64,000 bases of DNA from contig CM026425.1 of the NCBI GenBank assembly GCA_014871385.1, positions 7,541,243 to 7,605,242 on the forward strand. The letters run 5' to 3'. Both the position numbers and the translations under genes were made by a program. This DNA is from Ceratodon purpureus. Taxonomy: Eukaryota > Streptophyta > Bryopsida > Pseudoditrichales > Ditrichaceae. Positions within the stretch are counted from its first letter, which is position 1, and the number at the start of each line of letters is the position of its first letter. Below are positions 1 to 64,000 of this stretch, one piece after another. A model generated the notes under the pieces. It was not told where the DNA came from. It saw only the letters and a program-made list of their open reading frames with translations, and made no database searches.

Positions 1-3000
1 AACTTCTTCACAGGCTGGAGCTGGAACCTGAACCTTGGCACAACATCGATATCATCCTGGGTTGGAAGACGTCATTCTAATATGGACTTTCGCACCAGTG
101 TTGTAGTACTTCTTCGGGCATTACTAGTTTAGTGACGTTGTGGAACAGCATACGAACTTGTTTATTAACCACTTCCTCTCACCAACTGGATTCTTACAAA
201 TCACTATTTACGGGATGACTGAAGCCTGAAGATAATATTTCAGGGGGAAACAGTGAATCAGATGTTCATCAACCACCATTAACGGGTAGTACTAGTAACC
301 AGTTGTAAAGAATGAAACAGGGCATAATCACACATTGTATAAATTCAACCATTTTGCGAAAGAATGCTAAGTCCCAGAACACTAACCTTATCTTACGTCA
401 AGTACTCAACGTAGAGGTTTAGCTGAGATACCTGGAGCGGGGTCTGATCTCCTGTGCAGGTCGGAGGGCAGTAAGAAGATTCAGAATCCATCTGCAACAT
501 GATCTGATTGCGAATCGAGTCGTTTCTCTCGCTCGTGGAGCAAAAAACATTAGACGTTTAACTCTAGAACATGTTCACGCGGAGGAAGATTCGGCGGAAA
601 TCCGAATGATCTCAATCTACCTCCGAACCCGTGGCATGGCCTGCATTCTAGAATCTGCATGTTATTAGATTTCAATCCAAGATATCAATGAACTAGAGTG
701 ACGTGTACACCATTCAGCGTTAGTATGCTCAAGTCCCAAACTGGAGTAGTGTAACTGCTGTCAGCTTGGACGATGACTAGTACTGATGGTAATGCTCTTT
801 TGGGGCTTTTCGACATAAATGAAAGGTTTTCCAATGCATAAGGACTCATCATCATCAGCCTGAGATTACCCAGGCGGCCAGGCCAGGAGTTAGGAGGTTA
901 TGTTGATTATCCAGGATTCGATTCATGCATCGGCCTGATCTTATTTCAAATGGCTCTAACATGTAGGAAGACCCTTGACTGGCAGAGGATATAATTGAGC
1001 ATAGACAGGGATGCGCAGTGAGCACAGAAGATTTCTGCAAACTAAAATTCTGTCAGAGATTGCACTCACCAGTGTGTGTCGGGAGGTAAGGCACTGTCCG
1101 TGACTCAGCCTAATTACAGTAAACTTACTATGTATTCCTGGTCTCTGACTCAGGCGATATATTCCCACTGCGGCAATCACATACAAAAAACGTGAAGCTT
1201 GGCAGTAAGTCAATAGAATTGTGCAATGCACTTCCTAAACAGGTAAGTATGTGTCAACTTGAAGTTTCTCAATATAGCAACTTAGAATTCAATCATTCAT
1301 CTATGATCTGGTAAAACATGACTCAGACTATCCTGGTCTGGACTCTGGACTGGTACGTAGTTTGTATGGTTTCTTCAAGCAAAAGAATCATCTTTTCGTT
1401 TGCTCTAAAAGCAAAAACAAAATAAAATTGAATGACAGTACTTACAGACCTGATCGACTCTTTGCGTTTGTAGCTTCGACATTAATGCGCCAATAGAACC
1501 TGCCGGGCAATCAATGACAGTGCGCCATTAGCTCACTTTTCAATAACTGTTCATTTTCTGAACAACTGATATTACAAGGGTTTATTCGCTGGTGATTGGT
1601 GACTGTTGGGTGGTGGTCTGCATTCTTTAAATAAATGACCTCGGTGTCAGTCAGTAAGCATAGTTCAGAATGACGATCTGGTAATTTTCAATCAATTAGA
1701 CAATCATTGGCTGCAGGCTAGTCTTGATTTTGCAATCTTAAGACCAGTCACCAATGCCACTAATAACTCAGGAAGAAGTAAGAGACGTGCCTTTATAAGA
1801 TTCGAGGGAAGATCTCTTTTGGTGTAATTTTCAGGTGCCGATCGCTTCAAGTGAGGATCGATCGTGGTACATGAAGAAGTTGTCTTGACGGGGCATCACT
1901 TCCCAGCCAATGTCTGTTTTCTTATCTTCGAAGAGAAGGAGAGATTGTTTGTGTCAAGTACAGTATGGAAACTACGTGACAGTGTACTGATCCTTCCGAA
2001 AAATGATCAGGATTGATAGCACCAAACCCCTGTCCGCTGCTTTCGAGCTATTTCTTCCTCTGCAGAACAGTTTAGACAAGTTGCCGTGGCAGTCGCCGGT
2101 CATGTACAGGGTGACAATGTAGGATTCGGGGCAACTGGTTGAATCACACCTGATCCTTAGAAGCGAAATTTCAAGAGATGGTGTTACTCGGAGGACCAAA
2201 TACCATGAGAGGCCCATCCGTCCTCTCCAGCGAAGCTACACAAAAATTCTGAACCAGCTGCAAATCGATGTCAGTATCAGGAATCACCAAGTTCCCTGCA
2301 AACATGAAACTAAAACAAACATTAATCAAAGATGTCCTTAGCATAGTAACAGAGCTAAATAATCCCTAATATAAATGACTTTTGTAAAAACAGTTGAAGT
2401 TCTAATCTTGCAACATCCAGCTAAAGCCCAGAAGATGATTAGAGAGGGAAAATCACAACTCAGCGTGCAGAAATTGGTGTTCCACGAAGGAACACATAAT
2501 GGAGAAGCCTGTAGATGAATAGACATGCCATCTTATTATAACGATCATGAAGTTGCTATACGTACCAGTATGAAAACATTACCAATACGCTGTAAATTGC
2601 TTGTCACACGAATAGAGGCCATTTGAGCAATGGTAAGGTGATACAGTCGACTCATAGATTTATGGTAATGTTTAGATCAAGCTTGGAGACGATGTCATTC
2701 TATCATTCAACAATCCTTTCGAGCCTGCAATTCTCCAACAATGTTGGTCAAATGACTCACACGGAGTATCTCAGACGAAAGTGAAAGGACAACCTGAGTT
2801 CTCACCTTTAAAGCTTTGCAATTCTAACGCCTTTCCAATCTGCTGCTGACTTGCGAGATTGATTCGAAGCTAGACCTGCTGCCTTGGTTCTCTTTTCATT
2901 CATGGACCTGTTTCTAGTAGGCACGCCCCGTCAATTCCAATGTCTACATAGAGAACAAAAGCACATTTAATAGTTTTGTTGTCTATTACCTAAAACCCAT

Positions 3001-6000
3001 CGTCCTCGGCAGTTCTTCTATTGCGTGCGGGGGATCGGCGAGCATAGTCCTAGAACTCAGACGTTTAGCTCTCCCGATGTACTTCTGAACTCCACTCTTC
3101 TCGACACATAGCATACGAAGTAGGTGTACTAGGACTGTATCTTGAACCTTCACTTTGGCTTCCTTCTCTCTTCTGCGAGGCTGATAGTATGATCATAGTT
3201 CTTCTGCAGAAACAATGTCACAGGCTAGAAAAAACATTAGCTTCTAGATCAAAAGTATAATATATGCTCATTCTTCTGAACAGAGCGTGGAACTGTACCG
3301 TCAAACGACCCAACATCAAGACATTATCGCAGAAGTCGCGGAAGAAAGTAGGATGGAAAACACATTACCTCTGCTTCGCAAATGCTACTCCTTGCGGTCT
3401 TGAAGCCTTGTTTTCTCGTTCGCTTAATGCTCGGTGAGTCATCTCGAAGACATCATGTTCCAGTACAACTGCCAGTGACCTCCTCCACTCCGGGTTGAAC
3501 CAGAGAGTTGTTGTACTAGCGCCAAAGTATAACACATTGAGTGATGGTGTCGCCGATCGAAGTCTAAAGTCTGGGACTGAAGTCAGTGCACTATGCTTTG
3601 TGGTTCGATCGATCGACCGAAGGGTTTTGGGAGAAGAGAGGGCAGACCGAGCTGGTACAAGCTTGCCTTCGCCATCGCCAGGGTTGCCTCGACTGGGGGT
3701 GCAACTTCCGAGATTAAGCCTGCCATGAATTTTTTGTACAATCCACGGCATACATGATACTGTATCACTTTTCCAAAACCTTTTTGAAAATTATTGTTGC
3801 ATGTAATTGATATCCACAATGCGTACTACATGTAATATGATGTATGATTCTTGTGCTGGAATATGTGAACTTCTCATAGTAAAATCAAATGAAGTCAAGA
3901 AAGAGGGGAGAAATGAAAAAGAAATAGGTTGAAACTTGAATATACTGGTAACTCGAATGTATTTAACATATTCTATATTATTTTGTAAGTGTCAATTGTG
4001 GTTGAAGAGTGGAATGGAAAGTAGGATTTAGATGTATAGCCTACTCCAAAGAATTTAGGCTCATTGTAGTACTTCAAGCTAGGTTTATCATGGCACAACT
4101 ACTAGCCATTATGTATTCTTTTGTCCGAACTTGTATCTCTACAATATATTCCAAATTTGTTTAACTAGCTTCTTATCTTCTAAGTTCTTATAATTTTAAA
4201 CTAAAAGTACATTTTTTTAATTCTATAACATTCGTCCTAGTCTATGTAAGACAAATGGTGTATGGTGTAAGACATTTGTCATATGGTGTACTATGGGTTC
4301 TAGCAGATGCATGATCCCACTTCTTCATTTTATCATTTTGTTGCTAACATGAGTCAATACACTCCCATTAATAATTCTCTTTCCATTTAGGTGTCCAATA
4401 GTGCTCTACGGTTATCTAATAAGTACTTTTTTTGGCATATTATAATGTATCTTGCAAGTATTCTTCAATTTTCAAAAAATACTATAAAAACATGTCCAGT
4501 AAAAGTGTAAGATATGCATGTTCATCCACCCATCCATGCATCCATGCATCCATGTAAAATGAGCCAATGTCCATTTGGGTAGATAAGCCTGCCCTCATTA
4601 CACCCTACAGTGTAGCACAGAAAGTACCCTATCAAGTACACAATTGTCAGGTAATTTAATAATCACTCCAGTCCGGAGTGTCTGGCCTGCTCAACATGGC
4701 AAAGGCCCTGCCAGCAGATGAAATTCTGAAACTGGAATTTGCATCAGACTATGTCACAATGAGAAACTTAGGGTTGTTCCTTGGGTATGCATCACCGCTC
4801 TGTACGGTGCAGCAGGAGTATTGTATGTGAAAGTAATCAACTATAACCAAGGAAAACAACAGACTCTCACTTACACAGATCATCCAGGATTCATTCTCAG
4901 AATCCCAACGACAATAGCAGACTACAATACTCAGTGGGCACTGCCACAGTGCTGATGTACGAAATGGTAAGTGAAAACATAACAGAACAGTGACATGAAA
5001 GTTGGTATGAATCGAAAACAAGTGAACACTTGGATAGCGGATCCTCATCAGCGAACACACATCAAAGCCTAAAAATAAGATTCTTAATCGAAAGATTCGA
5101 TAAATCCTATAGCAGTTCAACGCTCAAACACAACTCTACCTTCAGCTGGTAACTGCAAAAACATAAATTAAAGAACCTCAACCAAAAAAAACACAAAAAA
5201 AAGCCAATGAAAAAGAAAAGCCCAAACAGGAGTCTTCGTCCAATAAAGAGTATTGAGCTTACTAGATTCGACTTGAAAGAGACCACTAAGAAAAGCTTGT
5301 CTGGAGGCTACCGGCTATCGTCTAGCCCTGTATGTCTCCCTGTCCTCAACTCTTCCAAGATACATATATGTAGTAAAACTTCTCATTCAAGAGATGTCTA
5401 TGGACCGATACAACTCTGCATTCCCAGGACAGCAAACGAACTTTAAGGAAGGACAGTACCAAAATCTCCTCCCCTAAATAATGTGTACATGATATGGCAA
5501 TCAGACGAAACGCCCAAAACAGACAGCTACGAGGGTCTGCAACCCTCATGCATCACTGCCAGCATGAGTACATCATTTGCAAAACTGTTGCAAGTCCATC
5601 TGAGTTGCAGGTTTGAGGAAAGTGGATCACTTGAGTTGAAAACTTAGAGGCTGCAGTCACGCCATGGTCTCATACGAAAAACTTCCGGATCTGCAAAGCC
5701 CATTCAACGTAAATCATCATCAGTAGCCGAGTCGTGAGACTACTGCAAGCACACGAACTCAAAAAACCATACCGAGTTGGAGACATCAGAGACACACATA
5801 TCGCCCTAAATACTGTCACTATGATAACGTGCCTGATTTACTATCCCAAAATACTGTGCAATGCGGGAGCAAGGGACAGTGGGACACCAGTATACTCAAA
5901 CTGCATTATAAAGGATTGTCAAGGTTTTCATGAATTTATACTTCAGAATAGGAATTGACCCTGGCTCATAATTGTTCGCAGACACTACTTCACATTATCT

Positions 6001-6243
6001 GGGGCACAAATTTAAGAACAGTAAAACTATTCACCGATCCTTTCAGCAGCTCGATGTTACTGTAGACACATTTGGCCGGAACAATCTGGCATTCAGGTTG
6101 GGAAATTTATTCTGGACAATGATTCAAGTCTCCGAGGAGCGCGTCGACATTACCAGGAAATTGTATGAAACATTCACAGAAAAACTAAAATCATAATCCT
6201 CCTGGATGCAAAAGATTCATAAATATGTTGAAGAATTTCAAGC
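1..6243. other. Downstream flank of the SPL gene, no gene recognised
   Basis: This stretch has moderate base composition up to about 3.8 kb and is more AT-rich afterwards. The longest open frames (about 130 codons near 3365-3751 and 123 codons near 4749-5120, both minus) show no family motif I recognise and no convincing exon chain. Short repeats occur at 4525-4555 (CATC/CATG-type units). It could hold a long non-coding transcript or an unrecognised gene; neither can be supported. Confidence 0.4.
6106..6111 (-). promoter_or_regulatory. Candidate poly(A) signal of the SPL gene
   Basis: AATAAA reads on the minus strand about 135 bp beyond the SPL stop codon, a normal distance for a plant 3' UTR. 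It is a match to the hexamer only, and other AT-rich signals could be used instead. Confidence 0.35.
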
Positions 6244-9200
6244 TTACAAAAGATTGTGGTGCGAGTCATAGATGGAAGCAGACGAGCTACCGCCATATGG
6301 TCGCATTGCCTGCAGCTCGGGATATTTCATATCGGGGCTATCCACCGTACTTCCACCGCCACGGCTGTTGTTGTCACCCCCCGAATCAGCTCCCGTGTTG
6401 TGCTGCTGCATGAACTCCATCGCCGCTTGTCCCGCTTGATCACCACTCTGGTTGCTGACCCCGTCACCCGGATTTCCACCACCCTGATTGGGTGATGAGT
6501 CGATCAACGACATGATTTGCTGCCCAGACTCCAGCTGCCCATTTCCACTCATATGATTTATCGGGGATGTCCCAAAATGGCCGTTCGTACCTGAACGAGG
6601 AGTTTGCCCGTTGGCTGCCATGCTACCAAGCATCCACTCAGGGCTGGCTATATCACGAGAAATCAGATTCTGACTCGATGGAGAGTAGGCCTGTACATCG
6701 TGCTCCTGAAACATGCAATGTATCTCGCACTGCTTAGCGATCAATTTTAGTTGACATCGCTAGACCTGCTTCTAATCATCACAGCGAAGTCATACACCTA
6801 CACTAATCGATATTCAAGAGGATGCTAAACATAAGAGCCTATCTTCTGAGTTGAGAAAAGTGATTTGAAATGGCTTGCCGGCATGGGAAAAACCTGAGAA
6901 TTCGAGGAGTTCGCTGAGGCTGAATTCGTGATACCGGACTTCGAATCCGTGGACATAAGGTGCTGAAGATTCATGGCACTCTGTCTGCCCACCACTTGGG
7001 TCAAGTCTGATCTCGAGGTCAAAGGCCTCATCCAAGGAGCGGCAGGAGGATCCATTCCACTGTAAGTCTGACCAGACATGGTCTGGTTACGTCCTCCGCC
7101 ATGATGACTCAACTGACCTCCCAGGGAAGAGAGAGACAGGTTGGGTCCGCTCTGGCTGGGACTAACTGCCTGGAGCAATCAACAAGCAGGCAAGGCTTCA
7201 AAACAATTGATATATGACTACGAATGATTTCGTGATACATGCACATCATAAGCTATACGTGATCATTAACTACTTAGTACTAATCAGGACCTTTCTACAC
7301 AAATCTACAAAACAGAAATAGATATGCATTTCTTCAAGCGACAGGTGACACAAGGCAGGTTGTTCCTAGCTACTTTGAAATTCAACTAGCATCGACCTCA
7401 CTACTAACAAAGTCCACGGTCCGCAAAGGAAAGCCCAGAATATTATCTTCAACCTCACATTTCAGTGTCCTACCTGCACTGCCTGGAGATGTTGATACAC
7501 GGAATGGTCTTGCCCGTGACTGCCATTGCTTCCCATCATTCCAATCTGCCGCTTGGGATTATGGATCATTAGGGGGGATGTTGACATGGCGGAGAGCAAC
7601 GCTTGTGCATCCGATCCCGTCAGAGCTTGAGAGTTTAACATTCCAGAATGAGAAGACGGGTGCTGGTCATCGCTAAGTCCTCTCCCGTATCCCTGACCAG
7701 AAGATCGCATTTGCAGGTTATTGCCCACAGAGCCAGGCTTCTCGTCGGAGTTGTCCAGGGAGACCGAGCTCGGTGAGCTCTTACTCTTGAGCGGCATGAG
7801 CATCGATTTGGAATCTGCATGTCACATCCAAGTAGAGTCAGTGGTTGGGAAAATAATTCGGCGAGCTTCGAAACAGTTTGGTGACCGATTTCGGAGGTCG
7901 TGACAACTTCGGAGATGGGCTTATCACGCTGGAATCTTAGACTCCATTGCGTCGTCATTCTGACTTACGTGTTACGATATTCATTATTCAAATTATGTTC
8001 ACTATGTCAAATTTATTTTTAAGATTGCAAAAGGCACTTCAATACCTGAAGGATCGTCATCCCCACTCTTTAGCCCGATAGATTCAGCTGCCGATCCCCC
8101 AGAGGTGGATGCATTTGGCTGCGGCTTCCTCCGCCGCCTGTTGTGATCTGCCAGACGTTTTCTACAACTCCTCTTTCCATCATCAAATTCACCTAATGAG
8201 TGAAATCTGAAATTTACGAAACCACTGTTAGAATGTGGTTCATTTTTAGAAATGTAACAGGAAATTTATAAAATAAGGTCAACAAATGCTACAGAAAATC
8301 TAGATTTAGCAATATTCAAGTCCGTCAGGTTATGGAAATATCTTAACGTCGAAGTTATTGCAGGCCTACTGTCCAAATTATCAAAAGTTAGACATACCTG
8401 CTGCATTGTTGGCAAAACCTCTGAGTTTGGCCGCCCGCCACAACATTCGGAGCTTTCGAATGAAGTTCACAAACTTTGTGGCGACGATGATACTGTTTGG
8501 CCAAACTAAGGTCGGCTTTGCAACCTTCTGCTTGACACATTGGAACTTGAGACCCAGGTGATCCGGCACGGTGCCGCTTACCAAGCCGATTTGCAGCTGT
8601 CTCTTCGGTGGAAAAGTAGGTTCGCACACCGAGATTGAGCCCAATTCGGCCATGCCCTTCGTTCATCTTCACAAATTATACGGTACAGTTCAGGGATAAG
8701 TGAACGAAAAGAACAATAACTGTAAGCAAAGGAGGCAACAACTCTGACAGATAAAATTGGAAATACTGTGAAAAAAGAAACTAAAAAGAAATATCCATGC
8801 ATACCTAAGAACACTCTCAAAGACGCAAAGACTCATTCATATGAACCACACTAATCTCTGTGGAATTAGAATCAAACAACGCGCTTCCAATGCCCCAAAA
8901 CAGACAAATGCATGCATCTATCTATGTATCCTACCTCCTCTCTCTTCACATGATGATCGTGCATTCCATGTCCAAAGAACTCGCGCCGCCGTTGATCGAA
9001 GCTGCGCGGGTCATTGTCAATGCCTGTGCCGCTCGTAGCTGCAAGCCCCGGGATACCAGATGCTCCCAGGACACTGTGGAGGTTTGATGACGAGAGCTGG
9101 GCAGATCCGTCCAAGGATCCGTAATTCCGGATCCCCGCGGAGCTGAATATCCCCAATGTGTGGTTGTTTGTAAAGTTGGATGGTAGGCCGGCGGACAACA

Positions 9201-9807
9201 TACTGATATTACTGTAAGACGCTCGGAGACTCGACATTGGGCCTGTCCACATTCAACACCACTTCGTCAGACCACCACCAACACCACCCGTCACAACCTA
9301 CCCTGGACTCATCTCTACTCAACCATTCCCCAGGCCTTTAATCTCCAAGCGTGTTAGTACTGCTACTGTACCATGCTTCAAAAATGCAAACATGTAGGAA
9401 TCGCTTCCAACATATGGAAAGCGCTTCCTAGTAACATTCTACATACACCCACTGGGCTCAGAGCATATCCCACTTACATACAGGCATCTAATATTCCGGC
9501 TACAATACTCTGTGAATCAACATCATGCACAAGTCATAAGTCACAAGTCTCAAGTCAGGGCTGCACCTCCGGATAACTGGTTCTTCATCATGCGATCTCC
9601 ATCACCGCCCGGCCCGTCCGTTGATCCTCCACCACCAGGGTGCTGCGCCAGAATCATTGGATCCCACTCCCACTCCAGGCGGTTCGCACTGCTGTACTGG
9701 TTCGAGCTCTGGTCGAGGGCACTACCGACTGCACCTGGGTTGTCCCAATTCTCTGTTGACCAGCTGGGGTCGCCTTGCTGCTCGTTGGTATTTGCAGAAG
9801 GGTTCAT
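6244..9807 (-). CDS. SBP-box transcription factor, SPL8-like
   Basis: This is a nuclear DNA-binding regulator of the squamosa-promoter-binding-protein family, which recognises GTAC-core sites. Seven coding exons join in frame: 9567-9807, 8935-9242, 8398-8666, 8046-8206, 7474-7814, 6894-7169 and 6244-6705. They give about 685 residues, and phases agree at every GT-AG junction. The SBP domain spans residues 227-302. The first zinc site is C227, C232, C249 and H252; the second is C268, C271, H275 and C287. A bipartite basic nuclear signal (KR...RRRRK) overlaps its end. The intron splitting codon R273 lies at the position conserved across the family. The block before the domain ([13 protein letters not shown]) resembles AtSPL8. 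There is no ankyrin or membrane region, and flanks are rich in S, G, N and Q. The start is the first ATG of an open frame that continues upstream without a stop. The exon 6 donor is uncertain: a GT at 6830 instead of 6893 would add 21 residues. Confidence 0.9.
8046..8666 (-). other. SBP DNA-binding domain split by the conserved intron
   Basis: The two exons (8398-8666 and 8046-8206) encode the zinc-binding domain with all eight ligands in canonical spacing. The 191 bp intron between them interrupts the Arg codon in CQQCSRFHSL, the standard SBP-box intron position. The donor reads GTATGT and the acceptor TTTCAG on the minus strand. Confidence 0.92.
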
Positions 9808-12800
9808 CCCATATACTACCAGGGGATGGTAGACAGGTGTCTTCTCGATGGTTTCAGAAGACAGCTGGATGACAAGATTGAGTGACAGGGGAGAGAGAAC
9901 ACGCCAAGTACAGATAACGTCCTACAACTTATAACACACTGTACGTAGTAGTAATCGCTGAGGTGATCGTCTGTGTACACCTCAGTAACCGATACAAATA
10001 GGATCCTACAGAGGTGTCACATACAGCCATTGATAGGCCTGCAGCATAGTTTCGAATTGGTATGGAATTAAGTTACCAATTCAAGGCTACACGGTCAGGC
10101 AGTTCAGGATGTACGTCAGCTTCACCTGTGTAAGCTCCTCAGGTGCTGTTGCATCTGGAGTCAATGAGTGAAGGGAATGATGCTACAGTGGATCCCTCAC
10201 AAATTTTGCGTCCTGTGGAACCTTTCTGCCCTCCAGCAATTTATAAGGCGAACGATGTAACAGATCGCCTTGTTCGAGGAAGAAGTGGAAAATAATTAGA
10301 AGTAGCCGGAAAATCGATTGACCTTCACCAGAGAGTTGAAATTAGAGGCGCAATCTAGCTCTCCAAGGTTAGAATACTCCCGAAGTAATCCGTCAGGCCG
10401 TCAGATGGACTATGGATATGGGCGCTAAAGTAGAGGATATCTTCAGGTGGCCAATCTGGACTGTAGAGCTCTGGTGAAGCCTGAGAGTCGTGCTGAGTGA
10501 CCTAATGATGGATAGTGCACTTGTTCACTGTGAACTCTCTTTCTACCATTGACTATATGCTATGTGCTTCTTTGCAAGAAGCAGTGATGCTTGACTATTT
10601 CAGACTTAAACAAGTGATACTCATTCTACTAAAATCACTTCTAACTTAGTCCTCAGTAATTGCATGTATGGGTGGCCGCTGCCCGCAATGACTGGTTTAG
10701 CAGTACTGGGTATGATTATGGATGTGGTAGCGAGAGAAGTATGAGTAGATGGAGTAAAAAGAGATGGCCAGCCACCAGGAAGGGCTTGCTTATTCCACTT
10801 GGAGATGAATCAGTGTTCCGTTGCATTTAAGAGTTCCCTTCAGAGTCTTGAATCACGAGTTACAACTCGTATTTGGAACAATGTATTCAACCTTCCGCAT
10901 GTCTGACGAGGCAGCTTGCAAGAAACAGTTCCTCTCCACTAAGCAAGCTAGAGGTATACCCTGCGCGACCACACCTGTCACCATGATTAGAAAATGTAAT
11001 CGAAGAGCATATCACTTACTTCAACCGCTCTAAGGGCAGTCCTACAATCTTATTTCACATCATTAGTCAGGACAATCCTATGTACAATGCTTCAGTGGTA
11101 TTAAAACAATTTGGAGCACGCCGGAACATTAGGATCAGCATGCTTTCAGAATGCGATATAGTTTCAGCGTCTTAGTCAAGTGATTTCAGCCCATGCCAAA
11201 TCAGTGAGTCTCATGGATGACGTAACCTATTATCCCTTCACATCGGTTCAGAATCAAATGTACCCTGCTTAGTTCTCTTACGTCAATGCTAAAAACAGTG
11301 CAGCCAGCATTCAACTTAATCTGATCAGTTACAACTTGTTGCAAAGCCTGATTTTCCGACTTTCGTTTCGGCTACACCATGAACGAAACATTATCGGGAC
11401 TTTTTTAACCAACCGTTCAAAGATTCATCTCCGTCATTGCAAGATGCTCGAGAAGCATAATCGAACAACCAATTTGAACACGAACATCAATGCTGCGATT
11501 TTAGTCTCTGGGAAAATTTCAAACCTGAAAAAAGTATCCTTGACGGCACGACCGATCCCTTTCCGAACTCCGTTGAGGAAGTTCAAATATGTTCGTAAGC
11601 AACGGGTACTGGTGAACGAAGTTATAAAACCGGGATACGAGTATTGATATTCCAGGATTGGAATATCGAGTATAGGCGTTCCACGATCAAATATGTCATA
11701 GGTGGATAAGGTCATGAAGCTGCTTGACTGGCTTCGTAAGCTTCCAGCACCTAAATGACAACCTTGATAACCTCATACCACTGGCAGCCTCCTCTTCACT
11801 TCACATAGAAGCAGCAGCATTAGAAGAATTGAAGTCCATGTCCGACTCCGGCCGTGGCGCTGTGCTTTTTCGGCTTGCATTTGTTTTTCAGAGGGGCATG
11901 ATCTTTCTCAAATTCGCCTGTATCGTTGAAGTTGTTTACAAATTGATATGTCGAGTTGGTGCAAGCCAGTTGTAAACTTGATGATGTTGATCTATTTTAC
12001 CTCGACATTTGAGTCGTACTTCACAGTACATTTGACAAATTGCGCTTGATTCTGGATCCTCTCTTGTCCTAGATATGTGCAAAGAAATGCACCAGAATTT
12101 CAGTCTCTACCCACGTACTAAAACACCATCTGCAAGAAAAGAACACATTGTCTCTCAAGATGGAGGCTCAGACAAGTAATTATAAGGCATTCCGTAATCA
12201 TTAATATCTTCGCGGGCTCCTGCCCTCTTATGCTAAATATTTCTCCAAGTCAGGCCAGCTTATCGAATTCATTCGCTTCTTGTCAAAGAAAATTCTTCAC
12301 AAACTCCTATATTGAAGCTGTAGCCGGCAGAAGCATTATTCGCTCCTATATGTGCTTACGTCATTATTGTGCATATGGGGCAGACAAAACTCCGTGAATC
12401 GTCCGCAGTTATCAAGCCATCTACGATTCTACGATGACGGACGACACATGTAACGTCCCAATGGGAAACAACTTGGACGCCTACAACCATTGATGCTCAT
12501 TCTCGAAAGGTGACTAATTGCGAGGGGCTAATATGACTAATGCAACGATATCAACACTGTACGCACGTCCACAAATAAAACCCGTAAAAAACTCGTCCTC
12601 AGGTGGGCGCCCTCCTCTATACCTTACTCAGGTATGACAGACGCTATATAATATGGACTCATGTACTACATAGACACCACAAGTACAGATGAAAAATACG
12701 TCAACAAGGAGTACTGCAGACCGGAACGCTTAAATGCCTTCACCAGAATGTTACGGTAGAGACCCTGAGATTCGACGATACAATTGTCCTTAGAAGCAGC

Positions 12801-14800
12801 CAGCTTCCTATTCTCTTTTAATGTCGAAGGAAGTGATGTCAATGTCGAACAGGATCTAATTTTCTTAAAGTCCGCTACTGCTCACTTGAGAGTGACCTTC
12901 ACCACATATCATGTGAGGAAGTTTCACCGTGTTCAAAGCAACGCTGCTTGAGCTAAAGAGCAGCAACCGGATGCTTTCTTCGCCTTAAATAATGAATTGG
13001 ATTCTCTACCGGTAAAATAAGCAGTAACCGGTGGACTGGTGCTCCAGCAACCATCCCCAGGCTTCCCATGGCAAGGCGTCCATGTGCTCATTATCTCGGT
13101 GCTTTTACATTCAAGAAGTTTCGACTGAACTCATCGCTAGATTCGCTACTCGTTGAAGCTGTAGGATACTCCATTGGCCCATACGACTAAGTCATGAACG
13201 GTCATCGTTCATGATTTAAAATTGGCACAGAGAGCTTCGATAATCTCGAGTAGATTTTCACATAGAACGGCATTCCAATCTCCCAGGATAATCACCTTAT
13301 CCGTCATGCCTAGGTGCAAAGCGTTGTTTGCAAACACCATGATATCCACATGGGCCGATGGCGAGGCTTCAACGTGACTTTGAAAGCAAGATAAAAAAAG
13401 CCCAAGTCTCTACACGAAACCTATGCGTCGCTTTCATCGCTAAAGTATACTTACACTTTACACTTAAGACGCAAACATTACCGACCTAAGCACTGTATGT
13501 TTCGACCTACAGGCGCGGCACTTGCGCGTTTCCTTTCCCATGAAGGCACCTTCATCAGAGCTGTTTCTGCGACTGAGCCTCTACGGCAGCTTGCTTACAT
13601 ACACCTTACAAGCAGCCGTAACGCTCCATAACTTCCATTTACTAACTCGGAATCAAATCTAAAGCCACTTTCAATGGCCTAACTGGAATCAATCCTTTAC
13701 CGGTGACCAGCACAGCGGGATCCTCAACGACCTTAACCAGTCCCTGGCACGAAATCCGAAACGTCCGCACCGGGAGCCACTTTCCACTTTCAGTGGCAGG
13801 CTCGATCAACCTCGTCGCCCCTTTTAACAAACAGCAGCTCACGAACAAACAACGAACTCCGCCGAGCCAGTTACACGCCTCGATTTCCCGACAAACCTTA
13901 ACCTCCGAGCTCACTCACTCACTCACTCCCTCCCTCCCTCCCTCACTAAACAACACGTATGACGAACTAACTACACCACGTTCGCTGAAAGTGCAGAACA
14001 AACAACTCCGTCGAAAGCAAACGAGGTCACCCACCCCACGCGCAACCTCCAACCCCACCCTGCAGGTTCTCACTTACCCAGTACGCACACTACCCGCTCA
14101 CGAAAATCGCAACACCGCGCTCGACGATCACACCTAACACCAACACCAACAAAAACAACATCAACATCAACACACCGTCACACACCCCGACTTCCTCGTA
14201 CCCACTCCACTCCTCTCCACTCCAACAAAAAAACAACGAAAAAATAAAAATAAAAACAAAAATCCTTTCCACTACTCCTAGCTCCCCCCCTTCTCCGAAT
14301 CGCCCCCACCTCAGTCCCGCCCCTCCCCGTACCACTTGCTCACCTCGAGAGCAAAATCCCTTCAGTCTTCCGCGTCGTCGCTCCCGCAGCGTTTCAGACA
14401 CTAAGGCTGGCCCCCGCCTCCGCTTCCGCTTCCGCCCCTCCTTCGTCCCCCTCGCTGAGCACTTAATCCAAACCCCCGTCTCGCTCTAGTCATCCCTCCC
14501 TTCCACCTCCGATCCCCTCCCCAGTAGCCGCTCCTCCCCGTGAAGTCCAGCCCCGGACACTCCCCAAGCAGCAGCAGTACGCCTCCTCCCTAACAACTAC
14601 TACATACCAGACCGCACACAATGCGACCGCCCACGCAACCCGAACCCGAACCAGCTGGGCTGGCGTCCGTCTCCGTCTCCACCATCACCATGACCATGGC
14701 CATCAACTTGAAGCCTTGTGTGCTTGGTTGCTGCGGCAATCAGCTGGTGCTGTGGTCTGATAGTTGTAATGGCATGGGGGGGAGTCACTAATGGGAGTCA
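9808..14800. promoter_or_regulatory. SPL upstream region, possible long leader and distal GC-rich promoter
   Basis: Nothing in these 5 kb codes for a recognisable protein. From about 13640 to 14800 the composition turns GC-rich, with CACT and CCCT tandem runs at 13911-13943 that read as GA repeats on the minus strand. Such blocks are common around plant transcription starts, so the SPL transcript could begin here and carry leader introns across the AT-richer stretch between. Only transcript data could show that. A separate unrecognised promoter facing the other way is equally possible. Confidence 0.3.
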
Positions 14801-17800
14801 CTAAGATGCAGTGGTAGTGAGTTGGGGAGGGGGAGGGGGGATGACGTCAGGCTAGCTATGCTGGTCGGAAGCTCGGCAGGGAGCAACCCCATTGGCTCCG
14901 TCCTTATTCCTCCCCCGTCTCCCGCTGCTGCAGGGGCCGTGCCCTTTGTACCCCCATCCCTTTTTACCCCGACGGGGTGGGGGTTACTACAGAAATGTAA
15001 TTTTGACCAAATATCTGTCCTCCCGGGTTTTCACTGCGGGTCTTTCCTGCGATGATTACGGGGATTTTACCCTACATTACCCAACGGGAAGGGAGGAGGT
15101 TTAGGGAGGTTTCAGTATTTTTCCTGGTGGTTTTTTTTTTTTTTTTTTGGGAGGCACATGGATTGCTTTGCAACTCGTGCGGCGAGCTGATGAGTTGCTT
15201 TTTTCATAGCAATCCGTCGCCGGGGATTTTCCATCCGGTAGAGTAGTGATTTTATGGCCGAAATTGAATTGGTTAAAATTGAAAATTTTTATTGAATTTA
15301 ACGAATGTAGGAAAAGATATTTAGCTATATCTTCAATATATAGCTATATAAAGTCTATAAATCTACTCATGTTGAGAAAGTTGATAAAGATAATACTTTC
15401 ACCTTGTTATCCTTTACAACCTAACCAAATGCAATTGCGGAATGGAGAAATATGAACAAGTTTTGTTGAAGTGTATGAGTTTTGACAATGTAATGTCTAT
15501 TTTTTGGGAGCGACTATACAAATCAATAGTGAATTCAAATTAATATGAAACAAAAATGGCACTGTCATCTCATTACAGGAAAAAATATGATAATGTTCAA
15601 ATGCAACATATAATGATAGAGAAAAATGGTGGATTACATGGAAATTAAATTTTAAGAAAAACTAAAATCTTCTGTAAATTTTCACAAAACTTTAAAATGC
15701 AGTTGACCTGTGTAATATCTTCTCTCCTACCATAAATATGAATTCTCATTGCAATGTGAAAATGAATTTTTCAGCAAGTTTCAATGCAGAGGGAAGTAAT
15801 TCTTATGTGGTGTAGAGCATTTTCTACAACACATCAGCAAGCTGAAAGTAGAGCTTGAAAGAGAAACTAGAATCCAGAAATGGAAAGCATTGTTGATTAC
15901 ATGATGAATTCATGGTTTTCTTTTAAAGTCTATATTTCTTTTTCAAAAGTATGATAACGCACACATGAGCTCGATATTTGACAATGTAGTAAAATAGTTA
16001 CGTGTTGCCAGTAATTTCCTTCAAGGGCAATCTCTCGATCTCAACTTCAATCAACACATGGTCTGTCTTTTTTGATCACCCCATTCAGTTTCCACCTTAC
16101 ATACATTCATTTGGTTTCGTCATCACCTCATCAAACATACATCCTGCACAAATGATTGTATTTTTTTTCGTGTATTCTGGGGGCTCTGAGTACTCAAATG
16201 AAGATCCCATTGTCGCACACAATCAGCTTTTCCTGTGTGCACATTGCAGTTCAGAGTTGGACATCAATCTCTGCATGGATTAGAAATTGCTTTCATTTTT
16301 GTATCCCCAGTGACCACTCAATGGTCGCTAAGGCTATAAAAGATTTAAGAATGTTATGTTGTAAACTATAACAATTTTAGTTATTAAAATTTTAAATAAG
16401 ATCCTAACTGAAGCAAGCCTTTAGCAGTTTGTAATTCTCCATTATAATTGGGTCATAAAATTTAAAGTTCTATTTAATCCAAGTAACCAAAAAACCATTT
16501 CTATCATTCAATCAATCAAATACCAATTCTACATAAAACCTTTAATGTGAATATTTATCTTCTTAGAATATAAATCCCGAAGGATTTAAACAATAATACA
16601 AGAAACATTTGATGGTTGTTGACATACTTGAAAGAGTGATTTAAGATTATCTATATAATCAAAAAATTCATGTATGTACTTTAGTTCACTAAATGACAAT
16701 TCCACAAGAAACCTTGTCTAAAATCTAATTTACGTATCTTTTCGAAACATGCATCCTTCTTTTAACGAAGGGCTTTTAATGTGTCATTTAAAACGCTTCA
16801 ATTGTTTGCTATGTATCTCTAGAAAAACTCAAAAATTATACGCTTTTGTACATCTTTACAAATTACATTCATAATTTCTTTTTAAAATCTTGGAAATCTT
16901 TCAAAAAATAAAAATATAATTTTGCACTTACTTAAATTATAAAATTTGAATCTAAAAATAATACAATAAGCACAAAATAATTTTGGCACATTTTGATATT
17001 CTTATATATTATGTGTAAATTTTTGTAGTGTAGACATTTTGATTTGCATTCATATTTATTTCTTAATAATAGAATTTATTGTAGTAATTTTTTTTTAAAT
17101 AATTTAAAATTAGAATAATACTATTATTATGTAAACTATTTGGAAACTATTACTACTTTGTTGGTACAAATATATCATGGTAGATTAGATGTATAAACTT
17201 ATTTTTTACTACTGTAACACCAAAGCAAGTTTATTCATAAATAATTACCTAAACAAAAACGTAAAAAATAGAATATTATGAAGACAAAAAAATAGAATAA
17301 ATTATTTTTGTGATATTTTGTTATATCTAAGCAATTTGAGGTTATTTTTATTCATTTTTTGCTGAAACAAATCAAGAAAATAAAATTTTCATCGACGAAC
17401 CTTACTTTTTTTTTAAAAGAAATATTTGTTTGTCATAGAACAAACTTGCTATGGTGTTACTGTATATAGATTTACAACTAGTTATAATAATGATTATGTA
17501 TTGACGTCAGAGGTGGCAAGAATTTGTGGTGGCTGATAGACCACCTCATAATTTGGTATTTAGAAATTATATATCAAAACCACTTTAAAAAATTTCAAAA
17601 TTAAATTTCAAAGTATTGTCGGAAAATTTTATTTCTAATTGTGATAATACAATACTTAGTTGACTAAGGTGTTTCATTATACATTAAATTGAATCAATTA
17701 GAATTCTATTAGTAAAAAATAGATTCTATCTGATATTTTATTTTGGGATTGTATATTATGACATTCATGTTGTGCACTTATGATTTGATTTTTCATCTTT

Positions 17801-18307
17801 ATAAAAAGAGACCTTTGAATGTGTAAGTTTCAAGCCTAGAATATATTTTGCATGCCACTTTTTTTTTAAAAAACAATCAAAATGTAGGCTTTATATAATC
17901 AATAATTCTTTTAAAAAAAATTAACCAAATGAAAAATGTGGGAGATGGTAAAAATAGAAAATTAAAGGTAATAACTCAAACATTAGTTTTTATTTTATAG
18001 AAACATGGCTATATGTTACTCTAAAACACATTGTTGTGTTTAGATTCCAAACAGGGACTCTTGTACTAATGTAAAAAAACATAAAATATTCTAGATTTGA
18101 ATTGTAATATATATTAATTTATAAAGAACTAGTGTATTGTTAAAAAGTGCTCCAATTTCATCAAAACTTGAGTAAACCGTGTGAAGGAAAAAAAATAACA
18201 TGAAAGAAACTTATTTTTGTTGAATTCCTTACATATATCAGATATGGATTTAAAGCACATTGCTTTCACTTATGTTCATGGTTGTTTCTTTATTATGCCA
18301 TTTTGGT
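14801..18307. other. AT-rich intergenic DNA with a TGACGTCA site
   Basis: The first 400 bp are still GC-rich and contain a TGACGTCA palindrome (bZIP-type core) near 14842 and an inverted CCAAT box near 14890. A poly-T run lies at about 15129-15148. From 15250 onward the sequence is strongly AT-rich with no coding signal. Open frames here are short and unconvincing. Confidence 0.35.
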
Positions 18308-18962
18308 TTAACCCCCTAACGTCCACGACTATTTTTAGACTATTTTTGGGATTCTAGATAGGGTATAGTTGCAAGCGTCGTAGCTCAAATTTGGCAAGTT
18401 TTTTGAAAAATCTAACCGTATGGATGGATTTGTAGCATGGCAGTTAGTCTACATCCAAACTATGGTCCCATTCCGAATCAAACTCACAAACATTATAGCA
18501 CATCTGTCAAGAAAAAGCTGAAAATTGCTTCACTGAAAACAGCGTTTTTTCACACATTTTTTATGTTTTTTGTTTTCTTTTTCTTCTAAAAAGTTTGAGA
18601 AAAGCTGCGTTCTGGGAGCATCAGGGCATGAGAAATTTGTGGGAATTGAAAGTACTCCAATCCGCATATCCTAGCTAAAGATATTGATGTTCAAAGATGG
18701 ATCAAATCCCAAATTCCTTTGAGAAAATTTGCTAGGTCACAAGGAGCTTTTCTGGCTTTTCTCATACCCCCTGCCACTCAAATGACCATAACTTTTTACT
18801 CAAAACTCCAATTCTTGTGTTGTAAAGTGGATTGGATAGCTAACTTGAGCGCGGACAACTCTCTAGTTGGGCTCAGATTCTATTTCCTTGTAGAAAAGAA
18901 GTTATTCCCCAAAAACCAGCCACAGAAGCCCAATTCAGGCTCCATGGACGTTATGGGGTTAA
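18308..18962. mobile_element. piggyBac-like MITE, divergent subfamily
   Basis: The element is bounded by TTAA at both ends. The left end reads TTAACCCCCTAACGTCC and the right end is its near mirror, GGACGTTATGGGGTTAA. Such ends with a TTAA target duplication are the signature of piggyBac-type transposons. It carries a TAACCGTA motif near 18413, a weak version of the block shared by the other copies. It encodes no transposase. The longest frame (18719-19015) shows no homology I recognise and ends outside the element. Confidence 0.8.
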
Positions 18963-19169
18963 TGGTTTTATCTATTATTAAAGCAAATGGAAAGGTAAAC
19001 TGTAGTCTTTTTTAGGGTTGAAATGTTATTCTATCAGCATATGAAGCAAATGGAGAGAACATATGCTTCATTTGCATATGCTAATGGAAAAACACTCCAA
19101 TCCTCAAAAGAAGCATAGGGATTGCAGATGATAGAATATTTAATTATGAAAATTCATGATTCATTCAAT

Positions 19170-19330
19170 TAATATCAAAGCTATGCGGCAAAAGTGGATA
19201 GAACAAGCAACCTTCATATCTTCACTTTGACGCTTTTTCAAATGAGCTATTCCCACATTCATGTTTTTGCCGGAGTTTGAACCAAGGACCTTCAATGTGT
19301 TAGACAAATGTGACACTAGTTAAAAATAAA
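19170..19330 (-). mobile_element. tRNA-derived SINE relic
   Basis: On the minus strand GGTTCAAACTCC at 19272-19283 matches the pol III B box, and it is preceded by an anticodon-arm-like stretch. The A box near 19309-19320 is degenerate. An ATTT microsatellite lies just upstream of the head at about 19326-19339, and a body of about 90 bp follows the B box. The borders are approximate. Confidence 0.4.
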
Positions 19331-20080
19331 TAAATAAATCAACCCACAAAAAGACAAGTCCAGATCACCTACTGTCATGTCTCCGCCACATTTCAAACAA
19401 TATTAATTGACCTTGATGTGAGTGATCCAACCTTGACTCTGCTATGAGGGGTTAATAAATAATGTAAAACCCAATTTCACCACAAAAACACCAAGTCTCT
19501 TTATTTCTCCTTCACAAGCGTGGCTCGGATGTGTAATTAGGTTGCGATCATTTTTCTAATCCTCCCCATTTTGGTGGTTCCATGGTCTTTTTGGTTTTTT
19601 TTTGTTAATTTTGGGCTTGCACCAGGAAAGTATCCATAGGCGCCCCCCTAGAATCAAGTAGGGCCCCACTCAAACATAATAATAAGAAAACGGATTTGTT
19701 CCATCCGTCTTACCCTCTTCCAAGCTTGGCTTCTAAGCCATGCTTATTGAAGGATTTTAGACAATTCCATAAACACTTACTAAATGACTACTTTCTGGCT
19801 TGTTGGCTCTACAATCTTTTGGCTTGTTAGCTCTCTACTATCAAGAGTATTGGATTTTTGTCATATACTAAAAGCACCTGCTCATTTTTTCCATTACTAC
19901 CGGTCCTTTATCCCACTTACCCCAGAATTTTAGCACATAACCACCACTATTGCTTTCATCATCACCACTAATTTGAATTTGGTGGCTATTAATGTGTTCA
20001 TGGCAACCATAGGCATATCTTGTAGATGACACTCATAGAAAAGTGGTAGTTGTAGGTTGATTTGCCTTAAATGACCCAGG

Positions 20081-20340
20081 CCTAATTTGAACCTTCAATA
20101 GAAGATAAAGGTTTCAATAACTGAGCATAACCAACAATTTTGTGTTTTAAACCTTCTATTAGTAGTTCATAATGGCACCGTTTTTAACTCTTCATTGGCA
20201 ATTAATGGCCTAATTTGAACCTTCAGCAGAAAGTAAAGGTGTCAGTAACTGAGCAAGAATCAACAATTGTGTGTTTTAAACTTTCCATTGATAGTTCATA
20301 GTGGCACCATTTTCCGACTCTTCATTGACAGTGTTAATGG
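20081..20340. repeat. Tandem duplication of a 128 bp unit
   Basis: Two adjacent copies begin with CCTAATTTGAACCTTCA at 20081 and 20209. They stay alignable through the TGTGTTTTAAAC and TTCATAATGGCACC-type stretches and differ at scattered positions. No coding function is visible. Confidence 0.75.
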
Positions 20341-20776
20341 CTCTTCATTGGCTAGTTAATAGTTTCACTCATTCTTCTTATGGCTTGCTAGTGGCGGTTC
20401 TCATAAGCAATTATTGTTCGTCATTGAAACTTTAGATACTGGACTTTTGGATATTCACAAAAAAATCATCATAATTCCAAAAAGTTTGAATTTACTGGAT
20501 TCAAATTCTTGGTTGCCCAACCTATGTGTAATTTTATCACACCTCAAGTGCCATTCAACCAACAAAAGGGTATGATTTTGGAAACACAAATGTGAGATGT
20601 AGTTCCTACATGAAGAACCCTAAAGAGGCTCACGTAAAGCACTCATGCTTTCAATTCTATACATACAAACTTGATGTTGTTTGTTTAAACTATACATACT
20701 CAAGGGTCATACCTTTTTTTTTTGTTCCATATAAATATAAAAGAGTTGGAATCTGATTAATATTATTGTATTTAAT

Positions 20777-20858
20777 TAAGAGAAAACGAAACTTCGGTCT
20801 CCGAAGGGGACCGACATGAATTAAGTGTGTGTTTGATCTACCCCAATCCAATGTCTAA
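20777..20858 (-). mobile_element. Severely 5'-truncated LINE 3' end (hairpin family)
   Basis: Only the last 80 bp or so of the element remain. Its 3' hairpin (CGGTCTCC pairing with GGGGACCG, 20795-20813) is followed by the conserved GAATTAAGTG stretch seen in the copies at 30865, 41538 and 48353. An 8 bp TATTTAAT lies on both sides (20769-20776 and 20859-20866) and may be the target duplication, although it is low-complexity sequence. Confidence 0.65.
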
Positions 20859-21119
20859 TATTTAATAAAGTAACAAGATGCATTTGATAAAACTTAGGTG
20901 TATCATAGTGTATAACTTTCTTACCTCCAAGAAATTTATCTCAAAGAAAAGATGCAAAGTCTACTAATAATTAATTTTTCATAAGTTTGGAGGTTTTAGA
21001 AGATTTTAAGTTGTAAAGGCGTTGAATTATTTAGGAGTTATTACTAAAAATAACATAAAATCAAATGGCATACATTTGAGAAAGAACTTTTGGTAAAAAT
21101 ATCTAAATCATAGATAATC

Positions 21120-21634
21120 TTAACCCCTAAATCTCCTTCAATTCCTAAATGATCCAAACTATACCGAGGAGGCTTAGATGAAGTAGTAAAAGTAATAATT
21201 TGGTGAATATATGATTTTTTGGGGAATTTTTTAGTAAATAATTTGTTTTCTCTTGAAGTTTGAGCAATTAAAAAACCATTTATTTTTAAGATATTTATTG
21301 ACTTCTTGAAGATGTTGTAATGTATTCTTAATTAAATTTCTACTCAAACTACCAACTTATCCAAGTTGAAGTATAAATGAATTTTACAGAGGCAAGCTTT
21401 GAAGTTTGACAAAAAAAATAAAATCCTCATTTGTTGAAAACCAATTTTACCCCACTTTGATCTTTACAATCGCACAAATGAAAGAAAAAATCAACGGTCC
21501 AAAATTAGTACATGAGTAGATCTTATTGCTAAGTTAACTAAAAAAGATTGGATTGAAATTTGTCATGCCTCAAGTGTAAATTAGTCAATTTTGGCAATTT
21601 GGCCAATCTGTAACAAGGATCTTTGCTAGCTAAG
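21120..21634 (-). mobile_element. piggyBac-like MITE, short form
   Basis: It opens with TTAACCCCTAAATCTCC at 21120. The body aligns along its whole length with the copy at 51448-51999, including ACTCAAACTACCAACTTAT. It also aligns in reverse with the longer copies at 23972, 25592 and 37555, so it is an internally deleted or diverged member. The far end has decayed (GCTAAG in place of a terminal TTAA). Confidence 0.7.
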
Positions 21635-23901
21635 AGTAGTCTTGAAATAGAAAGTAGTAAAAAGACAAGTTATCTCTAAATACACAAAACTGAAGTATTA
21701 GATGGCAACTTCAATAGATAGAGTACTACATAATACACCATGCAAGGTCATTGAAAAAAAAACTTATCCAATAGTCTTTTGAAATGTTACATGCTGAAGA
21801 TAAGGTATTGTATAAAGCACAAGGGTAGATGCTTACATCATATATGCAATTTGTAGGCCCTAAAGTTTGGGTACTAGATTCACATTGACCTTAAAATGTG
21901 ATATAGGGGCTTAAATATGGATCCAAAATGCAGACATTCATCCTTTAACGTATATTGTATTAACTTTTCATATTTTGAAGATTTGTAATCAAATAATTCA
22001 ATAATTTTGGTATTTGAATTTTTAAATTGTCTATTTTTAGTAAATAATTATATTTGTGCAATTTATATAATCATAGATTTTTTTTAATTTGAAATTTTAT
22101 TCTAAAAAACTTTAGAATGGAATAGTTAAAGCAAGTATAATTACATCTTATATAATACCTAACCTTGGCGAAGGGTTCCTACACTCTTAGGGTATGTTTT
22201 CATGGGCCACTTACTTGACATTTAGACCATGGATTCACTATTAACAGAAATATGTGTCTTGACCCAATCCATTCTGTAATGAAGGTTACTTGTCAATAAA
22301 TAAAAATTCATTAAAAATAAATTCAATGTTATTGACTTGTGTACATAACTTTTACAATAAAGAACTCATTATTGCTACTTGATGCCATAGTTGATGTAAT
22401 GGTGCCATAGTATTATAAGATGATTGAATTTTGAAATGGTGAATAGTTTCAGTAAAGACGCCCATAGACAAACACTAAAGATGACAATACGGCACATATC
22501 ACTATGTTCTTCAATAATAATCCTTCATTCACATTCAAGTTGTAAAACATTCATATGATTTGAGAAAACCAAATGTACATCCAAGCACACATTCTTCAAA
22601 TCGCATGATCACGTGGGGAATAGCCGGCTACAATCATTTCCAACAGTAAACCCATGGTCCAAATGTTGGGTAGCAGGGTGGTCCATGGGAATACACTCAT
22701 GGGACGGTTTTCACACCTTCCAGGTATCTGTGGGAAAAACAAACAATTTAATTGTTAAAATTCTTTAAAAAACTGTCGTCTAGCTGACTGCTCTAGTACC
22801 CATCACTGTGTCACACATGAAACATGGCCAAAACAAGGGATGGCTCTGGAGCATTCTGCCAATGAGCTTTTTACTTCTGTACAATACATGGCGAAACAAA
22901 TCGGTATGGATGAGCAGTGGAACAGCTGTAATTCCGACAGAGAAGCACCGTTTTTGCTTACAAAAGCAGATAGTATCTAATGCGCAGGGGGAGGAGTTAT
23001 CTGGGTTTCTAGTTGAAAGAGGGAAGACCCACTTTGATTCTCTCGTCTAGAGTGGAGGCCCGAGGGAGAATGAATTTAGACTCCAGAATTGAACAAGGAG
23101 ACCACTTTGCAGAAGCCGGCTGCTCAAGCTTGTTTGTTCTTTTTTGTAAGGTACCATTTGGAGAATTGTGGTCCTTTCCTTTGATGGGTTTCAACGAAGA
23201 ATATTGCATGACCCAATGGTGCCCTTCATCATTGTAGACATGGTGCTTTTGGAGAAAGTCTTTGCATGCCAAAGCAATTCACCGAAAGTCTCTGAATCAA
23301 ATGTCCAAAGCTGACACCCAAATGAGGCTGACATGTCAAAATCTGGATAGAAGAGTGGCGAAGGCCATCCTCAAGTTCTCCTTTCTCTTCTCTCTTATTT
23401 CATTCCTTTTTTTCCCCTTTTGTTCTGTTTTCAATTTTTAATTTTTTTTGGAAAAAAATAAATCTTATTACTCCTGATTTTTTGGGATAATTACATATTA
23501 GTTTCTCATATTCTAGTTGTTACTAACAAGGTGCAATGAAAATACACTATTTAGAAGCCATGTATTTCTTAAGTAATTATTTATTGAATTGAAACTTTTC
23601 TTTCTTCTATATACTCAATTTTCATCCAAATTAAATAATTTCTTTGGAGTAAAACAAGGTTCTTTTTGAGTTGAAAGACCAATTTCATCCATACTTGATA
23701 AGGATTATAGCGGAAAAATTGCCAAACTCTTCTATGTTTATTAATTACTTAGAGTGGATAAATAAGATTATTTTAAACCAAAACTCATAGTATCTAAGTC
23801 AAATACCGGATGACTTTTGAAAAATAACTCAAGAGTTTAAAAAATACATTATAGTATGCATTGCAATTTGGGTGGGATCCAATAAACACTAATATGGTTT
23901 A
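21635..23901. other. AT-rich DNA around a GC-normal island
   Basis: About 22560-23390 has balanced composition and sits between AT-rich flanks. Open frames there are 74-87 codons and unrecognised. From about 23690 to 23880 a segment resembles 36200-36340 in the same orientation (both contain GTCAAATACCGGA). No host gene can be called. Confidence 0.35.
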
Positions 23902-23971
23902 TTAACCCCTCAAGGACAGTTTGCCCCATTTGAGCTTTTTCAGAATTTGGGCATGTACATGTGGATTCAAT

Positions 23972-24907
23972 TTAACCCCTAAGTGCCCAAGCATGTTTTG
24001 GGTCTCAAAACCTCCAAAACAGTGATTTTTTACCACCTTGTAGAAACGACAATTTGAACCAAACAAATTTGCTTTGTTTAGACATCTAGCCGTAAGATCT
24101 TGTACTAAACCTTATTTAAAAGTACAGTTAAAATTTTCAGGCGTTGGATGTTTACCATCTTAGAGATTATAATATTCAAAGTTGCAGCAAAACTTTTTTT
24201 GGGCATTGGCTAAATGACATAGTCAAAGTGGTGCAAAGGGGGCGTTGAAGATTTTTACCCCAAACATTTTGCCCATATTTTTTCCATGTAGGTAATCAAG
24301 TATATTACCTCAATGGAAAATTTGAGAGACTCATTCCTTTTTTTGGCTCTCATAAAAATTGTTTTCTAGAAGCAGGTCTAAAAACATTGATATAGTAAAA
24401 CATGCACGACGTCAGGTATATTTGTTTTTAGAAAAATCGGGACGGTGGTTAGGTGCCTTTATAAGTTTTTGATTTTTGAGCGAAATTAATTATGAAAAAC
24501 TCCAAAATCTCAAATTTTGACAAATTTTGAAAGAAGTAATTCACAAATTACCAAAAATATTGAAGCTTGTCTTTGTAATTTTTAGAGGCTGCCCTTGTAA
24601 AATTGGTATATTTTTTGACTTGGGTCTCTTTGGAATTTGAGTGGTCGTTTGGTTATGAACATATTTCAAGAATTATTTTTTAAAAAAAGCCTAATTTTAA
24701 GCTGCCCGTTTTGGACTTGAAACCTAAAATTTCTAGATGAAGGTCTTAAAATTGGAATTTGGCTTTGCAAATTTTACCACATACACTTTGCACTACATGG
24801 AGCATCTAGTAAAAATCTTAGGCAAAAATATTAATTTTAATCCCTTTATCTAGACTGACGGAAGCAGCAAAAAGCCATTTCGGCTTTCCTAGGCACTTAG
24901 GGGTTAA
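23972..24907 (+). mobile_element. piggyBac-like MITE, nested copy 1
   Basis: The ends are TTAACCCCTAAGTGCC and GGCACTTAGGGGTTAA, a good inverted pair with TTAA on both sides. CCGTAAGATCTT lies 118 bp inside the left end and ATATTCAAAGTTG about 75 bp further in. It aligns end to end with 25592-26531 and 37555-38490. It has no coding capacity. Confidence 0.88.
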
Positions 24908-25591
24908 GATAAATTTTTTGAAAACTTTTTGTGAATGTTTGCTGTAACAAGGACTTTAAGGAAATCTAATTTTTTCAATTCAAAAATTCAAAAAATAATT
25001 ATGGTCCAAAGCGGAATTTTGTGTACAGTGGGCAATTTGGCCACCCATGTTAAATACATCATTATCTTTGAGATTTTTCCTATAAATACTATATGTCATC
25101 ATCTTTGGGATTTCCAAAAAAAAACTTCTTTTTAGTACAAAATGTTCATTCCACAAAAGATCAAAGTTTTCTCACCATTTTGGGCAATGTACCAAAAAAC
25201 TTCTCATTTCCTTCAATAAAAGTTTAAAATTTCATTTTTTTATGTTTTTCATTTTTCACTTAAAGAATGAACATCAATCTTTAATTTCGCCATTTGGATA
25301 GGGACTTTGTGAAATAATGGAATTTTTGGGAAAGAAATATGAATTAGCATTCTTGTGTATTCAACTTAATAAAAAATATTTCTTTCAACATGCTATAATT
25401 GTCTTTTGTGCTTAAATTTTTCATACAATTAGCTAATTTAGTCGTCTTTGTGATGCTCTAAACAACCAAAATCCACAATGCAAAAAACCAAAGAAAAAAA
25501 AAGTTAGAGTGCGACGACCTAGTTAAAAACCGTGTCAAAAAAGTTTGTTTTCAAATTTCAATTGCTATAATCTTCTAATCTTTAAGATCCA

Positions 25592-26531
25592 TTAACCCCT
25601 AAAGGTCCAAGGTGTTTTGGCACTTCCAAAATTGAAAACTACAAATTTTGACCACCGTATGGAAATTGATGTATGTTTCCAATAAAATTTGCTTTTCTGG
25701 TATTTCCAACCGTAAGATCTTCAACCTAAATAATTGCAATAACACCATGCCAAATTTCAACTGTTGGATCTTTACCATTTGTGAGATTATAACGTTCAAA
25801 GTTTACTGTTTTTTTTTTTTTTTTGGCTTTCCTCGAAAGGCATAGTCCAAATGGTACCATGGGAGACTTGATGATTGTTACCCCAAACATTTTGCTCATA
25901 TTTTTTTCCATGCAGGTAACTAAGTTGGGCACCTCCATGCAAAATTTTGAAGACTTATTTTGAATTTTTGGCCTTCATGCAAATTATTTTCCAAAAGCAG
26001 GCACAAAATTGTCAATATGGTAAAACTTAAATAACAATAAATGTTTTTGGTTTGGAAAAAAAGTGAACGGTGAAAAGTTACATCTATGAGTTTGTAAATT
26101 TTGGAAGAAAAAAAATTGAAAAATTCCTAAATCTCAAATTTTGACAATTTTTGAAAGGAAAAATTGTAAAATTACATAAAACTTTGAAGCTTGTTCATGT
26201 AATTTTTGGAGGGTGCCCTTGCAAAATTGGTAAATGTTTTGGCTTGGGTCACTTTGGATTTTGAGTAGTGATTTGGTTATGAACATACTTTTAATTTATT
26301 TTTTTGAAAAAAACCTAATTTTAAACTGCCCGTTGTGGACTTGAAACCTAAAATTTCTAGTTGAAGGTTCTAAAATTGAAATTTGACTTTGAAAATTTTA
26401 CCACATACACCTTGCGGTAAAGGGAGCATCCATTAAAAATATTAGGAAAAAATATTACTTTTAACCTCTTCAACTAGGCTGCCCGAAATAGCAAAAATCC
26501 AAATCGGGTTTCCTGGACCTTTAGGGGTTAA
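25592..26531 (+). mobile_element. piggyBac-like MITE, nested copy 2
   Basis: The ends TTAACCCCTAAAGGTCC and GGACCTTTAGGGGTTAA are perfect mirrors over 17 bp. CCAACCGTAAGATCTT begins about 116 bp from the left end and AACGTTCAAAGTTT follows about 80 bp later. This copy best shows the consensus ends of the group and is probably among the younger ones. Confidence 0.92.
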
Positions 26532-26741
26532 AATGAAAATTTTTGAGCTCTTTACTAAATAATCTTGTTGAAGATCTTATAGTTAGATTTAGAAAATAAT
26601 GAATTTTTAGTCATTCATGTTTTTTACATTGGAAATGGCAGTTTAAGAGCGTTTTTCACTGAAACATAGTCCAGGAACCATAGGGGTTAATAATAAAGGT
26701 GCATATCCTTGAATGGATGGAAATAGTTTAGGATACCTTAA

Positions 26742-27060
26742 GGTATGAACACCTTAAGGCAGGCGCCCCCTCAAAAGCGAACATGGAAGATTCTTACTAA
26801 AATGAAGATTTGATCACCCTATAATTACCCTTAATGTACATGATGCGTACATTTAGTAGGGTGTCCAATTATAGTTTAACCTATATTGGTCACTTCGAAA
26901 ATTTGTAAATATTATGTAACTTGTAAGTGCTTAAAAATATTGATAATATAGGGAAACTTCGTCTTTTCTTCTTTCTAATCACTGAAAAATAGTGAAGCAC
27001 TCATTCCACCACTCCAAGCATAGTAAATTCCTTAAATGGATGAAAATAGGTGTTTGTACC
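26742..27060 (+). mobile_element. Short TIR MITE, copy 1 of a pair
   Basis: The ends are GGTATGAACACC and GGTGTTTGTACC, an imperfect inverted pair. The 319 bp interior aligns with the reverse complement of 58271-58582, sharing GGCGCCCCC, GATTTGATCACCCTATAATTA and TTGGTCACTT-type stretches. The superfamily is not clear; TTA flanks both sides here, which would suit a Harbinger-type element, but the second copy does not confirm this. Confidence 0.65.
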
Positions 27061-28780
27061 TTAGTGTTGTGCGTCGGTTTCTCTTCATTTTTGTTACTTT
27101 CTTTTACTCTTGTGATTTCATTCCGAGGAAAACTCTAAACTAGTAGCAGAGATTTGGAATGATCACAGGGGTTTTATTTCCAAAAGAAGATAAGGCCTCC
27201 GAGGATTTTGCATGTGATGGCTCATGGCCCCGGCCAGTGGATGACAGTGATAGTGAAGTGATTTTTACACAGGTTGTGTGTACAATGGACGGGTACTGAA
27301 GGGCCAGTCTTGACAAGAGCCCCTTAATTTTGACGCCCCCTCCAACCACCTAAGGAAGTTAAGCGTAACATATTTGTACCCATTCCTAGCTTTATTGCTT
27401 TGTGACATATCCCACACTCGGTGTCTATTTGTGTTGTTCCACTGATCGTCCATCTTTTCTTGATTGATGCCTGCTGGTGTTCATTGTACACTCTTAATTC
27501 TACTTACTGTGGGCATGTCAAATTTCTTGCATCAGGCAATAGCCTTTCACCCAACAAAATACAATCTATCACTTGTCAAATAAATAAACAAATAAATCTG
27601 AACACCTTAACTTGTGGCAAAAAATCTTTCCAGTTAAAATCTGTAAACTCATGTAACAAAGTTACTAGGTGCCCAAACTTGGTGGAATTAAAAGTGTAGC
27701 ATATCCTAACCTACATTTTGCAGTCAAGTAAAGATTACATACCCTAACTTACATTTGATAGTTGTACTCTCATTGGGATGGTGCTCACTAACGTCCAGCC
27801 AAATGTTAGGACACATTCCCTAAAACAAGCCAGGTATACCGTAGGTTTATAGCCGGTCCGGCATAAAATAATCCTAAAATTAGGTGCCTAAAACTTTGGA
27901 AAATTATTGGCATTTTTTGCCGATTATTACATAAATTACAATTCAAATTTGCCGGAAAGTAAAATTTTTGGAATTTTCACTAGGTTCAACCCAAAATGGA
28001 AGGTGTTTGTGAGATTCAATGGGGAGAAGGTGCTCCTTTTGTAATCAAACCCACTTACATTAGTCCACAAAGAGTATGGGTTAAGACGGAGCAAGACTCT
28101 AGGGGAGGTTTTTGAAATGTGTTGTATACAAATTTTTGGATTCCAATTAAGCATAGAAGATGAAGTTTTATGGAATTGTGTCAAACTAACAAAAGTTGAG
28201 GAATCAAGCCTTCTTCCACTTCCAACAAACTTTGTGTTAAAATAAATTTTTATGCAAAAGATATGGACAAAACAACATTGTAAAGGTTTATGTATCAAAA
28301 TGTCTTCCTAACAGTTTTTTGAAGCTCATTTGTGCATAAAGGATAAACTTTAAAAAAAAATTGGTCTCAGAAAATCTTAGAAATCAAGTAATTTTTCACC
28401 TCCAACAAATTTTATGTCATTTGAAGACTTTATGCAAAAGCTATGCATGTTATAAAATTAAAGACTAACTAGGTGCTTCACCTCAAAGTTCACATATCCC
28501 ACATGGATTGTTGGATACAACTCCACTCCACTTGTATAAAGTACAGAGCATTCTCAGCACTCAAAACTCACATCACACATGTCAACCTATAGAAGAAACT
28601 TGGTCTTGACAACAAGACGGAATTTTAAATTTTAAGGAGAAAATTGCCGAAATGATCAATATATTATTTTTAGGTGTCGAACCTATTTTTTGAACTTTAA
28701 TTAATTATTCGGCTACCAAGTGCCTGACCGACTATGAACCTACAGTACTCATATCGATAGTATAAATCTTGGCTAATTCT
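27061..28780. other. Intergenic DNA with short duplications
   Basis: No gene is recognised. Two similar stretches near 28195-28265 and 28375-28445 share CTTCCAACAAACTTT/CCTCCAACAAATTTT and a TTTATGCAAAAG motif, which suggests an old local duplication. Open frames reach 120 codons at 27936-28298 (minus) but show no motif. Confidence 0.35.
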
Positions 28781-29874
28781 TCTAAGAGCATCCCAAATGC
28801 AAACTCCTCAAATTCACCCGCTAATAGGCCTTGGCGAGGTCTTTGCATGGTAGCGGGGTTTGTTGGGAAGTCTGCCCCCCAATGGACATCCTCTATGGGA
28901 TCTCCGATTCAAAATTTGGTGCTTGCGTGGCATTCTGTGGATCGGCCACATTGGCCGACTTTAATCCCTAAAGGACAATTGTCCTAGAATGGGCGTTTTT
29001 GAAACTTGGGCATGTACCTACAGTTGCAATTTTGATTGTGATTTTATGAAAATTTTATTGAAGATAGACCATAACAAGAGCTACGTGTGGATCTTTTTTT
29101 TTTTTTTCAATTCCGACATCGGGATCAAAAGTTATGAAGGTTTAAGTGTCAAACCCTGCTCGTTGGGCAGCTGCTGAAATTTTCTAAGCCACTGTGAATG
29201 CAGCAAATTCTGCCCAAAATTGCGAAAATCTGCGAAAATCTGCCCAAAGATGAAACTTTGAAATTCCACCAAAAATTGAGATTTTGATATTTTTCAAAAA
29301 TAAAAATAAAATTATTTATAGAGAAGGCAGTAGAGCATGTTCCCACCGTTCGGATTTTCAATCCAAGAATTTTTCATATGCTATTTTATTGTCAAAAAAC
29401 GGCCTTTGTATGTGAATTTCAGCATACCCCCTTGCGGAAAATGATTTATTTGGAAACCTTCCACAACTTTTTTGAATATGATATTTTTGGGACATGTACC
29501 TAACTCACTTAGGAACAATAATATGTAGAGACTCATTCCATATCTACTTTAAAAAATGGTTTTTTGGGCCTTCAAAACTCTGCTGTCCCCTTTTTTCACA
29601 GGGAAAAAAAACTTGTTTTTCTACTTTGAACCTTATGATCTTGCAATTGGTGAGGAACGAGTGTGTGAGATTTGGTGGAGTTAACATTGACTTGCTTTGG
29701 CATTTGGAAATTATCTCACAGTATATCAAGAAAATTTGATGTGAGCGGGCCATTTTTGGCATGGCCTGCTAGGTTGGCGGGATAGATAGAGTGCCATTGG
29801 AGGCATGTTTTGTTGAACAACGCTAATGCCCGTTGGCGGGTGTCATTAGTGTCTCCATTGGGGATGCTCTTAGA
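28781..29874. mobile_element. TIR MITE (TCTAAGAGCATCCC ends) split by a piggyBac-like MITE
   Basis: The outer element begins TCTAAGAGCATCCC at 28781 and ends with the mirror of TCTAAGAGCATCCCC at 29874. The inverted repeat is alignable for about 60 bp (both arms contain CACCCGC). A TA on each side would fit a mariner-type target, but this is not certain. The piggyBac-like copy at 28961 sits inside it and must be younger. Confidence 0.7.
28961..29684 (+). mobile_element. piggyBac-like MITE, right end missing
   Basis: It starts TTAATCCCTAAAGGACAA at 28961 and aligns in reverse with 38946-39813, including the repeated GGCAGATTTTCGCAGA-like motif. The similarity stops at about 29680, where roughly 130 bp of the usual right end are absent, although a TTAA happens to stand at 29681. 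A deletion after insertion is the simplest reading. Confidence 0.75.
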
Positions 29875-30090
29875 GTTGAGATGGAAGTGGTTTCTCTCTC
29901 AAACCTCATTTGTGATAGAATTATTTGTCTCTACAAACTAAATTACAACATTTATTGAATTCAAGAAAAATTAGAAGATTGACTTTCAAATATCAAAATT
30001 AAATGACGCATCTTTTTAAATGAAATTTATTATATTTTGAATTTTTAATAATGGTAATGATCTTGAAAGAGTTATAGGTGCATTGAAGTA

Positions 30091-30136
<46 letters not shown>

Positions 30137-30851
30137 GGAATAATTATTCCTTTAATTTTAGGATTTATTATGTTTCTATAAGAGTCTTGTATTTTATTAA
30201 AATAAATAAAGTTTTGCAATACAATAGAATTTGAAAATCTATTTTTATATATATTTAAAATATATAAGTATATGAAAAAAGTATTACAATGTTTTTAAAT
30301 TTTCAAACAATAAATGAGTAACCTCTCAAATAGTAGAGATGTCAAGTAAGTTTTGAAATGAAAAATCAAATGAGGTATCACTTATGTTGTAGGTAGAACT
30401 CACTTGGTTAGACATGTATAGAGTTAATTTTTAGGGTTTTTTTAAATAAATGTAAGAAATCAATACAACATCCACATTATTGGTAAAATCTTGGAATAAG
30501 ACTATAACTATATTTATTCTTTTACAAAATATATAAAAATACGTACATTATATTCAAAGAAAGCTCAGATGCAAATAGAAAATATGTAAATGTATGAAAT
30601 TTTTATGTGTAGAAGATTTAAAAAATGAAATAATGCATAAGCAACTAGTTCAAAACATATAAAAATTTCATGGTTCCAGATAGAAATGGTTTGTCACTAA
30701 GAGGTTGACTGAGTTTCTTTGGGTTTTTTTTTATTTTAACGTTTTTATGATAAAAAAATCCATAATTGTATTTTGTGGAAAGAAATATATAAAGATATGA
30801 AATGTACATTGCATTAAAAATATGCTTAAGAGGTTTATAAATGTTTAAATG
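29875..30851. other. AT-rich DNA with a TA microsatellite
   Basis: An uninterrupted TA run occupies about 30097-30135. The rest is AT-rich with no coding signal or recognised repeat. Confidence 0.5.
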
Positions 30852-30864
30852 AAAATACAAAGAA

Positions 30865-31520
30865 GAGAGAAACTTTGGTTTCCGGAGGAGACCAACGTGA
30901 ATTAAGTGTTTGTTCGATCCACCCTCAATCCAATGGCCACATGACAAAGGTACGGAAGTAAAGATCTACTCCCTCTTTTCGAGAGTAGACACTTTAATCA
31001 CAAGTAATCAATAACAAGTAACAAGAACAATAATGATTAGCTTTTTAAGATTCATTTAAATGTGACTTTGGACACCAAGCCAAGAGCCCATTGTTGGTTG
31101 GAGGTGAGCGCTTGTCTTATTTACCTGGTCCGGGTTCGGGCCTTGATGGACTCGTTTGAGCAGATGTGGGGGATGAAGTGGCTTGGTACTGTTGAGTGAG
31201 CATTCATAGGCAGGAAATGAGTTGTGCCAAGCAACAGCCTCCCGTGCGAGAAGTGACAAGAGACTTTACACATGTATGCTAACATTAAATAAAGTATCTC
31301 TAGCTACAAAAATTCTATTTCATTTTGTTTTAAAGTTATGACTATAGAGGATCCAATGTTTCGGATAATAGTTGGTGGTTTTCTATTCTTCTTTAATGGA
31401 GAAGGATAGACATGGGTATTGTATGGCAATAGTGTTTATGTTTTTAAAGATGTTTTTGATGGTAAGCATAGGTGTTCTGAAATTGTCTGCAAATAATTTC
31501 ATTGATGGGATGAAAATATT
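30865..31520 (-). mobile_element. 5'-truncated LINE (hairpin family) with exact TSD
   Basis: AAAATACAAAGAA stands on both sides (30852-30864 and 31521-31533), an exact 13 bp target-site duplication. The 3' hairpin (TTGGTTTCC with its partner, 30875-30895) and the downstream GAATTAAGTGTTTGTTCG stretch match the other copies. The part at 31370-31520 aligns with the coding end of the copy at 41538-42132 but is eroded. About 280 bp in the middle (31040-31320) has no counterpart in that copy and may be an insertion. Confidence 0.85.
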
Positions 31521-31533
31521 AAAATACAAAGAA

Positions 31534-34092
31534 CCCTTTAAATGGTGGTGAGGATTATATGTGTTATCATGGTTCATCATTAGGCTATGTTTTTGCAATT
31601 CATTTAAAATTCCATAATAATGTCAAATGTGATGGAAAAACAAACCTATGATGTAGTTTAAAAATCAATAGAAATAATATAGTTTGAAGATGATTATATT
31701 AAACACATAAGTAGATTTAAAAAGCTTGATAATGCTTAAGAAGCTTAGAGCACTCACTAGAAACAAAGGAAAATTAAAATGAGAACGTAGTATATTTTTC
31801 AAAAATCTATACAATCAATTCTAAAGTTCCATTTATATTTCTAAGTTTAAAAATTTTAAAGTATATATATATAAATGGCAACAATCCAACATTTTACTTA
31901 AAAACAACTTAATAATGATAACTGCAAATAACATGGGATTTGGTATGGAGCTTGAAAGAACAAGGAGCATTTTACGTGATGATTTAAAATTGATTTGTGG
32001 CTAGGACAAGAGTGAATCCTTGTATTTGATTGATCCAATCTACAAAATCAACCCTACGGTTTTTAAATGATGGAATCAAGGCCATTATTCAAAATTTATA
32101 TTCTAATGATACAAAATTATATTTTAATTTACTAGTGACAAAATGTTTCAAGGCTCAAGAAAAGTGAACTCGCTTAGACTAAGATGGAAATCATAATTGC
32201 TTTTCTTAGGCCACGTAAGGCCCTATCAAAGAGGGTTCTCTTCCTTCTTGACCAAAGCAAATATTCTCTCAAAATGGGCTTGAGATCTTGTTGGCCTTCG
32301 CCCATCATGTAAAGTGTTCATAAGGTACACTTTATGTGAGGGATAAAGGCCAACTTGAACTTTGACATGCTTGAATACTTGCAATTGATTGATTGAATCC
32401 ACAATATCATCCCAAAGGCCTTTGTATGATGGGGTCAAGGCCACTTCTTGAATTTCATATTCTAATGGGCTAAAACTATACTTTAACGCACAAAAGACAA
32501 GCTTTCACACATCCCAAGGGCAATGAATGAATTGGGTTAAATAAAAATGGAAACCCAAATTCGCTGGCCTTCCGTGGTGTCCAGGTTTTCTAATTCCTTC
32601 AGGGCCTGAGGATACATATCACACGAATCCGCTCCAGATTTGAAGGCCTCCACCCCTTACGGAAAGCGGTCCTATGCTTCCAAGTTTCTGTTTGGTGATG
32701 AGCCTGGGCCCTGGTAAGTGAAGTTCGCGGATCTGCAATTGAACAAGTGCAATGCATGACGTTGGAACCCTCGGTTGCATGCCCTCCTGTCTGCCCATTT
32801 CAAGCACTCTACCTGATTCATGAATGCAGCGCAGAGCATGTACAACAAGGCAAGCAACAGGTAGTTTCAATGATGGTCCGGCAATCAATGCATCAAATAG
32901 AGTGAGCGTATTTGACAGGCAGAATTTGTTGACACTTTTTTTTGTTGTGAATCAGGGCGTGGCGGGCATTTGCATTTACCCTGCTCCAGCTTTGCTCTTG
33001 AAAGTCGAGTCCTGAAGTCATGCTTGCCATGATCAATTTTTTTATATTATTTTCACACTTTCACCTCCAAGATCACGTCAGAAACTCGTCATGAAACTTG
33101 GCTCTGAACCTCTGAACGTCTGAAAGATAATATTTTATCTATTTTTTATAATGCATACTATTGTACTACACTGGCATTGTCCAGTAAGAATTTGTTTGAG
33201 GCATGTACAATGTGTGTTAGAAATGTAATTTAAATATTTTATGAAAATTTTAATATTCTTTTGAATTAATAAAAATTTCGTATTTTACAAATTAGATTTA
33301 TTCTTGGATGAATTAATGCTTTAAAAAATAAAAAATAATTATGCTGGTATATTTAGGATTTTATTGTGAAGAGGTAATCTATTGGTAGTCACTTAAATGT
33401 TTTCCAATTTTTGAGGATATATCAATGTTAATCACTTCTTTTATTAACAATAAGATTAGAAAAGTAGTGGAAATTACATGTGTATTAAAAGTGATGTCAA
33501 ATAAAAATTTACTTATAGGGACTACAAAAGAAAAATAAATGTTCATTGACCGTTGTTCAAGCTAAATGTTGTTTTGGTTTTGATTGGGAATAAAAAGTGG
33601 AAAAAATAGAAAGTGATATTGAAAGTGATATAGAAACAAGATATTAGATAATCCCTAAAGCTCTTTGAAATCATATGAAAAATGGTGAAATCTTATTAAA
33701 AATGGTGATTTTTTTTTGAAGTTTGAAAACTATCAATGAATAGTTAAATCTTTGCTTCTCAAGAAGGTGGATGTCTATTTGAAATTAGAAAATTTAGTGT
33801 CATCTATCCATGTTTTAAAATTTGAATAAATAAATATTCTTTTTGTCAAATTGAACAAACTTAAATTGAAATCATTTGATTTTTTTGTACGATAATGTTA
33901 TAAGATTTCATTGTAAAATAGTATTCTAAGACTATGAATGCCATAGAACCTTCATAAAAACATAATTTCAATGTTTTTTAGATTTATCTAGAATGGTGTC
34001 GTAATTCCAAATCTATGTATTTATTGGTTGAAACCTCAAATATAAAGAAAACACAATCTGAAGTGTTTTTACAACTGTTAAATTTATAGTAA
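31534..34092. other. AT-rich DNA with a tandem duplication and a GC-normal island
   Basis: Segments near 32015-32180 and 32388-32550 are alike in the same order (AATCAAGGCCATTATTC/GGTCAAGGCCACTTCTT, then ATATTCTAATG), so a unit of about 370 bp is duplicated. On the minus strand both copies encode similar residues (ALxPSxK followed by WINQ/SINQ), a hint of an old coding remnant. An island with balanced composition at about 32560-33120 has no recognised gene. Confidence 0.4.
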
Positions 34093-34394
34093 GTGGCTCA
34101 GAAACCGCTCAAGTTTTAGATTGGCAGGCTTGGTGGGGAGTGTCGATTAAGGGAATCAATTTTTAGAACATGTGCAAAGTATTTATAAAACTAGACCAAT
34201 TGGAATAATTGATTTTGGATTAGTATTGAATTAGTTATGAATTTTGGAAGGAGAACTTGTAGGTGGCTCAAAAACCGCTCGGCCTAAATGTATACCCTGA
34301 CTACATAGAAATTTGAATTTGGAGGCTTTAATGTAGTTCCTGCTTGGATAGGTGTAGACTGCGGTTTCTGGTGCTGCGCGGGTTTTGAGCCACC
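34093..34394. mobile_element. Putative MITE with GTGGCTCA-type inverted ends
   Basis: GTGGCTCAGAAACCGCTC at 34093 is mirrored by GCGGGTTTTGAGCCACC at 34378-34394. A third copy in direct orientation (GTGGCTCAAAAACCGCTC) lies inside at 34263. The element is about 300 bp, has no coding capacity and its target duplication is not evident. Confidence 0.5.
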
Positions 34395-35229
34395 CAATCT
34401 AAACCATTTGAAAAATTTTCAATGTGTTATCTTTATTTTATATCAAAAATAAATATTCTATTCGTAGAGCGAGACTTTTATAGTTTTTTTCTAAATTTAG
34501 ATTTTTCATCAAACTGAAATTGAATATTTTCACCATTTTCCACCTTTTATTTATTTTCATTTTTGTCATGAGGGCTTACAATTTGCAGTGGAGTATTCAC
34601 CTAATGCCAATATTTAAACGATTGCACTCTTCAAAAATGCACCAAAATTTTCAATTTTTGTAATTCAAGAAAAAGATGAAAATTATTTTTTTAATTATTT
34701 AATTTTCAAGCGCAAGTTCTTGACGTAGATCATTAGGGAATTATATTATATGTATTCTTTGAATTCTTGATTGTAAAGAATTTGCAATATCATAATTTTG
34801 AAAAGATTTTTAATATTTAATTTATTTTGTTTTTGTTTTTTGTAATGGTGTTTTTAAGGACATCACAAAACAAGACCAGTACACTTTGAGCTCTTGTAAA
34901 ATTTGATATTTAATATTTTCTAATTATTATACTAAAGAACCAGACATTGAATTCAGTTGGAGTGAAGTTTTTTTTTAAAAAAAATCTTTTCATCTTCGAT
35001 TTCAAAGATCATCATTTTAAGTGCTTGTATATCAACTCCTTGCTGTAGAAGAGTAGTGAACATAGTTGCCCAAAACAACTACATTCAAAATAGATCTCAA
35101 AAATCACATTCAAATTTGACACCATATAAATCTATCAAAAGTTTGAGATTTTTTTTCAGAGAATTATCATAATTTAGTAGATAAAATAACCTTGAAGCAT
35201 ATCAAATAATATGTTGAAGTTTTTTAAGG
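34395..35229. other. AT-rich intergenic DNA
   Basis: I see no gene and no repeat that pairs with another part of the window. Confidence 0.5.
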
Positions 35230-35961
35230 TTAACCCCTAAAGTAGAAAGGTTTCAAAACAACTTAAAACCCTCAAAATTAGACTCTTTTAATACGAGGTG
35301 TAAGTCTTTAAGTTTTGATGTATTTTGAAGGGAAGTAACCGTAGGATCTAGTACTTGGATTTCAAGTGTTCCATGAACCAAAAAAACCAATTTCAAAAGC
35401 AAATTTGATGTGAGGCTCTTCAAATTCTTGTACCCATGTGGCTTAGGATTATGTCCTTGCACTTTTTCCCCTCATACGACCTATAAAACCTGTAGAAATG
35501 TTTGTCTTTCACATGGAGCTATTCTGGAATTCAAATACAAATGCCGGTCTATGATAGTAGAAAAGGCATGTGAAGAAATTTTGGATTGGAAATCCAAGCG
35601 GTGAGATCATGCCTTAAAATATCATCTACATGCTCCAAAAAAAAAACTTGAAAAAAGTAAAAATCTCAATTTTTGGTGAATTTTTGAAGTTTCCCCAATC
35701 TAATTAATTTTGGGCAGATTTTGAGCATACACCGCAGTTTTGGGCAGATTTCAGAATGTTCTAATAGTGTTTTCAAACTTCGACTACGGATATCTCCTAA
35801 TGTACGAGGAATTTTGAAGCATGAATGGTCTTGTTAGAAAATATGAAAATTTCCCATGTTGTGCCAAAGTTAGAGCCACATCCGGTAAAATTTGACTCAT
35901 AGGGAGTCTGACTGGACCCCAAAGCATACCATTTTTGTTGAGTTGATGCTTTAGGGGTTAA
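35230..35961 (+). mobile_element. piggyBac-like MITE
   Basis: The ends are TTAACCCCTAAAGTAG and GATGCTTTAGGGGTTAA. A variant of the shared block (TAACCGTAGGATCT) lies about 108 bp inside. Near 35660-35750 it carries CTCAATTTTTGGTGAATTT and GGGCAGATTT repeats like those at 39480-39560, which places it with the 38946 copy. Confidence 0.82.
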
Positions 35962-37554
35962 AATCTCTATTTAGAACTTTGACAATAAAGTTATCTTTTA
36001 AGTCTCATTGTGTTTTTAAAAGATACCACAATTTTTGTTTTATTGTAATATTATCTTTTATTCCAAATTAGTTAGAAGGCATAGAAAAGCTTTGGGGGTC
36101 TTTTTATATTTGGTATGTAAAAACTTGGTGACTTCTAAATTCAAGAAAAATAAGTTTTGGCCATCATTCCATCTTTAAAAACTAATTTTCCTTTAATATT
36201 AAACACCACAAAGCTTTTACACACCAAATTTGGAGAGATTACTAAGCTCTTCCATATCTATTAATTGTTTTAACTTAGGAAAAAAATCATGTTTAATCAA
36301 AACCTATAATATCTAAGTCAAATACCGGAGGCCTATACAAAATAACTCTACCATCCCCAAAATTGACCTTCATCACATTCCCCTCACAGTATGTATTGTG
36401 GGCCATGTCATTTTTCCATGCATGCTACAAACTATTGTTCGGAGGAATCAAGTGGCCGTCTTCCAAACCCCAACCAAACAAATCGTCTTGCTCTTGTCCA
36501 ATCACACATTGCGCCACCCCTCCTAAAATCAATCCTTGGCCGGTGCTGTCTGAACCGGCCCTAAAATATCACTCTCTTCCGGAGACCTTCTTCTCGCTTT
36601 CCCCTTTTCCTTTCTCTTATTTATTGGCAAGGTTCTCTTCTTTTGATGATGCTGTGGAGCCTTGCGCGGGGAATGGTGACAGTGGGTATCAGCTTTAACC
36701 ATGGAGTACTGTGCAAGCACCAAGGCCATGGCTATGTAAGTTAAGTTAGTCGGGCCCCATTATAACAGCGAGAGGTATCCAAAAAGATCTGACTCATGTA
36801 GCCCTCTTTCAAAGCCTCGTGGGTTGTACAACCAACAAAGATTTCAATCTTTCTTTTCTCCTGTCAGCCAAGATTTCATGTGCCTGAAACTAGCCGCTGT
36901 AACTTATTCTCCCCAATATCATAATCCTGAATAATCCATGGTAACATGCCACCCTGCCCAGTGAACACATCAAAAGTCCGCAGTACCGTGAAAATCAGCC
37001 AGTAATTTGCAGAAAAATGTTGCAGTGAACATTGGACTGTAATTCTCAGTACTGGGCATTGTGAACTTTAGCCAGTAATTCGCAGTACTAGCCTGTACTA
37101 GACTTTGGGATCTAATTAACCCCTTCTGTCAAACGTAGCCCCTTGTAAGAGGTTCACCTTGGGTGAAATTTGTGAAGGATTGAAATTTGATTTTAAATTT
37201 AGAGAGATGAAAATAGGGGATGGAATGGATTCAAAAGGGAAGAAGAAGAGAAATGGAAACCGATGTGAATTAAGTGTTTATAGTATATGTTTCCAAAAAG
37301 GAATGATTCAAAAGGAGTTAATTAGGCAGTGGAGTTGGGGCGTTGAGCTAAATTATTGTAGTTCATGTAAGTATCGGAAATCTTACATACATGTTATTAC
37401 ACTTGTCATACTATTTGCAATACTATGAAGTTATTGATGCATTGGAAGATGATAGGGACTCTCATTTTAATATCAAAAATGAATACATTAAACCTCTTAA
37501 TCCATAAAAGGCCAAAGAGGCTAAAGTGAGCAGCTTAGAGCAAGTTAAAATATT
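35962..37554. other. Intergenic DNA with a GC-normal island
   Basis: 36200-36340 resembles 23690-23830 in the same orientation. The island at about 36390-37130 has balanced composition, a CT-rich stretch (36580-36650) and, at 36701, an ATG with a GTAAGT 32 bp further on. This might be the start of a gene or a captured fragment, but no downstream exon was found. Confidence 0.3.
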
Positions 37555-38490
37555 TTAACCCCTAAAGGTTCAAGCCGTTTTTGGACCTCCAAAACCAAAA
37601 ATTGTGATTTTTGACAACCTGGTAGAAGTTGAAGTATGATTCTTAATTTTTATTTTTTTGATACATCCAACCGTAAGATCTTAAACCTAACTACTCGCAC
37701 TAATACCATGTAAAATTTCAACGGTTGGATCTTTACAATTTGTGAGATTATAACGTTCAAAGTTTACTGTTTTTTTTTTTTGGGCTTTACGCGAAAGGCA
37801 TACTCTAAATGGTGCCAAGGGAGACTTGATTGTTGTTACCTCAAACATTTTGCTCATATTTTTTTCCACGTAGGTAACTAGGTTGAACACCTCCATGCAA
37901 AATTTTAGAGTCTCACTACACTTTTTTGGCCTTCATGCAAATTATTTTCCACAAGAAGGTACAAAAACCACAATATGGTAAAACTTAAATGACGTGAAAT
38001 GCTTTTGGTTTTTTAAAAAGTGACAGTTAAAAGTTACGTCCATGAGTTTATGAATTTTTCAGAAAAAAAAAAATATAAAAAATTCCTAAATCTCAAATTT
38101 TGACAAATTTTGAAAGAAAAAATTGTAAAATTACCAAAAACTGTGAAGGTTGTTTCTGTGATTTTTGGAGGTTGCCTTTGTAAAATTGGTACGCTTTTTG
38201 ACTTAGGCCACTTTGGATTAATGAGTAGTGAATTGGTTATGAAGACATTTCGTAAAAAATATTCTTAAAAAATCTAATTTTAAACTGCCCGTTTCGGACT
38301 TGAAACCTAAAATTTCTACATGAAGGTTCTAAAAGTGAAATTTGGCTTCGAAAATTTTACCACATACACTTTGCCGTATAAGGAGCATCCAGTAAAATTT
38401 TTAGGCAAAAATATTACTTTTAACCCCTTCATCTAGGCTGCCCGAAACAGCCGAGAGCCTTTTTGGATTTCTAGAACCTTTAAGGGTTAA
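37555..38490 (+). mobile_element. piggyBac-like MITE
   Basis: The left end is TTAACCCCTAAAGGTTC and the right end is GAACCTTTAAGGGTTAA. It aligns along its length with 25592-26531: CCAACCGTAAGATCTT at about 37667 and AACGTTCAAAGTTT near 37752, then CTGCCCGTTTCGGACTTG. It encodes nothing. Confidence 0.9.
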
Positions 38491-38945
38491 TATTTATTTT
38501 TGAATTTCATTGTCTCGTAGAGTCTTCGATTTAAAAAAATTATATATTTAGAAAAAAATGTACCTTTATATGCAAATTCATGGCCTAAAAACTCCATAGA
38601 ATGGACTTTAGTATTGCCTCAAGCAGCTCGCAATCCAATGAAGTGCAAGTAAGCCATCTCAATTTTTTTGAAGGTGTTGCCTAAAGAAATTGTTTGATTC
38701 AAGGCTACCCCATCCCGGGCTTGAGGATGGAAAATCTCAACAATGGCTTTCTAGAGAAAAAAAACATTGGATAAAATTGCCCCGTTTTTTACAGAAATAA
38801 TGCAAAAATGATGTATAATGTTTTCTATTAAAAATTAGGATGAATTCAAAAAACGTACCACTACTACTCTTATTTATATTGTTAATTGCTACTTCCCGAA
38901 ATTAAAAATAAATAAAATGCTTCGGTGTCAATGGTTTCTTTAATT

Positions 38946-39813
38946 TTAACCCCTAAAGTTCTAAGGGTATTTTTCATCAAAACTGCCTGAAAACAGCCCC
39001 CCTTCAAAGCAAGGTGAATTTTGAAAAGTTGGGGTCTTAACTAGTACATCCAACAGTAAGATCTTGTAGCTAACTTCTATGTCTATATGTCCACCAAATC
39101 TTACACACTCATTCCTCACCAATTGCAAGATCATAACATTCAAAGTTGAAAAACAAGTTTTTTTTCCCTCCACAAAAAGGGAACAACAGAGTTCTGAAGG
39201 CCCAAAAAACCATTTATAACATCATGGATTTTGGGGGTTTTGATGCACGTCAAAGAAGACTAAGTTAGCTAATTATTTTAAGAAAATCACATTCAAAAAA
39301 GTTGTGTAAGGTTGCCAAAAAGTTCATTTTCTGCTAGGGGGTATACTGAAATTCACAAACAAAGGCCGTTTTTTGACAATAAAAATAGCATATGAAAAAA
39401 AATTGGATTAAAAATCCAAACGGTGGAAACATGCTCTACTGCCTTCTTTATACATAGAAATTTTTATTTTTGAAAAATATCAAAATCTCAATTTTTGGTG
39501 GAATTTCAAAGGTTTGTCTTCGGGCAGATTTTCGCAGATTTTCGCAATTTTGGGCAGTTTTGGGCAGAATTTGCTGCATTCACAGTGGCTTAGAAAATTT
39601 CAGCAGCTGCCCAACGAGCAGCGTTTGACACTTAAACCTTCATAACTTTTGATCCCGATGTCGGAATTGAAAAATAAAAATACCAACACGAAGATCTCCG
39701 AACGGCTCACCTTCAATAAAAATTTCAGAAAATCCCGATGTAAATTGAAGTCACAGGTACATGCCCAAACTCTAAAAAAGCCCAAATGTGGCAGATTGTC
39801 CTTTAGGGGTTAA
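38946..39813 (+). mobile_element. piggyBac-like MITE
   Basis: The ends are TTAACCCCTAAAGTTCT and GTCCTTTAGGGGTTAA. CCAACAGTAAGATCTT lies about 105 bp inside the left end and AACATTCAAAGTTG about 80 bp later. The right third holds iterated GGGCAGATTTTCGC motifs (39520-39565). It is the closest relative of 28961-29684, which lies in the opposite orientation. Confidence 0.9.
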
Positions 39814-40266
39814 TATATATTTCCTTAAAACATGACTCTAAGTTTTGAACATCTTGCGCAATCATATTCTGTCCACCAATTTAAAATATTTTAATAAAAC
39901 TCTATTCATCATGACATAAATTTGATTACTTTAAAAAAATAATAGATTATAAAACATAATTTTACATGGATTGTTGATTACCATTTAAAAATATCTTTAA
40001 ATTTGGATTAGTCTTAATTCTATTAGTTGATCAAATACTATTAAAGGATTTTCTTTTTTGAAAAATATGAAAAAAGGTAAATATCCTAAGCTATAAGGAA
40101 ACAGTCATGTAATATTATAAAAGAAATTATCAATAAATTTTTAAATTATTTTGAGAGCATCTTATATTTCAGAAAATTTCCTTTTAAAAAAAAACTTTGT
40201 AGGACTCGGCTGGGAAGGGTTCAAACTGCTAATGTAAACAAGGCCTTCTTCTTACAATGGACATGG
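39814..40266. other. AT-rich DNA before the SINE
   Basis: No gene is seen. GGGTTCAAACTGC near 40218 followed by CTTCTTCTT at about 40247 could be a badly deleted SINE next to the better one, but this is too short to call. Confidence 0.35.
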
Positions 40267-40425
40267 TTAGGGACCATGACCTTGGTGTAGTGGTTTGAGT
40301 CATGGCACACCGATGAGGTGGATGTGAGTTCAAACCCCCATGCTAATGTGGTGCCTAATAAAAGTGAATAGAATGAACGAACACTATATTCACATAGGCC
40401 CCTTTGAGACCGGAGTTCTTCTTCT
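40267..40425 (+). mobile_element. tRNA-derived SINE with a LINE-like 3' tail
   Basis: The head has a pol III A box, TGGTGTAGTGG, at 40283-40293 and a B box, GAGTTCAAACCCC, at 40326-40338, with normal tRNA spacing. The 3' part from 40375 (GAACGAACACTATATTCAC, then a GAGACCGGAGTTCTTCTTC stretch) resembles the 3' end of the LINE family at 30865-31520 read in its sense direction. The flanks GGACATGG (40259-40266) and GGGCATGG (40426-40433) differ at one base and may be the target duplication. Confidence 0.78.
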
Positions 40426-41525
40426 GGGCATGGCCTTATTTCCAGCCACTTTCACTACCGTAACTTAGGGCCAACTTCGGCAAAAACAATTCTAAATATA
40501 ATTTTTTTATTAAAAAAAGAATTATGTAGCCTATTTGTTGGAAAATCATGAAATGAAAATAGATGAATAATGAAACATCTTGAAATCATAAACATAAATT
40601 TAAAACAAAATCAATTAAAAATGTTCAAATTGATCACAAGAGGTCCATTAAAATACAAACATTCAATGAAACTTCTTTTATTGTGGATGAAATCGAACTT
40701 AAAGATATTTATTTCTTGAAAATTTGAATATCAAAAATAAAATTATATAAATATATATTTATATTGCCAAACACCAAAATTAAAAATTAATTAATTATTT
40801 GACCAAGGGGAGACAGAGCTGCCCCTAAAATATGGTACTCCTCCAGAGCCCAAAGCTCATTTGAGAGTACATGCAATTTGTGTATCATCAGTTTGCAGCT
40901 ATGGCACGTCAACTCCGCGGACTGGGCCTTGATTTTGTGCTGGGTGTGCTCTTGCAGGGAAGACTCAATCAACTCATGTAGCGGTGCTGACAGCCTAAAT
41001 TTTTTGCAATATTACTCATACATGGGATTGCACTCTACAATCTAATTAGTAATTTCTTTGGCATGAAATGAATATGACAGATCTTCAATGGTGTGCGAAG
41101 ATCCACAGGCTGCAATAGATTACCTACTTGGATTAATATTTGACAGTGAAAGATGGTTCTATCCTCAATGAAGGCTACAAGATAGCGAGAAAATGCATAC
41201 ATCCCAAAGCAGGGCAGAGCAAACAAATCTAGTGATAGTGATGCCCTACCTAAATTGAAAGGAAAAAGTTGGAATGATGCAGCTGAGGTTGTTCCCAGAT
41301 CGAGCAGTTTCAAGTGCAAGTGACCATTGCCCATATTGTATTATCAAGAGTGTGTCATGGCCGGACCAAATTGCAGGGCAGTCCATTTTTGAAGATGTGA
41401 TCACAATGTGAGTAGCCGCGAAGATGTGGACACCACACTGAATTATACAAAGAGCTGTGGAGAAATCACAGAGATTTTGGTTGTGTGAAGATGTATGTTT
41501 ATGTAGTCTCTTGTAACCAAATTTT
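40426..41525. other. AT-rich DNA and an unrecognised GC-normal island
   Basis: From 40790 to 41480 the composition is balanced. On the minus strand, open stretches at 41035-41334 and 40787-40972 look exon-like: GT follows at plausible donor positions (GTAGGG and GTAGGT), and the second stretch is rich in charged and helical residues with a CHSC motif. I do not recognise a family. It may be a gene fragment or pseudogene. Confidence 0.3.
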
Positions 41526-41537
41526 AGTCAGCTTCAA

Positions 41538-42132
41538 GATAGATAAAAAGATAGATAGATAAAAACTCCGGACCCAAAATAGGGCCGGCGTGAATACAGT
41601 GTCTGTTCGTATGGTTAATGAACCAATGCCCACCAGACAAAGGGCCACTAATACCAAACTACTCACCCCTTTCGGGAATAGACACTATAGAAACCAATTA
41701 GTAGCGCAATGTAACTAGAAAAAGCTAAGAACAAAACTAGTAAACAAACATAAAAGGAAAACTAGTCGGCGGGGATGGGTTGATTGTTTTCCAGTCTCCG
41801 TTTGTGGAGTAGGATAGAGGCGGCGTGGTGTATAGCGATAGTATTGATGTCTTTGAATGTGCGGGAAATGGTAAGTTCGGGGATGTTAAATTTGGTGTGG
41901 AGAGAGGCCATTGATGGGGCATGTGTGGTACCGCGGGCCCCCGCGGTGATGACAAGGAGAGGCTCAACTGTCCATCCGCGGGAGATGATGTCATTGATGA
42001 GGGGTTGATATTTGTGAATTTTGTTGGTGATGGATTGTTGTGAGAAGCGGTCGTTGGTGTATGTGAATTCGATGAATTGTATTGTGAAAGCAGGCGAAGG
42101 TTGTGACGGGGGGGTGTGTAGGTATGGAAGGC
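41538..42132 (-). mobile_element. 5'-truncated LINE (hairpin family) with exact TSD
   Basis: AGTCAGCTTCAA flanks the insertion on both sides (41526-41537 and 42133-42144), an exact 12 bp target-site duplication. The element's 3' end, on the minus strand, is a hairpin (CCGGACCC with GGGCCGG, 41568-41588) followed by a TATC-type microsatellite tail. Upstream of the 3' UTR it keeps an unbroken coding end. This is the best-preserved copy in the window and probably the youngest of the longer ones. Confidence 0.9.
41762..42120 (-). CDS. C-terminal part of the LINE protein, 5'-truncated
   Basis: About 110 codons are open on the minus strand up to a TAG at 41762-41764. The frame has no nearby start codon because the element is truncated. 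Recognisable stretches are IEFTYTNDRF, KYQPLINDIISRGWTVEPL, VITAGARG and a final LLHKRRLENNQP. The pattern of an acidic strand, a lysine with a tyrosine, and a small hydrophobic strand ending in GARG resembles PD-(D/E)XK (restriction-like) endonuclease domains found at the C-terminus of some LINEs; that assignment is inference. The matching segment in the copy at 30865-31520 is decayed. The longer 199-codon frame overlapping it at 41737-42336 is in another register and is not the real product. Confidence 0.55.
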
Positions 42133-42354
42133 AGTCAGCTTCAACTTATTGGGGTGAGCACAAAGGTTGGGAGAATAATAAAGCACCAGAGCAGGTTCAC
42201 CCAACAAATGTTTTTTTTTTAAAAAAAAAAACACTGAGACTACAAGGACAAGAAAAAAGAAAAAAGAAATAAAAAAATTAAAAATTAAATAATTAAATTT
42301 GTAGTGTTTTCCTATTTCAGAGCTATTTGAGGTCATTCATTGTGATTTTCTTGC

Positions 42355-43194
42355 TTAACCCCTAAAGGACGAAGGAGTATTTCCACAGTTTTTCAGTACC
42401 TACAGTGCCATTCTTGCATTTTCCAAAGGGAGACAAATTTGACAAATTTTGGGTTTGGAGAAGCATTGGATTGGAAGATAATAACATTTGAAGTTTGGAA
42501 AATTGGTGAATTTCTGAAATATTATGAGTGAGTTTCCAAGTTTGATTGAAAATTGCTAATTCAAAAATTTATAAAAACTTAGCAACTAAAGCTAATTCTC
42601 TTCTCTAGTATGTTAAGTACATGCACATTTTTTAAAGATTTTTCGGAGTTACCAATTTGGAGAAAATGGGTTTGGAATAAGTGTCACTATGAATTTTATT
42701 TTTTTCAACATTGCACTTTTTGGAAAATTCAAAAGGTTTTCTGATAAATCCAAAACGGTGAAGCCATAAAAGAGTGGTCATACAAGCATTCCCCCCCAAA
42801 AAAAATGCTGAAAAAAAATCCACAAGGAGAGATCTTTATTTTTCAGTTTTCAATGTGCTCAAATTTTGGTTGAAACAATGACACTGTAGAAACACTAACT
42901 TCACTGTAGAAATACTAACTTCACTGTAGAAACACTAACTTCACTGTAGAAACACTAACTTCACTATAGAAACACTAACTTCACTGTAGAAACACCTCAC
43001 CGACCCATGTTGTTTCTTTTTTCTAAATTCAGGGTTTTAATTTTTCACTAAAATTTCAGCGTATCCTTATTGAAAACTTGATTCTAAAGAGGTTAGGAAC
43101 AAAAAACACTCAAATTGACCCTTCTAGGGCGTTTTACTAGGTTTTCTATTTCTGACACAACCCAAAAGTGGTTGCTTTGTCCTTTAGGGGTTAA
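42355..43194. mobile_element. piggyBac-like MITE containing a 20 bp tandem array
   Basis: The ends are TTAACCCCTAAAGGACG and TTGTCCTTTAGGGGTTAA, a strong inverted pair with TTAA on both sides. GATAATAACATTTGAAGTTTGG near 42476 corresponds to the shared AACGTTCAAAGTT block, but the body is otherwise its own subfamily. It holds a tandem array at 42882-42996. Confidence 0.88.
42882..42996. repeat. Tandem array of a 20 bp unit, about 5.8 copies
   Basis: The unit CACTGTAGAAACACTAACTT repeats with only single-base differences (one A-to-T, one G-to-A) before fading out. The array lies inside the piggyBac-like MITE at 42355-43194. Its near uniformity suggests recent expansion. Confidence 0.93.
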
Positions 43195-43197
43195 AAA

Positions 43198-43237
<40 letters not shown>

Positions 43238-44660
43238 TCTTGGGTGGTGGATTCTATTTTTTCTCCGAAAAAATATCTGCTCAATGGATGGTGACTCTAC
43301 TATGGTATATGGTAGCAATAAAAAACTTAGAACTTGATCTAAATTGCCTTCAAATCCACATGGAGCACAATTACGCTACATTTAAGTTGCTACATTAAAG
43401 GCACTACACATGTAGTGAGTAGGAATACGCTATTATGCATGTTAGGGCGGGATTATACATAAAATAATAGGTTCCAACTCATAGACATAACTGGCACCTT
43501 GTTCTTGGACGAAGGTATTGTAAGTGGGGTATCATCCTCAAAACACGTGAGTTATAAGAAAGTTGTGGTCCAAAATTTTGACATAAATAGTAAAAGAAGG
43601 GTTTCAATACATGATGAAGCAATAATAATAGTAAGAACATTAAAGCAAAAAAACATAATAATAACAATATTTAAAAAAAAATCAAATTGAAAATTTCTTA
43701 AATGTCCAAATTTATTTCTAAAAATTGTGATTTTTGGATTTGAACAATGAATTCTCAAATTAGAATTTTAGGCTAGACTTAAGGAATAGTAAGCTCTATG
43801 AAGTTACTATGTTTGCTGGATTGGAGTCTAAGGAATTAGTCCACTTTTACCTTGTAAGATTCCAATTAGAATTTTCATCCACTAAGAAAATATGGACTCC
43901 AACTCTCAACTTTTCTTTGGTGCAAACCCAAATGCTAGGTTCTAAGGCTATCTACAAATGAAAACCCTCCACTTTTTTTGGGTTTTATCCCAATATGTTT
44001 TGGTGTATACTGAGTGATAGACAACCAAGCAAATACGTGCTGTGAGACACTGAACTTAGAGTACCCAGGTAAAGGGAGCTCACTGATGTTTAGGATTGTA
44101 ATTTTTCCAGAACTTGAAAGTTTACAACTCAATGTACCAAGAGCCCCCATTTACCTGTGATTCTCTCGGTGGAACTTTCTGCTTGTGCTTGGTTTGGTTG
44201 CGTGCACTGACATGTTTATGCTACGTGTAACATGGGCACAACATGGTTTAACTTAATTGTACCCAAATGGCTGATTTACACAAGATTCAATGCAAAATGA
44301 CATCTACAATGTACTTGATGGCCCTAGGATAATGGATTTGATTGTATATTTGAAACCCTGTAATCTTGTAGGATAATTCTATTACCCATGAATTTGAAGA
44401 GACCATGCTGGAAATTATATTAATTCTGTACAAATCCTCGATAGTCTATACAAACTTAGGTAATACATGATAGAATCCGAAGGAATACCAGCATCTACAA
44501 AACTTTCCCCGAACTTGAACCTGAATTAAATCAACAAGGAGTTAGAACATAATTCACGGCTAGTTTTGTGAGAAGTATGCATTGCTACTTTGCCTAGCCA
44601 ACTTACAGACTGCATCTAGCAGCTGACATGCCGCAGACTAGCATCTCATAATTCAAATGG
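43195..44660. other. Intergenic DNA with a TA microsatellite
   Basis: A TA run followed by poly-T fills 43201-43238. From about 43940 the composition becomes balanced and may already include LINE-related or other sequence, but nothing is recognised before 44661. Confidence 0.4.
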
Positions 44661-45261
44661 TTGCATTTTGTATTGTTGCCACCAATGTCCCAAAGCTATG
44701 AGATTATGGAAGTTCGCGTTTCTGATCATGCACTGCACACGAAGGAGATACGTAACCTAAACCCGCCCAAGCAGTACTCCTTCGAGCAATGCGTCTTTGG
44801 GAGAAGGATTCGCCTTCGCTGCATGGGCAGCATCGTGCTGTGGGCGTTCATCAGAGGAATTGTACTGTGGGGCTGTTGGATCGTTCAGAATGACAAGGTT
44901 TTTGAAACCTCATTCTGGTCCAACCACAAGGTCCGAGCCTACATTTGGGACTCGCTTCTTGAATACAGACGAGTTGAATGGAACAAGACCAAGAAGAAGG
45001 TAGCTAGAGCGAAATCTCCCGAAAAAGCTACGAGTGCTCTGATGGCCTTCGATGCTACGTGGGCTGAGAAAGAGCTCTTTTGCATTCACAATGGCCTCTC
45101 TGTTTCTTGGAAGCACATTCCCCCTGATGTTCCGATTATTAGATGGTAGCTTGTTAGTTTTGTGTGTTTACTCTCTTCAGCCCTGGACGTTTGTCCGATG
45201 AGGGCCTGTACACTAATCTCTGCAATGGAATTTATTTGCTTCAAAAAAAAAAAAAAAAAAA
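44661..45261 (+). mobile_element. 5'-truncated plant L1-type LINE with poly(A) tail
   Basis: The open frame at 44661-45149 (162 codons) matches the C-terminal end of plant L1-type LINE ORF2: a WAFIRGIVLWGCWIVQND stretch, then IWDSLLEYRRVEW, typical of the region following the reverse transcriptase. A 3' UTR of about 90 bp with GGGCCTGTACACTAATCTC leads to an A20 tail at about 45242-45261. Reverse transcriptase and endonuclease domains are absent, so this is a truncated copy. No target duplication was found. The family differs from the hairpin LINE elsewhere in the window. Confidence 0.8.
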
Positions 45262-45941
45262 ACCAGTGGGCTTTGGCATTTGCAGGCGGAGTACGTCTGT
45301 GTTGGGGCACATAAATTCCTGCTCCCGAAATTTACTGGGTTCTTCTTTCAGATTCTGATAGTGACTTTCTTACACGTAAGACCTGTTGACTGCAACTTTG
45401 TGTGTGATTGAGTAACTTATTAGAGCTGCCTCACCCTATAGCCGAAGGCCAAGACTCCATAGGCAACCAATCAAATTGTAGAACATGGGAAATCCCCTCC
45501 AATGGCTCCATACTAGAGCCCAAGGTTCAAAATTTGACAACCTTCGAAATGCCTACTTGGAAATACTTTCTTTGAATTTTGGCGCCAATAGTTTGGAATT
45601 CCAACAAGGGGTTGGATAAATTACTAAAATACGAAAGAAAAAATTAACTTTCTTTAAAACTTAAATTATCTTTTCTGTTGACGTATGTAAAAAGAAATAA
45701 GAAGATTAAACTATTAATAATTGGTCATCTTCCACAAGCTTTGTCATACACTATGAAGTTGTTATATGAATGTGGTAAACTACAATAAAATTTGGTTACC
45801 ATCATTTGATGAACCTTTAAATGGCCTTGCCACTTTAAAACCTTCTAACAGAAATGTCTATATAATTATACAATGTAGTTCAAAAAATATGATGAAGGTT
45901 AATCATGTCTTTGTAGGGACATAAAATTGTTGTAATAATAA
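45262..45941. other. Intergenic DNA after the LINE
   Basis: The first 200 bp have balanced composition and the rest is AT-rich. No gene or paired repeat is visible. Confidence 0.45.
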
Positions 45942-46439
45942 TTAAGAGACCTTTTCACTTCTAAAATTTCTTATAGTTTTTTTTGCCAAAACTGTCAAAA
46001 TTCATTCCTTACCACTTTAGTTCTAATAAAATCTCAATCTAAGCATAGTCTTAAAATTAACTTGATATACTACTCATGCATAAAAATTGAACCAATAATT
46101 GTTCTTCATTTAGAAGATTGTATTGTATACTATAATTTGGATCAATTGAAACTTTGGATAGAAATTTGATTAAGAATTAATTACTAAAAATATAAAAAAA
46201 TCTTGAAAATAAATTTTTTGAGCCGCCCCAATTGAGCCTTGAAACTAAAAAGTTTCACAATTTCTAAACTATCTATTTTGTTATTTTGGTAAAAATTGGT
46301 TTCCCAACACAAAACTCTTTGAATTCTTTACTTAAATTAGTAAACAATTTGAAAATGGAAAAATAAAGATTGACACTTCATCTAGAGTGACCAAAACCTC
46401 CAAAATCCAAATTGAATTTTAAAGAACTTTGAGTATTAA
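45942..46439 (+). mobile_element. piggyBac-like MITE, diverged short form
   Basis: It is delimited by TTAAGAGACCTTTTC and a right end reading CTTTGAGTATTAA. The interior aligns with the reverse complement of 51448-51999 (for example GCCAAAACTGTCAAAATT and TTCTAATAAAATCTCAAT). Near 46380 it has the TTCATCTAG motif that precedes the right end of the longer copies. The ends are eroded, so it is an older copy. Confidence 0.62.
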
Positions 46440-47600
46440 ATACAATCTTTACCACCTAAATTCTTTTTTATAGCATTTTACATGATTGGTCCACTTTTCG
46501 GCACCTTCACTGATATTTGTACTTGGTAAGAACTAATTTCTTTTTTTCAAGTAGTCATTGCCAACTTGTGATTTGTCTTCCTAAACGATTTGTTTTGACA
46601 TGATGTTATGCATAAATAATTACAATTTTTTTGAGTGCTTTCTTGATTTCAAAACTTAACCATAAATTATGTTCATCATTGTACATCCCCAAAATTAATA
46701 TCTACTTATCATCCAAGCCCTTATTGAGGTGTCGCTTTTAAGTAGGTGGCACAACTAGGTGTACAATCCCACAGGACTGTGGTCCAAATCAGAGACTGTA
46801 ACCTCCCCAATACATGTGAATCCTGCACCATACATCCAAGGACAGCAGCCCAAAACTTACCCAAATTCAGTGTTCACATGTCCTCATCCATATTTTCCGT
46901 AATCTACGCCAACATTATTAATACATACTGTATGAGAGCAGGAGCAAGTCACCTCACATCCAAGCATTGCAAATTAACCAAAGCTTACACAAGTTAACAT
47001 CTCCATAACACACACCAGTGACACCACCACATCATCTAACTTGCCCATCAGCATTAACTTAGTGGTCGTTGCATAACTTAACCTCCATTGAGACAATATG
47101 TCCTAAAACCACCACCTCCCCTAATTATGACATGTAGACTTTTCTTTGGGTCACCACAATTGAGACCCAAAACCACCAATTGCACTATTTAAGCAGACCA
47201 ATGACATGCCAAGCATTGCAAAAAAATAATTGGTGGTTTTGGATATCATTATGTGTGAAAGTTAGTACCACATGGCGTAAACATGGAAAAATCTAGAAGA
47301 GTGATTTGGGTCACAAATTATTTTCCACTTTGAAATTTTGAATAAAATCGACAAATTAGATGTGGAATTTTTTTGCAATCCTTGTCAAAACCTATTCCAA
47401 ATGCAGTCATTTTTCCAAATTTACCACTGCCAAAAATAGACCAGATTGCTTACGTTCATGTTCATGGCTTTAGGACAATCAACCTTACCATAACAGACTC
47501 GAGCATGAGCCAGCTCATATGGATTACATTTCACACCAAGTCCACATCACCATAAATGCTAACTTGTCTGCCATAAAAAAAAGGGTGACGGAGCCTCAAC
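46440..47600. other. AT-rich DNA, no gene recognised
   Basis: Open frames here are under 85 codons. Composition becomes more balanced after about 46730. I see no repeat that pairs with another part of the window. Confidence 0.4.
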
Positions 47601-50600
47601 ATGGCAAGGGACGTACAGTGCACTGATGAAGTGATGAACCACCTGAGTTCTCATCTCTGATCAGACACAACACAGTCTTAATGCTAGCTAGAATTTCAAG
47701 GAGATTGTTGCAGAGGTTTGGTGGCTATGGTGATGGAGCCAGCTTAACTCACTGCGTCATGGGACCCTGATTCTGCTTTCTGGTATGCATGGCTCTGAGA
47801 TGGGCAGCACCTGCAGCACGAAGGTTGATCAGCGGATCGGAACATGAGAGTCACACGAGGGGTTCAGAACACATGAGTTTGTAACCGATCAGCAGATCCT
47901 GTTCAAGCGCGGCAAAGTGCAAAACTACCGGTTCTACTTGATTCGTGGAGGTTTTTCCTGCGGGGAGGTTGGCAATGGGCGATTTTCAAGGGAGATGGTG
48001 ATGGAGGACGGTACTACCATGTTGGTTCCGCTGTTCGAGACCTACTTGCTCCACTGGCAGATGTGTGAGTACGTGTTTGCGAAGAGTGACAGGGACATGC
48101 TCAAGTACTGCAACCTGACGGTGGACCTGAAAAAGGGTGGGGCAGTATCATAAGCAAGGTGAGCGTTGGAAGAGATCCTCAGGAGTATCCCGGCGCTCCA
48201 GATAGATTATACACAGCTTCTGGTTCAGCAGTTCGGAGACGAGGCATACCAACACCAGGACCAACTCCCGGATGCCCGTCTCGTTCGGGTTCGAGAGGGA
48301 AGGTCAGTTCGGGGAGGATTACGTACGGCTCCGTGTAGGTGTTGAATGTGCAAGAAGAAGAAGAGCTTCGGTCCCTTAATTTAAAGGGGCCGACGTGATT
48401 GAGTGTCAATTGTTGGTCAGGCATCTCGTATCCATGTCTTGTGGATGTTGAATGTGCATTCTCGGGGAAAGGATGGCGACGTGCACTAAGTGCAGGTAAT
48501 GTTTCTTCCTCCTAGTTTAAATTGGTAGCAAGCCTTAGGATCGATCGTGTCTGGCCAGTTTTTCGAGTCGGAGAATGTTGTATCAACCAACAGCTGTGAA
48601 GACAGTAATTAACATAGTATTCGTAAAAACGTCATCGGACGGCATGTCAACATGTCATAGATGCCGTTTTCATGAATAAGGATAAGGCCGAATTGAATGA
48701 TGCTTGTAAAATGTACTTGTAAAAGCCTTTTAGATTTATAAATATTTTATCTTATATTTGGAAATTGTGAATGTGCTTTTAAAATATTTTAAAGTACTTT
48801 CTTGTATTTGAAAAATTTAAAGTAGAAATCATGACTTCTAGAAAATTGCACAGTATTTATTGTTTACACAATTTATTGGTTGCGCAATTTATGAATAGTT
48901 GTTAACCAGTGGCTATTCAAGGGAATGTGAAGAAGTAACTCGAGCAGGAGAGGTTGGATGTCGATGATGGCTGTATCAAATTTCAAACTTGGTGAAAATC
49001 ACTAAGTAACTTGGGAAGCAGATTTCGACCGTTAGAATGGTCACATTTTGAGGACTGTTAGAGGATAGAGTTAAACGAACCTTTATTGCAATTAATTGAC
49101 GCGTTCATGTGTTGGAATTAAACCTGATGAGCTTTTTGGTTTCAAGCCGTGGCAGGTTAACTATGGTGTAGCAGTGGCTGACAGAGTGTATGTATGTGAT
49201 GCAGATGTGACGTATTCGACTTCAACAAATCGGGTGTTGTTCATCCTCCAGAAGGCTACCATGAAGGCCTTGCCTGCTGCCAGAATGAAACGAATCGTGA
49301 TATGGGCGAAGAGTTTCTAGGAGAGAACGTGAAGAAGCTTGTGAGGATCCTTCGCTTCAGGGTAGGCCATAGACTGTCAGTTCTTCTCATGTAGGTCATA
49401 ACGTGCTGAATAACGTACTCTAGTCTCTTAGTATGCATAACACAAGCACATTCGAATGAGCTTGAATGATCTCCATAATCGTGCATTGTCACTCCCCCAT
49501 TTTGCATGACTTTCACAAGCATGTGTACTAGCTCCCGATTACAATCAATATGTTGCACATTTTTTTGGTTCAAATTTAATTTCGAAAGTGCAGCCAGCTT
49601 GTGAAGCTTGAAAGAATGAACTTGTGGTTTACAACTTACGATGTACTTCGATCCAGTTGCTTCTCTTCCAGTGCGATCTCTGATCAAGCAGGGATCAAGC
49701 ATCAAACTCTAAATTTATTTCGATTTTGTGATTCTCCAGAACATTTGGTTCTGGTCGACCCCATGAAACGACTGCGTACATGGAGCCTCAAACCAACATC
49801 GGCCTGGCAGTGACTGAGATTGGGTTCGGATAGCAGTTAGTGTACGAAGTGGCCGGTTGCCGCTCAAAGAACTCCTTCGGCGAAGATTGCATTGTCACGA
49901 TAGCTTCATACCAGAGGCCGTCGGCCGGGACCGGTGCATTGATCTCGGCTGTGAGCCAGTTCTATGCACGAGGCATCAGTGCTTGATCTATCTGGACACA
50001 GTACAGCAAATTCCAAACACATATGCAAGTCTCCGGCAATCTGATGCTGGTCATGCTACAGAAAATGAATCTGAATAGCTTGTGGGCATCACGTCGTGTT
50101 GGCCACATCCAAATTGCCATATTAAATCGCGCAGATCATTGATGAGATGACCAAGTTTTCAAGTGAAAGATTCCAAGGTGGATGGCCCTCATATGATGGT
50201 ACCGGTGTCACGGCGCTCATCAACTTGATGATCGACTTCAGTGGGGGAATACACTTTTGAGTGGGATCCCAGGGCTCAAGCACTAAGACGTCCAGACAAG
50301 CTCACAATAGAGATTGCATTTCGGAGATCATCGTTTTCTCAAAGAATTGATGCTTGGGAAATGTTCTTCACATGGCACAGGAAACAACATTCTATCCGGC
50401 ATATGATACCTCTGCACCTGATACCACTGCACATGAGGTTGCTGCCTGGGATTGTACACATATCATTGCACCACCTGCAGAGCCTTGGTTTGGTGCTGGT
50501 TACATGACACAATTGGTTGTGAAAGAAATACATCATAAAAGTTGGGTACTCATGAAGAATCTAGACAAAAAGAAATTCAATTATTTTTGGACTTGTCCCA

Positions 50601-50780
50601 AATGTTTTGTAAGTTTTCCAAGGTTCAAAAGTTAGAATTTTGGATACAAGGAGGCTATCAAAAAAATAATTCTATGTGCGACTATATCAAAAACCAAGTA
50701 GGAGTCATGTTGATTGGACCCAATTCCATGATGCCACTTGTTGTTTCCATGTATTGGTACACCTTGGCTTAGCAGTTGGC
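47600..50780. other. GC-normal island with unrecognised open frames
   Basis: The composition is gene-like across 3 kb. The clearest stretch is 47917-48153 (plus, 78 codons), with an open frame already running before its first ATG: RGKVQNYRFYLIRGGFSC then LLHWQMCEYVFAKSDRD. Others are 49256-49705 (minus, 149 codons) and 50354-50635 (plus, 93 codons). None shows a family motif I can name and I could not chain them. A LINE fragment has inserted at 48353. This may be an unrecognised gene, a pseudogene or captured gene pieces. Confidence 0.3.
48353..48445 (-). mobile_element. 93 bp LINE 3' end with exact 13 bp TSD
   Basis: TGTTGAATGTGCA occurs at 48340-48352 and again at 48446-48458. Between them lie an AAG-type tail, the family hairpin (CGGTCCC with GGGGCCG, 48369-48392) and the GACGTGATTGAGTGTC stretch. 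This is an extreme 5' truncation. The exact duplication points to a recent event. Confidence 0.88.
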
Positions 50781-51194
50781 CTTGCATAATTATTGGTGCT
50801 CCTGTCTTATATATTAAAGCTTCAAATTAAGATTTAGTTTAAACTAATTTAACGTGCAATTTTGAAAATCATCATAAATAATGTTTTTTTTTCCATAATA
50901 GTTAGAGTTTTAATTTTAGCTTAGATATAAATTGGAAAAATAATAAATTGTCACAATCTTCTTGTGGTTTGAATTATTTTTTATGTTAAATTTATAATAA
51001 ACAACATTTTTCTTCTCAAAATATTTTTAAATTATCTACATGTTTGTTATAGAACTTTGAATGTAGATTTCCATGGTGTTGAATAAATTCTTAAGAGACT
51101 TTTTGTATTCAAGTTCTAGAAAACTCTTCATACATAGACATATCAACATACACTGATATAAAAGGTATAAATATATATATAAATATATATATAA

Positions 51195-51238
<44 letters not shown>

Positions 51239-51447
51239 TTATATATTTATGTAAAGCTAGTACAAAATTATCCAAAAAGTTAATTTCAATTAAATCATAT
51301 CTTCATTTGCTCTAGTCAATTTGAAAAACCAATATCCAACATTATAATTCTAGAATATTTTTTTGACACTAAATTAAAGGTTCCAATATTTCAAATTGTA
51401 ATATATAAATCACAAGGTTGAACATCTTTGCTATTGTCCGTGCAACA
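50781..51447. repeat. AT-rich DNA with a near-palindromic TA tract
   Basis: At about 51165-51251, ATAAATATATATATAAATAT-type units on the left face TTATATATTTATATATTT on the right around a TA core. The tract is almost self-complementary and could extrude a cruciform. The rest is AT-rich and featureless. Confidence 0.7.
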
Positions 51448-51999
51448 TTAATCTCCTAAATTTGTTCAATCCCTACTTAGTCTAAATGATATTGAACAAG
51501 CTTAGATGAAGTAGTAAAAAGTAATATTTTGATGTGAAAGTTTGGGTACAGCAAGATTTTATTGCAACCTAACTATGTAGTGTTTAAGATGAATTTGTGT
51601 TTTTTTCTTCAAATTTAGGTAACTAAAATTCTTTTTATTTCTAAGATATCTTTGGGATATTTTGCAATGTATTCTTAACCAAATTCATACTCAAACTACC
51701 AACTTATCTAAGTTGTAGTATACATGAGTTTTATAAGGGCAAGCTTCAGAGTTTGACAAATAAACATTCTGCAGTAACTATTGAAAAACTGTTTCAATCC
51801 ACTTTGGTTTTTATGATCTTACAAATAAGAAAAATCAATGGTCCAATTTTTATATATGAGTTGTATATCAAATTAATTAGAAGATTTTATGGCTAGATCT
51901 TCCGAAAAATGTTTACATTGCGATTTATTAGAATTGAAGTAGAAAAGTGTCAATTTTGGCAAGTGTGGCTAATTTGCAATAAGGATCTTTAGGATTTAA
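51448..51999 (-). mobile_element. piggyBac-like MITE, short form
   Basis: It begins TTAATCTCCTAAATTTG and ends GGATCTTTAGGATTTAA, an inverted pair with TTAA at both ends. The body aligns with 21120-21634 throughout, sharing GCTTAGATGAAGTAGTAAAA and CTCAAACTACCAACTTATC, and with the longer copies in reverse. Confidence 0.8.
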
Positions 52000-54430
52000 T
52001 TAGAAGAACAACAATAAATTTAAAATATTTTATCTCTTACAAAGTCAAAGAGATTTTAAAATGTAATTCAAAGAAGACCATTGCAATCAAGATCCGACAT
52101 TAATATTTATAACCTCACTTATGTTGTTGTATTTTTTTATAGAAAAAGTGATAGGGTTTCTTTAAATGTCAAGAAAATTACAAGAACTTGAATTTTAAAC
52201 ATTTCAATGCAAGAATTTAAGATTATTTTGAAATTATTTTTCAAGATTTTTAGAAGTTGTATTCTAAAAGAGTGAATAAGATATGTGACTATAGAGACTT
52301 ATAATTGAAAAAAGCTCTCTTAAACATTAAAAAATTTGAAAGTTTTACCTTTTTGCATTGTAAGTGGTCATTGGACAAAATTGCTATAACAAAAATATTG
52401 GTTATGTACATTGTAAAATGTATAATGTATTGCATAGCAATATGTAATAAGGACCTTCTTTAAATCTTCAAGCATGTGCACTAGATTGGATTCCACATTA
52501 ATGACAATTTCCATGAGATTTCTAGGTACATTTAGATCAAAACTAGTAAGTGGCAATGAATGACAATGTTGCTTGAGCACCTACTTTTTGCGGCACTTGT
52601 GGTTGACATGTAGGTGTCTTTGCATGACTAGCAACATGTTGCTTTAACATCAACACTTAGGTACACCAAGGTTGCATGAGGCCTTTTCATTGGCAAAATT
52701 GTGTATGTGTGCATTGCTCGTTTTATGCTTCATCTATGTTGTACTAACAATACTTGCTTGTGATTCCTTCTAAACACAACTACTTTTAGAACAACATCAA
52801 ATCTCATCTCTACATCTTTGCAAAACCTACAAAATTGATACATATGAAAAAATATTAGTAACTCCAAACCTACAAACATTATAAATTCATAACATTGTGC
52901 TAACATTGCATAAGGAATATATGTGGCCCAACAATGTCTTATCTTTGAAAAAAAAACATTTAACAATGGCACAATCTTAATTTTTTCTTAGCCCATGCCT
53001 TTAAATTACATCTTTACTACCTTTAAATTTCTTAGCCCATGCCTTTGTAGCAAATTCCATCTTTATTACCTTGGATGCCCCTAGTAAAGTCTTCTATGTA
53101 GATCATGGATATATAACATTATTGAACAACCAATGATTTCTTGTGTCATCCACACTTTGTAGGCAACGTGAATTTCAAAACAACATCAATTGCTTCAAAG
53201 GAACTACAAGGATCATGGACTTGAATATTTTTCAATGGGATAACAAGACATACCTTCAAGGTAGAGTGACTTTCAATATCATATGACAAATTACCAAAGA
53301 TTTGATCACCTTTTGGCTCTATATTACCCTCACAAGCTACAAATGCAACATTATCTTGTAACACTACCATAATGTTGAAAAACAAAGAAAGATAGATAAA
53401 AAAGACAATATCAATGATTGCAAAACTTTATACTTCAAAACCAAGAATCATATAAACTTAGCATAGTGTTAGAGCATTTTTACTATTTAGGATGTCTCAT
53501 CGAGATCTATGTAATAAAGAGTCTAAAATATAAATTTAATTTGAAACCTACACATATCATATTTGCGAAGTACGTATGTAGTTGTGCAATATACAACTTG
53601 GCAAAAATGTATAAATGAGAGATATATCATATGGGTGGGGAGCATATAAATGAATCTTAAAATCTTAGATCTTGGATAATACTCTGGCATTCTTCAGCTT
53701 AAATATATTTGGAGCTTGTTAATTCTTAATTCTAGCACTAATACTAGGCTACTACATGAAGCTTCAATTGATAAGTTGGGTTGTTAGACTAGTGCTCAGT
53801 ATAAATCCAACTTATTTTTTAATAAGAGTTAAAATGGAACATTAAAAACCACAACCTTTTGAGCATTTATGTTGGTTAAATAGCAAAGTTGGTCTAAGAA
53901 AAATATACAAAAATCAAGAAATTATACAATATATGGACAACTAAACTTAAATTTTTGTAGAGTTGTATATTTTCAGTGAATTTTAAAGAGTCTAAAGGCA
54001 AAAGTCCTAGTAATCAATATTAAGAGGTTATTAAAACAATATTCAAGTGGATCAAAAAGCTCAAAATGACTTCCCTTGATTTGACCTTTTTTTGTGAAAC
54101 CACTTTTTAATTTATGCTACTCTCGGTTATTGATGCACTTAAAGAAGTAACATTAGAAAGGAACAAAATTACTAGTTAAATGGCATAGGAAGTGTAATAG
54201 AATAAGACAAAGGTTGAGCAAGCAAATATGAATTCTAAAAAAATAAAATTAAGCTTTCTAGACTTGTATTGAATTTTCTGTGAATTCTCAAACATCCAAT
54301 AATTAAGTTTTCCAACAATGGATAATAAATGCTTCTAAAAAGTGCCACTAACAGGCCACAAAAAGGATGATCATTCAATTATTTTATCACCAATGAGAAA
54401 CCACTCACAGTCTCACACCGACATCGAGGG
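52000..54430. other. AT-rich intergenic DNA
   Basis: Short minus-strand frames (52368-52580, 52730-52972, 53146-53385) follow one another over 1 kb and could be remains of an old coding element, but I do not recognise them. A short direct repeat with CTTAGCCCATGCCTTT occurs at about 52988 and 53031. Confidence 0.4.
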
Positions 54431-56222
54431 GTCCAACAATGTTGCCATCATGAATTATTAATGGGAGGTCTAAAACACACCGTTATCAGTCCCACACATT
54501 CATTGGCACCTCTACCTCAGGCTCAACAATTAGTAGATACTACTACTGTACTGCTCCACCTTCTCTACCATACAACCTCCTCCCAACCCATCACCCCAAA
54601 CAAACAAACACCCGGACCCTCCCACACCCGCCAAACGACGCGATCACCTGCACCCCTAACACCCGGACCCTGCCACCTCGACACCCGCCCCAAACACCCG
54701 GAACCCTTCCACACCCGCCCGCACCTCCCATACCCGCCCGGCCAGCGAGACACCCGCCAGGATCGCACCCGCTCAGAGACACCCGGACCCCGCTCACACC
54801 CGTTCGGTCGGCCAGCGAGACATCCACCCACCCGTCCGTCCGGGCACACCACTTTCTTCCCAGAGAGCCTAGGCTGAGCCTGGCCTGCCTGCCTGCCTGC
54901 CTGTGCCTGCCGTGTCCCCACGGAGTGCACTCCTTCCCTTCCCTTCCCTTCCCTTCCCTTCCCTTGCTTGCCTTGCCAACCTCGCCCCTCCGCTCCACCC
55001 CTCTCCTTTTCTTCCTCCCTCACCCGGCCTCGCGCCGGACCACCTTCACTCTCCCCACACGCCTCCAGCGCATCTCCCCCTCCCCCGCACAACACCATCT
55101 CACATCACACCGCATCGCCATCAACATCTCTCTCTTTGGAATCCGGGGTGGCGCAAGGCGAGGGGTGGAGCAGGAGAGCGGACGAGGTTGCAGGGACGAG
55201 GTTGCTGCAGGGCCATTTGTTGCGCGCTGGGCATGGCTGGCGGGGCGGGCACGATCGTCGCGCGGCGCTGAGCCGGGGTGAGACAGGGGTGAGCCTGTCT
55301 AACCAACCAACCAACCAACCGTCTGTCTTGATCTGCGTGCGTGCGGGGTTGAATTGATGGGGTTTGTTGGGGGGCGGTTTGATGGTGTGTGTGTGTTTGG
55401 GGTGGGGGGTGTTTGCTTGTTTGTTGTGGTGATTGGTGAAGGTGTTTGTTGCGTCTTTGTCGGGTGTGGTGGTGTTGGGTGGGTGTGGTGGGAGAGGGTT
55501 TCGGTGTTTGTTGTGGGTTGTGGTGGTGTTTGTCGATCGGGCGTCGTGGTGGGTGTCTGTTGCGGTCACGGGTTTTGAGGGTCGTTTGGAGTTTGGGGAG
55601 GTGAGCGTTGGCGAGCGAGGTTGATTTGGTGGGGTGAGGATGATATGTGTTCGTTCTTTGAGTGAGGAATGTTAATTTGGAATGGTTTTGGTTTGCTTTG
55701 GTGGGTTGGGTGATTGTGGAGGCTTTTTGGCGTTTTGATGTTGGGACGGGAGGGTAGGCGAGGGGCGGTAGGGGATGAGCGAAGAATGGGAGTGTTTTGA
55801 GGGTTGTCGGGAACAGAGGAGGGAAATTAGGGCTAGCGTTGGGTTGATGGTTGTTGATGATCGATGTTGATGGGGCTTTGGGAGGGGAAATTCCGTTTGG
55901 GTGATGAGTTATCAGTTCTTGTTGACGGTGGGTCTGCCTGATGGTGACTCGTTTTTTCGGTGGGTGATTATGTATGTAATGTTTGCAGTATGTGATGTCT
56001 GTGAAGGTCGGGGGATCTGGTCTTGGGTTGATTGATTGTTGCGCGAAGTTCTACTCTTGGTCTTTTCGTTTTGCGATGTCTGACTTCCCCATTTGCTGTT
56101 GAATCGGTGTGCGCCTGATTTACTATGAGAGGAGAGATGTAAGGCGATAAATTAGGGTTGGGATATGATGTGAGACGTGCCGACGTGTCTTTTCTGGTCT
56201 GACGTTGGTTTGGTTTTCGCAG
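54430..56222 (+). promoter_or_regulatory. GC-rich promoter and leader region of the A20/AN1 gene
   Basis: Composition changes sharply at about 54430. 54606-54850 is a degenerate minisatellite built on ACACCCGGACCC and GGCCAGCGAGACA units. GCCT repeats follow at about 54882-54903, CCCTT repeats at 54931-54965 and CCAA repeats at 55301-55320. CT-rich tracts like these commonly lie around plant transcription starts. From about 55340 the strand becomes G/T-rich as expected of an intron, ending in a GGTTTTCGCAG acceptor at 56222. The donor and transcription start are not fixed. Confidence 0.5.
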
Positions 56223-56372
56223 GAAAGGGCGTCTTCGGAAGAGTGAGCTGGAAACTTGGATCTGGTGGAAACCGGGATTCTACTTCTACTTGAGAGATTG
56301 TGCCGCGGCAGAATTGATCATATACTCTTCACTTGCTGTGCGGCATCCTAAGCTTGCCAGGAAGCGCTAACC

Positions 56373-56477
56373 GTGAGTTGATTTGGACAGTTTGAGGAGG
56401 GTACATCTCCATTTGGGTTGACGGGTTTGTATCTATAATATCGATTTTATAGTGTAACATTTCTTGGGTTTACATAG
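56373..56477 (+). other. Probable 5'-UTR intron just before the start codon
   Basis: GTGAGTTG at 56373 is a good donor and TTTACATAG at 56469-56477 a good acceptor, two bases before the ATG. Together with the upstream acceptor at 56222 this implies a leader exon at 56223-56372. Leader introns with an intronless coding exon are usual for this gene family. Confidence 0.55.
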
Positions 56478-56479
56478 CC

Positions 56480-57028
56480 ATGGCTCAGTACAGTCGAAAG
56501 CAGGACACTGAGGAGACGAACTGCCAGTCTCCAGAAGGGCCCGTGAGATGCACCAATAATTGTGGTTTTTTTGGAAGTGCTGTTACTCTGGGGATGTGTT
56601 CGAAGTGCTACAGGGACTTTGTATTGACTCAGGCGAAGGCATCATCTGCTAAAACTGCGGAGAAAGCTGCGCTGGTCTCTACATCTGAAGAAAATTTTGG
56701 TCCAGAAAGGGCACAGGAGGAGAGCTCACATTTGACACCCAATCTCTCAATTGGGCAGCCTGAATCTGGAGGTGCATCGTCTGGGGCATCATCCGGGGCA
56801 TCATCAGGGTCAGGTCAGGATCCCTCTCGGCCGAAGCCCAACCGATGCTTCTCTTGCAAGAAACGAGTGGGCCTGACAGGGTTTGAGTGTCGATGTGGCA
56901 ATCTATTTTGTTCTGCACATCGGTACACCGACAAACATAGTTGCCCTTTCGACTATAAGGCGGCCGGTCAGGATGCAATTGCAAAGGCCAACCCAGTGGT
57001 GAAAGCTGATAAGATGAATAAGATCTGA
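56480..57028 (+). CDS. A20/AN1 zinc-finger stress-associated protein (SAP)
   Basis: The 182-residue protein has the standard plant SAP layout. An A20 finger has C24, C28, C40 and C43 in the CTNNCGFFGS...MCSKCYRDF context. A low-complexity Ser/Gly linker (three GASS-type repeats, about residues 95-112) follows. A C-terminal AN1 finger has C123, C126, C137, C139, C144, H147, H153 and C155, followed by the typical DYKAAGQDAIAKANPVVKADK tail region. In plants this family binds ubiquitin or acts in stress signalling, with varied reports of E3 ligase activity; the role of this member is inferred from architecture. The coding exon has no intron, as in most relatives. The ATG lies in a CCATGG context. 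All zinc ligands are present, so it looks functional. Confidence 0.95.
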   Translation: MAQYSRKQDTEETNCQSPEGPVRCTNNCGFFGSAVTLGMCSKCYRDFVLTQAKASSAKTAEKAALVSTSEENFGPERAQEESSHLTPNLSIGQPESGGASSGASSGASSGSGQDPSRPKPNRCFSCKKRVGLTGFECRCGNLFCSAHRYTDKHSCPFDYKAAGQDAIAKANPVVKADKMNKI

Positions 57029-57560
57029 GCTTCAGAGCGGTCAGATTGGGACAATGGTGTAAGTTTAACAAGGTCAACTTCCCGTCGAACTGTAGTAGAG
57101 TAGGATTTGGTTTTCGTGGAGGGACAGTGGAGATCTGCAACCTCGAGTATCTCTGACCTGGCTCCGAACAGTAGCAGGAAGTGCAGGTTATGATGTCTAC
57201 GTACGCATAAGGTAGAATTTTGGTGACTGCGTGTACAACACGAGCGAATGGCAAGCTCTTGTGTCTCTTCTTTTGACTGGGCTACTATTTTGGCCTTGGG
57301 GCGTCTGGTTTCTTAATTGTGTCACCCGTGCAGCTGTTTTGTTGCTTGGGGATGCGACGTCGAGCAATGTATCCTGCTACATTGTGGCATCATCATATGG
57401 ATGCTCATGTTGTATATATGCAGTAAAAATGACGTTGCAAACTTTGTAACTATGCTGCCGCCTTCGTTTTGTGCACTTAAAAAAAATTCTTGCATGTGGG
57501 GATGCTTCATTTCGAAGATTCCCGTAAAATAAAAGATGTCCTTTGCCCATCCTCGATTCA
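57029..57560 (+). other. 3' UTR of the SAP gene with poly(A) signal
   Basis: T-rich, non-coding sequence follows the stop codon. AATAAA at 57528-57533, about 500 bp after the stop, is a candidate poly(A) signal. The actual cleavage site is unknown. Confidence 0.5.
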
Positions 57561-58270
57561 GTTCTTATTATCAGGGACGTCTGAGTTTACTTCCTCATTA
57601 GAGCTTGGTTGGTTTGATGATTGTGCCTTCGTGCTCACCATGAGAGTATCTAATCTTCCTGTTATTAGCGATCGACGCTGTTGAGAGATACTTCTATATC
57701 TGTTGGGGAAGCTCCTTTGTCTGTCCAAGAATCTTTTGAGCAAGAGGTTTAGAATTGGACTTGGATGTACTCCGGAACGCTGAGCATTCCAACTTGCAGC
57801 ACCTAAGCGTGTCTCCGAGTGTCACTAAATCTTCAGCAGTTGTGTCCACGCCCAAACACTCTGGATTACACCTGGACAACTTCTTAATCTGTCGCAACTG
57901 TGTCCAAGCTTCGAGGTTTTCCATCATGGCTGAGTAATGTGTAATAATCGTGACAAGACCTAGAACTGACCGCCTAACCAACAAACGCATAATTCCGTCA
58001 TTGGAGACTTGAACTTCATTCTCACTAACCGTCTTATTATCGAAAACGTCCCTTCACGTCATGCTTGTCAATTTGATGGTCCACACTATGTCGACGTAAA
58101 CTAGCGTTGTAATTTATCACCGGTGCTAACTAGCTGACGATGCAGTGGCAGGTGTAGTGGCCACTGGACATGCTATCGATCATCTTTTGCACTGTCAGCA
58201 AAGAAGCAAGCGCCAACAAACGATCATGTGCTGCACAGCGACGACATCACTCGTTTCATTTGATACCCAT
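57561..58270. other. Intergenic DNA, no gene recognised
   Basis: Frames of up to 98 codons (57694-57990, minus) show no motif. Composition is balanced and no repeat was matched. Confidence 0.4.
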
Positions 58271-58582
58271 GGTAGCAGCACCTATTTTCGGACACTTAAG
58301 GAATTCACTATACTTGAGGAGGTGGAATGAGTGGCTTCCTATTTTACAATGATTAACAATAAGGAAAAACAAAGTTTCCCCATTTTTGGGATATTTATAA
58401 GCACTTACAATAATAACTACAAATTTTGGAAGTGACCAACATAGGTTGACCTATAGCCGGACACCCTTTTGCATGTACGCACGGGATACATTATAGGTAA
58501 TTATAGGGTCATCAAATCTCCACTGCAGCAAGAATCTAGGGTGTACGCCTTTATGAGGGGGGCGCCTTTAGGTGCTTACACC
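58271..58582 (-). mobile_element. Short TIR MITE, copy 2 of a pair
   Basis: The ends GGTAGCAGCACC and GGTGCTTACACC are imperfect mirrors. The reverse complement aligns with 26742-27060 across the whole length. It shares GATTTGATGACCCTATAATTA and a GGTCACTTCCAAAATTTGTA-like stretch. It has no coding capacity. Confidence 0.65.
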
Positions 58583-58728
58583 ATACAATGTGCCTCCATT
58601 TCCATCTGGACCACCAAGCTTCAGTCACGAATCATGCGAAGCTACTAGCTGTAGCACGGTCATTATAGGGAAGTTGTGACGTTGAGAGGTAGTGTAACTC
58701 GGATTCCATAATCATCAGCATTATTGCT

Positions 58729-59497
58729 TTAAACCCTAAACGCCTAAACGACCAAAAACTGGTCGTTTTCATTTTTCCAAGTTCCAAAACTGTCATCCAA
58801 ATGACAATTTTTCCTCTATTTTTTTTTTTTTTTTTACGTGGTAAAGTTGAGAGAGATCTGTCTAACCTCATTAAAAAATTCTCAAAATAATAATTTCATG
58901 AATTTTGGTGCCTCCTTAAAGTCAAAAAGATCAATACCGTGTGTGTATTCAAAAATTCCTTGATACACACAGCTGAAACACAATTTTGACTATCCGGATG
59001 ATATTTTTTGCAGTTGAGGTAAACTAATGAAATGTAGTTTGGAAAATCTATTTTCCAGTCCAATTTAAAATTTTGAAAAATACTTAAAACTGAGTGATTT
59101 ATAGCTGGTATAAGATGAAGGGGTATAACCGTGGCTACTTCTTGATTTTCTACGGTTTTAGGTTTTTTCATCATATTTTTGATTTAAAACATAATTTTTA
59201 AGCACAGTAACTAATATAAGGTGTTTGGTTGTCATATTCATCTATGGTAAATATTTCATAATTTTTTAGTATAACCTATATTTGATATGAATTTTCTTTG
59301 TTTGTTTTGATTTGAAAATTTATATTAATTACATTTTAAAACATTTAATTTTGATAAAATTATTTCTTGTAGATAACATGTATATCTAGCTAAGAAAAGT
59401 TTAAAATTCATATTTTACATTATTTATAGTAGTAGAATAGAGCATCCAAAGTCAAAGTCTATTTCCGTGGTCATAGGCTCAGGCATTTGGGGGTTAC
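58729..59497. mobile_element. Eroded piggyBac-like MITE
   Basis: The left end TTAAACCCTAAACGCCT and the right end AGGCATTTGGGGGTTAC resemble each other in mirror image, with the last TTAA changed to TTAC. It has the usual size and AT-rich interior, but the shared GTAAGATCTT block is not evident. Call it tentative. Confidence 0.5.
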
Positions 59498-61050
59498 TAG
59501 TAAGTCTGAAACCTCCAAATCATATGCAAGGAAAGGGTTACCATGGCGGATTAGGCCACTGGAAGTTGTATGTTGTTGTTGGTGGGTTTAACCCCCAACC
59601 GCCCGTGCCTGTAGCCGTGGAGAAATCTGCAGCTGGGACCCATGGCCGTGGAGACTCCATTTGGGCTCAAATCAGTTGGGTGTTTGGAGTAGTTTAGGTG
59701 GTGTGAGGAATAGAAAGTGTAGAGAATACATGGTGCAACACCCTTGTGGTAATTGATTGCAAATCAAGTGAGTGAATAGTGCAAAAATGAGCTTTGAATC
59801 TCGAAATGGAGAGTTGACCAAAGCAGGGCAGCAATAGAAAAATGGATCTAGGTGAGTGAGATTCAAGTACACGGTAGGTTTGGTGGATAAGAATCAAACT
59901 CTAAGTATAGGCGAACCATTTGCAAAAAGAATCCCTCAAAGATCTACAGTAGATAGGGAGAAAATGAGCTTGCAATCACGGCCACCTCTACAGTCTAAAA
60001 ACAGTTTGAGGTTAGAAAGTGAGCTCTAATTCAACACACACACATGAAAACCGCACGCAAATGAATCATGTTGAAAGGGTATGATATTAGAAAAGAAATG
60101 AGCTTCCAACTCATTACAAAAGAGCCCAAATTTGCAAGTTGGAGGGGCCCGATTTGGAGGTACACCCATGTGCTGCCCCACAAGCTCGGCTTGTGTGTGA
60201 AGACAGAGCTCCCCGAATTCGAGGAGGTCAGGGCAGCATATGGGGTCCTCTTGACATGTTGCCCCCACACAAGTCATGGTGCACCGAGATTGTGTGGGCA
60301 GCTGCCCGCTAGCCCATACACATGCCATGTCACGCCCGGCACCCTCCACCACATGGGGTGACCATTGCGAATCAAGTCCCCTCCATGCGCCACCTGTAAA
60401 GCCCCCCTATTGAGTTAGACCGTGCTCCCCGCCCTCCCTGGACCAGACTGGCCCGCCGAGCTTGCCTCCTCCCAAAAAAGCTCTCGACCCCGACCTCCCT
60501 CCTCGACACCGTGGCCTTCCCGATTCCCCCGCGCCCTTTGTGATCCCAACGCTCCCGGTGCGCTCCCCCCGCTCCCTCTGTGCTCCTTTCGCCCCAACGG
60601 TGCTCCTTTCCGCTCCTGCCCACGACCCCTCTCCGTTCCCCTTACTGTTCCCAAAGCACCGGACTGGTTTACAGTCCCCCACTCGCTCAGCTCTCCCCCG
60701 CCCTCTCTTGCGTTCCCTAACGGTTCCCTGACGCTCCCGGACAAGTCCCCTAAACTTCTAACGGTCCGCCCCAATCCTTGGACTATGACTCAACTGTCAC
60801 TTTTGCCTTTCGGCCCCACCCCGACTCCCTCACTGTACAGTCCGCCCCTCCCACAAAACTGTGAGCTCACTCCCCTGCTTTTGAACTAATTTCCCCTTCC
60901 TTATTTGATTGTTTTTTTTTCTTTTTTTTCTTTTTTTTTTTTTTTTTTTTTTTCCTAAGGGGGGAAGAAGAACTATATGTACATCAAAAGTCTAGCATTC
61001 AAAAAAAATCTAGAGATGTGGCAAAGGAATCCCGGATTGCTAAGAAAAAA

Positions 61051-62930
61051 TCACCTCCGATAATGTTGGTGGATAGAGAAGTAGCATTCCCCTTCACAAA
61101 TAAAGAGACCCGCACATCCCGGGCATGTCTTGTTGGTGCGTACCCCACAAACCCAACAAACACGCCTCTTCCTCGATGTCATAGTGCCATGGGGCCTTGG
61201 CTCCAATGGGGCTACTGTGGAGAGGGATAATCGAGGCCCCTGCATGCAAGCCCCTAATTGCTGAGCTAATTGCATATGAAAATCAAGGTGTGTTAGGGGC
61301 TCCATACCATGCCAATAAGAAACTTCGGAGTGAATAATCCACGAGTTGATGAAGGCAGTGTCCAATAAAAAGTCCAACACCCTGTGCCACCATTTGTGGC
61401 TCTTAGAGAGTAGGGAATAGGCCCCCCTCAACTGATCCGCTACATCCACCCCCCTCATCTCCTTGGTGTATTCTAGGTGCATGGGGGTGGTTGGTATTTT
61501 TTCTTCTCCCCATCCACCAAGCGCCATACGTACAAAGGCTTTCCAAGTGGGCATTTTGGCAAGGCATGGGTGGATAAGAGCAATACGGGTTTCTTATCCA
61601 TCCAAACCAAGCAACAAACTTTGCCACTGGAGTGAAAACGGAAGTCGTACCATCCTTGATGGTGTTTTCCATTTTCCACCTTGTTTGTCAAACAAGGTGG
61701 AAGGCCCTTCCGGTCTGACCTCACGGTTCCTGTGGCAAATACTCCAACATCCAAAAGGCTAGTGAATAATGGAATGCTCGAGAAGAAGTTGTCTACCACA
61801 ACTAGATGCCCCCTGTGATGTAGATCCTTCACCAAGTTTAGTACCACATCTCCTCCCTGTTTGCCAACTCCTTTCCCATTCTTTGATGATTATTCCCCAT
61901 ATTTGGTGCTAGCCCCACAGTAGACATCAAAATTGAAAACAAATTTTGACCTCGAATCCGCCAATACCCAAACCTTGACACCAAACTTTGTTGGTTTCTT
62001 AGGCATATATTGCCTAATAGGGCAATATTTGCCTTTGTACCTGATCATGGTCTCATCGACCGTGAGTGCAACATTGGGGTTCCACAATGTTGCACAAGCC
62101 TCCCTCACCCCATTGGCTAACCATCGCACTTTCCATATTTTATCATAGCTTGGGTCATTCTTGTCTCCCTCCCTACTAGAGTGCGGGGTCAAATGCAAAC
62201 ATCGTGTGATAGACTCAAAACGGTCACGAGACATCATTGAGGAAATAATTGGGCAATGGTATAACACTTGGTCACGTGACCAGTAAAGCCTGAGATTGGG
62301 TAGCCTCTTGAGACTCATAAACATCCGGATAGATAAATAACCCTCCAAGTCCCTAATAGTCAAAGGCATCCATCTTGGTCCCCCTCTAGTGCTTCCATCG
62401 TCTTTGGTCACTTCCAATGCATATCTATTTGTTTCTTGCACAATTCTCTTCAAAGTGGAAACAGGAAAAAATCTGTGAAACAAACCAAGTGGCGAAGGCA
62501 CTTTTTCAAATTCAATTTTGCAACCAGGTTCTGGCCCTGAAAACATATTGGTATCATGGCTGTAGTTCTCTAATCCTACTGCCCATGTCTCCCCCCGATA
62601 AATATCCTCAATAGACCCTGGTACAATCTTCTTTGGCTTTCTGGGTCCCGCTTGGCCCCTCCCTGCCCCACTTCGCCCGGTCCTACCCCGCCCCCTTCCT
62701 TGGTTGGTGGCGACGCCCATGTCATCCGACCCCACCTCTTCACCAACTGCCCCAAAATGGTCGCCTACTCCTCTCCCTCGGCGCCCACCGGTGGCTCCAC
62801 GACCAGCAGCTCGGCGCCATGTCACAGCGATTCCCTCATCCCCACTCAACCCCCGACCCCGACCTCTCCCCCTCCCTCTAGCTCTCCCTCTCCCTCGCCC
62901 AGATGTCTCTCCCTCTCCCTGGATCCCCAC
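61051..62930 (-). pseudogene. piggyBac-type transposase, decayed
   Basis: This is the DDE-type (DDE_Tnp_1_7) catalytic protein of piggyBac transposons, which cuts and pastes at TTAA. The first Asp is in TVDETM (codon at 62055-62057), the second in VVVDNFFSS (61791-61793) and the third in MRGVDVADQ (61444-61446). The context YRGETW, GLFHRFFP, WSRDQV, KPTKFGVKVW and KSHKWWHRVLDFLLDTAFINSW is typical. The C-terminus has the cysteine cluster CWVCGVRTNKTCPGC...C...C...H, the cross-brace zinc domain of the family. The frame is broken: one stop lies between 61848 and 61889 and a frameshift near 61550, so no full protein is made. Few breaks and intact motifs suggest recent decay. A sequencing error cannot be excluded. 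Confidence 0.9.
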
Positions 62931-64000
62931 CCCGTCCTCACTCTCTCCGAACCCGCCAATCCCCCTCTCGGCATCCCTCTCTCCCTCCCGACCCCGATCT
63001 CTCTCTGAATCCCCCTCTCGACCTCGCTCCCCTCCACTGCCCCATCTACTTCTCCCTGATTTTCCACCCCGGTCTCTCTCCCCCCCGATGTCCTCCCTCT
63101 TCCTACCACTCTCCCTCTCCCTCTCCCCCCTCGCATCCCTCTACCGCCCTCCTCCCTTGTACATCCCCGCCCTGAATCACTAACCCCTGCTCCCCTTTTT
63201 CCCCGGCGCCCTCGTCCCCGCCCTTCTCCCCGCGGCCTGCCTCCCCGACCCCTTCTTGATGCAGGCGACGCCTCCCCTGCGCCCTCGCCAAACTCGCCTC
63301 CGACCTCCACCTCGGCGACCCCCCGTCCGCGCCCTGTCAGAGTCACCAGCAGTCCCCCACCTTCACCGTAAGTCATCAAACTCCCACCCTCCATGCTCCC
63401 TCCCCCCACCATGTCTTCATCCCCCGAACTTGGCTCCTCCTCACTACAGAAGTTCATTTCCCACTCCCCGAACTGACCCATCTCGTTTTCTGGATTGTGC
63501 AGGTGGAAGAAGGAAGCGGGCTCGGCATTGGGATTCACCTGATGGAGGCTGTTAAGCCCCACGCGGGCTTCCTCCGCCTCTACGCGCCCTAGATGGTTGG
63601 CGACCGCGCTCCGCCACCCCCATGCCGCCCTCTCGGCCGGTCCCTGCTGTTGGCTGGCCCTCGGCAAACCGAGCCCGGACTCTCCTTCCTCCTCCTCCTC
63701 CGAAGTCTGCTACATCAGCCCCCTCCACAGGCGGGGGGGACTCATCCTGACGAGGTCTCCTCCACCCTCCCAGCCCCCGCTCTCCATCTGCACCATTTCT
63801 GCTGCGGCCCTGACCCCGACCTCTTCGCCCACCCCTCCCTCTGCGTGCAACTCGGATGACGCGGTCTCCCTCCTCATCCCCATCAGCACCTCCGTCTGGG
63901 AGATCATGTGGGAGCCCTCCATTGAGAGTCCATGGTCGCACAACTCTTGGGATGTGCCATCCATCGGGTGAGGAGGATGGATCAGGCCAGATGTACCCAC
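62846..64000 (-). pseudogene. N-terminal region of the piggyBac-type transposase, Gly/Arg-rich
   Basis: On the minus strand a frame from 63667 to 62846 encodes an acidic stretch (FCSEEEPSSGDED) and then a long Gly/Arg/Glu-rich run, changing register to the catalytic frame somewhere in 62846-62930. Further upstream another frame reaches the window edge. An acidic N-terminus is usual in piggyBac proteins; a several-hundred-residue Gly/Arg-rich region is not. An intron, a frameshift or a start at the ATG of 62930 with untranslated upstream DNA are all possible. Open frames on both strands here are helped by the lack of A/T. Confidence 0.5.

What the first reader, a model, noticed from the sequence alone, without database searches (positions are those of the whole stretch)
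18308..59497. A dense colony of piggyBac-like MITEs in a plant genome
At least twelve elements in 41 kb share TTAA plus CCCCTAAAGG-like inverted ends (18308, 21120, 23902, 23972, 25592, 28961, 35230, 37555, 38946, 42355, 45942, 51448, with a possible 58729). TTAA target duplication is the mark of the piggyBac superfamily, which is seldom described in land plants. The group includes near-perfect and heavily eroded copies, so activity spanned a long time.
Basis: partly seen in the sequence, partly recalled or inferred. Interest (0 to 1): 0.85.

Follow-up and report, generated by a model that had tools for sequence, protein, structure and literature searches.

The report
piggyBac transposon offspring in a moss
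This stretch of what is probably a moss chromosome is littered with short, gene-less offspring of piggyBac, a jumping gene known mainly from animals, and the same genome still carries many copies with an unbroken-looking transposase gene, so a transposon superfamily rarely reported in land plants appears to have been busy there.

Summary
The window lies in a 362-Mb genome that fits the moss Ceratodon purpureus. The end TTAACCCCTAAAGG occurs 2843 times exactly (reversed control 2). Of the 13 listed positions, 11 carry the end within 3 mismatches and 9 have a matching opposite end. Corrections: 23902 and 26690 are the ends of one element with two others nested in it. 28961 is truncated. 58729 is no MITE but the left end of a 7.2-kb element with a broken piggyBac transposase, not mentioned in the finding; its right end, 65961, is outside the window. 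21120, 45942 and 51448 are decayed copies of an older family, not proven piggyBac. The superfamily was tested directly. Three MITE families match, at cognate ends over up to 400 bp, transposase-bearing piggyBac elements of the same genome (PF13843; 116 loci scored; four Asp kept in 30 of 30 aligned). A 99%-identical empty site shows one TTAA where the filled site has two. Two parent copies are about 99% identical over most of the compared stretches, with different flanks, so activity reaches recent times. This is a new member of a known kind. The surprise is the host, copy number and number of lineages, not the mechanism.

The parts
18308..18962 (-). 655-bp MITE (family 18308), an internal-deletion derivative of a 4.6-kb piggyBac element
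   Evidence: TTAA at both ends; bases 1-388 are 79% identical to the 3' end and 448-655 83% identical to the 5' end of the C9 element L033+L061; 40 scored of 55 candidates in the genome, 24 of the 40 spanning bases 1-655, itself included
23902..26690 (+). Old B-family MITE interrupted by two nested A elements
   Evidence: ends 23902 '>' and 26690 '<'; with the two A elements left out, 921 bp align end to end with five other B copies, strongly diverged
23972..24907 (-). A-family MITE (936 bp with both TTAA) nested in the B element
   Evidence: both ends; joined flanks match uninterrupted B-type sequence in three held loci across the junction; ends match the L053 piggyBac element, 68% over 364 bp and 70% over 210 bp
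25592..26531 (-). A-family MITE (940 bp), exact ends, nested in the same B element
   Evidence: 78.8% over 401 bp and 79% over 72 bp to the two ends of the L053 element
28961..29679 (+). B-family MITE, truncated at its 3' side
   Evidence: 80.9% identical to the 39813-39090 copy; 79% over 181 bp to the 5' end of the transposase-bearing element C1:1059846-1065182; no partner end
35230..35961 (-). 732-bp MITE, distant B relative
   Evidence: both ends with 1 mismatch each; inner 240 bp 67% identical to the B copy at 28961; no anchored match to a parent
37555..38490 (-). A-family MITE (936 bp)
   Evidence: 40 copies scored of 2403 candidates; the 39 others are 88-94% identical; 78% over 395 bp to the 3' end of the L053 element
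38946..39813 (-). B-family MITE (868 bp)
   Evidence: nearest other copy 98% identical; 80% over 209 bp to the 5' end of the transposase-linked element L064, 73% over 198 bp to that of the C1 element; 3' end only 30 bp
42355..43194 (-). 840-bp MITE with exact ends, possibly of the B lineage
   Evidence: ends; 34 bp at 88% to the L064 5' end; further copies in L003 and L005
21120..21625 (.). Decayed copy of an older family F (about 0.5 kb); right end approximate, without TTAA; piggyBac origin not proven
   Evidence: 67% to 51455-51990 over 551 columns; alignment; no TTAA at 21560-21700
45942..46439 (.). Decayed family-F copy in reverse orientation; TTAA at 45942 and at 46436-46439
51448..51999 (.). 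Decayed family-F copy, TTAA at both ends, weak inverted ends
58729..64000 (-). Left part of a 7233-bp piggyBac element (58729-65961; right end outside the window, read in L029)
   Evidence: inverted ends 93% over 45 bp and 80% over 102 bp, TTAA on both sides
61051..63140 (-). Broken piggyBac transposase in three reading-frame pieces (one in-frame stop, one frame change); catalytic motif residues visible by eye in the pieces; Cys-rich tail
   Evidence: PF13843 E 2.8e-41, 2.9e-19 and 9.2e-08; frames read; the three pieces searched apart against the moss set

Best explanation
The elements are non-autonomous internal-deletion derivatives (MITEs) of several piggyBac transposon lineages resident in a moss genome, together with one full-length but broken piggyBac element. 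Shown: three MITE families keep terminal stretches of a specific transposase-bearing piggyBac lineage (both ends clearly for 18308 and A, the 5' end for B) and have lost or replaced the inside; insertion duplicates TTAA; transposases of many lineages keep the catalytic residues. Inferred: those transposases bind the shared end sequences in trans, cut the MITEs out at TTAA and reinsert them at other TTAA sites. The window is a dense patch because insertions piled up there, two of them inside an older MITE.
For: End motif 2843 against 2 in the control. PF13843 transposase within TTAA-bounded inverted ends in the window itself. End-anchored homology of MITE families 18308, A and B with transposase-bearing elements, each MITE end falling on one and the same parent end (3' or 5') in consistent order. 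Empty site: L069 has 99% identical flanks and one TTAA, the filled site in L022 has two. A-in-B nesting. 920 of 1033 ends preceded by TTAA. 116 transposase loci scored of 998 candidates; four Asp conserved in 30 of the 30 best-scoring, 25 of these 30 without a stop in the domain; T. ni piggyBac 6x67 E 7.5e-27, piggyBat 9c0f E 1.6e-24. Near-identical parent copies in different 5' flanks.
Against: No orthologous empty site of a window element from another accession could be tested. The empty site belongs to an element (L022) with the same ends but an unassigned inside. Of 38 joined-flank queries against held loci, only one gave junction-spanning matches. C35 (35230) has no anchored match to a piggyBac element, D42 (42355) 34 bp, F at most 27 bp (E 4.7e-4). 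An unanchored search also shows short cross-lineage similarities, e.g. A with the L050 element and B with the L053 element, so pairing below the family level is not exclusive. The end starts CCCCT, not the CCYT quoted for the superfamily. Trans-mobilisation is not shown by sequence.
Confidence: 0.93

Rival explanations
1. PIF/Harbinger MITEs (TWA duplication; recalled), common plant MITEs, with an apparent TTAA.
For: The genome has many DDE_Tnp_4 loci (150 scored of 596 candidates), so Harbinger-type transposases are abundant.
Against: Ends match PF13843 elements over up to 400 bp. The empty site has exactly one TTAA against two, which a 3-bp TWA duplication would give only with asymmetric ends, whereas the ends are symmetric CCCC/GGGG.
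Confidence: 0.02
2. Another TTAA superfamily (Kolobok or Sola3; recalled, not from a call) supplied the ends.
For: Those also duplicate TTAA (recalled).
Against: The transposase-bearing elements with these ends encode piggyBac transposases; one of them was compared with solved structures and matches T. ni piggyBac and piggyBat. Kolobok and Sola families were not searched for.
Confidence: 0.02
3. The window cluster is a recent local expansion (local hopping or segmental duplication) rather than independent insertions.
For: Density is above the maximum of the sampled tiles.
Against: The window's A copies are only 74-82% identical to each other and closer to copies elsewhere in the genome; the nearest B39 copy is about 0.9 Mb away at 98%; several different families are mixed.
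Confidence: 0.05

Closest known systems
piggyBac (Trichoplusia ni; PDB 6x67) and piggyBat (9c0f)
   Same: DDE_Tnp_1_7 catalytic domain with the Asp positions aligned, TTAA duplication, C-rich inverted ends, Cys-rich C-terminal tail by eye
   Different: The six elements bounded at both ends here are 4.6-7.2 kb, and the 16 open frames printed (stop to stop) run from 506 to 1038 codons, most with a long low-complexity N-terminal part; beetle elements are 2.1-3.5 kb with 500-725 aa (PMC12732532, passages); overall identity is low
piggyBac-derived MITEs of animals (e.g. coral MITEs, PMC2872659, search listing only)
   Same: Short, gene-less, TTAA-flanked derivatives with piggyBac-like ends (recalled; the listing shows only that piggyBac and TTAA are frequent words in that paper)
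   Different: Land-plant host; three families tied here to distinct parent lineages by shared end sequence
PiggyBac entries in plant repeat tables (Ceratopteris, PMC6890710, passage: 1230 copies, 122,417 bp)
   Same: Reported presence of the superfamily label in a land plant
   Different: There a low-coverage repeat-annotation label; here transposases, ends and an empty site are shown

Membership tests
piggyBac superfamily | PF13843 transposase with DDD(D) residues | tested here: met
   116 loci scored above cut-off; the 30 best-scoring, aligned, keep all four Asp; window relic has PF13843 in three pieces. Which Asp are catalytic is recalled; their alignment with 6x67 is seen
piggyBac superfamily | TTAA target-site duplication, single TTAA in the empty site | tested here: met
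   L022 against L069; nested A in B; 920 of 1033 ends. One clean paralogous empty site; no second accession
piggyBac superfamily | Inverted ends of 12-19 bp beginning CCYT (PMC10175614, passage) | tested here: inconclusive
   Ends are inverted, e.g. 18 of 18 identical bases including TTAA in the L053 element, but begin CCCCT, CCCCCT or ACCCT, i.e. CCCT is shifted by a base or more; beetle elements also vary, e.g. CACGTT
piggyBac superfamily | Cysteine-rich C-terminal domain | tested here: met
   Cys/His-rich tails visible by eye in ORFs and in the window piece at 61051-61593; not scored by a model, apart from a weak, insignificant stretch aligned to the piggyBat tail
piggyBac superfamily | Seamless excision and reintegration by the transposase | not testable with these tools
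   needs an assay
MITE of a named parent | Both ends homologous to a transposase-bearing parent, inside lost | tested here: met
   family 18308: both ends; A: both ends for 2 of 3 window copies (for 37555 only one end anchored); B: 5' end over about 200 bp, 3' end only 30 bp and only for 38946
MITE of a named parent | Same test for D42 (42355), C35 (35230) and F (21120, 51448; 45942 not put in) | tested here: inconclusive
   D42 34 bp; C35 no anchored hit; F 27 bp for 21120, none for 51448
PIF/Harbinger | TWA duplication (recalled) | tested here: not met
   duplication is TTAA

The most novel reading that the evidence does not exclude
piggyBac is a major, many-lineage and recently active transposon superfamily of a land plant. 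A moss keeps at least seven transposase groups with less than 50% identity between groups, many with open frames, several feeding MITE families of their own and possibly mobilising each other's MITEs; the long N-terminal extensions would be a plant-specific variant.
Probability: 0.6. Interest if true: 0.65.

Novelty: new member of a known kind. Interest (0 to 1): 0.5.

Why it matters
A recent paper calls piggyBac occasional in plant genomes and little studied there (PMC12732532, introduction passage). A moss with over a hundred transposase loci, several lineages and thousands of element ends would extend the host range of a widely used genetic tool, supply natural plant-resident transposases to test, and offer a system in which parent and MITE pairs can be matched end for end.

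Tried and rejected
Ideas dropped. (1) L021 (4665 bp) and L023 (7012 bp) looked like long elements between two exact ends; they are composites of separate elements, with no stop-to-stop frame of 150 codons or more. (2) I asked whether the ends belonged to PIF/Harbinger; rejected, without comparing Harbinger ends. (3) I recalled 'Bryco' as a possible name for moss DNA transposons and searched it (10 of 83 listed); the listing gave mostly unrelated papers and an LTR-retrotransposon classification (PMC6317226, listing only), so it was dropped. (4) A scan of viral contigs for transposase relatives found none by tblastn (71 stretches matched a pattern). (5) Motif regexes for the catalytic Asp misfired on L031-L033, L038 and L060; replaced by alignment columns. 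(6) The Ceratodon genome paper and a piggyBac evolution paper, looked up by recalled DOI, are not held, so their content is unknown here. (7) Of 38 joined-flank queries against held loci only one, 23972-24907, gave matches spanning the junction.
Full report
Observation. All 13 listed positions start with TTAA. The window holds 6 exact, 12 at-most-one-mismatch and 16 at-most-two-mismatch copies of TTAA+CCCCTAAAGG on the two strands, against means of 0.03, 0.07 and 0.43 in 30 first-order Markov random sequences. In the whole genome (362.5 Mb, 151 contigs) the 14-mer occurs 2843 times and its reversed control twice. So the end motif is real and genome-wide. The window is a dense patch: 6 exact ends against a mean of 0.50 per 64 kb; the densest of 175 tiles on the first 11.2 Mb of contig C1 has 5.

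Anatomy. Pairing the ends gives eight MITE-sized elements with both ends (655, 936, 940, 732, 936, 868 and 840 bp, plus the interrupted one), a truncated one at 28961, three decayed copies, and one 7.2-kb element. Two main families appear: A (about 935 bp: 23972, 25592, 37555) and B (about 868 bp: 38946, 28961, and the host at 23902). The element starting at 23902 ends at 26690 and carries two A elements; with these left out, 921 bp align end to end with five other B copies, though strongly diverged from them. 21120, 45942 and 51448 belong to a third, older family of about 0.5 kb (21120 and 51448 67% alike). Two of the three have TTAA at both ends, 21120 has none on the right. Their inverted ends are weak and their superfamily is open.

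The transposase. At 61051-63140 on the minus strand three reading-frame pieces match PF13843, the piggyBac transposase domain (E 2.8e-41, 2.9e-19, 9.2e-08). They are interrupted by one in-frame stop and one change of frame, so this copy is broken. The candidate 58729 is the left end of this element: its right end lies at 65961, 1961 bases beyond the window, with inverted ends 93% identical over 45 bp and TTAA on both sides.

Parents in the same genome. A family search found 116 scored PF13843 loci out of 998 candidates, all above the curated cut-off. The 14 named control genomes gave none, but the one of them that a later call names is a bacterium, so they say little about plants. The 30 best-scoring loci were fetched: 25 have no stop in the domain, they fall into 7 single-linkage groups at 50% amino-acid identity, and all 30 keep the four aspartates that align with those of T. 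ni piggyBac. One 841-codon ORF matches T. ni piggyBac (6x67, E 7.5e-27) and piggyBat (9c0f, E 1.6e-24), the only two distinct PDB sequences below 0.001.

Linking MITEs to parents. The 655-bp element at 18308 matches the two ends of a 4605-bp element on C9 with an open frame of 506 codons (79% over 388 bp, 83% over 208 bp). A elements match the two ends of a 6503-bp element on C3 with an 841-codon ORF and 18 identical terminal bases including TTAA (for the 25592 copy 79% over 401 bp and 79% over 72 bp). B elements match the 5' end of a 5337-bp element on C1 with a frame of about 1020 codons and of a second transposase-linked copy, L064 (70-80% over 181-212 bp), but at the 3' end only 30 bp, and that for one of two copies. 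One search compared ten window elements (not the 23902 host or the 45942 copy) with the ends of seven fetched elements (L064 by its 5' end only), counting only matches that start within 6 bases of both ends, one per pair: hits at E 1e-3 or better fell on the lineages just named, plus 34 bp of D42 on L064 and 27 bp of the 21120 copy on the L050 element; C35 and the 51448 copy had none. Without the anchoring, short cross-lineage similarities also appear, e.g. A with L050 (69% over 117 bp) and B with L053, as expected if the lineages share ancestry.

Target duplication. The element in L022 (2268 bp with both TTAA) sits between flanks that are continuous, 99% identical over 200 bp on each side, in L069 on another contig; there a single TTAA stands where L022 has TTAA-element-TTAA. 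A third locus (L070, 74%) shows the same four-base spacing between the flank matches, but its bases there were not printed. The joined flanks of the A element at 23972 match B-type sequence across the junction in three held loci (L023, L064, L004), which carry TTAA-like bases once at that point in the copies printed. Of 1033 ends of the form CCCCTAAAGGNNCNNG, 920 follow TTAA; the reversed control of the shorter pattern occurs 20 times.

Age. Copies range from decayed (family F) to fresh: the nearest relative of the B copy at 38946 is 98% identical (40 scored of 3652 candidates), the 39 other scored copies of A (37555) are 88-94%, the 39 others of the 18308 family 71-95%. Two A-lineage parents (L053, L058) are 99.0-99.5% identical over four long stretches (418, 351, 1909 and 3200 columns) and 97% over 222, with some unmatched sequence between them; their 5' flanks differ (the 3' end of the second was not reached). 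No absolute dates are given.

Host. The assembly has a 110.5-Mb contig C6, 30% of 362.5 Mb. A review states that Ceratodon purpureus has U and V chromosomes each over 100 Mb, about 30% of a 360-Mb genome (PMC8000587, passages). The match is strong but indirect; no tool named the organism. The window also holds an A20/AN1 zinc-finger ORF.

What is known. A beetle paper calls piggyBac widespread in animals, fungi and protists and occasional in plants (PMC12732532, passages); one fern repeat table lists a PiggyBac label (PMC6890710, passage); a plant TE review names PiggyBac among superfamilies (PMC10794571, passage). Searches for piggyBac with moss (20 of 225 listed), land plants (1 of 1), Ceratodon (1 of 1; the hits in it are 'piggybacking'), superfamily/plants/algae (5 of 6), bryophyte (3 of 3), Physcomitrella/Sphagnum/Marchantia (15 of 329), MITE/plant genomes (15 of 65) and mosses/DNA transposons (0) listed no paper that, by title and start of abstract, describes piggyBac elements in a moss. 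The library holds open licences only and the Ceratodon genome paper is not in it, so prior annotation cannot be excluded.

Verdict. Ordinary piggyBac biology in an unexpected host: a new member of a known kind, with an unusually clear set of parent-MITE pairs.

Noticed in passing
genome contig C6 (110.5 Mb, probable sex chromosome): piggyBac loci look under-represented there: 19 of 116 scored PF13843 loci, 2 of 40 best copies of A (37555), 2 of the 40 best of B (38946) and 7 of 40 of the 18308 family, against about 30% of the genome length, while 47 of 150 DDE_Tnp_4 (Harbinger) loci lie there (counted by hand from the listings, which hold only best-scoring candidates).
   Followed up: partly
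G000:C1:3770667-3772591 and C1:3807584-3809508 (L013, L014): The same insertion with mirror-image flanks (12 bases printed on each side) about 36 kb apart, which suggests an inverted duplication of this stretch.
   Followed up: no
L022 (G000:C1:7835800-7839100): The element is inserted in a stretch whose flanks read as LTR-retrotransposon polyprotein on the minus strand (judged by eye).
   Followed up: no
L019 (G000:C1:6241803-6243841): An A element followed within 73 bp by a second copy of its own right end.
   Followed up: no
window 56453-57028 (+): A20/AN1 zinc-finger protein, stop-to-stop frame of 191 codons.
   Followed up: no
window 51161-51258 and 43200-43237: AT-rich simple repeats; the second lies just beside the right end of the 42355 element.
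   Followed up: no
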